Positions 1 to 64,000 of a stretch of DNA of 64,000 nucleotides are shown here, piece after piece; the stretch's first letter is position 1; each line of letters starts with the position of its first letter. The notes under the pieces are model-generated. The model saw only the letters and a program-made list of their open reading frames with translations, ran no database searches and had not been told where the DNA came from. Position numbers and translations under genes: made by a program. Origin of the DNA: Syncephalis plumigaleata (lineage: Eukaryota; Zoopagomycota; Zoopagomycetes; Zoopagales; Piptocephalidaceae); NCBI GenBank assembly GCA_025201365.1, contig JAIXMF010000004.1, positions 1,240,001-1,304,000 of the forward strand, given 5' to 3'.

Positions 1-218
1 ATTCAGTTTATTTTCATGTTGTATCCATTATTCATTTATCTCGTTGTTGTTGTTGTTGTTGCCATTTTACTAATAAATATTGAAATGACAGTAAACCGTT
101 ATTTTATTAAATACAATATATAGATATGAATAGAGATATGAATAGAGATAAAGAAGCAGCAAGAAAAAAGAACAACAATAGTGATACTATATATATACGT
201 AGGTATATATGTATATGC

Positions 219-3200
219 TTAAGCATCTATCATGCGTATCGTACTTAATAGTGGTTCAGCCAATAGTGGTTTACGTATTTCACATCCTACAATCGATATG
301 GGTCGATCAGTACCACTTATAGCTAATAAGGGACGACGTGGATGGAAGGTCAAGGCAGCGGGTGGTGGTGGTGCATGTCGCTGACCAAGTATACCACCAT
401 GCATACGTGGTGTACCAATGACGCGACCATAGTAGTCCCATACGTTAACCCCATGTGTACCAGAACTATTAGATAAATAATAGTCAGCGACATTAATTTC
501 TACTATAACGGCGTAACTCTTTTTTAAACTAGAATCACTTACCTAACCATCACAGGTGTATGATCATGTGCGGCAAATGCCGTTAATCCATTAGGATCCG
601 CATCGATTGTTAGAATCGAATCAGTCTGACGTACATCCCATATCTTTATATCACCCGACATACTGTGCAGTAAGCATTGATCTGTTAGTAAATAGTTAGG
701 GATTGTTTATACAAGTAATTACCTGGCTGATAATAAATCATGTGGTCTATTTTGAGATTGATGTACATCAAGAATCCAAGCGGGATGTTCATTCCAACTA
801 ATTACTAGACTATAATAAAGGTGATAAGTAAACAAGATAAGATAAGATAATCGTATGCTTGTACAATACCTTTCACGAGGAGGATTTCTACGATCAAATA
901 CACGAATCACGCCATCACCACAACCGGCAACAAATATATGATTCGACATGGGATCACTTGTAAGACATGTAACACAACTATCAGAGTGTGTATAGATATT
1001 CTATATATATATATACATTAGCTTATTAGCTTGTTATTGACTATAATTCGTGTTGTACTCACTTCTAGACAAACTTCCCGTTCAGCATTCCATACGCGTA
1101 CCACACGTGCATCACCGCCTACTAGGAGAGTGCCGCTATTTTGATGCCATTCCGTTACTAGACCACTATTGTAACTACTAGGCACTTTATCGATGAGTGC
1201 TCGCCAACTGCTCACTAATTCGACGCAAGGTGTATCGTAATTACGATAGAGCCGTACAGCACCATCATCTATATAAGAGTATGTTAATCAATGACAATGA
1301 CAATGAGTGTATTGTTCACATTACCTGATCCTACTAGTAGTAAGGCTAGATCCTCTTCATTGATTAAATCCATACTAGTAATACGACTGGTTGCGTTATT
1401 ACTATTAAGGAATGAATTCAATCGTATACGTTGCTCCCAATCCCATACACTATTCAATATTAGTAACAATACAGATATTAATACAATAGAAGCATGATGA
1501 TGCTTACCTAATGGTGTGTTGTCCATCACATGCCAGTAAATGTGGTGCATAAGTGTGGAATCGAAGTAGTTGCGCGTTCATTTCCTCGTTTACCATGCCA
1601 AATGACTTGTTCCATGGTACGGTGGCAGCCTCCTCGTGATACGGTACCGTTTCTTGTAACACTTGTTCATTACGTGTACGTCGCCATGATCGTGCATTAT
1701 AGCCTTTACTACCAGGTTCAAGATTCTCTGCCGTCTACATTACAATTGTTATTACATTGTTATATAATTGTTACTACTACTGTAATAGTTACCCTAATTT
1801 GTGGTTCTAAAAAGTAAGTGCAACACCAGTCGAATAGTTTAGACGTCAATGGTAGATGATCAATGGTCAGTGCTTGCTCCTCTTTAATCCTTGCCATCAT
1901 CGGTCCGACATTATCCGATGGCAATCGATGTTGATTAAGCGCTAATTCATTCAATGACGTAGTAGATGCGGAATTACCCAATGTTGACCATGGTCGATTC
2001 AATGATAGTTGACGTCTAATAGAGCTACCATTAGTTACCGCTGTCGTGTCACCGCTAGTCGTGTCACTGAACCAATCGCTAATCGAGGAGGGTGGATTGG
2101 TGATATCGCGTGATGCACTTTCCGAATGACTACGCGTATTATTCGATTTAGCCAATGCAGCTGCTACTGGCGTGGCGGGTGTAGTCATCATAGGGTTAGT
2201 CGCTGTCGATGACAATGAATGATGTTGCTGGTGCTGCTGTTGCTGCTGATAATGATGATGATGATGTGGATGAGTGTGTCCCGCCGCTGTTGTGGCTGTA
2301 CCCGAGGTAAGTCCATAACCAAAGTTATAGATATTCCTAAGAGCTGACATGGTACCGGAAGCAGATCGTTTCAATGTACTCGTGATACGCTGTGTAGCCG
2401 GTGTGGATCGTTTCTCGAAATGACCTTGACCTGTGGTGTTTATACCACTATTACTCAATGGTGTATCATGAATAGAATAGGATGAGTACGACGGTAGATT
2501 CAATGATCGAACGGAGGTAGGCGTGGTTGGTATATCGTAGCCGGATGCCGGTGAACCCGGAATACTCGCCATTGCCGCGGTAATCTGACCACTATCGTAT
2601 AACTGATCGTGTATGTAGTCAACGACTGCTGACGCGTAGATGGCCACTGGTGCGTAAGGATCCACGGATAACACTAGTAGAGTACACCATGCACCACCAT
2701 ACATGGTATCTTGAATACTACCATTACTACCATTGCTACTACTATTATTACTAGTATCGTTGTTAGTTGATGTGGTCATCGGTGGTATATCGGCTAGGGT
2801 TAATGCGTTGAATACGGTGGATGCCGAGTCAGAGGATGGTCGTGTGCGATCACGTCGTCTTCTCCATGTTTTATCATCTACACCTGACGTGTTATTCGAT
2901 AATACCGACCAATACTTACTCTCCTCTAATAGTGCCGAGGCAGCATTCTGGAACTGCTCCGGATATCGATGAATCACCACCGATAATAGACAGACTAGTT
3001 CACGTCGTACTAGAGGACTGGCATCCTCGGATATACCCAGTGCTCGTACCGTAATGTTATGCTCGATATGAATGATTTGCTCGGTCATATCAAGATCGCC
3101 TATCAGCATGGATAGTGCGTATAATGCCGCTGCTCTCACTTCAGGCACCGTATCCTCTAGCATGTCCAATAGACGTTCATGTATATTATCCCTGATGGCT

Positions 3201-5182
3201 ATCCATTTGGCATCGGGGAATCCGCGCCACAACTGTCCTAGACATAGACAACACCATTGACGTAATAGGTAGTCGGGATCGTTCGTGTGTGATACGCACA
3301 TTGTCATTACACCGGCGTTAAGACAAGCACGTCTACCGACATCCGTGTGTCGACATATCATGGAAAGGACAAAGGCGCACATGGCGCGATGTTCCGATAG
3401 ACTGGCCGCCACCTGTTGTTGTGGCGGTGTGGGTTGATTCGGCGACAATACATTAACGAAATACAGGTAACCTTCGCCCTTCACCAAATCTTGCGCACAC
3501 TCATGGTCCACCGCTAGCATACGTGCCCATATGAATATAAGTACAGGACGTAGTTCTACGGCAGAGCTTTGTAGTAATTTAAGCACATATGGGAATATAC
3601 CGACGGATAATGCTTGATTCACGGCCCATGGTCCCAAATCGAGGAATCGACTAAGTAGTACGAGGGCTCGCATACGATGCACTTGACTAAGTAGCACCTG
3701 CAGTATAATCGGCAATTGTTCCGGTGGTTGTCTAGTCACCTGACCATGCTTAAGCCATACCTCGAATGCGGTCAATTGTTCCGCGAAGAATGTCGACGAT
3801 CTATAGGGTAGGGGTGCGTCGTTGGCGGCCGCCTCTAGTAGTGCGGGCATTTGCATGACAAACATGTCCACGACCAGATCCCATGCCTGCCACATTGGAT
3901 GTTGATGTGTCGATGGCAAGGCAGGACTACTCACGGGTGTGCATTTGTAGTGTCGCATAATACGATCGGCTAGTAGAAAGTTACGAAACATCGTGGCCAC
4001 CATGATATCCTGTCGGAATAGACGTTTAAATAGCGCGGGTGGCAATACACTCCATGCAATGGTATCGGTTACCGCGGTGAATATCCAATTAATCTCGCCT
4101 AGTGGACTACGTCGTTCTGCTAGCGAGCCAGGCGGTTTCATCACATCATCCGGCGATATGTTTACACCTAGCATCGGTGTTTGCAACACGAACCAACGCA
4201 ATGCCATGGAGATAGGCGTGGTCAGACAGGCAGAGAATAGATCGGCCGGTAGGGTAGGATTCATCGGTAGTACTTCGTTGGCGGAACATGCGGCCAATTG
4301 AATGCAATCACTCATGGGTGCACTATACTCGGGCACCGTACTAGGCTGTGTAGTCGAGGTAGGTGTCGATGCTGATGAATTGGCAGCCGATGGCGGATGA
4401 CTACCACGTACCGATGGCTGCTGGTTAGTATTACCAGATTGACGACGTCGTTCTGCCTCGGCATCACGTTGTTTCGCAAATCGATCGAATGCCGTCACAA
4501 TGTTGCCAGCAGCCGAACAATCATACACGTAGATACACGGTGATCCCAGCCAGCTTTGTAGGTCGTATAACGATACCGGAATATATTGCGTATACGATTT
4601 GTTAAATACCCAAATCTCACCGCTACTCGTGGGTTTAGGTACGCCATGCCCGTTGTAATGAAACAATATACGATCATCACGCGTGCTACGTCTTAGGGCG
4701 CAACATAGTTTCTTTGCTGCTTCCACCGCGGGATCAAGTAATAGCTTGTAGCGCGCTCTAGGTTGCCATGCTTCATATTGCTGTTTAAGCGCATGTCCAA
4801 TCGTGTCAAGGGCACGCTGCGTAGACATGGAGTAGGGATCGATCCAACATTCTAGACGAGCACACGGACTCGTTTTAACAACATCCGGTGGATCCACACC
4901 AATATGAAGACATAGCGTCAATAGACCAGCTGCCGTCTTTACTCGTTCTCGTATACGCCAACTGCTACTATTACTGCTACTATTATTATTGCCAGTATTG
5001 CCATTTGCTGTATCTTTATCCTTATTCGTTAGCAACATGTCGCCATGCTCAATAGCCAATATCTCGCCCTGTGAATCATGACGTCGTTCAGAAAAGTATA
5101 GATAAGAGTAGCCGACGAGTAATGGATTGTGAATACTATCATTATTGTGGTTGTTGATAGTAGAACCCATCACGTCCGCCAT
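219..5182 (-). CDS. KOG1: Raptor/Kog1, TORC1 scaffold subunit
   Basis: Raptor is the TORC1 subunit that recruits substrates to TOR kinase and couples growth to nutrients. Seen: the large first exon (5182 to about 1812) encodes the raptor N-terminal caspase-like domain, with the HYNGHGVPKP histidine motif and the YDCSAAG cysteine motif, then HEAT/armadillo-like helices around 'VPEVRAAALYALSMLIGDL'. A long low-complexity linker follows, rich in S/T and with an H/Q run near 2210-2275. Past an intron at about 1811-1743 the downstream exons carry 'LLRFHTYAPHLLACDG' and then WD40 repeats down to the stop at 219, with introns near 1507-1452, 1326-1270, 1064-1000, 865-812, 721-682 and 540-470. The order caspase-like, HEAT, WD40 is diagnostic. 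The open frame runs 6 bases further upstream but without an ATG, so I use the ATG at 5182; another ATG lies at 5170. It is divergent from Fox2. Family is certain; small exon edges are approximate. Confidence 0.95.
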
Positions 5183-6410
5183 TACCACTAGTAGATGATC
5201 TGTCTATATGCATATATTAGACGGCAATATTCGTTTAGATACATATATGACATACCTTTTTTACGCTTATTTACTACGATTAACTGAAAGGAACTATAAT
5301 AGATTTGTGAATAAGAATAGTAAAAGAAATAAAGACTTGATAGTGTGCACGATACATGCACACACAACACGCATAAACACAAGCAAACACGCCTAACCAA
5401 ATTATTATCGTTTTACACTAGATGATGATTATGATAACGCTAACCATTTAGTTTACAGCCTAACACACACACATATCATATAACCATATAACACAGCCAG
5501 ATTATGCGTATGTTTTGTTTGTTCCTATATGCATAGAAATGTTTCACTTGTATCATTCAACTGTATTCTTATAGGATCAATAGCATTATACTATAGTGTA
5601 CAAGTAGTCAATATATATATATTAGACAACAAGAAACAGATAGTAATCATAACGATGATGACCTAGATACACAGGTTACGATCATCATTCATCAAATGAG
5701 TGATTAATATTTCACGTGTATAGATGTGTGCAGATATATGTGTATTGCTGTTCAACTATTTCTAGCTTGTAGTATTGTATGTATCTATAATAATAATAAT
5801 CTGTACCTTGTAGTATCCATGTTGATAATCAATACTAATATATTACTTTATTAAATATTACATTCATAGAGATAATGGTATATTATATAGTATGTGTATG
5901 TATGTATGTGTGTGTGTACATGTCATCACCGTCATCATCATCATCGGTAGAAACAAATTAACTGGTCATCCCGCATAGCCTGAAAGCGAACACGGAGATG
6001 ACGGCAATTAAACGGTCCGTTGTGATGTAGATTCACGTCATCCACATTGGACTATTTAAATACGCCATTAGACTCCCCATTTCTTCCACTTTCGCCTTCA
6101 CTTATTCCACTTCCATTCCACTTCTTCCTCTTTCTACTTGTTTATCCATTGACTACGTGGTTTCGTAACACTTACTTTGCACGTTACTTATCCGCTATAG
6201 TATCGATTACTACTGCTACTACGAGCGTATATCTTTCTCTCTCATCTTTGCTCTTATTATACGCCACGTATTTGTGTGTATCTACTCGCTAACAATCTTT
6301 ATTACCTATAAATATTATCTTTTCCTTTCCAAGGCTACACTTCTGCCTATCTACACTCATTATCGTTTGAATTGACGCAAGTACTTTTGGCAAACTATAT
6401 TGTTACTATC
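5183..6410. promoter_or_regulatory. Shared upstream region of KOG1 and FOX2
   Basis: About 1.2 kb between two divergently transcribed genes, so it must hold both promoters. It is AT-rich, with short tandem tracts of TATG/TG and CATCAT type at about 5890-5946. Pyrimidine-rich sequence at 6060-6350 looks like the FOX2 5' leader. Open frames at 5188-5400 on either strand have no recognisable content. I see no RNA gene here. Confidence 0.5.
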
Positions 6411-9281
6411 ATGTCAAACTATCGATTTGATGGTCGTGTCGTTCTTGTAACCGGTGCCGGTGGTGGTATGTATTCCATTGAACTGATAAACTACGCGTTA
6501 GTATTTACTAATCTGCTTGTTATTGCTCAGGTCTCGGTCGTACTTATGCGCTATTTTTTGGTTCTCGTGGTGCTTCCGTGATTGTCAATGATCTCGGTAC
6601 CATTAAACAGGATAATGGCACGGTAGTCAAGGCGGCAGATCTTGTAGTCGATGAAATTGTACGTAATGGCGGTAAAGCTGTGGCCAATTACGACTCGGTC
6701 AATGATGGCGAGCGTATCATTGAAACGGCCGTCAAAGCATTCGGTCGCATCGATATCATCATCAATAACGCGGGCATTCTACGTGACAAGTCGTTCAACC
6801 GTATGACGGATGCCGATTGGGATCTAGTACAAGAGGTGCACGTTCGTGGTTCCTACAAGGTAACAAAGGCCGCATGGGAATTGATGCGTAAACAGAAATT
6901 CGGTCGCATCATCATGACAGCATCTGCGGCAGGTATCTATGGTAACTTTGGACAGTCCAACTATAGTGCAGGTAATTATTTCTAATATTATATAGTAATA
7001 TATATACTAACGAATTAATTGATTAATATTTCTATTAGCTAAACTATCCTTGGCTAGTTTTAGTAGTACTCTAGCACGTGAGGGTGCCAAGTACAACATT
7101 CACTGCAATTGTATTGCTCCTATCGCTGCCTCTCGTATGACGGAAACTGTCATGCCACCCGAAATACTTAAGGCGATTAAGCCCGAGTATATCACTGGCC
7201 TCGTCGGCTATCTATGCCATGAATCTACGGAGGAGAACGGTGGTCTATTCGAACTAGGCGCTGGTTTTGTGTCTAAACTACGTCGTGAACGTAGTTCCGG
7301 TGTCGTATTCAAGGCGGATAAAACGTTCACACCGGGTGCTATCGCGGCCAAATGGAACGACATTAACGATTTCAGTCACCCGCAATACCCGCAAGGCATT
7401 ACGGATACCGATTGGGTCGGTCTATTGGAGCAGGCCAACGCCTTGTCCGGTAATCCAAAGGGTGACAATCTACGCTACGACGGCAAGGTGGCCATTGTCA
7501 CCGGAGCAGGTGGTGGTCTAGGTCGTTCCTATGCATTGCTGCTTAGTTCACTGGGTGCATCGGTCGTTGTAAACGATCTAGGTGGCTCGGCCACAGGTAG
7601 CGGTAACGATCAACGTGCCGCCGATGTTGTGGTAGACGAGATCAAACGTAACGGTGGCAAGGCCGTGGCCAACTACGATTCCGTCGAGGATGGTGAGAAA
7701 GTAGTAGAGACCGCCATTAAGCATTTTGGACGTGTGGATATTCTTATCAACAATGCTGGTATTCTACGTGACAAGTCATTCCTACGTATGACAGATACCG
7801 ACTGGGATCTAGTGCAACGCGTCCATCTTCGCGGTACCTATAAGGTGACCAAGGCAGCCTGGCCCTATTTCGTTAAGCAAAAGTACGGTCGTGTGGTGAA
7901 TACATCCTCCGCTGTCGGTCTATACGGTAATTTCGGACAAGCCAACTATAGCGCGGCCAAAGCGGGTATCCTTGCGTTTAGCAATACACTCGCCTTGGAG
8001 GGACGTAAGAATAACATCATCGTGAACACCATTGCACCCAATGCTGGCACACGTATGACAGCCACCATCATGCCACCCGAAATGGTGGAAGCGCTCAAAC
8101 CGGAATACGTCGCACCACTAGTGGCATTCCTCGTACACGAGGCATGTCCCGATACTGGCAAGGTATTCGAAGTAGGCAGCGGCTGGGTGGCCAATGTACG
8201 ATGGGAGAGATCCGGTGGCTACGGTTTCCCCATTGATAAGCCATTGCTACCAGAGCACATTGCCGCTAAATGGCAACAAATTACGGACTTTAATGATGGA
8301 CGTGTTACTCATCCATCGAACACGCAAGAGTCATTCCAGGGACTCTATGAAAATTACTTGCAACAAGAGTCGGGTGCGTCATCATCGGGCGAGGATAGTG
8401 TCACGGAAAAGGCGAAGAATGTATCGCTCGAACCATTCGAGTATACCTACACGGAACGCGATGTCATCCTTTATGCATTGGGTGCAGGCTGTAAGCGTAC
8501 CGATCTACCATTCGTCTATGAAGGATCGAGTAATTTCTCTCCTTTGCCCACATTTGGCGTCATTCCAGCATTTGCCGGCATGAACCATGTGCCATACGAT
8601 GAGATTCTTCCCTCGTTTAATCCAATGCTCCTACTACACGGTGAACAATACTTGGAGATACGCGGCTCCCTTGCCACTTCCGGTAAATTGACCCAAACTG
8701 TACGTGTTATCGATGTACTCGATAAGGGCAAGAGTGCCGTGGTAGTCATTGGTATTACGAGCAAGGATGAACAGGGTAATGACGTGTTCTACAACGAGTC
8801 CACCGTGTTCATTCGAGGTTCCGGTGGATTTGGCGGACCATCCAAGCGTACGAATCCATTGCCCGAGGCGGTTGCCGCTAACGTGCCACCAAAGCGTAAA
8901 CCGGACGCTGTCATCACGGAGAAGACTACCGAGGAACAAGCGGCCGTTTACCGGTTAAGCGGCGATTTGAACCCGTTGCATATTGATCCAGAGATGAGCT
9001 CAATTGGTGGATTCGATGTACCCATCCTACACGGTCTATGCTCCTACGCCGTTGCCAGTAAGCATGTACTAAAAGCATTCTGCAACAATGATCCTTCCAA
9101 GTTTAAGGCGGTCAAGGCTCGTTTCGCTAAGCACGTCTTCCCTGGCGAGACACTCGAGACGAGTATGTGGCGCGAGGGCAATAAGGTGATCTTCCAGACA
9201 CGTGTCGTGGAACGGGATGCCATTGCCATTTCCAATGCTGCCGTACAAATTGTGGATGATGGCGCTAAAGCTAAGCTATAA
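6411..9281 (+). CDS. FOX2: Peroxisomal multifunctional beta-oxidation enzyme (Fox2)
   Basis: Fungal MFE-2 carries out the second and third steps of peroxisomal fatty acid beta-oxidation: 2-enoyl-CoA hydratase 2 and (3R)-hydroxyacyl-CoA dehydrogenase. Seen: two tandem short-chain dehydrogenase domains, each with a GAGGGLGR nucleotide-binding loop, [11 protein letters not shown], and a YSAAK catalytic pair, followed by a MaoC-type hot-dog hydratase domain ([12 protein letters not shown], '[10 protein letters not shown]'). Three exons, with introns 6466-6530 and 6972-7038, give about 912 residues, close to the 900 of yeast Fox2. The protein ends in -AKL, a type 1 peroxisome targeting signal. The start is the first ATG in frame with the SDR domain. 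Both introns fall inside conserved motifs and rejoin them exactly (GAGG|GLG and YSA|AK). Reading frame is intact throughout. Confidence 0.97.
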
Positions 9282-10952
9282 ATATTAATAAATTGTCTTT
9301 ACTTATTCTTGCTAATAATGATTAGTTCGTGTGTATGTGCAATATAATGTCTATCTCAATGATGCTGATTAGCAATTAATAATTATATTCAAAATATGGC
9401 TAACATAAAAAGTATCGTTTATTTCATGAGCAACTATTACTAATGATATCGATAATGGTGATCAAGACACAATTCAATTAGTTATTGTCTAGATTGCTTG
9501 TGGCTACATCCCCACCTCATGTCAATCATGAGGATAGATGTTTGTTAGTGTAGGCACAAAGCTAGTATGGACATTATTGTGCATAAAAGTAAAGAGTGAA
9601 ATATAGACAGAGTTGACTAGTAAGAGTGTGTTTCGGTTAAGCGATAGGAAATGAAGAGCAAACAGACAATTTACTGCAAATCCGATTATATGAATAGAAG
9701 ACATTCATCAAATGACAATCCAGTATTTCTTTTCTTGAATGGTCTCACACATCCACATACATGTATCTAGAAATAACAAAGTAGCAATGACTACATCATG
9801 CTCACTATTACATGTACAGCACAATAGTAATGACATTGATGTGTAAACATAATGGTCATTTATACACGTCAACATAGGAAGACATGTCATTAGGATGATA
9901 TTCGATTGATTCTAAGCAAAGGTGAAATGCAATCATACGATAGTTGACTCAACAGTTCATGTCAATATTGCTTCACTTTCTTATTTGGATTGCATTCGAC
10001 AATTGACAGAAACAGACTGACATGTATTCCTCCATCTAATTGGTACTCATCTGCTCGGTGTACTACTACACCAATACTACTGTCATTTGGTATTTGTCTG
10101 TCCATTGTATCCGTCAATGATCACTCGCATATTGACTACTACTACTACTATTCATCCATAATACACTATTCATGTATACAACAATCAATACAATGATTAA
10201 ATAATATAATCGTATAATCAATCAATACAAAGTAGTCGATATATCTGGATGTACGATACAAACAACCAATACCAGTTGATGCAAGTGTACGCGTGCATCA
10301 TTCACCGAACATACCGATAGCTATCAATGATAATGGTGATACAATATATTTTGGTCATTTGATTGATGTCTACGTAGTTGCACTAATAGGAGCAGGTATT
10401 TGTAACTATTAAGGTGTTCGATATCACGAATAAACATACGAATTGCCAACCCTCTCTTCATATGCACAGTCTCATATGCATATCTTCTAGTCTGGAGATG
10501 ATCAATTGACAAGTTTATCGTCGTCTGACATTCACTAATAGCAATGACATTGGTATGTGAATTCAAGGATCATTTGTTGTATGTTAATGTCAAGACAGGA
10601 ATACTACATGGATGTTGCTGGTTGATTCACAACAAGAATAGTGATATCATCATGCAAGAACAGACATAATGGATCAATTTGGTATTGATTAGCTTTGAGC
10701 ATTCGAACTACATTGCCCATTGACAAATACAAGCTAGTGCCTGCATTCTCGATGTACTACCACAACAATGGATAGACTATTCAGCTATACCAATATCCGC
10801 CATCATCATCATCTCGGCTATAAATCGAGCACTTTTGACACACTCAACTTGCCATCTTCATACTTGCTCTTCTATCTATTCTGCTCTACTCTCTACTCTC
10901 TCTCGTTCTAGTCAGCTTATCTGTCTATCCATTCCACCAGGCCAACATCAAC
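9282..10952. other. Gene-poor intergenic stretch
   Basis: About 1.7 kb of AT-rich sequence with only short open frames lacking conserved motifs or matching splice sites. It ends in a TATAAAT box at 10819-10825 and a CT-rich leader at 10850-10935 in front of the secreted-peptide candidate. Otherwise I see nothing here. Confidence 0.5.
10819..10825 (+). promoter_or_regulatory. TATA box upstream of secreted-peptide candidate
   Basis: TATAAAT about 128 bases before the ATG at 10953, followed by a strongly pyrimidine-rich CTCT/CTTCT leader. This is the textbook layout of a fungal core promoter and is the main reason to take the tiny frame downstream seriously. Confidence 0.5.
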
Positions 10953-11096
10953 ATGAAGTTCTCTGCCGTTGTCGCTCTCACTAGTCTGACCGCCGTTGAA
11001 GCTAGCCCAATAGGATGCGTCGTCGCGCTGTTGTCGAACGCCGTGCTCCAAATCCTAATCCTACTGTTCCTTTCACTCATTCTTCCGACGTCTCTT
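10953..11096 (+). CDS. Small secreted peptide candidate, frame disrupted
   Basis: Seen: ATG followed by a typical signal peptide (MKFSAVVALTSLTAVEA). About 18 residues in, the frame loses sense, while the neighbouring frame continues with RMRRRAVVERRAPNPNPT and stops at 11094-11096. One extra base near 11012 would join the two into a precursor of about 48 residues with basic clusters (RRR, RR) that resemble processing sites. The single long frame to 11306 gives an unlikely hydrophobic tail, so I prefer the short version. I recognise no family. It could be a hormone-like peptide, an effector, or a chance frame; the promoter layout and signal peptide support a real gene. The break fits the one-base loss pattern seen elsewhere in this window. 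Confidence 0.4.
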
Positions 11097-11607
11097 AAGC
11101 GGACAAGACAAGGACATCATCAAGTAGATATTATAGGTATTCAAGTCAAGAATGTATTGGTGCAAGACCCTCATTTAGTGTCCATGCCATTCAAGTCTTT
11201 ATTCCTTGGTACAACAACAAATATATCTACAAGATCATCATTCAATCATTTATTGAATAAATATATGTCGTATTTGACCATAATAAGCGTACTGTTTGCA
11301 ATGTAGCATTGTTCTCTTTTACCACGTATAATTGAAGCTAGTAAATATTTTATTTTGTATATTAATGTCGTGTTCATTCTTGGATGATCAAGTTAATATG
11401 ATACTAATGTGCAGAAATCTACGATGTTTAAACGAGGACGGCATAACAATTCCAAAAATGAAACTAATATTCACTTTCTTGAATCATTTAGACAAGGCGT
11501 ATTACTCCATTTTGATCGTATTATATTCACCATAACAGCTACTGCTCTTTTCTATTATTGTTACTATTCTTATTATTGTTATTCTTTTATTACTATTCTT
11601 TAGTGAA
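11097..11607. other. Intergenic, nothing recognised
   Basis: About 500 bases between the secreted-peptide candidate and the WD40 gene. Short AT-rich open frames at 11332-11603 show no motif. A TTATTGTTA/TTATTACTA-rich tract at 11555-11600 lies just before the next start codon. Confidence 0.45.
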
Positions 11608-14600
11608 ATGGCTGTGCTACAAGATGGTCAGACGGCAGCTACACCGCTGACATCTCAGCTTGAAAGTTGGCGTACTGCACCGGCCATTCGAGGCAACAAG
11701 TAAGTGACTAGCCGGCCAACTAGTGAAGTAACAAGATAGCTAGCTAGCTAGCGAGTGAGATAACAACTAACTATTCTATAGTGCGGTTGATTCAGCTCAG
11801 TTCATACTCTCTGATGAAGGTCATTGCTTTAACGCACTCGCCGTCTCTAATGTATTTAATAAGTGTATATATGCATGCATATATATATATATATATATCG
11901 TTATTAATCTATTGTCTCTATTAGATGGGCTCCCTCCTAGTGACAGGGTCAGCAAGTCGTGATAGTAGTTTACATTTCCTACAAGCCCCGATTTACCTGA
12001 AGTACGCGAATTCTCGGTAAGTCATTCTAGTAGACTAGTTTGTAAGCATATGCTTACAAATTATTAGCCTATTAGTAGTGTGGCATGTCCAGGCCCTGTT
12101 CATTCGCTAGCATGGTCAGCCCAGTCACTATTGGTTGGATCAATTGATAATACCGTGCATGTATATCGATCGACTACTCTCGCTTGTATCCAGGCAGTAG
12201 TTCCGTCAATGATGCAGTCGATTATGTGGGTCAAGCCGCATTCCGTTCTAATAAGGTACATTGACATCGATGTATATCTATAGATTGATTAACTACAACT
12301 TGTATCAATGTAATAGCTTGGTAAATCTACCAGTAGTAGTTATATTCAAACGGGTCGTGTACAACAATTGGCATTCGCCTCTACTGATGATCCTATGGGA
12401 CAAAGTGAACAATTTGCATTTGCTATTGGTCCTGCCGTAAGTATATGGGATATCAATCATTTGAATACGTCTATTCGTTCAGATAAGGTAGGTTATTGTG
12501 CACTACTTGCTGTGTCCATTATATGCAATTAACATTATAAGTCTAGGTGTCATCCGATGTTATATTCGCGTTGGATTGGCATCCACAAGCTGCCTGTCAA
12601 CTTATAGCATTAGGTGGTGTAGATAAGAATATAACCTTGTTGGATCCGAGACAACAGGGTAAACCAGTGGTATGTATATATATATATCTAGCTTATTAGC
12701 CATATCAATAACCATCGAGAATAGGTATGGAAAAGTCGAGGTGTTCATGAAGATACGATACGTGATATAGCATGGCATCCTTATGTGCCTACTGGTTGGC
12801 CAGTGCATCCGATGATAATCATGTGCAATTCTACGATATACGCTATAGTACACGACCACTCTATACATTGTATGAACACTATGGCAGTGTTAATTCAGTA
12901 GGTATCACTTGACTAAATGTAGCTATTACTAATGTTTATTTGTATTATTATTATAGATTTGTTGGTCCAATTCACATTGTGATATGCTGGCATCAGTATC
13001 GGCAGATCGACGATTTAGATTATGGCGACTTAAATCGGAGAAATCGGAGGCAGGTCCACGTGAAGTATCCTCGGAACAAACCATCGAGTCTACACCTTTA
13101 TTTGATAGTAACGTCGTACAAGGCAAGTATAATAATATAGACATTAATAATTGAATGGAATCAATAATATATATATATGCATATATGTAGTGGTTAGTTC
13201 AAAGATTCAACCTGATGTCTATTATGCCATGTCGAATATGGGTGAAATACGAAGTTTCTCGATGACTCCCGAATTACTTGAAATGTCTACTATGCATCGG
13301 TATGTATTTGTATTTAGTAGATATAGATTAGATGTTAATCATGCGTATTAGTTATGAGGAACGAGACTATCCCGTTGAGTATTCCATTGAGACTAGTGTT
13401 TACGCGCGTGATCTCGATGCTGGTCACCGACAAGTGGCAGCATGGATTAAACGACCCGGCAATGATCAACGGTAAATAATCTATCAGTTTAGCTCTTTAT
13501 TTATCTATTATTAACCTATCTATCATTTAGTATGCAAGAAGCTAAAACTTTCCTTGAATTATTGACACCGAAACCCGCCATCGATCCCAATGCATGGACA
13601 CTATCCTCATCTAGTGGAAAGCAGAACACGGGAGCAGCAGAGGCAGCCGATGGATTTCCACGCGAGTTAGCACGTCGTGCATGGTTTTTACCTCCTGGAT
13701 TTAATATACGTTTAGCCAAACCGGTAAGCATTATTATTGATGATGATGATGATGATGATAATCAATCATAACTAATCTACATGGATAATTAGCCATCGAA
13801 AGAAGCCAAGAAAGAGCTGGATATGATGTTGGTCAAGATCAATCTACGTGATTACATTCAAAAGGGCGATGTCAATACTTTATTGTCACTAGAATCGTAA
13901 GCGTGTGCTCTTGTTATTCCTCTCGCACTATTGACTAATATTCGTTGTATACTAGTACCATTATAATGTACTCTCGCTGATTCTCGATCACTTGATTCTA
14001 GTCTCATTAAGGTAATTGTTCATTTCATATATACACTGTTATATATAATATGTTGACAATATAGGATATGCTTAAAGTGATCATGAAATCAGATCGTGTA
14101 AAAGGACTTGAATTTGGACTATCGCTCGTTGAAAGTAAATCGCTCGAGTGTCAACATTGCCTCTGTGATGCATCTCTTGTATTCCCTACTGTATTGACAA
14201 TACAAGCAATGAAGTAACTAGTCCATCTCAATCACAGAATCCTAATGACTCTATACACTCGATTGACGATGGCAATAAACGTTCCTCTAAACGAGATGAA
14301 CGTCGTGCCGTTCAACGTCAAATGGAGGATGTAGTGGTCGACTACAAACAAACAGCTGCCATGGTTCGTTTAGAAATGTAAGTAACATAGCTTACATTCA
14401 TATCAACAACATATTCTAACAACAGTAATAGTGCAATGCAAAAGGCTCGTCAACGAGAGGGCACACTAACCGCCGAGCATATCGTACCCATTGTTCGTGA
14501 TCACCGCACAATTGCAGCCACTACCAATCGACTCTACCTTAATGCACTAGTTGATCTTGGCTATTATGACGAGTATTTCAAAGTAGCAATGCAACTTATT

Positions 14601-15230
14601 GCAGTAAGTGCTGACTACACATAACAATTGTCCATTAGTGCTGTACATTTATTATTGCTATTGTTATTGTTATAGGAATATGCACGCTTCGACTTTGCTC
14701 GTACCCTCCTGCATCAATTGGCAATGGTTGTGGCACCAAAGTGTAAACAAGAATTGGACTCGTTATCTGAAGCAGCATTGGAGAGTCCAAAGAGTTACGC
14801 GGTTAAAGATTATCGTAATCATATCATGATATGCATGCGTATCATCATGCTACCTGGATCGGAAATACCTGGTCTAGGCCGTAATCTATTATCATCGTAT
14901 TTAGCGTAGGTTTCTATTCGTATATGTTGTATATTATTTATACTAACTGATCGATATGCTAGTGATCTACTCATTGGTCTCTATAGTATATTAGAGATTC
15001 TCGTTAATGAACGTAAAGACTATGCACAAGCTGCTCGGTAAGTTAACATCGTATGCTAGTCAATCAATCAATCAATCCATATTCATATATTATATATATA
15101 TATGTGTGTGTTACCTAGTGAATCCCAACAAGTACTGAAAGCCATTAAAGAGATTGCCGGTAACAGTCAGAATATTCCCGAGGAGGCCAGACGTCGCTTA
15201 GAACTATTACAAACATTTACACGCGTCTAA
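11608..15230 (+). CDS. WD40-repeat protein with helical C-terminal region
   Basis: A long gene with at least a dozen short exons. The N-terminal half carries WD40-type blades: 'VHSLAWSAQSLLVGS' at about 12100, 'FALDWHPQAACQLIALGGVDKNITLLD' style text near 12580-12650, and WLASASDDNHVQFYDIRY near 12800. The C-terminal half is alpha-helical without motifs I recognise ('LRDYIQKGDVNTLLSLES', 'YDEYFKVAMQLIA', 'RLYLNALVDLGYY'), ending LLQTFTRV. The layout resembles WD40-plus-solenoid scaffold or trafficking proteins; a WDR17-like protein is one possibility, but I cannot name the family. One break in frame at about 12795 lies inside a WD blade and needs a single extra base. The start at 11608 is the ATG opening the first exon with a good donor at 11700. 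Existence of the gene is clear; several exon edges are approximate. Confidence 0.7.
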
Positions 15231-15647
15231 ATTGACCTGACCAATCTCTATATCTGTGCATCCCCTTTTCACATTTATATATATATACTCTATTTGTATA
15301 GCGTTGATTGTATTATCCCTCGTATGTCAGGAGTAAAAGAGGAGTAGTAAACAAACAGGAGTAGATTAGGATACATACAGATGATGGTTCGTCATTATCC
15401 CCTTGCATAGACATGACATGGAATGTAATAAGAAATGAAATGATAATAAAGGATACATTTGTAGGGATGTGATCAACATCTATCCGTTCATTATTGCTCC
15501 TACTAGTACTATTAGCGACATTAGTACTTTTACTACTACTTCTACCAGATACTTTATTTGATATTCATCTAGTTCTACTCTTTTCTCTTACCATAGTAAT
15601 AGTAGTATTCTTATTCCTACCATTATCAATATCGATCCTATTATACA
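15231..15647. other. Intergenic and 5' leader
   Basis: About 415 bases. It holds the 3' end of the WD40 gene and, from about 15490, a CTACTA/TTACTT-rich leader for the secreted protein. No separate gene is visible. Confidence 0.45.
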
Positions 15648-16437
15648 ATGAAGTCAACTCTACTGATACTAGGCGTGTTATTGGCAGCCATCGATGATTC
15701 CCTCCTTCATCATCGTCATCATCGTGTAGCCGCTCAATCAGGTCTATGTGTTCATCGAGAGGCCGGTGACTATTGGCACCCGGTTTCCCCACTGCCATCT
15801 ACTCATGTCCCGACCATAAAATGGCACGTTGCGCTAATAGTCGATGTGTCACGGGATGTGATGGACGTGGTCGTTGCACGTTAGTGTCATCCATTCTAGC
15901 TAATCAGCGTATGTGCCATCAAAAGAAAGCCGGTCAATATTGTCATCCTGAATTAAAGGGCGTCTACGTGCAATGTCCCTCGAATGATGCCTTCGAATGT
16001 GCCAGTGGTCTGTGTATTACAACGCCTATGGATTTGGTACTTGTCATAGTGCTAGTGCCAACACTTATGACAACACGAATACCAATGCTAATCTCTTGAC
16101 CGGTCCTCGTCCCAGTCCTCATGCACCTGCACTCGTCGTGTCAACTGCCACACCTACAATGGCTGCCAATGCTCCTCGTCCTACCGCTAATTCACCACGT
16201 CTCACTATGCCATCACCGGTCTCTGTACCGATACCTAATACACCACCTAAATTGCCATCATTACTTGATGATTTGCCATCAGTGCCATTACTCGCGGTGA
16301 ATGTACCCGACAAGACTAACAGCAAGGAGGATCTCGATGACTTGGCCGTACCATTCCTCGGTGAAGATATGGGCGATGAATTGGCAGCATTACCTGAGGG
16401 TGTTCGTTTATCACCACGCGCTTCTTATATTGAATAA
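15648..16437 (+). CDS. Secreted cysteine-rich protein, frame disrupted twice
   Basis: Seen: an ATG with a hydrophobic signal peptide (MKSTLLILGVLLAA), then a cysteine-rich part with about 12 cysteines (GLC, YSC, ARCANSRC, TGCDGRGRC, RMC, QYC, VQC, FECASGLC, GTC), then a proline/alanine/threonine-rich tail with an acidic stretch (about KEDLDD to GEDMGDE). The coding sense moves between frames near 15780 (after DYWHP) and near 16020 (after ASGLC); in both places adding one base restores a continuous reading of about 263 residues. No intron fits these joins. The compact paired cysteines suggest a disulfide-rich extracellular or cell-wall domain. I do not recognise the family. It could be a surface adhesin-like or effector-like protein of this lineage. 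The breaks match the one-base loss pattern of the window, so I treat the gene as probably intact in the organism. Confidence 0.6.
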
Positions 16438-16555
16438 ATAGAATGCCACTCTATGTCATATAAATGATGGTTTATATGTACGGCTTTTTTATTATAACTA
16501 TGATAACTATGATTGATTGTCCTATCTAAATGATGGTTACCCTCCTAATTCAGGA

Positions 16556-18917
16556 TCAATTCACTATTTTATATAGAAGATGTGCACTGTGTTGACCTTT
16601 TTGTTTGTTGTTTGCTTGCTTAATCTCATCAGATGCTGCATTAGCTGCTCCTTCATTCTCTGAACTATCGGCACCATCGTATTCCTCGTCAAACTCTTCA
16701 GGTATATCACTATCTGAATCTTCTGCTATGAAATCTTCATCGACTAGATTCATTACATTAGTATATCACATATATATATATACAGTAGCAGTAATACTTA
16801 CCACTTTCATCTTCATCTTCATCTCCACCCTCTTCATGATTAGCCACACGAGATCGTTTACGAGATCCTTCCTCTTCTTCTGATGAACTACCTCCTTCAT
16901 CCAAACCTGCGTAGGAAGTGAGCTAATAATATTGTATTAGTATTGCTATCATTATAATGCTTATAATCTACAGTCAATATTACCTCTTCTGCTGGATCCT
17001 TACGTACAGTAACGCCCTTAGTATTTAGATAGGATAATACATTGGTGTATTCCTCCCTACATATACATATACACATACATATATTAGTATATGCACATAA
17101 TCAATCAATCACATCTACTATTTACCGATTCAAATTAGAGAATTGATGACTAACACCAGATCGTGTATTGATCTTTATATCAAAGAAGCGTGATGTAGTA
17201 ATAGCATTACTCACTCTATTGATTAATAGACTAGTTTGTTAATCATTTCTTTCCTATATATCTGTATATATTTATACATTACCGTGAGAATACAACAGAA
17301 CTGATCTCCCGTAATGGTACTAGTGTCACAGGTTTAGGTAGGAATAACAAATAGTTCTCTAATGGATAGATGAATCCTTCATTCGCCTTAAGTGAACACT
17401 TGATACCCTTCTGATTATGATGACTAGTTGTTATATATATATATATATATATATATACGTAAATAGATATACATATATTGATGCATTACTAATATAATTA
17501 CCTATTATACGAGTTACCCGGTACAGTAATCTTCTTATCGGTTAATGCACGTAGAATAGTGCTTACAATCACATAGGTGAAATTATGATAATTACTCTCT
17601 AATTTACCATCATATTTTGCTAATTCATCTCTAATTACATATCTATTAATATTCATTAGTATTGTATATACAAGTAATGACTTACGCTTCCATATTTAAG
17701 GTGACATCAGTCTCTTCCTCTTTCAAGAATTGGAATACTAAGAATGGATAGCGTGTTTGACCTTGTCGAATGGGTGGATCAATACCAATCTATTCGTGTA
17801 TTCATGTATTAATATCTTCTATATATATATATGTGTGTGTGTCATACTACATACCACAAAATATACATGAATATCATCAGGTCGTGGTACTAGGAACATG
17901 CGTGTAATAGTATCATATAATATCTTGTAATCATACGTTTTACCGCGCATTCGTAGGAAGGTTGGAAGAATTCCACTTCAAATCGAGCACTATATAATAA
18001 AAACAATGAATATATACGTATTTAGTTGAATGATGTATTAAAACTTACCGTGGTGATAAACTGAATACATCCTGAAAGCGAACAACATATTCACCAGCCA
18101 CTTGACCTAGTTCTGCCTTAGTCTTGAGTGTCTCGTAGAACAGCTGTCATCAACATGATATTAGTATATCAGGGTTATTCATCAATATTCCTCTACTTAC
18201 ATGAGCAGCACTTTGTTCTTCCTCGCCATCACCTTCATCGGTCTGTACCGTACCAGGAACGTAGAATCGTACCTCCATTAATTGATCACCTCGTCGTCGT
18301 GCACGATCTCGTTTCTCTTTCGTTGTGCCTTGTCCTTCATTTAATGACAACTCAATGCTTACTTCATTCTTGCCACTAACACTAGAATTGGACATTTCAC
18401 TTAGGGGCAATTCAAAGTTTGTCGATTACCAATATTGAACAATAAGTAATTGCCTATAGATTCATTAATAAGCCATTCTATAATCCTATTGCTGTTTATC
18501 TGCTTAACTTTACCTTGAAATTCAGTCTTGCCCCAATTCCATCCCTTTAAACATAACTCTTTAGTCTCTAGCGGTAAATGGTATTGTGCTTGATACTATT
18601 CTTGAGTCGATCAAATGCCTAATAGTAAATGTCATTATTATGAGTAATAGATTACTGATCAAGTTATATAATGACTACTTACATCCTCGTCAAACCCGTC
18701 GAATTTCACAATAGTATTGTCTTTCAATTGGATACGTAACTGATAACCACGAGAAGCACGTAGCCACTGTGTTTTACGTAGATCCTCACGTCTTATTGTA
18801 AATACTTGTCCTGTGGGTGACTTCCAGCCTAATCCACTGGCTGCTAATCTAAATTGACCCGCATCAGTATCTGATGTCCTAGATAGATTGCGTCAAAGTG
18901 TTCGATCTGTTCGTCAT
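16556..18917 (-). CDS. POB3: FACT complex subunit Pob3 (SSRP1 family)
   Basis: Pob3 with Spt16 forms FACT, the histone chaperone that loosens and rebuilds nucleosomes during transcription and replication. Seen on the minus strand: the N-terminal POB3/SSRP1 text (FDAIYL, '[20 protein letters not shown]', '[19 protein letters not shown]', VKFDGFDED), then '[14 protein letters not shown]', the middle PH-like domains with '[12 protein letters not shown]' and '[11 protein letters not shown]', and an acidic C-terminus ([16 protein letters not shown]). There is no HMG box after the acidic part, as in yeast Pob3 and unlike animal SSRP1. The gene has about nine exons. Near the start (18870-18917) two single-base losses are needed to link the ATG at 18917 through [11 protein letters not shown] to the domain. 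If those are not errors, the true start remains unknown. Confidence 0.92.
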
Positions 18918-19267
18918 ATTGTTGTTGTTGTTGTTTAAAGCGTTAAAAATAAAGGAAAAAATAAAAGAATCGACACGCTAAACAAGTAACAAAAAAAGAG
19001 GATAAAGACACGCGTCACACATAGACACACACACCTATGAATGTATATTGCATTAAGATGTCATCATGATAGTTTATTAAAAACTATATCATTTGAATAT
19101 GAACATCGATGATGGCGTCATTTGACTATGTTCATTCGAAATTAATGTATTAGTCAGGGTTGTTCCACTTATTTAAGTACTACGTTTGTCGTTGTTTCTG
19201 GGATTACGTCGACAACCTTCCTTCTACTTCTTTCTCTACTACTATTGACTTGTATCTACACTATTTG
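18918..19267. promoter_or_regulatory. Divergent promoter of POB3 and MsrA gene
   Basis: About 350 bases between two divergent starts. A (TTG)n/(CAA)n run at 18920-18936 lies just upstream of the POB3 ATG, and a CTACTTCTTTC-type pyrimidine tract at 19220-19245 precedes the MsrA ATG. No other gene is visible. Confidence 0.45.
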
Positions 19268-20062
19268 ATGTTCAAGTTTATTCAACGTCACTCTCGTCTA
19301 GTACTACGACCGTCCACTTCTTTAGGTTATTTCTACACTCGATATCATACAGGAAATATGACTGAGAAAGCCACATTTGCCGCCGGTTGTTTCTGGAGTG
19401 TTGAACTCGCATTTCAACGTCTCGAGGGTGTTACCTCAACTGCCGTAGGCTATACAGGTGGACATAAACCGAATCCTACCTATAATGAAGTATGGTAAGC
19501 GTATACATATTATATATATACTAGATTGTCATTTATTCGAATAACTCACCGTTTACTCCCTATTTAGCACGGGCGAGACTGGACATGCTGAAGCGGTACA
19601 GCTTGAATTCGATCCTGCCATTACTAGTTACAATAAGCTGTTACGTGCATTCTGGGACAAACACAATCCAACCACACTTAATCGTCAGGTAGTTAAGCAG
19701 GGAATAGATCAAATTATGAACACTATCAAGCTTAATCATGATTATCTATACATTATTGATTAGGGTAATGACATTGGTAGTCAGTATAGATCTGCTATCT
19801 TTTATCATACAGAGGGTCAACACGGAGAGGCTGTCGCTAGTCTAGCTGAGGAACAAGCCAAATACGATGAACCAATTGTTACGGAAATAGTACAAGCCAC
19901 CGAGTTTTGGCCAGCAGAGGAGTATCATCAAAAGTATTTGGAAAAGGTAAAAATAATTAACATCTTTATATAGTTGCACATAAACATCATTACTCATTAA
20001 TGTACTAGGGTGGTCAGTGTTCTGCAAAAGGTTGTGCTGATGCCATTCGTTGTTATGGTTAG
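19268..20062 (+). CDS. MXR1: Peptide methionine sulfoxide reductase MsrA
   Basis: MsrA reduces methionine-S-sulfoxide back to methionine in proteins, using a catalytic cysteine recycled by thioredoxin. Seen: the active-site motif GCFWS, '[19 protein letters not shown]', '[13 protein letters not shown]', '[27 protein letters not shown]' in parts, FYHTEGQ, and C-terminal cysteines ([17 protein letters not shown]) suited to recycling. Four exons: 19268-19494, 19568-19688, 19764-19946, 20009-20062. The ATG at 19268 adds an N-terminal stretch rich in R, S and aromatic residues ([21 protein letters not shown]) that looks like a mitochondrial presequence. A second in-frame ATG about 30 codons on would give the cytosolic form, so dual targeting is plausible but inferred. 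Frame is intact. Confidence 0.95.
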
Positions 20063-20351
20063 AGTGATGAGGCATACTAAATGATATGTGGATATATCCA
20101 AGAAGTATCGCTACAAATACCATTAATAAAACAATATACTCGTAACTGGTTCATCTACTATCATTATCACTTATTATTATTACATTATATTAGAGAGAAT
20201 TGTGTACTCCTCATTCTTATATAATAGTCTACTTTATTATAAAGTAATGTGTCAAACTATACCATCAATAAGCATTAGGATCTATATAACCTGATGTATA
20301 TACACACATATACATTTATATATCTATCTATCAATTGATCAATCGATCGAG

Positions 20352-21876
20352 TTAGTAATAGGCCGGTGAGGGTGGATAGGCCGATGCCGGTTTATTCTGT
20401 CCTGAACCATTGGGACGTGGATGTTGCTGATGTTGCTGTTGTTGCTGTGGTGGTGGTGGTGGATAGGCCGAATTAGCACCAGGTGGTGGTGCATAACCAG
20501 CAGGTAGAGCAGGTGCAGCATAACTACTAGTGACATTATTATTACCAGCAGTAGGTACTTGTCCAATAGGTGGTGGTGGTGGATATGCACCAGGTGTACT
20601 AGTTACTTTTTGTTGAAGTGGAGGAGGTGGAGGATAAACAGAACCTGCATTCACTGGTGGATAGACAGCAGCAGTAGCAGCGCTATTAGCATTAGAAACT
20701 GCTGCTGCTATTGTTGCAGTACTAGTTGCCGTACTAGTTGTAGGTGGTGGATACACGCTATTGGCATTAGTTGGTGGATAAGGTGCAATTGCATTTGTAT
20801 TGCCTGTAGTTCCTCCATTTGAATTGTTCATTGCATTTGCCTGTTGTTGATTTGGTGGTGGTGGTGGAGGATAGACAGATGAACCACTATTATTAGGGTT
20901 ATTGCAGCAGCAGCAGGAGGAGGATAGACAGATGAACCAGTCTCATAAGGTGGATTACTATGAGTACTAGCATTACTATTTGTATTATTATTTGCTACAC
21001 CATTCGCTGCAGCATGTGTAGCTAATACAGGAGAGGTTGGTGCCTGTGAATTACTATTCAATGCACCATTAGCATTGCTACTACTATTACTCGCAGGTCG
21101 AGGTGGATATGCCGATGGATTGCTATGATGTCCATGATTCGGATTATTATTCGCTATAATCAAATGAATAAGTAATCAATCAATATATATATATAAGATG
21201 TTAGCTTACCTGATGAATAACCTGAACTGGGAAGTGTCTTCAATAGTTTATCAAGTTGTTGGCATAGCTCTATTAATTCATATTGTTTAGACTGTTGACC
21301 TTGGAATGCTACTACTGTTGGAGGTGGAAGTCGTTCACGATCTATCACACACATATATATATATCTGTTAGATGAGAGTAGCTTATATTTACCTGTATAG
21401 ATACTTACCATAAACCATGACTTTCAATGTCTTGCTTGTTTGATACACCGATTGTATATCAACATCATCTGTTAGCGTAACTAAATCACCATCTAATAGT
21501 TATGAAATACATTGTATAAAGTTATTATAACGATGAAGCAAATGATAATAAGAGTAAATAGCTACCTTCATCTAGATATTTCAGAATATGATTTTCAGGT
21601 TGAATTGAAAGTTGACTTGCGAATAGTCGAGTAATAGCTGCTCTTACACTAAATAGATAGATAGGTAGATAGATATTAGTACAAATAGTGTCTATTTCCA
21701 TATAACATTTACTCAACTCGTTAAGAGTGGGAAGGGCGGCAAATGCCATACGACGTATATCTCCAGCACAGTTGCCTAACAAGTAGTACTGCATTAGTAA
21801 TAGTTATATGTCTGTCAATCTATCTATCTATTTATATCCTACATTTAACTGTATATACCGTGCCTGTGTAACTCAT
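20352..21876 (-). CDS. TFG-like protein: PB1 domain, short coiled coil, P/Q/Y-rich tail
   Basis: TFG is a COPII-associated scaffold at ER exit sites that oligomerises through its PB1 domain and forms condensates through its P/Q-rich tail. Seen here: a PB1-like N-terminus (GDIRRMAFAALPTLNEL, 'LKYLDE', 'GDLVTLTDDVDIQSVYQ', KTLKVMVY), then a short helical segment 'QYELIELCQQLDKLLKTLPS', matching in position and character the ELIELRNKVNRLLDSLE segment of human TFG as I recall it, then a long N/S/P/Q tail with many copies of a YPPPP-type unit (SVYPPP, VYPPVNAG, GAYPPPPP, GYAPPPG, SAYPPPPP), ending AYPPSPAYY. About six exons; the start ATG at 21876 gives MSYTGT joined across an intron. One frame break at about 20905 in the tail needs a single extra base. 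Identity rests on domain order and the helix match, so it is likely but not certain. Confidence 0.75.
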
Positions 21877-22616
21877 GGTGATTACCTATCTATTACTGCT
21901 ACTAATAGATGATGTTTAAGAGAAAAAGACCGACTAGAAATAAAGTAAACGGCAATAGACGTTCTCTCCCCCGACTTTCTCAGTTATTCCTCTTTCAACG
22001 TCGTAGAATAGGAATATATACGCAATGGGTATATAAAAAGGACAGAATGAAGAGTAAGAGGAAGAAAGTCGATAGGATGCAAGCAAGTACACGGTAGCAC
22101 GTATGTAAGTGAGTGTGCACGTACAATACAAAAGTCGAAAGAGATGAAGAGCAACCACTATACTAGATGATGAGGATGATATGCGTATACAGCTGTTAAC
22201 CGTAGAGCAAAGAGGAGAAGGATGGAGTGCGCGTACACGAGACGAATGAGAATAAATGTAGTGACACGAGAACGAGAGACGAAAGAGCACGCGCGTTTGC
22301 AATTGAACTAGGCTTATCGCATTCTTATTAATAGTATCTCAAGGAATATACATTTATATATCAGTGTGACATGCATCACACTCCATTCAAGGTGTGATAA
22401 TGATACACGTTTACTCGTTCGTTCGTTCGTTCGCTCACTTTCTGCATTAAAGTAACGGGCCGAATATACGTTCTATTACTCCTTTTCTATATTTCTTGCA
22501 TGCTTCTACACGTTTCAATAGGATACACTATTGTCGTTGTTTATAATAGGAAGTATTAAGGGCTTGTAGTTATTATTATTATTGCTACACGTTCTCTACA
22601 GTCAATATGTTGCCAT
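21877..22616. promoter_or_regulatory. Divergent promoter region, TFG-like and Rav2 genes
   Basis: About 740 bases. It contains a perfect CGTT tandem tract at 22415-22433 and purine-rich sequence at 21915-22090. The open frame at 21934-22302 (-) has no recognisable content. I see no RNA gene. Confidence 0.4.
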
Positions 22617-24031
22617 TACCGCTTAATTCTACGGCTACTGAGTTGATTCAAGAGGAATTGAACGAATTAGTAAGATGACACTAACTTGTATATATAGTAC
22701 CAATACGCTAACTAGTTAACAACAAATAGAAAGCAGAAACACAATGGTTACTTAATAGTGAATTCGATACACTTTCTATGGAGTTAAAAAGCGAGTATCA
22801 GGTATATAGTATGACCATTATCATGCGCATAAACAATATCATAATAGAATCAATACATGATTGTAATCATTTAGGATAGAATGCCATTCTACTCACAAGG
22901 TAAGTATAGTCATATAGAAAGTACACTAATCGATATATCTATATTAATGTACGTCGTATATTTAGGAGAAACACTAGTGTTATCAACTCCAAAGTAAATA
23001 ATAGTCATGTCAAGCAATGCAACTATCATTATTAATCTAGTCTATTCTGCATGATATGTGTAGTTCGGAAATACTAAAAGGATTTGTTCGATTGGAAGGA
23101 TCTAATCTTGTTAAAGTGGTAAAGATGATTATTACATGATAATAGAAAGGTATAGTAATCATTATGATCTATAGGATATCGCCGTATATTTGTCAATGAT
23201 GGAAAGAGGTCAACCGATAAGGTGACTATGGCTACCGATTGTGTTTATCCATTAGACCAAGTAAGTAGCATCAATAGTTGTTGTATACATTATGCTTTAC
23301 TAATCAATATCGATGGCTCAATATATTAGATTGATTTACTACATCGAGAGACTGCCATACTAAATGATCTTATTCAGCATATGACATGTCCCATTGATTT
23401 GAATGATGGTAAAAAAGTAATATAATAATTGAATGGTGTAATTCATATACTTACCACACGATGTAGATGATATCCGCATTGATGAAACAAATAGACAAAG
23501 TATTAAGTCTATTTCAACCAACTGCAGCTCAATCATTTCCTAAGAAATCATATGATCCAAAGGTAACTTGACTATTACTATGGTCATTGTTATTCGTAAT
23601 TAATTAATTAACTAATTCATTCATCCATTAGATATTCAATCCCATACTTAATGAACAAATTGCTGTCGAGTTTAACATAGAAAATACAGATTTGGTGGCT
23701 ACCATACGCGTGTTAAAGTATCACAAGACACCACCCGTACGATATCGTTCGCTTATTTATGGTTGGGTTGAACCACCACCTGTATAGTATCCTTTAGTCG
23801 GTTGCGTATTATAACATCGAGTAATGATCAGTTATGGATTGTATACGTTAACCACTTGACTCTCCTAATAGTCCATGGCTTGGACGTCTAGCGCAAGTAA
23901 TGGAGACTGTACAAGTACACTCTGCTGTACCCAGTCTAGCCGATCTATGGAATAGTCTACGTTCGATTCGTGTGTTATGCGCAGCTTATCGCGATAAACT
24001 GATAGCCATTGACGAAGCCAGTCGATCATAA
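22617..24031 (+). CDS. RAV2: Rav2/Rogdi, RAVE complex subunit
   Basis: Rogdi/Rav2 is a subunit of RAVE, which reassembles the V1 and V0 sectors of the vacuolar H+-ATPase. Seen: 'ELIQEELNEL', AETQWLLNSEFDTLSMEL, 'GETLVLSTPN', ILKGFVRLEGSNLVKVDI, a helical stretch 'HRETAILNDLIQHM', then 'FNPILNEQIAVEFNIENTD' and a C-terminal helix LADLWNSLRSIRVLCAAYRD. These line up in order with human ROGDI as I recall it (WLLHDEVHAVLKQL; ENFILGS; VKGVLTLQGD). The gene is cut into roughly ten very small exons of 25-150 bases. Start ATG 22617, stop 24029-24031. It converges on FANCL with about 137 bases between stops. Small exon edges are approximate. Confidence 0.8.
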
Positions 24032-24167
24032 TAATAGCAATAATAATAAATTTACCAATATTACATAGTGAATCATTAATCGAGTAAGACTAATTCCTTG
24101 TCGTAGATTGCACTAATGTATTTACGCTAATACTCTATAATACATTAAGCGATAAGTATAGTCATCA

Positions 24168-25908
24168 TTATGGTAGATTAGATGAGATATAGACACTCAC
24201 TTGACTACAATACGGACAAGACCCGAATACAACACCTAATGTTTGAGCAGTACTCGTATTTGCTCGTAACCACTTGATAATGCATAACAATAAAGAAGTA
24301 TAGTCTTAATTTACTCATACATTTACTTGTGACGGATATCATGTCAGCTTCTTACCTCGATAAGACACAAACGATGGAATGGCTTGCTACAATCGGCATT
24401 TCGACAAGTGGTATCGGGCATTTGACGATGTGATTGCCGTGCATCACTATTCGAATGAGTGTGCAACCAGTAAGCATAGCAAATACCGCATTCATAACCA
24501 TTCATCGATGATGTATCCGTAATATCCGGTCGAGATGGTAACGTCGTCGATAATAATCTCTCCAAGTTTTGCTTAATAGATAATGTGCTATTCCTAATAA
24601 TATCAATGCATATCGTAAATATACAAATGGACACAAGTAACATGCAATACACACACATACCATTGTGATAGATTACGATAGAAATGATCGCGTAATGGTG
24701 CAACACCGGTTTCTGCACCAAAGAATTGCCATTCTGGCAGTGTTCCCAATGGATTAAGGGTAATATCAAGTGAAACTAGCCGACCTGTACAAAGATGTAA
24801 AGCAGCAACAGCAGCAGCAGCAGTAGCAGTTGATTTGATTAGTATTTGCTAAGAAAAGCATAGGTGAACTATGTATATATATCTCCACTAACCGATAATA
24901 ATACGTCGACTGAATATGGCATCGTCATTCTCTAGTGTCCATAATTCCTTGTCGGCATCATGTAATTGTCGCCAGACATGTTGATATTCGGTTATTTTCT
25001 AATGAATATGGTTATATTACTACGATTATTGTCATGGCATCATCATCATCATCAGTAACTTACCTGTTTCATTTGCGTGATTAAACTCGATAACCAATGA
25101 CCTGACGCAGATTGCATGATAGTAAGGGTTTTGCTTAATGAATTATCGGTAACGATACATGGTGGCTCATTAGGGAATCCATTGGGAAGATGTACCGTAA
25201 GATAGTGAACTTGATCAGTATCATCTCTAATTACATGTTCATTTACATTACTGCTAAGATGCTACCACTATTGACTATTACTTACTTGATGCATAAGGTG
25301 ATATGGCAAGGATCATACGTCAATTGATGAACATATTCCATATCGATTGCTTCCAGTTCACGTAATAATGCAGCATAGAATTGGCTACTCGTCGTCGTTA
25401 TAGTCGAGCTGGATGATACACCATCTGTTTCATTCAATTCACTTGATATCCCTTTCTACAATACAGATATAACAATAAGCACGTAATCTGAAATGATAAC
25501 AGTAGTTGTAATTACCAAAATGGTGCGTAATTCCGTATGTATAGCCTCGATGGATTCACATCGACTTAATGCCTATTGGAACATGTACGATCATTGAATA
25601 TGCTACGCTTATGGAATAGTTCATCGTAATTACCATGCTTATCACTTCTAGGCGTGATCGTATAGATTCATCCAAATCAGTATGCTCGACTATATGCGCA
25701 TTTTTAATTGCATCAGTAGCTGGATTCTTATCCATAGCTATGGTTAAATGTCCTCGCTTGCTCTGTACTCGAGTTAGTAACATGCATCGATATATGCACA
25801 TCAATACGCTAGTTGTATACTACTTACCGTAGACTTGAAGCATACATGGTAACGTGTACACTGAACATTGCATGGTATTAGAATGAGATCTTGATTAGAT
25901 GACAACAT
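24168..25908 (-). CDS. FANCL: FANCL, Fanconi anaemia E3 ubiquitin ligase
   Basis: FANCL is the RING E3 that mono-ubiquitinates FANCD2 and FANCI during interstrand crosslink repair. Seen: a C-terminal RING of the FANCL type (CGICYAYWL, then CRNADCSKPFHRLCL, across an intron to 'KWLRANTSTAQTLGVVFGSCPYC'), which matches the human pattern CGICYAY...CGQPFHQICLYEWLR...FGECPYC. Upstream exons carry RWD-like central-domain text: 'VHYLTVHLPNGFPNEPP', 'KELWTLENDDAIFSRRI', 'VSLDITLNPLGTLPEWQFFG', 'LRDHFYRNL'. The start ATG at 25908 opens MLSSNQDLILIP. About nine exons; a CAG-repeat-rich intron lies at about 24785-24850. The frame is intact as far as I can follow. The stop at 24168 assumes read-through of a possible donor after CPYCSQ; a further short exon is possible. 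Confidence 0.9.
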
Positions 25909-26204
25909 GACAACCAATTAATCTAACAAGGGGAAACGCGTTTATTTCGCGTTCTTATGACATTTACGTGTGTATGTGTGTGTTTGTGTGTGTGCGTATG
26001 CCTATTTTGTGTGGCAAATCTACCTTTTTCGATTTTCGCCTTCGTTTTCTTCTCTACAGCGCTTCCTTCTTCCCGTTATTGTTATTGGTGCTATTCTACT
26101 TCATTCCTTGTTAAAACGATTGTCGTGTCGTTTATCGCCAGCTTTCATTATATTATCATTATCATTATTATTCAGACTAGTTGTTCCTTCTCTATTAGTG
26201 CAAC
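25909..26204. promoter_or_regulatory. Bidirectional promoter, FANCL and SANT-protein genes
   Basis: About 296 bases between divergent ATGs. It has a TG/GT-rich tract at about 25967-25999 and CTT/TTC-rich sequence after 26030. The long open frames across it (25957-26388, 25970-26224) are repeat-driven and overlap the true first exon out of frame. Confidence 0.5.
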
Positions 26205-27384
26205 ATGGCTACCACAATACCTAAACCACGTAGTATGCCTACTGGACAGCGTAATGTCATCCGTGCCAATGATTCGCCTTCTTTGTGGAACTGCACCTAC
26301 TCACCAGGTAAGTAGTAGAGTGGTACTGGATAACGAGTCAGTTATAATGGTGTATGAATTTGATAAACTGACCAAAAGTCGGCAATAGGTTGGACGCAAG
26401 AGGAAGCGGAGATCTTGCGTAAGGCAGCTATGAAATTCGGTATTGGTGCCTGGTCGAAAATAGTGGACTCTGGCTGTTTACCTGGCAAGACCGTGGCCCA
26501 GATGAACTTCAGTTACAACGATATTAGGACAACAGAGTACAGCGGGTGAGTAGGGCTGGCTAGGCATTAGAGGGGAGAGTAGTCTTATACAGTGCACTAA
26601 TTAATAAATGAATGACTTGTTCTGTTGTAATTGATTAGAATTTGCCGGTCTTCACATAGATCCTATGATGATCGGTGCCATTAATGCTACAAAACAAGGA
26701 CCAGAGATTAAGCGTAAAAATAATTGTATTGTTAACACGGGTAGTAAGTGAATCGATGAAGACATTGCTGTTGTAGTTATCAAGTATATATATTAATATA
26801 ACTCTATCATTAGATAAACTGTCGCGTGAAGAGATTAAACGACGTATCCAGCAGAATAAAGAATTGTAAGTAGAGTGATAATGTGTCTAATTAGATTGCT
26901 TACTAAATTGATCTAGATATGAACTGCCTGTAGAAGAATGGCGAACTATTACCTTGCCTAAACGAGAAGATGTAAGTGATACGAATTGGTAGTTTCGTGC
27001 ATTAAGTATTCATGCTAAAACATTGATTTATATCCAATTTAGCCGCTAGTTAGTAAGTATATAATTGATTAGATTGCTACATGGAAATGAACAAGCGGCG
27101 TTTAACAAATGATTACTAGCACTTGAAACGAAACGACGTGAGCTACGTGAAGCACAAGAGGAATTGACTAGAGTACTACAGGAAATGGACGAGATTTACG
27201 CTCGTATAGAACAGGTAAGAGGAGGAGGAAGACGAGAGCAGATGATCATTTTGATCTGACATTGACACGTTAGAACAAGGAGAATGAGAAACCGGCCACG
27301 ACGGATACCATCATCAATCCGGGTAAATACACCGAGGCAGCATTGTCGACTATTCAACACACGAAGCGAGTGAGACTAGCCTAA
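26205..27384 (+). CDS. SANT/MYB-domain protein
   Basis: Seen: exon 1 encodes MATTIPKPRSMPTGQRNVIR and a leader, then a single SANT/MYB-type helix bundle (GWTQEEAEILRKAAMKFG, IGAWSKIVDSGCLPGKTVAQ). This is followed by a conserved-looking linker, 'FAGLHIDPMMIGAINATK', RKNNCIVNTGS, then KLSREEIKRRIQQNKELYELP, and a coiled coil (KRRELREAQEELTRVLQEMDEIYARIEQ in two parts). The W..I..SGCLPGKT arrangement and the NNCIVNTG stretch look like a defined family rather than a generic MYB factor, but I cannot name it. A nuclear DNA- or chromatin-binding role is inferred from the SANT fold only. About seven short exons, start ATG 26205, stop 27382-27384. Some splice joins near 26545-26650 and 27030-27120 are uncertain. 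Confidence 0.75.
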
Positions 27385-27484
27385 TTGACGAGGGGGTAGC
27401 AGCCATACGATGTTATCTCTCTCAAAGTGATTTTGCAGTATAATTATGGAGACATTGTACGAATAAACGTGATTACGATAATGA

Positions 27485-28780
27485 TTATAGTGCTACAGCA
27501 GGTAGCGTCACTTGCTCTATTGAAATACGTAACTGATGCCATGTACCTTGTTGATCCATTCGTTGTTGCCATTTGTCATGCCATGCTTTGAACCATGCTG
27601 TTGATTGAATTGTCGTGTCAAACAGTAAACATGGTACACTAAAGCTATGTAGTAAATGGTCATGCTCGCTAAATGATGGGCAATTAGCATGCTTTGCCAT
27701 ATAGAGGAGTAGCATCTATTACGCTTACCCTTCATGATCGATACGAGCAAAGGCACGTATTAGCCATAAAGGCTCGCTAGCTAAACAGTTGCCATCATTA
27801 ATGAGGTTGAATGTAAATAGCCGGATATTCAAGTAGCCAGCCAGTTAATGCGATAAGCATGTCATCACTAAATGTGACAATCGGTCAATGGACAATAAAT
27901 GATCAAATCTCGCCTACCTGACTAGTTCTGTAATATCGACGATAGATTGATATTGCGTATATCTCTGTACTTGTTGTTGCAGTTGATCCAGTATTGCTGC
28001 AAATTGTTTGATGAATACTGAATAATGATCTACATCATCAAGCTGCGCATCAATTAGTTCATTTAACATTATCAATATCATGCTAATTATCATACCATGA
28101 ATGGATGCTTATTAGCACGATCTACTTGTACAAACTGAATTAGTTCAAGATCATTTTGTATGCCACAAGATAATCGTTCCTGTAAAAGTGTAGCTATAAT
28201 GATAATAGTAATAAGCAATAGTAGTTGACATTGATAATGAACTATATGATAAGGAAGACTTACGCGATACAATAAATAGTGTTTGCTGTGGCAATACAAC
28301 GACACATAATGGTGGATATTCCGTAACTAATAGTGATAGGGTTATCCACTTTCTAGCTACTAGTAATACGATGAACGACCTCTTACTTTTTGCGTTAATT
28401 TTACGATAAAACCTCTTGCTTCTTCTAAACCAAAAGCTACTCGATCGACTAATATTGCACAGCTAATAGTAATAGTAATATGAGTAATAGTTAATAAACA
28501 AGTGAGATAGCCTAGTCATTACACTGTTACTAATAATACTACCGTAAACCAATTAATACCAGCGAGATATCTATTAATTACGAATGGAGTATTTCAGTAT
28601 AGCTATTGAATTACGCGTTATTAGTGTATAAATACCTTTGGCTAGGGAAAACCATGCAGTTCGGGTGGCTGTCCTTTCGCGTTTACGTATAGGCATGCAT
28701 GCGTATATGTTGTTTATTAGTGAAGCGTTATTTGTATGTTCGTTACTGCTAGTTGTAGATAGTATATGCGAATGTTGCAT
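27485..28780 (-). CDS. Uncharacterised protein, possible Spo16-like meiotic factor
   Basis: A multi-exon minus-strand gene. Reading exons in order gives MQHSHILSTTSSNEHTN, KRERTATRTAWFSLAKD, then ISLVLIGLRCAILVDRVAFG, LEEARGFIVKLTQK, WITLSLLVTEYPPLCVVVLP, QQTLFIVSERLSCGIQNDLE, a stretch with FIKQFAAILDQLQQQVQRYT, and a C-terminus ending EQVTLPAVAL. The join at about 28640-28575 (AAAG|GTATTT ... AATAG|AT) is what makes the frame continuous. The middle section, a hydrophobic strand followed by a helix, a strand, and a spaced hydrophobic strand, resembles in order the XPF/ERCC1-like fold of Spo16/C1orf146, the partner of Zip2/SHOC1 in meiotic crossover formation. This is a weak hypothesis from pattern only. 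That a gene exists is likely; its function is open. A later start at MPIRKRERT is possible. Confidence 0.5.
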
Positions 28781-28894
28781 TGTAATAAACTGAATGAGAG
28801 AAAGAACCAAGTGTGAAATGAGTATGCGACAATTATTATGCGACAAGAATTATTACGTTTTTATTGACGCCATATTAGTTGATGCTATGCTATG

Positions 28895-29623
28895 CTAATC
28901 TTGGTCAAACACGAAGCTTTTCAAATCATTGATCATTCTTTTTGCTGCATCTGGACATCTAAACGATGTATTACGCTTTAGCTTAATGATATGACCTAGA
29001 AAGTCGAATGGGGCTATTTTTGTTTTAATCTCATAGTTGATACGTATTGCCTGAATGTCAGCAGGATTACGTGCACCGCAACGCTCGAACACATGATCGA
29101 GTATCGATTTAGCCTCGGTGGCATTAGCGTATTTGGCTTCATCCATACGAAGTTGCAATGCGAGTGGGAACACAGCCTCCGTCACTCCATTACGATACAT
29201 GGTGAGGGTGGAAAGATGACCTCTAATTATCTTCAAATCGTAATGATCGATTGTACCCTAATCATGCCAACATTAGTAGTTAGCAAGATAAGAAGTGCAT
29301 TCAACATGACTTACCGTAAGCTCCACATCCTTAAGATAAATATTGTAAGGATTAGAATTGGTAATGGTTAGATTAGCCTCGAGATTGATTTGTATACGGC
29401 CAATAGGTGTTTGCGCTGTACCCGATTCGAATGCGAAATCACGTCGACTCGCTTCCGAGGAGTTAGCCATACCAATGGACGTCACTTTGAAATCAGGTAT
29501 TTTTGGCGCTAAAAAATAGCCGATTGTACCTAGTATGCAAATACTACAAATACGAAGAAGAAGAAGAATAAACATACGCGCGGCGTGACTTGAAATGCAA
29601 ACAGCAACACACGCGATAACCAT
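28895..29623 (-). CDS. Membrane-anchored LEA-2-like protein
   Basis: Seen: an N-terminal hydrophobic anchor (MFILLLLRICSICILGTIGYF) followed by APKIPDFKV and a beta-rich extracytoplasmic region with 'LEANLTITNSNPYNIYLKDVELT', then after an intron at about 29316-29262 'LSTLTMYRNGVTEAVFPLAL' and 'INYEIKTKIAPFDFLGHIIK', ending SFVFDQD. The motif of an N-terminal TM, a short linker and a repeat of NPN/Y-type strands is typical of LEA-2 (NDR1/HIN1-like) proteins, which in fungi are single-pass proteins at the plasma or vacuolar membrane; the function in fungi is poorly known. The ATG at 29623 begins just before the anchor. A Q/Y-rich coding-like stretch upstream (about 29640-29833) may be a cytosolic N-terminus lost to frame errors. 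Confidence 0.65.
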
Positions 29624-30929
29624 CAGATGATACGGTTTTTACTGTCGCTGAGTTCGTGGAAAACTCGTACAATGGTTGATTGTATCCGTACTGGTTTGTA
29701 CATCAGACGTTGATCCGTTCTCCATCATTCCAAGTGATGGATACGGGTGTAGATGGTTGTTCCATATTGTGATTGATAAGCTGGTTGTCGCTGTAGTTGC
29801 TGCTCGACAGGATAATTTCTATGAAATTGCATGTTGACTTTAAATGAAGCTATTGAACAATGTTGAGTCTCCAGTTCAATAGATGTACAAATGAAAGTAT
29901 AACTTACAAATGCTAATGCTGATGCTGATGCTAATGTAATGCTAATAGACAGAGAAAATTATGAACAGTAATCGTCGAGTGGAATGGTAAGTATGCCTGC
30001 CTCATACCTATTGCATACTATTTAAACAATCGTATCATACTAGATGGAAACTAGCTGTTCATTGTTAATCAGCTCAATATCATGCTATATCATTACTATC
30101 AATAGCTAGTAACAACTTTGCTCTAGCACAAAGGCCAGCTTGTCACCTGTGAATAAAGACATGCACAATATTAAGCGCGTCTTTGTACTGGCATATCTGT
30201 ATATGTATATACATGCATGTCTGTGTCTATTTCAAGTTTGCATACAAACAGGTATGAAGCTGCTTTGTGCATTACTCTCTTCCTTAGAGGAATAGATGAA
30301 CACTTGTATTCCGTATAGTATGTCAAGTATACGATAATGACAATAATAGATCAAGAAGCAAAGGTCATTCCAAGTATGGTGCTATATACTTTCGTTCTAG
30401 GATGTATTCCAACCAAATGATCATTATATTCATGTATGCACACATTGATATTGTATATTTTTACTGCCATTTTTATTCGAAGGCATTATGGAAAGAAAAT
30501 GCCATTCAATTTGCGGGAAATGCGAACGCGGGACCAATTGAAAAGGAAACGAGGAGACCGTTATTTTTTTACATTGATAAAACTACCGATGAAGAATGAT
30601 GCGCATCGTCCGTTAACAGCATATGCAAACAAACTAATAGCAACTATTAATTGTGAATGCGTGCATGTCAAAAGGAAGCTACGATCGGAATGCGTGTACA
30701 TACATATACACGCTCATACTTGCATCACTCTAATCGGAGTAAACGGCAGCAGATGGACACATCTCAGGAGCAGCGGATTGACCGATATTTCCAGTATTGA
30801 GCGTCCAATAGAGAACACCACCATGTTCAGCATACCAATACCAATATGCGTGTTGCTTGGTTTCATCATGTTGGCATATGAGCTATTATCAAGGAGAATA
30901 ATAATAATGATGATGATTATTGATTAGTA
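29624..30929. other. Intergenic; coding-like Q/Y-rich stretch at its left edge
   Basis: About 1.3 kb. On the minus strand, 29833-29640 reads MQFHRNYPVEQQLQRQPAYQ and, in a neighbouring frame, 'NQYGYNQPLYEFSTNSATVK', running straight into the LEA-2-like gene. Cytosolic tails of such proteins are often like this, but at least two frame jumps would be needed. The rest (29850-30929) holds only short frames without motifs, including 30436-30927 (+), which I reject. Confidence 0.4.
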
Positions 30930-31616
30930 TCACTGGGAATTACAAGTGTTCAAGGGTAGAGTCGCGAGGATGTTCCACTTACTTGGCGAGCCCTTCCAAA
31001 TACCGTATACGGCCTCGGCATTCGGCTGACCCATGGCAACGTTCTCCGTGGGATCCTTGACTTTATCGCCGCCAATACTACGAATACGATCCATAAAGTT
31101 AGAACCACCGAGGCCAGAGTGTGACATGGTATTGGTCATGGCTTGGAAGTTACTTTGACCGGTGGCTGCCTGGGTCAACACGCTAGTTATCAAAAAACAT
31201 CCATTAATCATTAGTATACGTTGATCCGATTTAGCAATCAATTATTATTGCTATCAGTTTTACGAACACTTACCCGCTCAAACCCACGAGACTGAGATGA
31301 TTACGAGCTCGCTCCTCATTAATGAGGCATACTAGTCGACAGATTAAGTTATCAAAATTGCGTCTATGAAGTCGTGCCAAACCACGTCGTTCCTCGCGAT
31401 GTACGACCACCGGTGGTTTGCCAGGCTCTTTTTCCTCGTAAGTAACCGAGTAATGAGGCTTGCCATTACCATCTTTGGTGGCCGATGCCTGCATGGCGTA
31501 GCTATAAGTGTCTGGAGCAGCGGCGACCAAATGGTTTGGACCACTGCTAACACCGACCATTAGAAGTGTGCCGGCAGAACAGCCATCAATGAGTAACGAT
31601 AATTGCTAAGCAACAT
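30930..31616 (-). CDS. Secreted CAP/SCP-domain protein
   Basis: CAP proteins are extracellular, often sterol- or lipid-binding (yeast Pry proteins), and common in host-interacting fungi. Seen: 'CLINEERARNHLSLVGLSG', across an intron (about 31274-31192) to 'VLTQAATGQSNFQAM', the MSHSGLGG histidine motif, 'MDRIRSIGG', DPTENVAMG with the conserved glutamate, and 'AVYGIWKGSPSKWNIL', matching the W..SPxHxxNIL signature with K in place of H. Upstream is a region with GPNHLVAAAPDTYSYAMQAS. The first ATG at 31616 opens MLLSNYRYSLMA, which continues as SAGTLLMVGVSS only if one base is added near 31580; together these form a signal peptide. The alternative start, MVGVSS, has no signal peptide. A short 3' frame ends at 30930. 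Confidence 0.8.
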
Positions 31617-33539
31617 TTTTTTGGTTTGGTTTGACCGTGTTATAAGAATAAACAGCTTGCAATAGGCACTGTATAGGTAGTAAGCTATTAATTTGAAATT
31701 ATAGTATAGTAAACGAATCGGAAAAGAAAAAACGCCACTAGAAATGATACGGGAATGATCATCCATAGCATTAGCATGTGTACAGTGTTATCCTCCTTTT
31801 TAAAGGATGATAATCATAATGATGATGATGATGATGCTACTTACTGGAGTATTAGCGTGTAAACAAGATCTAGAAAGATTATTAAGATAAAAGTAATAAG
31901 CGATTATAAGGGCAATAGCCAAGTGTATTCAAAAAAGAAAGAAAGGATGTGCGCTGAATATTAATAGTAACCGAGCGAAAGACGCAGAGGCTAGCAGATG
32001 GGATATAATAGTGTGTGATCTAAGAAGAAAGATGTACGAGAGTCACAAATGGTGAATATGTAGGTTGATGTTGTCGCGCGCGCATTTAGCCGCTCATTTT
32101 AACTGTAACGCCAGGGGGGGGCAATCTGGAGCCGACTGGATGAGGAGAGCCGAGGCGAGGCGAAGTGTGGTGGTGAAGACTTGCAGCAAAGGAATGTGGT
32201 GTATGCGTCTGTTTTGTGAAAGACATTCACGCATCTACAGACACGCACACACGCATACGCACGTCGAGACTACATCGCTTACATGTGAGCGACATTACGG
32301 ACAAGGATGTCGTTTAGATTGGCTGACACAGCTGCTGTGCTGCCATCCTTCGTTGTGTACTCGTCTGCTTGTCCGAAGGGATGAATGATTGACGAGAAAG
32401 ATACCACTATTACTGCTGCTGCTGCCACTGCTATTATTGTTATTATTACTGCTACTATTATTGCTCCAGTGTCACTTGTACATGCAAACTGTGTTCCAAT
32501 GAATGAACTAAAGAAATCATCCACAAAGGCCATCACTCATTGGCGATCTCTATCTCTGCGCTTGCCTGTCGGCTCAACGGATAACGACAGGTTATGCAGC
32601 CTGTCGACCAACACCATTATTGTCGACGCAAATAGCAACCAAGAACGGAAAAACTGACTAATAGACAAAGAGCGAGTCGGTATACCGGAATTTCCGTAGC
32701 AAATGTGTCAGTCGTGTAACCGTGACTGCGCATCCGTCTGCATAGTTGATAGAACTGTGGCTGCATTGTCTCGACTGTACGTGTAATGTACTGCGCTACT
32801 GTTGGTACTTACCATGTGGCAGAACTGACGGTGAATGTACCAATCATTATTGCTTATGAAGAATAGAATGATAAGAAGGATGATAAGAGGGATGATATAG
32901 GATGCTAGCATGTTAGAATGAGCGCGATTGTAGTGGCAATTCTATTAGCGAGTGACATGACATGTCTGCTCTCCATTGACAAGAATATCATGTAGGAATA
33001 TAGTCGTTTATTTTCTATCAGTAGCCTTGTACAATCAATATCGTAAATCGAATGAATGGTCAACTATTCTATTCTATGTAATACACATTGCCATTTATTT
33101 GTATCTAGTTAATTTGTAAGAATGTCGCACTGATACTCAATGGTAGAATAAGTAAATAAAAGACGAGCATTAAACGGTATCATTGTATAAAAGTGGAATG
33201 ACTAATACTCCGCCTGTAAGGATGCAAATTACTATATAACGAGCATAGTAAACTGAAATGGTTTCTTATAGACCGTTTAGAAACAGACAATGGGTGAATG
33301 TATCGGATTGATGACATCCCATTGCCGTCCCCACCTCGGTACTACAGTGCCGATCCCTACACCAAACTGCTTGCGTATATCAAGCAACAATGACGATAGG
33401 GCCATTAGGCTTTGTTATTCTGCTTTTCCTCCTCCTCTTCTCTTCTTCTTTTCTTCTCACAGATATACGATAGTTGTTTTTGTGTACTTCTTGCTTGCTT
33501 GTCAATTACTGAACCTATTGTAACCGCGTATCTACTAGC
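31617..33539. other. Long gene-poor stretch with a GC-richer island
   Basis: About 1.9 kb without a convincing gene. From 32060 to 32390 the sequence is clearly richer in G and C than its surroundings, includes an eight-G run near 32114-32121, and has a long frame (32065-32388 +) with Cys and Arg but no motif. A frame at 32385-32657 (+) has a hydrophobic Ile/Ala/Thr run made of GCT/ATT repeats. One at 32708-32911 (-) begins with a strong TM (MLASYIIPLIILLIILFFIS). A CT-rich leader at 33420-33470 belongs to the next gene. Any of these could be a lineage-specific gene; none is supported well enough to call. Confidence 0.35.
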
Positions 33540-35120
33540 ATGGACGCTAACACACTCTTTGATGTCAAGGGCAAGGTTGTCCTAGTGACTGGCGGCAGTC
33601 GCGGGTAAGTCGCAGTTGTGCACACGCGTGTATTCTGTATGAACATAGAGGAGAGAGAGGAGAGAGAAACACGCGTATGCACATACTTGTTATTGCACTA
33701 ATACACTAGCTAACACCCTATCGTTATCGTTATCGCTATTACCTTTGTCACGCGGTATACTCTTTACTCTTCAACCTGTCTATCTTCTTTGTATAGTATC
33801 GGATTAATGATTGCTCAGGTAGGTCTGACACGTGCTATTGACTGACTAGCTAGCCGGCTGGTTGGCTAAAGTGAACCGCATGGTATTGTGTGCCATGCAA
33901 TATTGTATCTCTGACTCACTAACCTATCACAATATTGAATGCTGAACTGTATCATTTACAGGGATTTATCAGTAATGGTGCTCGTGTGTATATTTCATCG
34001 CGTAAAGCGGATGTTTGCGACAAGGTGGCGGCCGAATTAACTAAACAAGGACCTGGAGAGTGCTTTAGCATCCCTGCCGATCTTCAAAAACTAAGTGAAG
34101 CTCAACGTGTAGCAGCGGAAATTGCTAAACGAGAGAAATGTAAGTGGTTACATGTAGTGTAACTATACTTAGCACGGGCAATACCAATACTAACAATAAT
34201 GATACAGGCCTTCATGTTCTCGTGAATAATGCCGGTGCCAATGCAAGTATACGCATTATACACAGAACTATACCAGTAATACTAATTGCTATTTCATTTA
34301 CTTAGTGGGCTGCACCCATCGAGCAATATCCCGATGATGCCTTCCAGGTAAATGATGAGATGCACTTTAGCTTGGACATTCGCATTGACTAATGTCTATA
34401 TAAAATGCTACCACCAATAGAAAGTCCTGAATCTCAATCTAACCCGTGTGTTCAGTTTGACTCAAGCGTAAGTTCGGCGATATGCAACATTTCCCGCATT
34501 CTCTTTACTCATTCACTTGCAGTTGTCTGCCTCTGCTTGAAGCGGGTGGCACACTCGAGGATCCATCTCGTGTCATCAACATTGGTTCCATTCACGGTAA
34601 GCACGCACACACATTATTCACGGCATAGACTTGCACCAATTACTCATCATTTTTACTAAATTGGCATAATAACCATGATGCATGCTTATCAGGTATGCGA
34701 ACGGCATTCCATGAAACTTATGCATATGGTGCCAGTAAAGCCGCACTACACCAGCTCTCTACAGTGCTTGCCGGTCATCTTGGATCAAGAGGTATCACCG
34801 TGAATGCGGTAGCACCAGGTCCATTCATGAGCAAGATGATGGCTGTCACATTGCAGGAAAAAGAGAAGCACATTATTGAAAACTGTCCACTAAGACGTAT
34901 TGGTCAACCCTCCGACATGGCAGGCAAGTGTTACGCAATGCTTAGAATTGCATCTATATCGAACTAACCCACTCACCCACTCCCATTGCTCGTACACACG
35001 ATAATGATGATGAATCATGTAGGTGTCTGCTTGTTCTTGTCGTCCAAGGCTGGTTCCTACGTGAATGGCGCGGTTATCCCAGTGGATGGCGGTATCATCG
35101 CTAACAAAGCCATGCTTTAA
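33540..35120 (+). CDS. Short-chain dehydrogenase/reductase
   Basis: An NAD(P)-dependent oxidoreductase of the classical SDR family, closest in look to RhlG-type 3-oxoacyl reductases; the substrate is unknown. Seen: 'GKVVLVTGGSRGIGLMIAQ' (cofactor loop), 'ARVYISSRKADVCDKVAAEL', LHVLVNNAGANW, 'RVINIGSIHG', the catalytic YGASK, 'ITVNAVAPGPFMSKMM', and 'GSYVNGAVIPVDGG' at the end. About nine exons, among them one of 22 bases (33797-33818, encoding IGLMIAQ). The intron at 34243-34305 has a GC donor (AAT|GCAAGT) and splices NNAGAN to WAAPIE. The C-terminus KAML is not a peroxisomal signal. All joins hold frame. Confidence 0.92.
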
Positions 35121-35379
35121 ACGCGGATAGCATTGAGCTTTATGTTGCTATTATTGAATAAATCGATACAGCATCAAATTATATCATTGAACTGACTGTT
35201 TCCGTCTACATGTATCTACAATGATGATAGTAATAATTCTATGATTTTATCAATCAATTATCACTCTAATAATGCCTAGTAGAGCTTGTAAGAAATGCCA
35301 GTCAAATATAGGCTGCATAGAAATGTAAAGAACTACTAGTGTTCTCTATTATACTGACACAAGTTATGCACATTTATTA

Positions 35380-37534
35380 TTATGATTGTGAACAGGGTAA
35401 AGTATAGAGGTGAAATAGGATGGAGAGAACAATTTTGTATTCTATTGGAATTATATCTACTGATAAAGGAAGCAGATGCCATTGAAAGACGCAATAATGC
35501 TCTCTTGTAATGATCAAGATAGTTGATATCTCAACTGCAGTATTAGTCGTAGCATTCACTTGTTCATAAGTATACTGTGTTAACATTAGGCTATTGCTGT
35601 TGATGAGCAGTACTGAATATCTGTCTGGATAATCTATTATGCTGATTCTGTTGACAAATCCATCAGTTGCTGGATGATGAGTGGTATATACATGAGTCTT
35701 AATGACATGGTCAACCGTGGTCATACCACTTAGTGGTGAATGTGGCAGTTTCTCGTCTTCACGTTCAACTCTGGGCCATGCTACACCAAGACATACCAAT
35801 AGTATGATTGCACGTGTCAAATAGGTGGTATCATAGATTGCGTCATAAGTGGCGTATTGACTAGATGACAATAGTATAAGTTGTATTGAAGCGATATAAT
35901 AGCGCATACGCTGAATATTGCATATGTGATGAAACAGATTGCGCAAAACCACATGAGCTAGTATAATCATTTTGATTAATAACGACATATATATCCTATA
36001 GTTATCTGCTATAATTTACCTGCATGAAGCGATGATAGCCTTCTACATGTCTTCTTAGTCGATAAGCATTGAATGCAAACCATATGGCTAGCACAAGGGG
36101 AAAATCACATTAATGAATAGCATTTACAATAGTAGCATCACTTACTGAAGCATAAGAAAACTAAAGCATTGAACATAAAACAAACTCTATGGCGTATCGT
36201 AAATCTAAATAGCAGTAAAGTCACTCAACTCGGATACAACATATAAAGTGAATGAAATTCACTCTTAATACGAATGCAGTTGTGTGCACGGCAATATCCA
36301 AACCAATTAATACTCTAAAGAGCACAAGCATTTTTTGGAAAAGAGATTCCGACCAACAATTGACCTGCATAGATTACATGATTATGATTATTGTTGTTAG
36401 TCAATCGATCAGCTTGATCTAATAGAATGTGATTAATGATTACCAGTGGATTAATATTAGATCAAATGGAAGCTTGGATAGTAGATTGTAATATTATTTA
36501 CAATCTCGTTAATGTAAAGTAGTTTGCCAATGGATGAGGAAACCTGCAAGTAACAACTATTATTAGCATAGATCATTGTGAATCAATTGCAACTGCTTAC
36601 ATATACAGTAGACAACGCTAATGATGTAGGATGCAAACATGAGATTGTAGTGCATGGTCTTGCGTATCATCATGACGATAGCTCGTATGAATGTATACGA
36701 TAGTATGAGCAATAGCTATATGCAATGAATGTGTTAGCGGCACTCCAATCCTTGTATTCGTAACATACCAAGCTAAAGAAGAGCCATTTGTAGATAGCAT
36801 AGCCAGAGTAGAGGAATAAGTCATTTAATTCGCCCGCCTCTATATCACATGTCGATACTGAAGTTAGTTGATTATTTCATACATACTTTGGATATTACCT
36901 TGCTCAGCACTAAACGTATAAGTATAATTCTTATTAAATAAGTCATTAAAGCTTTTTTCAAGATGAGTAACATCCATTGACGCTGGGTGAATAAATTTTA
37001 TAATTGAATTGAAGGCCACCACTTCCACATCCCAGTTTATAATAGTGTTGTTAACGCGTGCTATAACCACAAGTTTAACTGGTGGAAATCCCTTCTAGTC
37101 AGATTCTGTGCCAAATCTTCGAGCCTTTGGTTATACTATTCAGATAGCCATTAGTATTAATAATTTGTAATCAATACGTATATAATTACATGTTCGATGC
37201 TTGTACAGTTACTGAGGAGAAATTGAGTACCATCTATAGCCATTGCTGTGCTCGAATAATCCAATGAAATTTCCAATGCTTTCACCATATCTTCTTCGTT
37301 ATAGATTGGCTCAATGACACATTCATATTCTCCTATATTTGTTGTGTTTACCGGAATAATTATACCATCATATTTATAATAAGGAATCTTCTCAAGGAAA
37401 TTATCAAATGTAGGATAGGTAGCGAGTTTACCACCTAGCTGAGTTATGGTAATTGATGCATTAACAGCAATCAATTGACCGATTATTAATGATAGTAGTA
37501 GTAAGTAAAATCGACAAGCTTTAAAGCAATACAT
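35380..37534 (-). CDS. Receptor-like protein: signal peptide, ectodomain, multiple TM helices
   Basis: Seen on the minus strand: a signal peptide (FYLLLLSLIIGQLIAVNA), an ectodomain with 'GGKLATYPTFDNFLEKIP', 'YDGIIIPVNTTNIGEYECVI', then 'LVVIARVNNTIINWDVEVVA' and 'NDLFNKNYTYTFSAEQGN'. After 36850 come short exons each with one hydrophobic helix: 'LYSGYAIYKWLFFSL', 'LLLILSYTFIRAIVMMIR', 'MLVLFRVLIGLDIAVHTTAF', 'CFMFNALVFLCFS', 'AIWFAFNAYRLRRHVEGYH', then 'MSLLIKMIILAHVVLRN' and 'RAIILLVCLGVAW', and a soluble tail. The count is about seven, suggesting a GPCR-like protein with a large ectodomain. I do not recognise the family. One frame break at about 37105 between two ectodomain parts needs a single extra base. 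Exon edges in 35990-36860 are approximate. Confidence 0.6.
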
Positions 37535-38034
37535 GGTGTTAAAATGAGAATGAAATGAACGGCATCGAGTATTACAAGTCGTTTGATGTTATACCACGCA
37601 ATAGGTACCATTCGATGCTGTGACACGTATGAATAAACCAGTTATCGTCGGTTATGCATGCATCTATTCACCAAAGTCTTTGTTCTAGTACCATGCGATT
37701 ATTCTGGGATGCATGACCTGCATGTCATTAGAGTGAAAACAGGCCACACTAAATAATTCCATGCTACCATTCACATTTGCGACAAGCTATTACCATCCGA
37801 GAATTCTTTAGCATTGTGAACAAATGCTGTATGTTACTACATCTTTACAGGTGCGAGTATGTATGATTAATACACGCATATATATATACTGTTTATGCCG
37901 TGTAGTGCATTTGACTGTAAACGAGGTAAGCTAGTGATTTACGAATAGCAAGATAAGACACTTTCAAAAAAGATAGAAGCATATCGGTTGAATTTATTAG
38001 AAGTATAAACTGACGGCCAATGCTAGATGACTAG
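37535..38034. other. Intergenic, nothing recognised
   Basis: About 500 bases between two minus-strand genes; it should hold the promoter of the receptor-like gene. No frame of note. Confidence 0.4.
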
Positions 38035-39113
38035 CTAGTTGGAGGAAGGATTAGGACGTCTCACATATGGTGGTGGATGCTCATATGGTGGTAGTGGTGG
38101 CTCATATAGAGGAAGAGGAGGGGCAACGTATCCCCCCCTCCTATATGCAAGGGAATTGGAATGACTATCAGTCCAGTCTCTTGCGTCATTACTACAATCT
38201 CTGCGTATTCCCTTCATACGAGCTAACGTAGTGCATATGGCGATATATATTTGATTAAGATTATTATCATATATTTCAAGTGAGTCTTCAGTATGCTCTG
38301 CTAAAGGAATCACAGTGTCATATCGATTAAGCAACATCCTGTTATGACTGTCGTAGCAAATATCTAATAAATGAATAAATGGATGTGTGTTAGATGAATT
38401 ATCATATTATCTTGTGTTACTAGCTTACTATCAAGTTTAAAATTGTAAGAATTGCCTATTCTCCATATCTCTCTTGATGCTAGATGAAAATGTTAGTGTA
38501 ATACCATTACGAGCAATGTATACTTACCTCGTTCAATGGAACCAATAGTTCCACTTATTCTCCAAAGGAAGTATTTCCAAATATACGTGTTACTCAGTTG
38601 TGGCAACTTCTTACTGGAGAGATACCATCTGCATACGCCTCTACTGACGATACACTGTTTCCTGAACGCCTTGACTTCAAATTCGGTACTAGCAAAGTAG
38701 AATGACGATTTACTATCTCTTTTACTTATTCTATCACTTTCTGCGACTTGCTAATAATCATTCATTAGTATGCATGTATGCATAGCGTAGATGTCATTAA
38801 TCTATATTACCTGATAGACTCTTCGGATCTTTATTTCATCTAGTGTATTGGGCTCCATGCAAGTAAGCGTGACATCGGAATTGCCTAATTTCCCTTCCAG
38901 GTAGTCGACATAACCTAATTTTTCAGGCATCTTGGTAATTTTAAGATCCTTAATGCCAAACGCGCCTCGTACATCGAGTAATTGTCCGTAATAACGACGC
39001 TCCGGTCCTTTCTTTTTCATACCAAGGAAACTCATTATTCCAGCTGACACGGTTGACACCATAAATAGCATGGCCACAATGGCCACAATGCTCAATCTTG
39101 TATTGAACCGCAT
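38035..39113 (-). CDS. Secreted protein with proline-rich tail, unknown family
   Basis: Seen: a clear signal peptide (MRFNTRLSIVAIVAMLFM, VSTVSAG), then 'RRYYGQLLDVRGAFGIKDLK', 'KLGYVDYLEGKLGNSDVTLT', and after an intron near 38815-38755 'QVAESDRISKRDSKSSFYFA' and 'KQCIVSRGVCRWYLSSKKLP'. A later exon begins RMLLNRYDTVIPLAEHTED and ends in a proline/tyrosine tail with repeated PLPxYEPP-like units (APPLPLYEPPLPPYEHPPPY). About four exons. A beta-sandwich-like first domain followed by a low-complexity tail suggests a cell-surface or secreted protein. I recognise no family and no catalytic motif. The start ATG at 39113 is directly before the signal peptide. Confidence 0.65.
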
Positions 39114-39995
39114 TATGCAATATCAAAGCGTTAATTCGTCTATGCTCGAAGTCGTAAAATGTAAAGTGGGAGAAAGTGAACGAGAGAACGAAAGTATCTA
39201 ACGTGGAAAGAAGAAAATGGTCCTACAATAGCGTGTCTGCTTTATAGAGAAGAGATATCGTATAGTTATAGCTTGTAATGTTCTTCTTCTTCGGTAAGTA
39301 CCTAAGAGGTAGTGTCAAAATAATGTACATGCCCTTCAAACAAAATTGATATATCCAGTGAATTCATAGCACACTTCGGCTTGAATCCAATATGCGACAA
39401 TCAGTAAAACATCATCGTTCGAATGCCAACCCTACCAACATGTTCGATGTAATATCCCAATTAGAAACTACGTGCAATATACTTTTCTCCATAACGTGAT
39501 GCTTTCTGTATGAATTTGTTTGGCATTTCCATAATTGGTTCAAACCATCTGTTCAAGTGGTTTATTTTATTTCAAATCATATGTATTCTAGGATTAAGTG
39601 TCCCCAATCTAATCTATTCTGTGTCGACTTGTAATGTTTGTTTAAGATTGATCCAAAAATAGATGTCGTTTGCAATATACGCCAATCTAGAGCGGATTGG
39701 CATCAACATCTAACATATCACGAAATGAATACTATACCATAATAGATGGATATGCACACTAGCACACCCACTAATACACTTGTTTGTTTATTCGTTCATT
39801 GATTAGCTACGTAATGGTTAGTGCGCTACTAGTATATTGTGGAAATGCTATCAGCATACTTGCTCATTAATAAATGGTTAATAGGAACACTCGTAAATGC
39901 ACTAATAAATTGAATTGAATAAATTTGATTCTATGGCGATAAAAAAAAGAAAAACGTGTCAATTATTTCTTCATTCAAGTTGCCATTTTCCTACC
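39114..39995. other. Intergenic, divergent promoters
   Basis: About 880 bases between the secreted protein (-) and SHQ1 (+). AT-rich, with short frames only. Some bases just before 39996 are open in frame with SHQ1, but the family begins at MITP, so I leave them out. Confidence 0.4.
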
Positions 39996-42227
39996 ATGAT
40001 TACACCGACATTTTCCTTAGAGCAAGATGATGTATTTGTTACAATCACGATTCATGCACCGTATATAAGGGTATGCGTTGTGGAATTACTATTACTCTAG
40101 TATGACTATGCTACTAATTTCATGTATATATACGTGTGTTTAGGCACAAGAAATTGACATGTTTATTGCCGGTGACGAATTCAAACTTTATGTAAAGCCA
40201 TACTTTCTTCGGTAAATATATACTCCTGTATCAAGTGCTACGCATAGGGTGACTAACTGGATAAGAGTACAGTTTGCATCTCCCAGGTAATATTATAGAA
40301 GATGACCGTGCTTCTGCCGATTATGATATTGTCAAAGGGAATATTACCGCCAAAGTACCAAAGGAGACTCCCGGACAGTATTTCCCTGACTTGGATCTAC
40401 TTCCGAAACTATTAGCTCGCCGTGGAGAGACCGTAGACATTAGTGCAGAAGCCGCGAATACTAATCGTATTGAGGAGAAATCCGACAGTCTCGCATTGAC
40501 AAAACATCGTAGTAATGCACCATTGATCGAAGTGTTATCGGAAGATGAGGACGTGCAGGATGACGATAAAACGGCGTTACAATCGACATTAGAAGAAGGT
40601 ATGATTAATCAGATAGTGGATATCTAGCATTATTTGCTAATGAATTATTATTATTATTATTATTATTACAGCGGAGGCATTTGACTGGCAGCTTCCGCAA
40701 TCGTGCCCACAATCAGTAAGAGAACTGTTGAGATTGGAACAAGCAGTACAGTATAATCTAATTGTGTATGATTAGGAACCGGTATTAGGTAGTTACTACG
40801 GGTTTAATCAGCAATACCAAGGTCTTTTCGTATATTGGAGTGAATCGGGCAACGAGGTTAACGAGATAGAGCATCCAGAGCAAAGTACAATCGAGTCGCG
40901 AAGAGAGGAACGAATTAACAAGGAGAATGACAAGTTTGATGATGATTATTACATGTAGGGATTATAAAGTAATTGACATCGATCAAGGAATACTGATATA
41001 ACTGAATGTAGTGCTGATTTCATGCAAAAGCAACTGATGCAAGAAGAAGGCGACGATGGAGAAGGAGAGATTCATCGACTAATTAAATATCGTACACGAT
41101 GGTGGGATGAATTGCGTAAACGACAAAAAGCAGCCAAGAAACAGGAGGAGAGTAACGGTGAGTATTGCGATAGACATGAATTATCAAGATAACCAACTGT
41201 TTGATATGTTTGTATCCACCATCATCATTCATAGGTGCTCTAAGTGATCGTATAGAACAACTATCATTGAATAATGAATCAACCACCACTACTACCACTA
41301 CTACTAATACCGAAGTGGCTAATGTAAAGCACAATACCTTGGAAGAGATGGAACTTACAGCCGAGGAAGAGAAATGGATACTAGAACTACCAAGTAAACG
41401 ATGTAAATTAAGGCATTGCATGATTGTTACTAGATGAGACTAATAATCATCGTTATTATGTTTACTTAGACATCATTAATAATGAGAAATCAATCTATTT
41501 GGGCTTGGTTGACATTATGTTCGCTTACAGTTATGATCATCGTATCTCCGAGGGAGAACTGACAGTTGAGTCAGCATGGACGATATGTAAACTTAGCGCT
41601 ACCCTATCTTCATTGGAGGTGAGTAAACGAGTGCCGATCCTACACCACAACCAAACTGTTATAGTGTACTGACTGTACATGGTAGACGTTTAACACGTTA
41701 GATGAGGTTGTTCTAGCGGGATTCCGACGTGCTCTGGCCTACCCGCTCTATCGACACTGGGAGTTAACCGAGAAAGTATGGACCGATGTTTATGTGTTGT
41801 TCAAACTAGGCAAACGAGCATTGTTAAAGGCACTATTGGCCATTAAGCAAATGTTGGATCAGCATGATATTTATCACATTTACAATCAACTCTATACCAC
41901 TGACTACTGCGTGTGGATTCAACGAGCAAGGTAAACATCTATTTATTAGTGATGATATGCAATTAACAATTGTTTAGTGATTCAGCAATACGATCATTAG
42001 CACATGAACTGCATCAAGTAAAAATGAGCAAAGAAATGATTGGATGGCATTTGGAGGCACTGGAACATTTGGCACTTGAAGTAGAATCAGAAGAGGAAGA
42101 GGAAGAGGAAGAAGAGACATCAGAGGAGGAGGAGACGTCAGATGAAGACGACGATGAAGAAGACGATGACGATGACGATGAAGAAAATGAAGATGAAGAT
42201 GAAGAAGTTAATAAAATAGTTGAATAA
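39996..42227 (+). CDS. SHQ1: Shq1, H/ACA snoRNP assembly factor
   Basis: Shq1 binds the pseudouridine synthase Cbf5/dyskerin before it enters H/ACA ribonucleoproteins, acting as an RNA mimic. Seen: the N-terminal CS-like domain MITPTFSLEQDDVFVTITIH, then 'EIDMFIAGDEFKLYVKPYFL', 'LHLPGNIIEDD', 'KVPKETPGQYFPDLDLLPKL', and the SHQ1-specific domain with 'FDWQLPQ', 'YYGFNQQYQGLF', 'LGLVDIMFAYSYDHR', 'ELTVESAWTICKLSATLSSL', 'AYPLYRHWELTEKVW', 'LYTTDYCVWIQR'. The C-terminus is a long Glu/Asp run (about 42080-42215). The yeast protein begins MITPAFDL in the same way, which fixes the start. About nine exons, all joins in frame as far as I checked (for example AGG|GCA after 40065 and CGAT|AC after 41404). 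Confidence 0.95.
42078..42215 (+). repeat. GA/GAC low-complexity acidic coding repeat
   Basis: GAA, GAG, GAT and GAC codons almost without interruption, encoding the acidic tail of Shq1. The opposite strand opens a serine-only frame that is a mirror of this repeat and not a gene. Confidence 0.8.
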
Positions 42228-42498
42228 TCCATATAAATTGGATTATTTGTTAAATAAACATCAGATAACATGCATCTACATTGATGATACTACGAGTTAA
42301 ATACTGAACAACTAATATTAAATAATATGCACGATTGAAATAGTACAATATCGTCATAGCTCATTTTACGATGATTACAATCATGTGATAAACTTGTGAT
42401 GCAAGTAAATCAATGGATAAAACAGATCAAATCCAATCGCTAATCATTGCTCAACATATTTCTATTCATTTCTATAGCAACTATCGTGCATTTACAAT

Positions 42499-43881
42499 AT
42501 GGCGGATTCTGAAGAGACATTTATACGTGCACACCAAACTGTTTTGCAATTCCTACGTGTTCATGGCTATGAACAAACGCTGGAGGCCTTTAAAAAGGAA
42601 ATGCCGCAAGTTATTGCAGACATTCCTGACAGTGCGCTACCACTTCCTTCACTTGAAGAGTTGTTGTGTGCTCACAAACAAACAAAGAGTGAGGCAACCA
42701 TGGCCAGCACTACTATATCATTATTAGAGGGAGAAGTAAGGTAACGTATATATATATATATTACTTTTGTATTTACTTGCATCGCTAATGTCAATGATAG
42801 CTTACAGGACGAGTCATTAATGGATCCAACTGAGCTGATACCATCTAATAAGAAGGCCGCTTACAATCTTGGCTCCAATCTAATTGCCGTCAAACAAGTA
42901 GCGCAACCGGTAGCAGGAATAATTTCATCGCATGTTGATCGTAAACTTCGTTTCACGCCATTTACAACTGAGACCACCACGGAAAATGCAATTGATATTA
43001 ACTCTATATTCCCGCTAAGTATGGAGGCAGTAGTACTTTGTATGGATATTCATCCTATACATTCGAATTGGCTACTAGTATCATGTATGAACGGACATGT
43101 GCTACTAATTGATCTAACAACTGGAGATATAATGAGTCGATGGAAGAATCATACGAAATATGCCACAAGTGCACGCTTTATTACTGCTACCACTTCTATC
43201 GATAAGAATCAACGCGACTGGATAATTAGTGTTGGTCATGATGGCTTGCTTAATATCTATAAACGTACGACATCTAGCGACGATAAGGAGGAGCTCGAGT
43301 ATCAGTTACATCGACAACAACAGTTCCGTACAGCTATCGAGGCTGTTGAAGTACTTGCACCCAAGGATGAAGACGATAAAGATGATGATGGCACTGTAAT
43401 TATTGCCCTACGATCTGATCCACACTTTCGATACATTAATGTGGCCACGGGCGAGGAAAGAAGATTCAGCATTAATGCAGATACGAACGACACTCATGTC
43501 TCCTACACCATTATGGATATGACTATATCACCTTGTGGTCGATACTTGGCAGTCACCACCGATAAGAAACCGCTAAGCTACGTGGCGGTATTCGCTTGCA
43601 ACGAGGATCGACAAGTGGCAGGCTGGTACGTGGCACCGGCTGATACGCTTGCCCGCTCTTATGTCCAATGGCTGGGACGTCGCTTACTAGTTACGCTTGG
43701 TGATCGGCAGGTGTACGTGCTTCAGGTGGGTCGACAAACGCCGTACACTTCGTGGGAGGCGCATACGGCTGCCGTACGATGCTTTACATCTATTAAAGAC
43801 AATGCCGCCGGTCATGGCGTGACACTGGCAACAGGTGGATTTGATAATGAACTACGATTATGGTCGGAGCAAGACATATAA
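42499..43881 (+). CDS. LisH and WD40-repeat protein
   Basis: Seen: an N-terminal LisH dimerisation motif (ETFIRAHQTVLQFLRVHGYE, QTLEAFKKEMP), a leucine-rich link 'LPSLEELLCAHKQT', then after one intron (about 42741-42800, joining GEV to SLQDES) a beta-propeller with 'VLCMDIHPIHSNWLLVSCMN', 'GHVLLIDLTTGDI', 'WIISVGHDGLLNIYK', 'MTISPCGRYLAVTTD', 'SWEAHTAAVRCF', ATGGFDNELRLW. About 440 residues in two exons, with far fewer introns than neighbours. LisH-WD40 proteins are usually scaffolds for ubiquitin ligases, dynein regulation or transcription. I cannot assign this one to a named member. Start ATG at 42499, 271 bases after SHQ1 on the same strand; frame intact. Confidence 0.85.
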
Positions 43882-44070
43882 TGGTAATAATTTATTTGTT
43901 GAACTAAACTTGAATAAAATAATAATAATAATAAAGAGGTTATGGCATTATATAGATTCATTAGTCAGGGAACATCAATTGGGAATACTGATTTATTCAA
44001 ATGAAATCGAATCATGAAGGCAACTGTATATGACATTAGTGTTCGAATATTTGATGATCCTATGCTGCAT

Positions 44071-46115
44071 CTAATCCAACGAGGAAAGAGTTACGAATGC
44101 TGTCAAGTATTGACTAATGTGATTCGGTGCCGTGACAAGTAGGGAGCGACAAGCTACATGAGCATCTGGACGAATTAAATAAACAGTCGGTGCACCCAAT
44201 ACATGGCAATTATACTGCTGACACATTGTTAAACGATCATATTGCACATCTTGCGTTTGATCGGCTAACACGGTAATGTCATTGTTCACCTTGAAGGCAT
44301 CGTATATCTTTTGTGCCGCTAATAAAGTGGTAATGGCATTGGATGTGTTATAGAGTATAATGGCTAGCGGGGCAACTGACTGGTGAGCATGCAATGTTGC
44401 CATCAACGTCTGTAGACTGTTGAGTACCTCTTGGTTCAAGCATTGCTCATTAACGAATGCCATAGCAATGAATCGACCGAAATGCTCACGTATATACCCG
44501 TGTACTTGTGTTTTCACACCAAATGAAGAAACATCATTAATGGTATTGTCGGTCGAGTCGTTAATGCTGTCGTTCACCAGCTTTGATCGATCCAACGATA
44601 TGAGCGTACTATTAATGGCTCGTGATCCTGGCGAACATAGATCAACCTTACGAGCGAATGGATTCCACGTGGGTATCGTCCATCTTTCGATATCCTTTAG
44701 CGTGGCAGCTCCTGTGCCATCGTATTTGTTACTTAGTTGGCTTGCCTTCTCGAAAGTAGCGCGTCGCACCTTCTCTGGAAGACTGTCGAGCAGCTTGCCC
44801 ACTATACGGAAAGCCATATGCTGCAGAACAACGGGTAATTTATCCGTAATTGAATTGATAAAGGAGCGACGTTGCACGGTACTTAAAACGAATGGTCTAC
44901 GCTCATCCTCATAGGTCGTTAGCAGTTTCTCGGGTGCCGCCATTCCTCGAGCAACCAAGCCAAGCTTCCATCCTAGATTCTCCGCGTCTCCGATAGCAGA
45001 GTTCATTCCCTGGGCGGCAGATGGATTTTGTACGTGAGCCGCATCACCGCATAGGAATACTCGGCCATCGCTCGATCGAAACTTGTTCGCCACTTGATCG
45101 AACACGGTGAACGACGCTACACCAACAATATCGGGATCGGGAATAGTGGTGGGCATGATACGCTTGCGCATCACATCGACAAATACTTCGGACGTCTCCT
45201 CTATTGGCTCATTTATTCTTATAAAGGAGCGATACCGATCTTTACCCAGTGGAATGACGAGTATTGATCCCGACGTGTGCCAGTAAACACTGGAGATGGA
45301 TGGTGTCAGTTAAAAGATGAAGTAGTAATTCATTGCCATGACTTCTTACCGCATTGTATCCCATTTCTCTTTCATGTAGAAATCCATACCGAGCATCTTG
45401 ACCGATCTATCTCGTTTATCAAATGCCTCACCGATGGCATTCCGTACCGCACTCCGTAGACCATCGCATCCAATTACGTAGCTGCCTTGCACTTGAATCG
45501 TTTCTTCGGCATTCGTTGTCGATTGCAATTCTATGGAAACACTATCATTCGTGGTGCTATAGCTCGAGAAGCTCCACCCCCATTTGACGTCTACACCTAG
45601 CGCGGCGAGTCGATCACGTAATACTCCCTCGGTGGATGATTGGGGAGCGGAGAAATAAAATGGATACTCGGTTCGTGCGGTTCGTGCTTTATTGCCGAAT
45701 ACCCGTTGGGTTCCAATGTAAATGCCTGGCGGTCCCATACATACGCCATCCTCTAGTAGCGTTTCAGCTACGCCGAGTCGTGCAAATACCTCCAAGCTAT
45801 GTGGTGCAACTCCCGGTGCTCGCCACTGAGTACTTGGTTGTGGTGCGCTGTCTTTTACAGTAAAAACAATTGAGATTAGCCAAACTATTGCGTATATTAG
45901 CAACTCTTACCATATATCACCACGGGTACACGTTGTTCCGCCAGACAAAGAGCAGCCGTAAGCCCACTAGGTCCAGCACCAATCACTATAACCGGCAGTG
46001 GAAGCTGCGTAGTTGTGCTATTGCTATCGTTGAATTCCATGTCTGTTGTCGGTAAAAGTTCAAAGGAAAGCGAACATAAAGGAATATGACGTACGTAATT
46101 TTGCCTGTGCAGCAT
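44071..46115 (-). CDS. FAD-dependent aromatic hydroxylase-like monooxygenase
   Basis: A class A flavoprotein monooxygenase of the phenol hydroxylase/PheA-TfdB type; such enzymes hydroxylate aromatic rings with NAD(P)H and O2. Seen: the Rossmann FAD loop VIVIGAGPSGLTAALCLAEQ, the DG motif 'YVIGCDGLRSAVRNAIGEAF', the GD motif 'GRVFLCGDAAHVQNPSAAQG' followed by MNSAIGDAENLGWKL, and a C-terminal thioredoxin-like domain ('HGYIREHFGRFIAMAFVNE', 'VYLIRPDAHVACRS') typical of the phenol hydroxylase branch. Three exons: from 46115 or 46040 to about 45910, about 45852 to 45352, and about 45290 to 44071. The ATG at 46115 adds 25 residues that could be an organelle signal; the ATG at 46040 (MEFNDSNS) is the more usual start for the family. 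The substrate is unknown. Confidence 0.9.
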
Positions 46116-46173
46116 ATGATTTGATGCTGTCGTGTGGCGGCATTACGCTCTATTCTGTACGACGCTTATTCAC

Positions 46174-46200
46174 GAGAGAGAGAGAGAGAGAGAGGGAGAG
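46174..46200. repeat. GA dinucleotide tract
   Basis: A near-perfect GAGAGA run of about 27 bases, upstream of the monooxygenase gene and beyond the 3' end of the hydrolase gene. Simple repeat, possibly a promoter element. Confidence 0.8.
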
Positions 46201-46270
46201 TAAAACATGGTCATGACATTAGAATAGCATCGCATAAGGCAACTATAAAATTGAAGCATCTTAGTAAGCA

Positions 46271-47293
46271 TTAACTAATTTTATTATTACAACTATCTAA
46301 ACAATGATGATCATTAATGGCGTTGTCTTCTATGAAATGAGCAATAGTTTGACTATAACCCGGTTGTAGGAAGGTATTCTCATGTAGTCCATATGGAAAT
46401 GCCTTAAAGATTGGACGCGGTGCATGAGGAGTTGCCTCGATAGTTTGCGCTAATTGTTGCATCATCGATACTGGCACCAGTTCATCTTTACTCCCTGATA
46501 ACAATAGGGTAGGTGGTAGTTTGGTACTAGTCTCACGAATAGCACGTTCTGTATCCCATCGATCATATAGAAAATAACGAGCTAGATATTTATAGGGCAT
46601 CCAGCGGGGAAACACCGCACCCACCAGTGCTTCCATGCTCGTGAACGTATTCTCCAGGATTAGACCACGAATAGGTGACGGGGTGTAGTGACGAGCAGCA
46701 TCTAGCGCAAGGTGTAATGCCACTGCCCCACCAATACTATGGCCATAAACGAATATCGGTGTTTCCCGATCGACATATCGTTTCATGGTGTAATCGAGGA
46801 TACGTAATGCATCCTCACGTAGGCCTGGTTGTGTGGGCCTACCATTGGAGCCACCATAGCCACGCGTATGAATGGCCACGATACGCGATGTCAATGGTAG
46901 TTGAGCTAGTATACGCTCGAATACAGGAATACGCTGAAGCATGTTGCCCGCATTTCCTTGAAAGTATATAATTATTGGGCTTGCAGAAGATGTGGCTACT
47001 GCGGTGGCGGATGCCGCTGTTGTCTTTTTACGCTGAAATGTATAGCCTTGCAAACGAATAAACGAACCTTTTTCACGTGGAATAACTATCTCCTCGCCTT
47101 GTAAACTTGACCGATAAGTACGGGTGAGCACCTCGGCTAATGGCGCGGGCTGACGAGCATTAGGCGGCAGATAGGACACGTAAATAACACGTCGTTGGAA
47201 TAGTGTCATGACGAGGCATTTGTAAAAGTAAACGGATAACGGGACACCTACCACTATAGTAGCAAGAGTAGGTAATTGCGATAACACTCCCAT
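46271..47293 (-). CDS. Alpha/beta hydrolase, Bem46/ABHD13 type
   Basis: A single-exon gene of 340 residues. Seen: an N-terminal membrane anchor (LPTLATIVVGVPLSVYFYKC), then the alpha/beta-hydrolase core: oxyanion strand 'IIIYFQGNAGNM', 'TRGYGGSNGRPTQPGLREDA', the nucleophile elbow GHSIGGAVAL with catalytic Ser, 'LILENTFTSMEALV', the acid loop LLSGSKDELVP (Asp) and the His in 'FPYGLHENTF'. Length, anchor and the FQGNAGN/GYG-S motifs fit the Bem46/ABHD13 group, membrane-bound hydrolases whose substrate is not well established; Bem46 has been linked to polarity in fungi. Full and unbroken, starting at the ATG 47293. Confidence 0.9.
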   Translation of the reverse strand: MGVLSQLPTLATIVVGVPLSVYFYKCLVMTLFQRRVIYVSYLPPNARQPAPLAEVLTRTYRSSLQGEEIVIPREKGSFIRLQGYTFQRKKTTAASATAVATSSASPIIIYFQGNAGNMLQRIPVFERILAQLPLTSRIVAIHTRGYGGSNGRPTQPGLREDALRILDYTMKRYVDRETPIFVYGHSIGGAVALHLALDAARHYTPSPIRGLILENTFTSMEALVGAVFPRWMPYKYLARYFLYDRWDTERAIRETSTKLPPTLLLSGSKDELVPVSMMQQLAQTIEATPHAPRPIFKAFPYGLHENTFLQPGYSQTIAHFIEDNAINDHHCLDSCNNKIS

Positions 47294-47584
47294 AGCTACT
47301 ATAGTTAGTTATTATTATTCTTGTCCTTGTCCTTGATAAGTTGGCCGTATATATATAGCCGAATGATTATGCTAGTTGTATTGCAAGTACATTTCAAAGT
47401 GTCAAGTATAAAAGCATGAAAATAAATATAAAAAGTCGAATAATTCCTATCTCGTTCTATCGTTCTATTATTATGATCTTATAATGTCTAATGCAAAACC
47501 AGTACAGTTAAACAAATTGAACCATTGGCCTGTTTAATATGAATGCTATAGTAACACTTTAATGCAATAATATAATAGGATGAA

Positions 47585-49168
47585 TCACAAAAATTTCAGT
47601 TGATTAAGTAGTGCTGCCTGTGATGTGGTCGATGTCGATGACGCGGATCGCGACGAGGAGAATGGATCGGGTCCGATTCCTTCGAAATCAGCACCGGTTC
47701 CTTCGTAATAAGCATTGCCAGTGAGTTCCGTGTCGACTTCTACCTCAAATTCCTCAAGAAAAGTCATTAGTTCCGGGCTCTCTTCTTTTACGGGAATACG
47801 ACCGGATGTCGTGCCAGCCGGAAGGAATAATTGATCAGGAATGGGAGGTAAGGAGGTAAATACGCGACGTGCCTGTTCCACATCGAATCCAGCACGTGGC
47901 GGGTGCTTATGCCCTACAGCACGGATAATCTCCTCGATACTAGTGTGTTTCTGTATCAGTTTTAGAGCACGTATCGGACCGATTCCTTCAAGTGTACTAG
48001 AGAAATCGGTACCGCATAGAATACACATATCAATGAATTGACTACGCGTCATACCAAGGATTTGTCGTGCTACCCCGGCATTAATCTCGAACACAGGTCG
48101 ATCCCGTACGTAGAAATGACGCAACAATGGATAGTCACCGAATGCCGCTGCATCCGTATCTTCCGAGATGGTGGCACGCGAGATACCAGCTGCCGCCAAA
48201 CTAACGCACATTGCCTCCGCCTCATAGTCGCCCGATGTGATGTGAAGGTAGCCCCACAATTCTACTAGACGTTTAATATCTGCCACAAAATCTGCTGTCA
48301 CGTAGGCAGCTCGTTTCTCTAGTGAAACGAGTGTATTGTGATTATCGGTAGTAATCCGTTCTATACGTTGATTAAGTTTATCTCGATTACTCGCATCGCC
48401 AATAGTAAGTAAACTACGTGGTAATCCTTGTAATAAACGATGTTCAAATGCCTCCAGATACTTGTGGTTTTTAGTGGGTGGTAATACTTCAGTAGCTACT
48501 GCTCGTTCTCGATGATGATGATGTATTTTTTCTGATACTTCTTTAGTGTCCGTAATCAACCCTGATGATGATGGTGATGATGGTGATGGTTGTTGTTGTT
48601 CTCGTTTACTGGCATCAAATGCATCACGTATTAATTGCTGTAGATGATCTAGCGCCACTTGTGCCGATGTGGATAATTGATCGGTATCGGTCGCTTCATA
48701 CTCCATGACAGGATGAGATGGTGCCTCACCCGTAATCTCTTGCCAACTATTCCTAGCCCGATTGAACCATGCTCGTCTATCAGCCGTATCCAACTGATTG
48801 ACATCGGCCACTAGTCCCGCCAGTCGTTCTAGTCGTTCTGCTCGTGCTTTCGAGACGTATAACTCTCGTTCAGTCTGATTCTTTAGTCGTTGTCGGCGCT
48901 CGCTCTCTCGTTGTTTAGATTCCGCTCGTTGTTCCCCGTCAAACACGAATATCGGTCGCATCTTCCAGGCTTGCAAATGACGACATAGTCCGTAGAATCC
49001 CACTACATGTGGATAGGCATACTGCAAGTGTCCAGCGTATACAAAGCGATGCAAATAAAGACTGGCATCGATAGCCACTGGCCAGCCACGATAGTAATGC
49101 GGTCGATTCTCCTTGATAGCATTAGGCGCAAAGCGCTGCAAAAGACGCGTTAGATCACGTACACCCAT
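47585..49168 (-). CDS. FEN1/XPG-family structure-specific nuclease
   Basis: Rad2/XPG-family nucleases cut 5' flaps or related branched DNA. A single exon of 527 residues. Seen: the N-domain MGVRDLTRLLQRF with Asp34 in VAIDASLYL and Asp77 in IFVFDGEQ, an insert of about 150 residues with a basic helical part (ESKQRESERRQRLKNQTERE), then the I-domain 'GDYEAEAMCVSLAAAGIS' with the two Glu, 'ATISEDTDAAAFG' with two Asp, and the helix-two-turn-helix region 'CILCGTDFSSTLEGIGPIRA'. All metal-binding acidic residues of the family are present, so it should be active. The N-terminus starts with MGVRDL rather than MGI+G of canonical FEN1, and the N-to-I insert is longer than FEN1's helical arch, so it is probably a paralogue, not Rad27 itself. 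Head-to-head with ELF1 (337 bases). Confidence 0.88.
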   Translation of the reverse strand: MGVRDLTRLLQRFAPNAIKENRPHYYRGWPVAIDASLYLHRFVYAGHLQYAYPHVVGFYGLCRHLQAWKMRPIFVFDGEQRAESKQRESERRQRLKNQTERELYVSKARAERLERLAGLVADVNQLDTADRRAWFNRARNSWQEITGEAPSHPVMEYEATDTDQLSTSAQVALDHLQQLIRDAFDASKREQQQPSPSSPSSSGLITDTKEVSEKIHHHHRERAVATEVLPPTKNHKYLEAFEHRLLQGLPRSLLTIGDASNRDKLNQRIERITTDNHNTLVSLEKRAAYVTADFVADIKRLVELWGYLHITSGDYEAEAMCVSLAAAGISRATISEDTDAAAFGDYPLLRHFYVRDRPVFEINAGVARQILGMTRSQFIDMCILCGTDFSSTLEGIGPIRALKLIQKHTSIEEIIRAVGHKHPPRAGFDVEQARRVFTSLPPIPDQLFLPAGTTSGRIPVKEESPELMTFLEEFEVEVDTELTGNAYYEGTGADFEGIGPDPFSSSRSASSTSTTSQAALLNQLKFL

Positions 49169-49505
49169 AGAAACGATATAAACGATAGAAACAATAGAAA
49201 CGATGGGTTATAGGCATAGAGACACACAATTGTACACGTACGTATACACGTACAATAACGTTAGTGTACTATAAACGTAGGAGAGAAACGAATATCACGC
49301 TCGTATGGTATGGCAATAGAAGAAAAGCAATTTTGATATGAACTTGAATGATGGACAAATGAACAAAAGTATGATGATAAATGGCGCCAACATTTTCAGT
49401 TTTTCTTTCTTATTCGCTATTCAATATCACCACTACTATTACTACTATTACCACTATTACGCGTTTTCCTTCTTATCTATCACTTTTAGTTAGCTATTTG
49501 TTAAG
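49169..49505. promoter_or_regulatory. Bidirectional promoter, nuclease and ELF1 genes
   Basis: Divergent starts 337 bases apart. GAAACAATAGAAACGATA-type imperfect repeats at 49168-49205 follow the nuclease ATG, and ACTACTATTACTACTATTAC repeats at 49430-49460 precede ELF1. Confidence 0.45.
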
Positions 49506-50169
49506 ATGGGTAAACGTAAATCAGCACGTAAGCCTGTGGCCAAAGTGCGTCAGAGACTAGATAAACAATTCAGCTGCATCTTTTGTAATCACGAAAAATC
49601 CATCGAAGTTAAACTGTAAGTTGATGATCGTTGCTATTTATTAGTGCTGTATACTTATGAATGAGCATGTCTGCACTGCATCCACTATAGCGATAAAGAG
49701 AGTAAAGTCGGCAATGTAATGTGTCGTGTTTGCTCTGCCAATTGGCAAACATCTATCAATTGTAAGTGGTCATCTAATAGATAACACAGATAAATAGCTA
49801 ACATCAATGATTATAGATTTATCAGAACCGGTAGATGTTTACTCGGAATGGATCGATGCATGCGAGGCTGCACAACAGGAGGATGCACGCGCAAACTACG
49901 ATGAAGACGATCGAGATCGATCAGACTATGGTCGATCAACCAATAGTCGTGGTTATAATGACAATGACGAAGATGACGAGGACAATTCAAGATCGACTAG
50001 TGCAAATCGCCGTAATCGTAATGAAAGAGAGGAGGAAGACGAAGATGAAGAGGAAGATGATCCATGGGGATCTGGTGGAGGTAGTAGAGGTGGCAATACA
50101 AGCAAGGGACGTAATTACGATGACTATGATGATGAAGATGACGAAGAAGATGATGGACTATTTGGATAG
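49506..50169 (+). CDS. ELF1: Transcription elongation factor Elf1
   Basis: Elf1/ELOF1 is a small zinc protein that rides with elongating RNA polymerase II and helps it pass nucleosomes and lesions. Seen: MGKRKSARKPVAKVRQRLDK, then the four-cysteine zinc site FSCIFC ... MCRVCSANWQT, and 'YLSEPVDVYSEWIDACE', all in family order. The tail is an unusually long acidic and Asn/Arg-rich stretch (DEDDEDNSRS, EEEDEDEEEDDPWGSGG, DDYDDEDDEEDDGLFG); yeast has a shorter acidic tail and human ELOF1 lacks it. Three exons with introns at about 49617-49689 and 49761-49815, both joining in frame (KL|DKES, SIN|YLSE). Start fixed by the conserved MGKRK. Confidence 0.97.
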
Positions 50170-50285
50170 TCTATTGTAAAATACCAATAATATCAATATT
50201 AATATCAATATCAGTAATAATAATACGTTGTTCATTCGATGTGGATATTATGCGTTGACATACAATGAAGAATATTTACATTATT

Positions 50286-52343
50286 CTACCAACGACGATG
50301 ATATGTTTCTGTGGTGGTAGTGTAGCGTATCCAACGTTGAGGTGGTGTACTAGTTGCTTGATTAAGTATACGTAGACGTGTTACGGCAAGCGTGGAGCAA
50401 GTGTAGTTGGCAATCTCGAATTCCATCCTAGCGTATATTGTTATTGCAAAAGTTATTACAAACATCTTTGAGTATTCTAGTCTAGCTTATTACCTAATGA
50501 ACTTGAGTTCACTACGAAACGCTTCTTGCCATAATTGATCGAGCAATGCCTATACCATTATAATAAACATACATGAAACAGACAATTAGATAAGATGAGA
50601 AGATTACTAGCATGTATATGTATATTCATGATTACCGTAGTAGTTAATGAACGTTCTGTACTGCCGTGTACATTGGTTATCCGCCATATTAGTCGTGATT
50701 GTTCTCGATCGAAAACAATATGTCGATTTGCTTCAGACAACGCGTCCATTTGGAAGGATGCACTATTAGTTAGGATTAGCGTATGCACTATCATTACTAT
50801 TGTTGCTAACTAACCTAACAACAGCACGCGGTAAAGGAATGATCATTGTACATTGAGTGGCAGTGCGTTCCGAAGTAAAGTCTGCTCGAATTCTAATACG
50901 AATTACAATACGACGCGGATCATCCAACGGTGTCTCTAACAGGGGAATAATTTGAAATGGTACCACAAAATCGTCGGTAATTTGATAGCTAACCATAGTT
51001 CCATGTAATATGAATTAGCAATAAGACAATAAACCTATCTAGCATAATGACTAACTACCTAGCGATGACTAGTTCACCCGCTGGAGCATATAAACTAAGT
51101 GTCTGCTCCTCTTCGAATGCTATTCGTAAAATGTCACATTAGTTAGAATGTAATCATCGCACTTTTTATAGGCAGCACGTACCAACACGATCAACACTAT
51201 CGTGTAGTCGACAATCGCGCAATTGAATTGCACTTGCATCGATACTTTTACCTAAATCTAATCAACACTCGATCAATAGGCATGATCACATTTATATTAA
51301 ACTATATACGTGATACTACACTTACCCGTTGATTGATCCGATGAGGTAGCAATACACAACTTGGGCGATAGCTGTATCTTAAGTAAGGCTCGCCACCAAG
51401 GAAACATCTAGTTTTAATGATACCATCAACGACTGCACGAACTATTTCTCCCTTGATACATGATCATTATCAGTATTGTCCTATTCACTATGTATATATC
51501 GTATATATATATATATAACCTACATCTTCATCAAATATACAATGGATACGCTCGATGATATCCAAATACAAGGCTTCATCGTCAAAGTCATGACTACTCG
51601 TGGATAATGCTGATCTTATGGTGGCTGGTGCCGCTTGACGATTTGGATCATCCTAGTAAACGAGCTAGTTAATTACATGATCACATTTTATCATTTACAT
51701 CTTTATACTTGCAGTGATAAAATGAGATAATTTGGATATAACACTCGATGATGCTGATACTGCTGCTATTGATGTAGACGATGATGACGATGATGACAAC
51801 TGATGTGATGTAAACTGAGACGATAGTGTCGATAATGTCATACGTGTTGGATAGCCATCTGTCTAATGATGACATTGATACCGATTAGAATTGCAATTAT
51901 AGAAATGCTATAACAGATACTCACTAGTGCTTCCTCCAATAGTTCGTATACAAGTGTGTCATGTTTACGTACGAGTGCTTCTTCGGGTGCACCACATACG
52001 CTAACAATAAGTTGACCCAAACGAGTGAGTGTTTCCAATGCTTCAGCCGAGGAAACTGGTCTATCTAGCGAACAACCGCCGATATACAGTTCGCCATAGA
52101 GTATATGAATAAGAAATAGATTATCAACACGATAGATAGGTGGCGTGTCAAGCTTCTCTAGCAGTCGGTCAGTCAATAGAAATAGCGCATCCGACGGTGT
52201 ATCATAACGGTCTTTAAGCGATAAGAGTATAATGGTAAGATATTTATTATACATCGTTGCATTCCTACTTTACGTAATTACTTACAATCCTTACGAACGA
52301 GCGGTGTTCCTTCTTCATTCAGGATGAACACCTGCGAGAACAT
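50286..52343 (-). CDS. AP-4 complex mu subunit
   Basis: AP-4 sorts cargo at the trans-Golgi network; the mu subunit recognises tyrosine-type signals. Seen: the longin-like N-domain MFSQVFILNEEGTPLVRKDY, 'RYDTPSDALFLLTDRLLEKL', then 'HDTLVYELLEEAL' followed across an intron by DGYPTRMTLSTL (equivalent to the VYELLDEVLDYGYVQTT of human AP4M1 as I recall it), a Ser-rich link, 'VLPHRINQ', and the MHD: 'SIDASAIQLRDCRLHDSVDR', 'LSLYAPAGELVIARMVSYQI', TDDFVVPFQIIPLLE, 'TQCTMIIPLPRAV', 'LIWRITNVHGSTERSL', 'MEFEIANYTCSTLAVTRLRI', with the final strand QRWIRYTTTTETY. The APAGEL..MRYQ-ITDD..PF pattern favours AP-4 over AP-1/2/3 mu. About eleven short exons. Start ATG 52343; stop 50286. Confidence 0.85.
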
Positions 52344-52575
52344 GTTTCGCCAATACTAAGAGATACTAGTTGTCTTTGATATATATATATGTATATGTAT
52401 GTATATAGTAGAAGAGGAGAACAAGACGCAATAATAGTAATAATAGTAGTAATAGCAGTAATAAGTACGAATTGAATAAGGCGTGGCGGTGTCTAGATTT
52501 CGTCAACACAAGTGCGTATTCCACAGTTGTTCCATTTCCTTTCCTGTTCCTGTCCACTTGACCGTAATCATCACT
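52344..52575. promoter_or_regulatory. Bidirectional promoter between two adaptor-subunit genes
   Basis: Only 232 bases separate the divergent ATGs of the AP-4 mu and AP-1 sigma genes. It holds a TATATATATGTATATG tract (52379-52400) and an ATAGTAATAATAGTAGTAAT run (52430-52460). A shared promoter is implied by spacing alone. Confidence 0.5.
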
Positions 52576-53421
52576 ATGGCGGTAGGCAATAAGCAAGTCT
52601 CCTATGCCAATAACCTAGTATTAACTGTTGGTTACGTTATATTTCATTGCAATAGATAAATTTCGTTTTGCTTGTAAGTAAACAGGGCAAGGTACGCCTG
52701 GCCAAATGGTATCAAACCTTGTCACTGCGTGATCGTTCCAAGATTATCAAAGATGTCACGCAACTGGTATTAGCTCGTAAACCAAAGATGTGCAATATTC
52801 TTGAGTATAAAGGTGAGCCAAAATGAAGGAGATACACTGATACAGATGCTTACGTAGTATTATTTCGTTTAGATACCAAGATTGTCTATAGACGGTAGGT
52901 TAAATGACGCGCGAGTTTTACTTGTAGCTGTGTATTTACGCTCAAACTATGATACAGCTACGCTAGTCTATTCTTCCTCGCGGGTATTGACCAGGATGAC
53001 AACGAGCTAATTACGCTGGAGATTGTTCATCGATATGTGGAAATATTAGACCGCTACTTTGGCAATGTAAGAAACATGCATACGCTAAGCATGAAATTAT
53101 TCAATCCAATCATTAGTAGATGCTTATAACTACTATTTGTTTATATTGTTACTAGGTATGCGAGCTTGATCTTATATTCAACTTCCAAAAGGTACTTGTT
53201 ACTTCAATAGTCTACTATTATTGTTGTTTATTAGCAATCCAGTAATAATAATCATCATCATGCATTGACTACAGGCTTATTTCGTGTTGGAGGAGTTACT
53301 TGTCACGGGTGAACTACAAGAATCAAGTAAGAAGGCGGTTCTACGAGCGATTAGCCAGCAAGATTCACTTGAGGACACTGAGCGAAGTGAACGACCATGG
53401 ATGGAGTTTGCCACATCCTAG
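52576..53421 (+). CDS. APS1: AP-1 complex sigma subunit
   Basis: The small sigma subunit of the clathrin adaptor AP-1 at the trans-Golgi network and endosomes. Seen: [20 protein letters not shown], '[20 protein letters not shown]', [20 protein letters not shown], '[20 protein letters not shown]', [20 protein letters not shown], '[20 protein letters not shown]'. 'ARKPKMC' and 'ELITLEVIHRYVE' are hallmarks of AP-1 sigma rather than AP-2, 3 or 4. The first coding exon is only six bases, ATG GCG (52576-52581), followed by an intron to 52655, so the protein starts MAINFVLL. Introns then fall near 52813-52872, 52893-52959, 53067-53155 and 53192-53273. Stop 53419-53421. Confidence 0.95.
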
Positions 53422-53790
53422 GGAACTATTAGCGTGAATCATTCATATCTATATTTACTGTATCACGCGCACGCACGCACGTACGCACGCTGAACGTGAT
53501 CGCCATTTCATCCATGCCATTGCTATTGTGCAATAAACGTAACAATTTATCGTTTCATTCCGTGAAACCTGTGGCGTCTGTTGTAACACGGTTGCTCACC
53601 AGTGTAATCAATCACGGTCATCGCTTAAACCGTAGTGTTTCAGTGCCCACGTAAACTGTTGATATCTCTTCAAGCCTACTTCAACTGATCGATTACGCTT
53701 TTCTTTATCTCTCTTTTCTAACTGACTGACTGATTGACTGACTGACTGACTGATTGATATCTAACGCACACTCCTCTTATTGTCTACACA
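53422..53790. other. Intergenic with tandem CTGA repeat
   Basis: About 370 bases. CACGCACGCACGTACGC at about 53466-53490 and a CTGA/TTGA tandem run at 53721-53757 directly upstream of the next ATG. I looked for a tRNA or snoRNA at 53560-53650 and did not find one I could support. Confidence 0.45.
53721..53757 (+). repeat. CTGA tetranucleotide tandem repeat
   Basis: About nine units of CTGA, two of them varied to TTGA, ending 33 bases before the ATG at 53791. It lies in the probable 5' leader of that gene. Confidence 0.85.
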
Positions 53791-54567
53791 ATGGAAAACG
53801 TTTATTGTGGTGATAAAGATGACGCGCCTAGCGAATGTCTTCGGTGTAAGGAGACAGTAACCACTGCAGGTGGAGCACGACACATTCGATGCGAAATCCT
53901 ATGGAATGGACGTCCGTTACCACGTCACTCGACGTTAAGCAACGAGCGAGGCGGTGGAAACAATCAACAACAACAACAGGAAAGTCGGGATAACTCCTCA
54001 GATAGTACGGCAAAGGAGCAGTCATCCGAGCATGCATCATGCCGTATACAAGTTGTCCAAGCAATACATCATGGCGATAATAATCCCATTGCATTCGATC
54101 GTAAGTGCATCGTTTGTTACGAACTGCCTATAAAACTTGAATGATGGTTGAATAACTAACAATAACCATCATTATAGAAGAATCAGCTGATCGAAAGCAA
54201 AGGTGCCATATGGTCTCTGATGAGCAGTGCACATATTAATCGGTATAAAGTATCGTATGATGGCAGATTAGTGGTAACAGAGCTGCATCAAGCCATAATA
54301 AAGAATGTGATGAAATTTAACAATTGTGACTTGGTTACTATTCCAATTTCACTAGTTGCATACTTTGCCGAAAACCAACTACATACCGTGCTAATGATAC
54401 GCACGGATGTTGTGTACAGTGTGCTAAGCCACTTCTCGGGTATTGTGTTGGTAAAGGAAAGGGGTAACAGGCCATGTTTTAAATCAGGTTTACAGTTGCA
54501 TACGGCGCTGCATATTCTATCTGAATGGCAAGCGTGTAGAATAGAATATAACGGTACGAAGGAATAG
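53791..54567 (+). CDS. Unidentified protein with CxxC pair, frame uncertain
   Basis: Seen: exon 1 encodes MENVYCGDKDDAPSECLRCK, with CLRC as a possible metal or disulfide pair, then a Q/S-rich link (NNQQQQQESRDNSSDS) and 'CRIQVVQAIHHGDNNPIAFD'. After an intron (about 54101-54178) comes an alpha/beta-looking region: 'NQLIESKGAIWSLMSSAHIN', RYKVSYDGRLVVTELHQAII, 'NNCDLVTIPISLVAYFAENQ', 'HFSGIVLVKERGNRPCFKSG', ending EWQACRIEYNGTKE. The exon 1 end and exon 2 start do not agree in phase by one base, either because a base is missing or because the splice sites differ. I recognise no family. It sits 101 bases upstream of the 7TM gene on the same strand. Confidence 0.5.
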
Positions 54568-54668
54568 GAAACTTGGAATGGGCCATCACATTTGTTCCAT
54601 GTTGTCGTTCGTTTATTTCCAATATTTTTACTACATTTTATTTTTATTAACAGCGTATTATTTTACTA

Positions 54669-55660
54669 ATGCCCATAATCGATTACAACAATCCAAATCA
54701 TACAGAATGGATGGCGCATGCCGATCAATTTTGGGGTATTCCACTACATCCACTCGGTGAAATCAACGCACTTGATTTCCTGATAATAAATAGTACAACG
54801 CAAGAGGAATTCAGTAGATTCAATGGTTACAGACTGCAAATTGTAATGCTTACAGTTGTATTCCTATTAGAAATCCGTAATCTTGGACTGGCACTTATGA
54901 TGGCAATGAGCCGTCCCAAAGCCCTGGTATCATGGTGTTGCCTAGTGCCTAGTATATTTAATGCGTCAACAACAACCATCTGCCACCTTTTAACCCTAGG
55001 CTACTACAGCAACTGCCGACAAGTTATATGGCTAGTGTTGGTACTTACATCCATTTCTAATATTTGTAACAGTACGATGCTATTGCAAAAAGCGTATATC
55101 GCCTTACAAAAGAAGAAGTGGATGATTTATGCTGGTATCATTCCAATACTCTCCTTCTTGTCCTATCCTGTTGTTCTTATCTCTACATCGTTTATCATTA
55201 TAACACCAGATGGTGGATGTGTGATCTATTATCCCTACTATTCAATTTGGCTTTTCATTGCAATCACACTGCCACTTAGCACTGCATTATCCAGTGTTTT
55301 CTGTTATGTTGCCGTAAAACAGTATCTTCAGTATGAGTCGGAGGCATGGAAGCGACTGGCACAGGAAGGACTTTATGCAATGTGCTCTGCAGCATTATGC
55401 AACGCCATTTGCGGCATCATCATTGCCACTCAAGCAATCGGATCAATATCGGACACGTGCTCAGTTGTAGCATGGTAAGAGGCAAAGTTGCAAACTATTA
55501 AAGCATGCTAACCGTTCAATTCACTAGTGTTATCATCAATACCGTCCTTATAAATCATTGTTATAGTATGCGTAAAATCAAGGATCTATCCAATCAACTG
55601 GACACTAGTCATATATTTTATCCCATTGAGATTAAAACGTCCACACCTATAGATGACTAA
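54669..55660 (+). CDS. Seven-transmembrane protein, receptor-like
   Basis: Seen: a short N-terminus (MPIIDYNNPNHTEWMAHADQ) with possible glycosylation sites (NHT, INSTT), then about seven hydrophobic helices: 'LQIVMLTVVFLLEIRNLGLA', 'ALVSWCCLVPSIFNAST', 'VIWLVLVLTSISNICNSTML', 'WMIYAGIIPILSFLSYPVVL', 'SIWLFIAITLPLSTALSSVF', 'ALCNAICGIIIATQAIGS', and after one intron (about 55476-55528) 'CVIINTVLINHCYSM', with a charged cytosolic tail 'KIKDLSNQLDTSHIF'. The topology suits a GPCR-like receptor. I see no DRY or NPxxY motif and cannot place it in a fungal receptor class. Frame is intact. The start is the ATG at 54669. Confidence 0.75.
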
Positions 55661-55893
55661 AATGGATAGCTCTATATTAATAGTATAAAAATGCAAAACC
55701 AGTAAATGAATTGAAGCGTACAGAAATATACGATTGATACAAATAGAATGAGATTATTAGGTAAGGAGACGTGAAAGTTCGTGTGTGCGTGTCTGTCATT
55801 ATCATCCTTCCTCACTCTTTCCTTTTAATAGACGTGTTTTTTTCGATTTAATTTTTCATTAACGACTCGTGTCATTGACTACTAACATCCAGC

Positions 55894-58519
55894 ATGCACA
55901 TACTTCATGTGGCGGAGAAACCTGCCATTGCCAAATCTATTGCACAGATCCTGTCCAAGGGTGACATGCGAATGGTAAGCTGGCACTGCGATAAACACGT
56001 ATATAATAGTGACACTTATCTTGATATTAGGAGCAAAGTTGTGCTAAATACAACAAGAACTACTGCTTCAAGTATCGGATAGGAACGCAACTACACGATA
56101 TGGTGGTGACATCGGTGCTAGGACACCTTACGGAGGACGACTTTCCCGCAGAGTATCGACAATGGTCTAATTGGCCACCGGCCATATTGTTTGAAGCACC
56201 TATACAGCGTACCATTTCAAAAGTAAGTGCCGACTAATCACTCGCGACACGTTATCGCCTCCTAATACATCGATGACAGAATATGAAGGATGTCCATAAG
56301 AATCTGTTGAATAAATCACGATACGCGGTAGAGTTGTATCTATGGACGGATTGCGATCGAGAAGGCGAGAATATAGCCTATGAAATTGCGCAAGCATGTC
56401 GCCAAGCAATGCTCGCTTAGTACTACGTAGACCGCGTTTCTCGGTAATTAACAGTAGGTTAGTCATCCTAAATGTGAATAATAATAGTATTAAGATGATT
56501 GAGAAACTAACGCACACATACACACACACATGCCATGATAGAGACATTAATCGGGCGTGTCAGTCGCCGCATGAACTCGATATGCGACTTGTACACGCCG
56601 TAGATACGCGTCGTGAACTTGATCTACGTATCGGCGCAATATTTACTCGTTTTCAAACAATGCGATTTCAACGACGATTCCCCTTGCTTGGTAAACGCGT
56701 CATTAGCTATGGTAATACATTGTCGTACACTTGATGAAGGAGTAGCACTGACTCTAATGGTATCCCATTAACAATTAGGCGGTTGTCAATTTCCTACACT
56801 TGGTTTTGTGGTGGATCGATTTCTAAAGGTGGAGAACTTTGTACCGCAAACCTTTTGGAAAATTGAAGTGCGCGTCGAACGTGATGATGCGCAGGTCAAC
56901 TTTCTATGGCGTCGTGTTCATCTATTCGATCGACTCTCCTGTATGGTGCTTTATGAGGAATGCGTCGAAACACCGGTAGCCACTGTAGTATCGGTACGAT
57001 CACGCGCAACATCTAAATGGTAATGCAAAGGGAAACGATATCGAAAGCCATTACTCCTCATCAATGCTTACTGATGCGTATATATATATATATATATTTG
57101 TACAGGAAACCATTACCATTAACTACGGTGGAATTGCAAAAGAGTGCCACTCGCTTTCTAAACATGTCATCTGATCAGGCAATGGCCGTGAGTACATGAA
57201 CAGTTGCTAGCTGTTGCTGTTGTTATTACTAAACTACATTCATATTAGGCGGCTGAATCACTCTACATTCGCGGTCTTATTAGCTATCCTCGTACGGAGA
57301 CTAATCGATTCGACAAGTCATTTCCATTCAATACAATGATCGAAAGACAAGTTAACGACGCGTCATGGGGTTCATTTGCTCAAAAGTAGGTGGTACTCGA
57401 TAGTCATAGCGTGTAGGCACATCATTACATCATTAATAGAATACAAAAATGAATACAGCTTACTAAACGGTGGCTTCCATGCACCACGACAAGGCAAGGA
57501 TGACGATAAAGCCCATCCGCCCATTCATCCTACTGGACATGCCACCGATATGAATCAACACGAGAAGAGTGTATTCGAATTTGTTACACGTCGATTTCTC
57601 GCATGTTGCGCCGATGATGCTCGTGGTCGTGAAACACGCGTTGAAATCAATATTAGCGGTGAAGTATTCTGGACCAAAGGTAAGCTAATACAACAGTATT
57701 ACTACTATTATAATACATATATACTAATAGTAATAACTGCTATAGGCCTTATTGTTGATGCGAGAAACTATCTTGATGTCTACAAGTATGAACGATGGAA
57801 TACTCGCGTTATTCCCAATTTTCAACAAGGCGAAACATTCATACCGAATGAGCTTATGATGACAGAAGGTCGAACTAGTGCACCCAGTTTATTACGTGAG
57901 GCCGATCTTATCGCTATGATGGATGCCAATGGCATTGGTATGGGATCAGCAATGAAGTGTACACATTAACATCCATGTAGTAGTAGTACTAACAACAATC
58001 TTGATGTGCTTATTAGGTACGGATGCAACAATACATGAACATATCAAGAAGATCATTGAACGTGAATACGTGTTCAAGCAGAATGGCTACTTTTACCCAT
58101 CTACACTGGGTATTGGCCTGGTACGCGGTTATGATCGTATCGATCTTGAACACTCATTAACCAAACCATTGCTACGTCGTCAGGTGTGTGTAGATTAAGA
58201 TCAACCGGTATTATCATTGCGTAGTTGAATAGTCATTAAACAATTACTACTTGACTAGATGGAACAAGACTTGAAGTTAATATGCGAGGGAAGCCGTCAT
58301 CGTGAACAAGTGATCCAAGCAACCCTAAACAATTATCAACAAATGTTTGAACGGACCCATAGAAATGCAGCGATATTGGAAGAGGTAAAAGTAGACATGA
58401 ACCTGCTTAATAGAAGAAGAATAGACTACTAATCGACATGTCTCTATGATTGCTGCTGTTATTGTTGTTGTTGAATCCTATAGGAATTGAATCGTTATCT
58501 AGGCAATAATCCTTCGTAG
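55894..58519 (+). CDS. TOP3: DNA topoisomerase III (Top3)
   Basis: Type IA topoisomerase that with Sgs1/BLM and Rmi1 dissolves double Holliday junctions. Seen: the TOPRIM start MHILHVAEKPAIAKSIAQIL, 'YNKNYCFKYRIGTQLHDMVV', 'TSVLGHLTEDDF', 'LYLWTDCDREGENIAYEIAQ' (the acidic DxD TOPRIM motif), 'RELDLRIGAIFTRFQTMRFQ', 'FPTLGFVVDRFLKVENFVPQ', and the active tyrosine in GLISYPRTETNRF. Later 'DDKAHPPIHPTGHATDM', 'MMTEGRTSAPSLLREADLIA', 'YFYPSTLGIGLVRGYD'. It ends 'YLGNNPS' without the C-terminal zinc-finger/GRF domains of animal TOP3A, as in yeast. About ten exons. A frame break at about 56405 within CRQANARL needs one extra base (probably AAA read as AA); the following join to about 56541 is also uncertain. 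Confidence 0.95.
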
Positions 58520-58621
58520 TTTATTATTATTATCATGCTATCATCTACATTGTACATTCTTTCTTGCTATTCTATTTCAATTAATTGATGCTTTTCTTTC
58601 TCTCTCCTTCGTATAATGAAA

Positions 58622-58882
58622 CTATGGCGATTTACGTTTTGCTTTTGATTTTGGTGTGGTTGCCTTGACTGTAGCAATAAATAGTTGAATATCATCCTCC
58701 TTGAATGGGAATGGACACTATATACATGTATATCAATGTCGTTAGTAGTGACAAGCTAGTAACGAGTAAGCCTAGTAGAACGAATAGTTTACCTGAACAT
58801 TGCTACACATGGTAAATCGTACGTCCAAGTGAACATGCGCAGCCAACAAGGGAGACTGACACACCGGACAACGAGGTTCCAT
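58622..58882 (-). CDS. Small zinc-binding protein, CPVC type
   Basis: Seen: MEPRCPVCQSPLLAAHVHLD, VRFTMCSNVQ, and after an intron (about 58790-58720) CPFPFKEDDIQLFIATVKAT, ending in a basic tail (TPKSKAKRKSP). About 63 residues with two cysteine pairs, CPVC and CSNVQC, which look like a four-Cys zinc ribbon. The basic tail could be a nuclear signal. A longer frame from 58993 adds a leucine-run TM segment encoded by a repeat in the upstream region; I choose the ATG at 58882. I do not recognise the family. Convergent with TOP3, about 100 bases between the stops. Confidence 0.65.
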
Positions 58883-59141
58883 AGTAATAACTGAACTAAT
58901 CAATATGTCGTAAGAAAGTAACAACAACAGTAGTAATAGTAATAGTAATATAGTTGTTGTAAGTGTGATGGTTTGAAAATGGACTCTTGCCAATATGAAA
59001 AGAGTTGCAATATCATCGCCTCACATTAGGAAGAAAAAAAGGATTTTCTCGTTTCTTCACCGTTCCACTCGTTCTATTCCCCTTTCGTTTTCTTCCGTTT
59101 GTTTGATCATTTCCCCGGTTGTTGACGTGCACCCTTCCAGC

Positions 59142-59690
59142 ATGAACTATAGCAGTCTCCGACCCGCTGGCCACGCGCTTATGCGTACGGTACAACGACA
59201 AGCTCGTCCATTTGCTCCACGAATCTTGCCAGCAATGGCGGCACGTTGGTACGCATCAGCAGGTGGCTTATCTAGCGAGGAAATCACCGATCGTATCCTA
59301 CATGTAGTCAAGGCATTCGAAGGCATTAACGTTGATGCAGTACGTATTCATTTTTCTCCCTAAGATGACGCGTTGATAAATAATTATCTATGGCAACGAG
59401 AACTACATACTATACGATCGATGGTGTTGCCATGAGTGATTATATCATTCTTTTATTGTTGATGACGCGTCCAATACTTTATAACAATGCTAATAATGTC
59501 TAATAATGAATAGGTCAAGCCAACCGCTTCATTTAGCGAGGATCTTAAGCTCGACAGTTTGGACACGGTAGAACTAGTCATGCAAATTGAAAATGAATTT
59601 GCCATCGAGATATCCGACGAGGATGCCGACAACATCAAGACAGTGGGTCAAGCCATCGAGTATGTTGCTAAGCGTGACGATGCCTCTTAA
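59142..59690 (+). CDS. ACP1: Mitochondrial acyl carrier protein
   Basis: Carries growing acyl chains in mitochondrial fatty acid and lipoate synthesis, and is also a structural subunit of complex I and a partner of LYR proteins in iron-sulfur assembly. Seen: a mitochondrial presequence rich in R, A and S ([20 protein letters not shown], '[18 protein letters not shown]'), then '[20 protein letters not shown]', and the phosphopantetheine site [18 protein letters not shown] with its serine, '[20 protein letters not shown]'. Two exons with a 174-base intron at 59340-59513, the longest in the window that I can define. The MNYSS start is the first in-frame ATG; the presequence favours it. Frame intact. 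Confidence 0.96.
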
Positions 59691-60164
59691 TTCCACTTTC
59701 AATGAAGTCTGACTACTATTACAATTATGGCAAATGTAATGTATACATGTAGCGATATTGTCTCTATAATAGTAATGATTTACAAATGGTTCATTATTCC
59801 AAAAGGCATTGTCTATATACCAATAAGATAGAGGGATGACATTGATGATGTCAAGATGTATAGATATTGTTTATTTTCATTGAGTAGCTGGTATAGAACA
59901 ACAAATAGATGATGACGAGCAGCTAGTGTGATGCTGCTACACACACATACACTATTTGCGTAATTTATTCTCACAGAATATATGCATATATCTCAGATCA
60001 ATCCTGTATGATCCTATAGGCGGAGTCTACAATACAATAGAAAGCGCACTAGTGTATGTGAGTGTTTTCAATGTTGTCTCCGTAATACGTCTAGTTCTTT
60101 CACTTGCTCATCGTCTTTGTTCTCCTCTTTTATTCGTGTGTCATTGCCGTCATTCCACTGTAAT
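59691..60164. other. Intergenic, nothing recognised
   Basis: About 470 bases between co-directional ACP1 and BCY1. The right part (60090-60160) is CTTT/TTCT-rich, as expected of a leader. The 59956-60168 frame has no motif. Confidence 0.4.
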
Positions 60165-61994
60165 ATGACCACTGAAGCGGCGGACAGTATGTCGTCACCT
60201 TCGCGACAGTATATTGAAAAGCATCAATTAAATACGTTATTCAAGGTAACTTGACAGATATACGTATAAATACATATACGTATGTTCGATGTACATGTCA
60301 ATTAACGAACAGTATAGGAACTATTGGTATCACTACTAATTGAACAACCTGAGGAACCCATACCATTTCTCGTCATGCAACTGCAAGAACGAGCCAGTAT
60401 GCTAAACAGAGTAACTATCCAGTGTAGAAACATTCATTTAATAATTAGAATGTTAACCATATGATTAGCAGTCAAGTCATATTACATCGTTAACTAGTAC
60501 ATCAACTTTATCAGAATCAGGTAAGCATACTATTCTATGTAAAAGAAGAAAGAGAGAGAGCGAGATAGGCTGACTCGATCATTTAATAACTATACCATAA
60601 CTGCTATGTTATCAATGTCATTGCTTAATCAAGATACATTTACGTAAGTGATGGTGGTAATACAGATGTAATTTGTAATGCCAATAATGATTGATTGATT
60701 CTATATTATTCATATATCCATCTAGTAATACGATACTTCATCCATTGGGTGGACTAACAAAAAAGAGTATCACGCAACGATTCCGCGATACACACGGTGA
60801 CGATGCCAGTAATGCGATCATTCGTAATGCTCGACGTGGATCAGTGAGTGCAGAGCCAATATCGATATCGGAACATGATGAAACATCCGCGACAATTATT
60901 CCAAAGAGTGACGAGGCTCGTATGCGTATTGCCACGGCAATCGCTAACAATCTACTATTCCGTAATCTCGATCACGAACAGCGTCAACCTGTAGTAAGTG
61001 CTATATGTACTAGATTACACTTGACAAACAAGCAAACGATATCCACTGGCTAATGATGAGTAAATGAACGTGATCATAGATTGACGCAATGTTCGAACGG
61101 AAAGTGACCCTAGGCGAAGTGGTTATCACACAAGGCGAGGAGGGCGACAATTTTTACGTCGTTGATCAGGGCACTTTTGATATCTTCGTGAATGGTAAAA
61201 AGGTGGTAGATGTCGGGCCCGGTGATAGTTTCGGTGAATTAGCATTAATGTACAATGTAAGCGATACTCGTCATTAATCGACTATTACATGATCTGAATG
61301 GTATTCTTGTTGTATATATGTAGACACCACGAGCAGCCACAATCACTGCGACTAGCGAGGCTATTCTATGGGGTGTAGATCGTGGCACATTCCGTAAAAG
61401 TATCACAGGTTATAGTTTTCGTAAACGCAAAATGTACACGGATTTCCTAAAGACTGTACCACTATTGACGAAGCTTAATGATACGGAGATTGCCAAACTT
61501 GCCGATGCACTGGAACCCGTCAACTACGAGGATGGCGATGATATTATCGAGCAGGGTGATCATGGCCATCGTTTCTACCTCATCGAACGAGGTGAAGTCG
61601 AGGTGACTAAAACGAACTTTGATGGCACGCTACTTCATTTGCCATCACTCTCGGTGGGCGATTACTTTGGCGGTAAGTGAATACACTTTTTTACTTTGAA
61701 TGAAATTGATTAATATCGATATACGCTGTACACATATTAGAGCTTGCACTACTTCATAATAGACCACGAGCAGCCACCGTAACAGCCAAGGGTTCGGTAC
61801 GAGTAGCCGCACTCGGTAAAGATGCATTTACACGACTACTAGGACCAGCGGTCGATGTAATGAAACGACGTTCACAAACCTACGGTCAAATCGACAAGGA
61901 AGCATTAGCGGAACTATTACGTAATGGTAGACCGCTGCATCATCAACATGATGAGACTGCCGATGATTCTTCAACAGCAACCGAGGATAATTAG
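60165..61994 (+). CDS. BCY1: cAMP-dependent protein kinase regulatory subunit
   Basis: Holds PKA inactive until cAMP binds; a partner in nutrient signalling alongside TORC1. Seen: [20 protein letters not shown], an RII-type dimerisation and docking helix pair '[20 protein letters not shown]', the inhibitor sequence RRGSV (a Ser at the phospho-acceptor position makes it type II), and two cyclic-nucleotide-binding domains, the first with '[20 protein letters not shown]', [18 protein letters not shown], the second with '[20 protein letters not shown]' and [18 protein letters not shown]. The FGELAL..PRAAT cassettes carry the Glu and Arg that bind cAMP. It ends [10 protein letters not shown]. About nine exons; frame holds at every join I checked. 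Start ATG 60165. Confidence 0.96.
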
Positions 61995-62192
61995 CTAATA
62001 AATTTGTTTATACACACACATGTATATATAAAAGTAGGATTGATCATTCTAGTTTGTTGTTTAATAGCACACAATGGCATAACACGATAGAAACAGTATT
62101 CTAAATGGAACTACTAATGCATCTTTTTTCGTATCTGTATGTGTATATTTGTATGTCAAGGGTTTATTAGCAGACCTGCACAAAAAACCGCC

Positions 62193-63065
62193 TTAGAAAG
62201 AAGCTTTGACGACCTGAGCGCTGATACGATCCAAATCGCGACGGCCGTCCTTGGTGATGCGGCGACCACTAATAATCACAATGAATGCAAGATGGTTAGT
62301 TTAATCATTTATAAGATGAACGACAACACAACGGTGGCATCTTCGTTCTATAGTATAGATTATGGCAACTTAGTGTACTTACCCTTCTGGGGACTTCTCC
62401 AAAACACCCAACTTCTCGAGGGCTTGAAGGGCCTTGCGTTGAACGGAGCCGGAGGCATCGGCGTGGTGGGATGGGCGTGTGCCGCGGTTTTCGCGACCAC
62501 CATACAACTTGCGGAGAGCACCGACACCAACGCTGTTGCGGAGGTAGATGTGGCGGGCAATAGAGGCTACATGAATAGTGAATAGGTAGATTGGAGTGTA
62601 CATTGATTAGTGATCAGAATAGATAGTAATAGCAATAGTAATAGTAGATGATTTATCTCCTCCATAGATCTATGCAATTAGTGCATCTCATGTGTGTGTG
62701 CGTATGCGTGTATATCCATAGCATAGTAATAATAGACATTGATAGTATTCTTATGGCCTTGTTGATATTGTCGTGACCAATAACTACTACCTCATTAATG
62801 CTAATGCTAATACCACTATGCATACATACATACACACGACATGATACAATATGGCAACATGATACGCGACAACATGATATGATTACTTACCCGCATGGAC
62901 GTAGAACCAGTCGCTCTCATATGGAGCGAGTTCTTTGTAGGTGCCAGTCTTGACAAGGTCTACCCACTTGGGTACGTCAACCTTGCCACTGCGCTTCAAA
63001 TGGGCAGCATAAGCCTTTACGAACGCTTGCGCGTCGACATCTCTGACAGTAGCACCGCGGAACAT
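62193..63065 (-). CDS. RPS19: Ribosomal protein eS19
   Basis: A component of the small ribosomal subunit, needed for 40S maturation. Seen: [20 protein letters not shown], '[20 protein letters not shown]', '[17 protein letters not shown]', then [40 protein letters not shown], '[20 protein letters not shown]', and the end '[20 protein letters not shown]' ASF. It matches human eS19 in order. Three coding exons, with introns at about 62881-62571 and about 62380-62294. An intron in the 5' untranslated leader, with donor near 63179 and acceptor ending just before ATCAACATG at 63065, is likely. Start ATG 63065, stop 62193. Confidence 0.95.
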
Positions 63066-63179
63066 GTTGATCTAAACACGCATAGAAATTGCCGGTTCAT
63101 TAGTTCAACGGTTCGCAATAGCAATAGTATATTATCGTATAACGCATAGATATACGCATATATGGCTGATCTAACTTAC
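63066..63179 (-). promoter_or_regulatory. Probable 5' UTR intron of RPS19
   Basis: On the minus strand the donor is GATTCG|GTAAGTTAG at about 63179 and the acceptor is TTTAG|ATCAACATG, the ATG being the start codon of eS19. No coding frame passes through the upstream exon. First-intron placement in ribosomal protein genes is common in fungi. Confidence 0.6.
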
Positions 63180-64000
63180 CGAATCAGACGGCGACGATGC
63201 AAAAAACGAGCCGAATAGTGGAAAGAGGCAGAGCAAGCGCTGGAGGGGTGAAAGTAACGCAGTGAAAAAAGACCAGCAAACGAAAAATTTGCAGGGGTTA
63301 AAACTGGCAATCGGATTGGCTGTAGCAAAAAGTGAAAGCGAATGAGTGATGTGCCGATTATAATTGTTAAGAAAATGAAAAGAAAAACTCCACTTTCATT
63401 CATCGACTGACTAGCTAGCATTCTATAACATACACAATATACTTGCTAATAAAGCTTGTTTATTTCTATTATTATTCAACAACAACACATCTATGACATT
63501 CAACATGATCTATTCAGTGGTTATCCTGTAGTAAATCATTAGTTAATATTGCCATACTATAGAGAACAATTAATGAATATTAAGTGCAACAATAACATCA
63601 AATGATTCCACTATAATTGATTTATACAGTTTTAATAACTGCAGTTTATGAATCAATCTCACATTGATGACAGTCCTACTCTTTAGAGGATGTAGATCAG
63701 GTCAGAGATGCTTCATTAGCAATATCATGTTGTAATGACATGATGAATAAACTAAACAGTAACAATAGCAGTAATGGTAGCAATCCTTATATGATCATAG
63801 AGGTGATTTTAATCAATAATAATGTAGACATCAGTTGAGCTAACATAGCTGCTCTAATTTCGTGCAAAAAGTATCCGCGTACTCGGCATTTTTTACCTAA
63901 CCAAACAAGTAGAATCATATATTGTGTTATTAGCGAATGTAACTATATATATTCCATAGTCAATCATTGTAATACTTGCTTTAATAGCAAATGAGCGTGG
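63180..64000. other. RPS19 upstream region and unassigned sequence
   Basis: On the minus strand 63190-63330 contains CTTTCAC/CTTTTTGC pyrimidine tracts, compatible with the RPS19 leader and core promoter. From 63430 to the window end the sequence is AT-rich with no recognised gene. Confidence 0.4.

Follow-up and report, generated by a model that had tools for sequence, protein, structure and literature searches.

All coordinates refer to the window, the whole stretch of 64,000 nucleotides that was analysed, which is part of contig C318 in the genome of the mycoparasitic fungus Syncephalis plumigaleata. Read from left to right, the genes considered here were a member of a secreted-peptide family, a WD40-repeat protein gene, a Cys-rich secreted protein gene, POB3, a TFG-like gene, the start of a CAP-like gene, a receptor-like gene, a WD40 gene at 42.8 kb (whose protein is identical to an annotated S. 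plumigaleata protein), an adaptor-complex mu-like gene, an AP-1 sigma gene and TOP3. The labels Cys-rich, TFG-like and CAP-like are those of the first-pass annotation, which had listed ten sites where one base seemed to be missing, always in the same direction.

The assembly comprises 32.6 Mb in 383 contigs (the longest of at least 3.05 Mb), and many loci have a second copy. Since 11 locus pairs (a small contig against a larger one) were mostly 95-99% identical, this is, judged by its sequence, a heterozygous assembly with haplotigs, which are mostly 1-5% divergent. From its shape it looks like a long-read assembly; literature searches on the sequencing platform found no publication on the sequencing of this assembly. 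Over window 34870-53485 (+ strand), contig alignment identified a second copy, the haplotig contig C203 of 18,654 bases. The assembly contained no second copy of window 11400-18600 (both of the two candidates were scored), which includes the densest patch of breaks in the WD40-repeat gene, or of window 18500-20500.

Breaks were identified with our own frame-aware protein-to-DNA aligner, which allowed introns and penalised missing and extra bases equally, or by comparison with C203. Five window genes, all checked against relatives or the haplotig, contained sixteen one-base-short breaks in total: nine in the WD40-repeat gene, four in POB3, and a single one in each of TOP3, adaptor mu and the receptor. 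None of the five had a credible extra base. If both directions were equally likely, the chance of all 16 falling in one direction would be 3e-5. Homologous residues were contiguous, or nearly so, across each tested junction. The breaks were unevenly spread: 13 fell at 11.9-18.9 kb of the window, where some 3.9 kb of coding sequence was aligned, and only two in about 4.75 kb aligned in the mu, TOP3, 42.8-kb WD40 and AP-1 sigma genes, the last two of which showed no break in the window when aligned to relatives. The one-directional pattern of the first-pass annotation therefore held, with 16 missing bases against no credible extra base, and had been undercounted: absent from its list were the breaks at 11985, 12167, 13966, 13977, 14140, 14157, 14180, 14194, 17958, 18418, 18585 and 51391.

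The WD40-repeat protein gene (11608-15228, + strand) had breaks at about 11985, 12167, 12788, 13966, 13977, 14140, 14157, 14180 and 14194 in alignments to proteins of S. fuscata (P0005) and Thamnocephalis (P0006). P0005 aligned over all of its 858 residues, with 664 of 845 identical (79%), and P0006 was identical at 513 of 830. Seven of the nine breaks were required by P0005 and by P0006, within three bases of each other, and the break that had been noticed at 12795 was placed by both proteins at about 12788. For 13966 and 13977, P0006 called two missing bases and P0005 one extra base; the two missing bases are the better fit to the residues. Six breaks lay within about 230 bases in the densest patch (13966-14196, + strand), and four of these six were called with both relatives. 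The aligned codons of the gene contained no in-frame stop and their conservation was normal; given its identity to S. fuscata and the lack of in-frame stops, the gene does not look decayed. An extra base called with P0006 at 13334 was discounted, because P0006 has no sequence there. The gene resembles a GATOR2-type subunit; this name was not given to it, because the PDB matches (best, WDR24) span the propeller only. Among the best 7995 candidates by shared words, with protein length limited, there was no S. plumigaleata protein for this gene or for the mu gene, and the clean 42.8-kb gene did return one.

POB3 (17010-18919, - strand) had one-base-short breaks at about 18877, 18585, 18418 and 17958. 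Alignment to Komagataella POB3 yielded the last three and the 18877 junction, and human SSRP1 backed 18585, 18418 and 17958 within about 15 bases, its own alignment starting at 18859, short of 18877. The 18877 break, already proposed in the first-pass annotation, was upheld by Komagataella POB3, for which the aligner wrote two extra bases at 18870; these were read as one missing base, the frame effect being identical. A possible fifth break lies at 18914, where the conserved peptide FDAIYLG is in a different frame from the nearby ATG; adding this peptide improved the best PDB POB3 match from 1.6e-9 to 4.8e-12. A break is plausible at this position on the strength of the peptide, but an upstream start exon could also explain it, and it was not counted among the 16. 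TOP3 (55894-58520, + strand) was broken only once over the 602 residues aligned to human TOP3A, at about 56406, in agreement with the listed 56405.

C203 spans two of the 16 breaks, 37092 and 51391; each site has an additional base in C203, where the frame is open. The break in the receptor-like gene (37092-37093, - strand) corresponds to the one listed at 37105, which is confirmed by the second copy. The break at 51391 lies in the adaptor-complex mu-like gene (50288-52343, - strand), whose S. fuscata ortholog P0022 contains PF00928. In exon 2 of the same gene it is C203 that has one extra base, and the window is intact there. The AP-1 sigma gene (52686-53383, + strand) is intact in the window, where the AP-1 sigma 1A chain aligned without a break, and one base short twice in C203 (52979 and 53331). 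The two copies were therefore discordant at 37092, 51391, 52979 and 53331. Because C203 has the mu and receptor bases and yet it alone lacks the two AP-1 sigma bases, the defects follow the contig, and thus belong to contigs rather than to genes.

Two further calls in the mu gene were set aside: an extra base called with P0022 at 51712 in both copies was better read as a GC-AG intron, and a missing-base call at an intron border of the C203 mu gene was read as intronic. The probable GC-AG intron (window 51708-51652, minus strand) is present in both haplotypes. The receptor-like gene is hyper-divergent between haplotypes (window 35600-37400 against C203 locus L031), with identities of 62-72% at 36.8-37.4 kb and 81-93% at 35.6-36.8 kb, between flanks of 94-99%. 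The compared receptor exon peptide is open in C203, its first exon peptide had no Pfam match, and ab initio gene finding returned no receptor model in either copy. These divergent receptor haplotypes are candidate balanced or recognition alleles.

Taken together, four of the ten listed sites were confirmed by relatives or by the second copy (12795, 18877, 37105 and 56405), four were plausible (15780, 16020, 18914 and 20905) and two needed no error (11012 and 31580). The secreted-peptide family member (10953-11252, + strand) had been given a break at 11012, and none is needed: its unaltered frame runs open through 100 codons, as it does in the paralogs L011 and L013. L011, about 15 kb upstream, was 97.7% identical over 175 bases, gapless and in an equal frame, with ATA where the start codon stands in the window copy. 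Eight copies of this peptide were read; three (window, L011 and L013) were open for 100 codons with a shared tail, and the remaining five were open for 40-41 codons. The family of short secreted-looking peptides (window 9350-11284; L011-L020) had at least 87 matched pieces across the genome. For the CAP-like gene start (30866-31610, - strand), the break at 31580 is weak, as an in-frame ATG at about 31560 makes it unnecessary. The offsets of the Cys-rich secreted protein gene (15652-16437, + strand) at about 15780 and 16020 were read by eye and are plausible, the Cys-rich repeats lining up only over a one-base-short junction. The TFG-like gene (20352-21794, - strand) has a plausible break in its low-complexity tail, listed at 20905 and called solely by the ab initio model, at 20902.

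Ab initio gene finding with frameshift states was used as support only, because the codon signal was weak and breaks were absorbed into false introns. The first rough model called missing bases at 375, 11244, 16567, 20902 and 34952 and extra bases at 5477 and 23868. The next run called missing bases at 14208, 16426, 20902, 33938, 51706 and 56396 and an extra base at 26522; a single-gene run called missing bases at 14209, 51706 and 56397 and extra bases at 18881 (POB3) and 34240; a later run called a missing base at 20902 and extra bases at 26523, 27800 and 53265. Two of the extra bases disagree with alignment to a relative, which gave a one-base-short break for 18881 and an unbroken frame for 53265, in AP-1 sigma. 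At other loci, missing bases were called in L034, L040 and L045, and extra bases in L045 and at the corresponding position in L046. FOX2, MsrA, ABHD, the nuclease and PKA-R, described earlier as clean, had no break in the ab initio gene models. The assertion that no site needs a base removed stood in the relative-checked window genes, but may not hold more widely: ab initio models placed extra bases at 26522, 34240 and 27800, and haplotig C203 carries one in the mu gene. With these ab initio calls and the C203 mu base, the one-direction rule is not absolute.

The sequence context of 20 junctions was inspected. The slippery heptamer X XXY YYZ was found at none of them, and the longest run nearby was 1 to 4 bases, like the background, so the short-homopolymer context that had been proposed for the breaks was not borne out by any enrichment. 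Homopolymer runs of at least 4 bases occurred at 4.75 per kb in 11.3-21.2 kb, 5.7-7.8 per kb downstream and 3.6 per kb in 0-9.9 kb; the patch does not stand out clearly by these counts, which are not decisive. Association with homopolymers is common in long-read consensus errors and does not define them. An excess of third codon positions would be expected if heterozygous sites had been dropped; the mean third-position posterior was 0.37 for 12 junctions and 0.354 for 1826 simulated deletions (p 0.31).

One-base indels between assembled copies were also clustered. C203 differed from the window by 2 one-base indels and 173 SNPs in kb 3-15, and by 9 one-base indels and 11 SNPs in kb 16-18, at the right contig end; for these nine, the window was short by 5 bases and C203 by 4. 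Over the compared stretch of contig C27, one-base indels and SNPs numbered 0 and 57 in its kb 0-4, 2 and 11 in the next kb and 7 and 1 in the last 0.9 kb, the C203 and C27 bins having been picked after the data were seen. There was no indel surge at the left end of C203, which adjoins a very divergent block, and 2 of the 3 contig ends examined combined rising one-base indels with falling SNPs. Nine other haplotig pairs, aligned over 68,009 bases (C27 end included), differed by 1,058 SNPs and by 45 one-base indels, of which 16 fell within a homopolymer or a dinucleotide repeat. Where both copies of these pairs had a predicted exon (33,587 bp), all 10 indels were multiples of three; this control is biased, since broken exons are apt to be skipped by the gene finder. 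Two further indels (6 and 2 bases) lay in an exon that was predicted for just one of the copies. Haplotig-pair indels in open frames were multiples of three in 22 of 54 cases for frames of at least 110 codons and in 7 of 15 for frames of at least 200 codons. The 8 others in the longer frames comprised 6 in the divergent receptor block, 1 in a probable intron (42747) and 1 where L037 and L038 differ by one base within a run of C (4003); these open-frame counts are not decisive. Most of the sequence examined elsewhere looks sound, and the defects are patchy.

The breaks are very probably false single-base consensus deletions in low-quality patches of a heterozygous, apparently long-read assembly. 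The poor-consensus patches would be 11.9-18.9 kb of the window and the final 2.6 kb of the C203-C318 overlap, where thin or mixed-haplotype read support may have led the consensus to drop single bases, on a platform that is itself deduced. Two traits of long-read consensus indel error were observed: one-base indels in conserved frames, and discordance between assembled copies. The likeness extends to published accounts: indel errors are described as fragmenting genes, with most of the indels detected in the Pss508 bacterial assembly being false deletions (PMC12007338), and the collapsing of alleles as introducing indel errors (PMC8445201); in both, as here, one-base indels break conserved frames. 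PMC12007338 ties deletions mainly to homopolymers, whereas the junctions here were not enriched for long runs. The explanation by assembly or base-call deletions, which the first-pass annotation had also favoured, is supported by C203, which is free of the defect at both covered sites and has its own defects elsewhere; the homopolymer link and the sites 11012 and 31580 did not survive, and the list understated both the number of breaks and their patchiness. Because the 11.9-18.9 kb patch has no second copy, the case for deletion error there draws on the relatives and, by analogy, on what is seen in the region shared with C203. Confidence in deletion error, although high, is lowered by the ab initio extra-base calls in genes lacking a relative check.

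Real loss-of-function alleles or pseudogenes, in which an intact second copy shelters the deletions, are improbable. The culture is heterozygous and the copies differ at the tested sites, as such alleles would; but the WD40-repeat gene would have suffered nine one-base losses with no nonsense codon in its aligned part and with normal conservation, so that relaxed constraint, nonsense and indels of all kinds, the traits of a pseudogene, were not seen in it. In addition, each haplotype would need a different core gene to be broken within a few kb, and the shared exons of the nine pairs, biased as that control is, held indels in multiples of three only. Programmed -1 (or +2) ribosomal frameshifting in many genes would account for the uniform direction of the offsets in the checked genes, and the nominal direction of the shift is the same as in programmed -1 frameshifting. 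Unlike in that system, no junction had the heptamer, the S. fuscata and Thamnocephalis predicted proteins run through the WD40 sites in one frame (at the protein level), and the second copy keeps its frame at the two sites open to comparison, 37092 and 51391; six shifts would also have to occur within 230 bases of one gene. Frameshifting on this scale is therefore exceedingly unlikely. It is scarcely credible that several housekeeping genes in 11-21 kb truly lack these bases and are rescued at the RNA or ribosome level. Introns that went unrecognised, or gene starts placed wrongly, fit 31580 (downstream ATG), possibly 18914 (upstream start exon), and the extra-base call at 51712 (GC-AG intron), but the 16 sites leave no room for an intron of at least 38 bases, the shortest allowed, which makes this a very improbable cause of the breaks.

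Consensus deletion is hence retained as the reading of the 16 breaks, which are most likely artefact rather than biology; the affected genes are presumably ordinary and intact in the organism. The annotation may have lost or shortened the WD40-repeat and mu genes. The result is a caution and not a discovery: in patches of this kind, public gene models from this assembly are probably cut short or absent, and counts of gene loss or of pseudogenes for S. plumigaleata should need more than the assembly alone.
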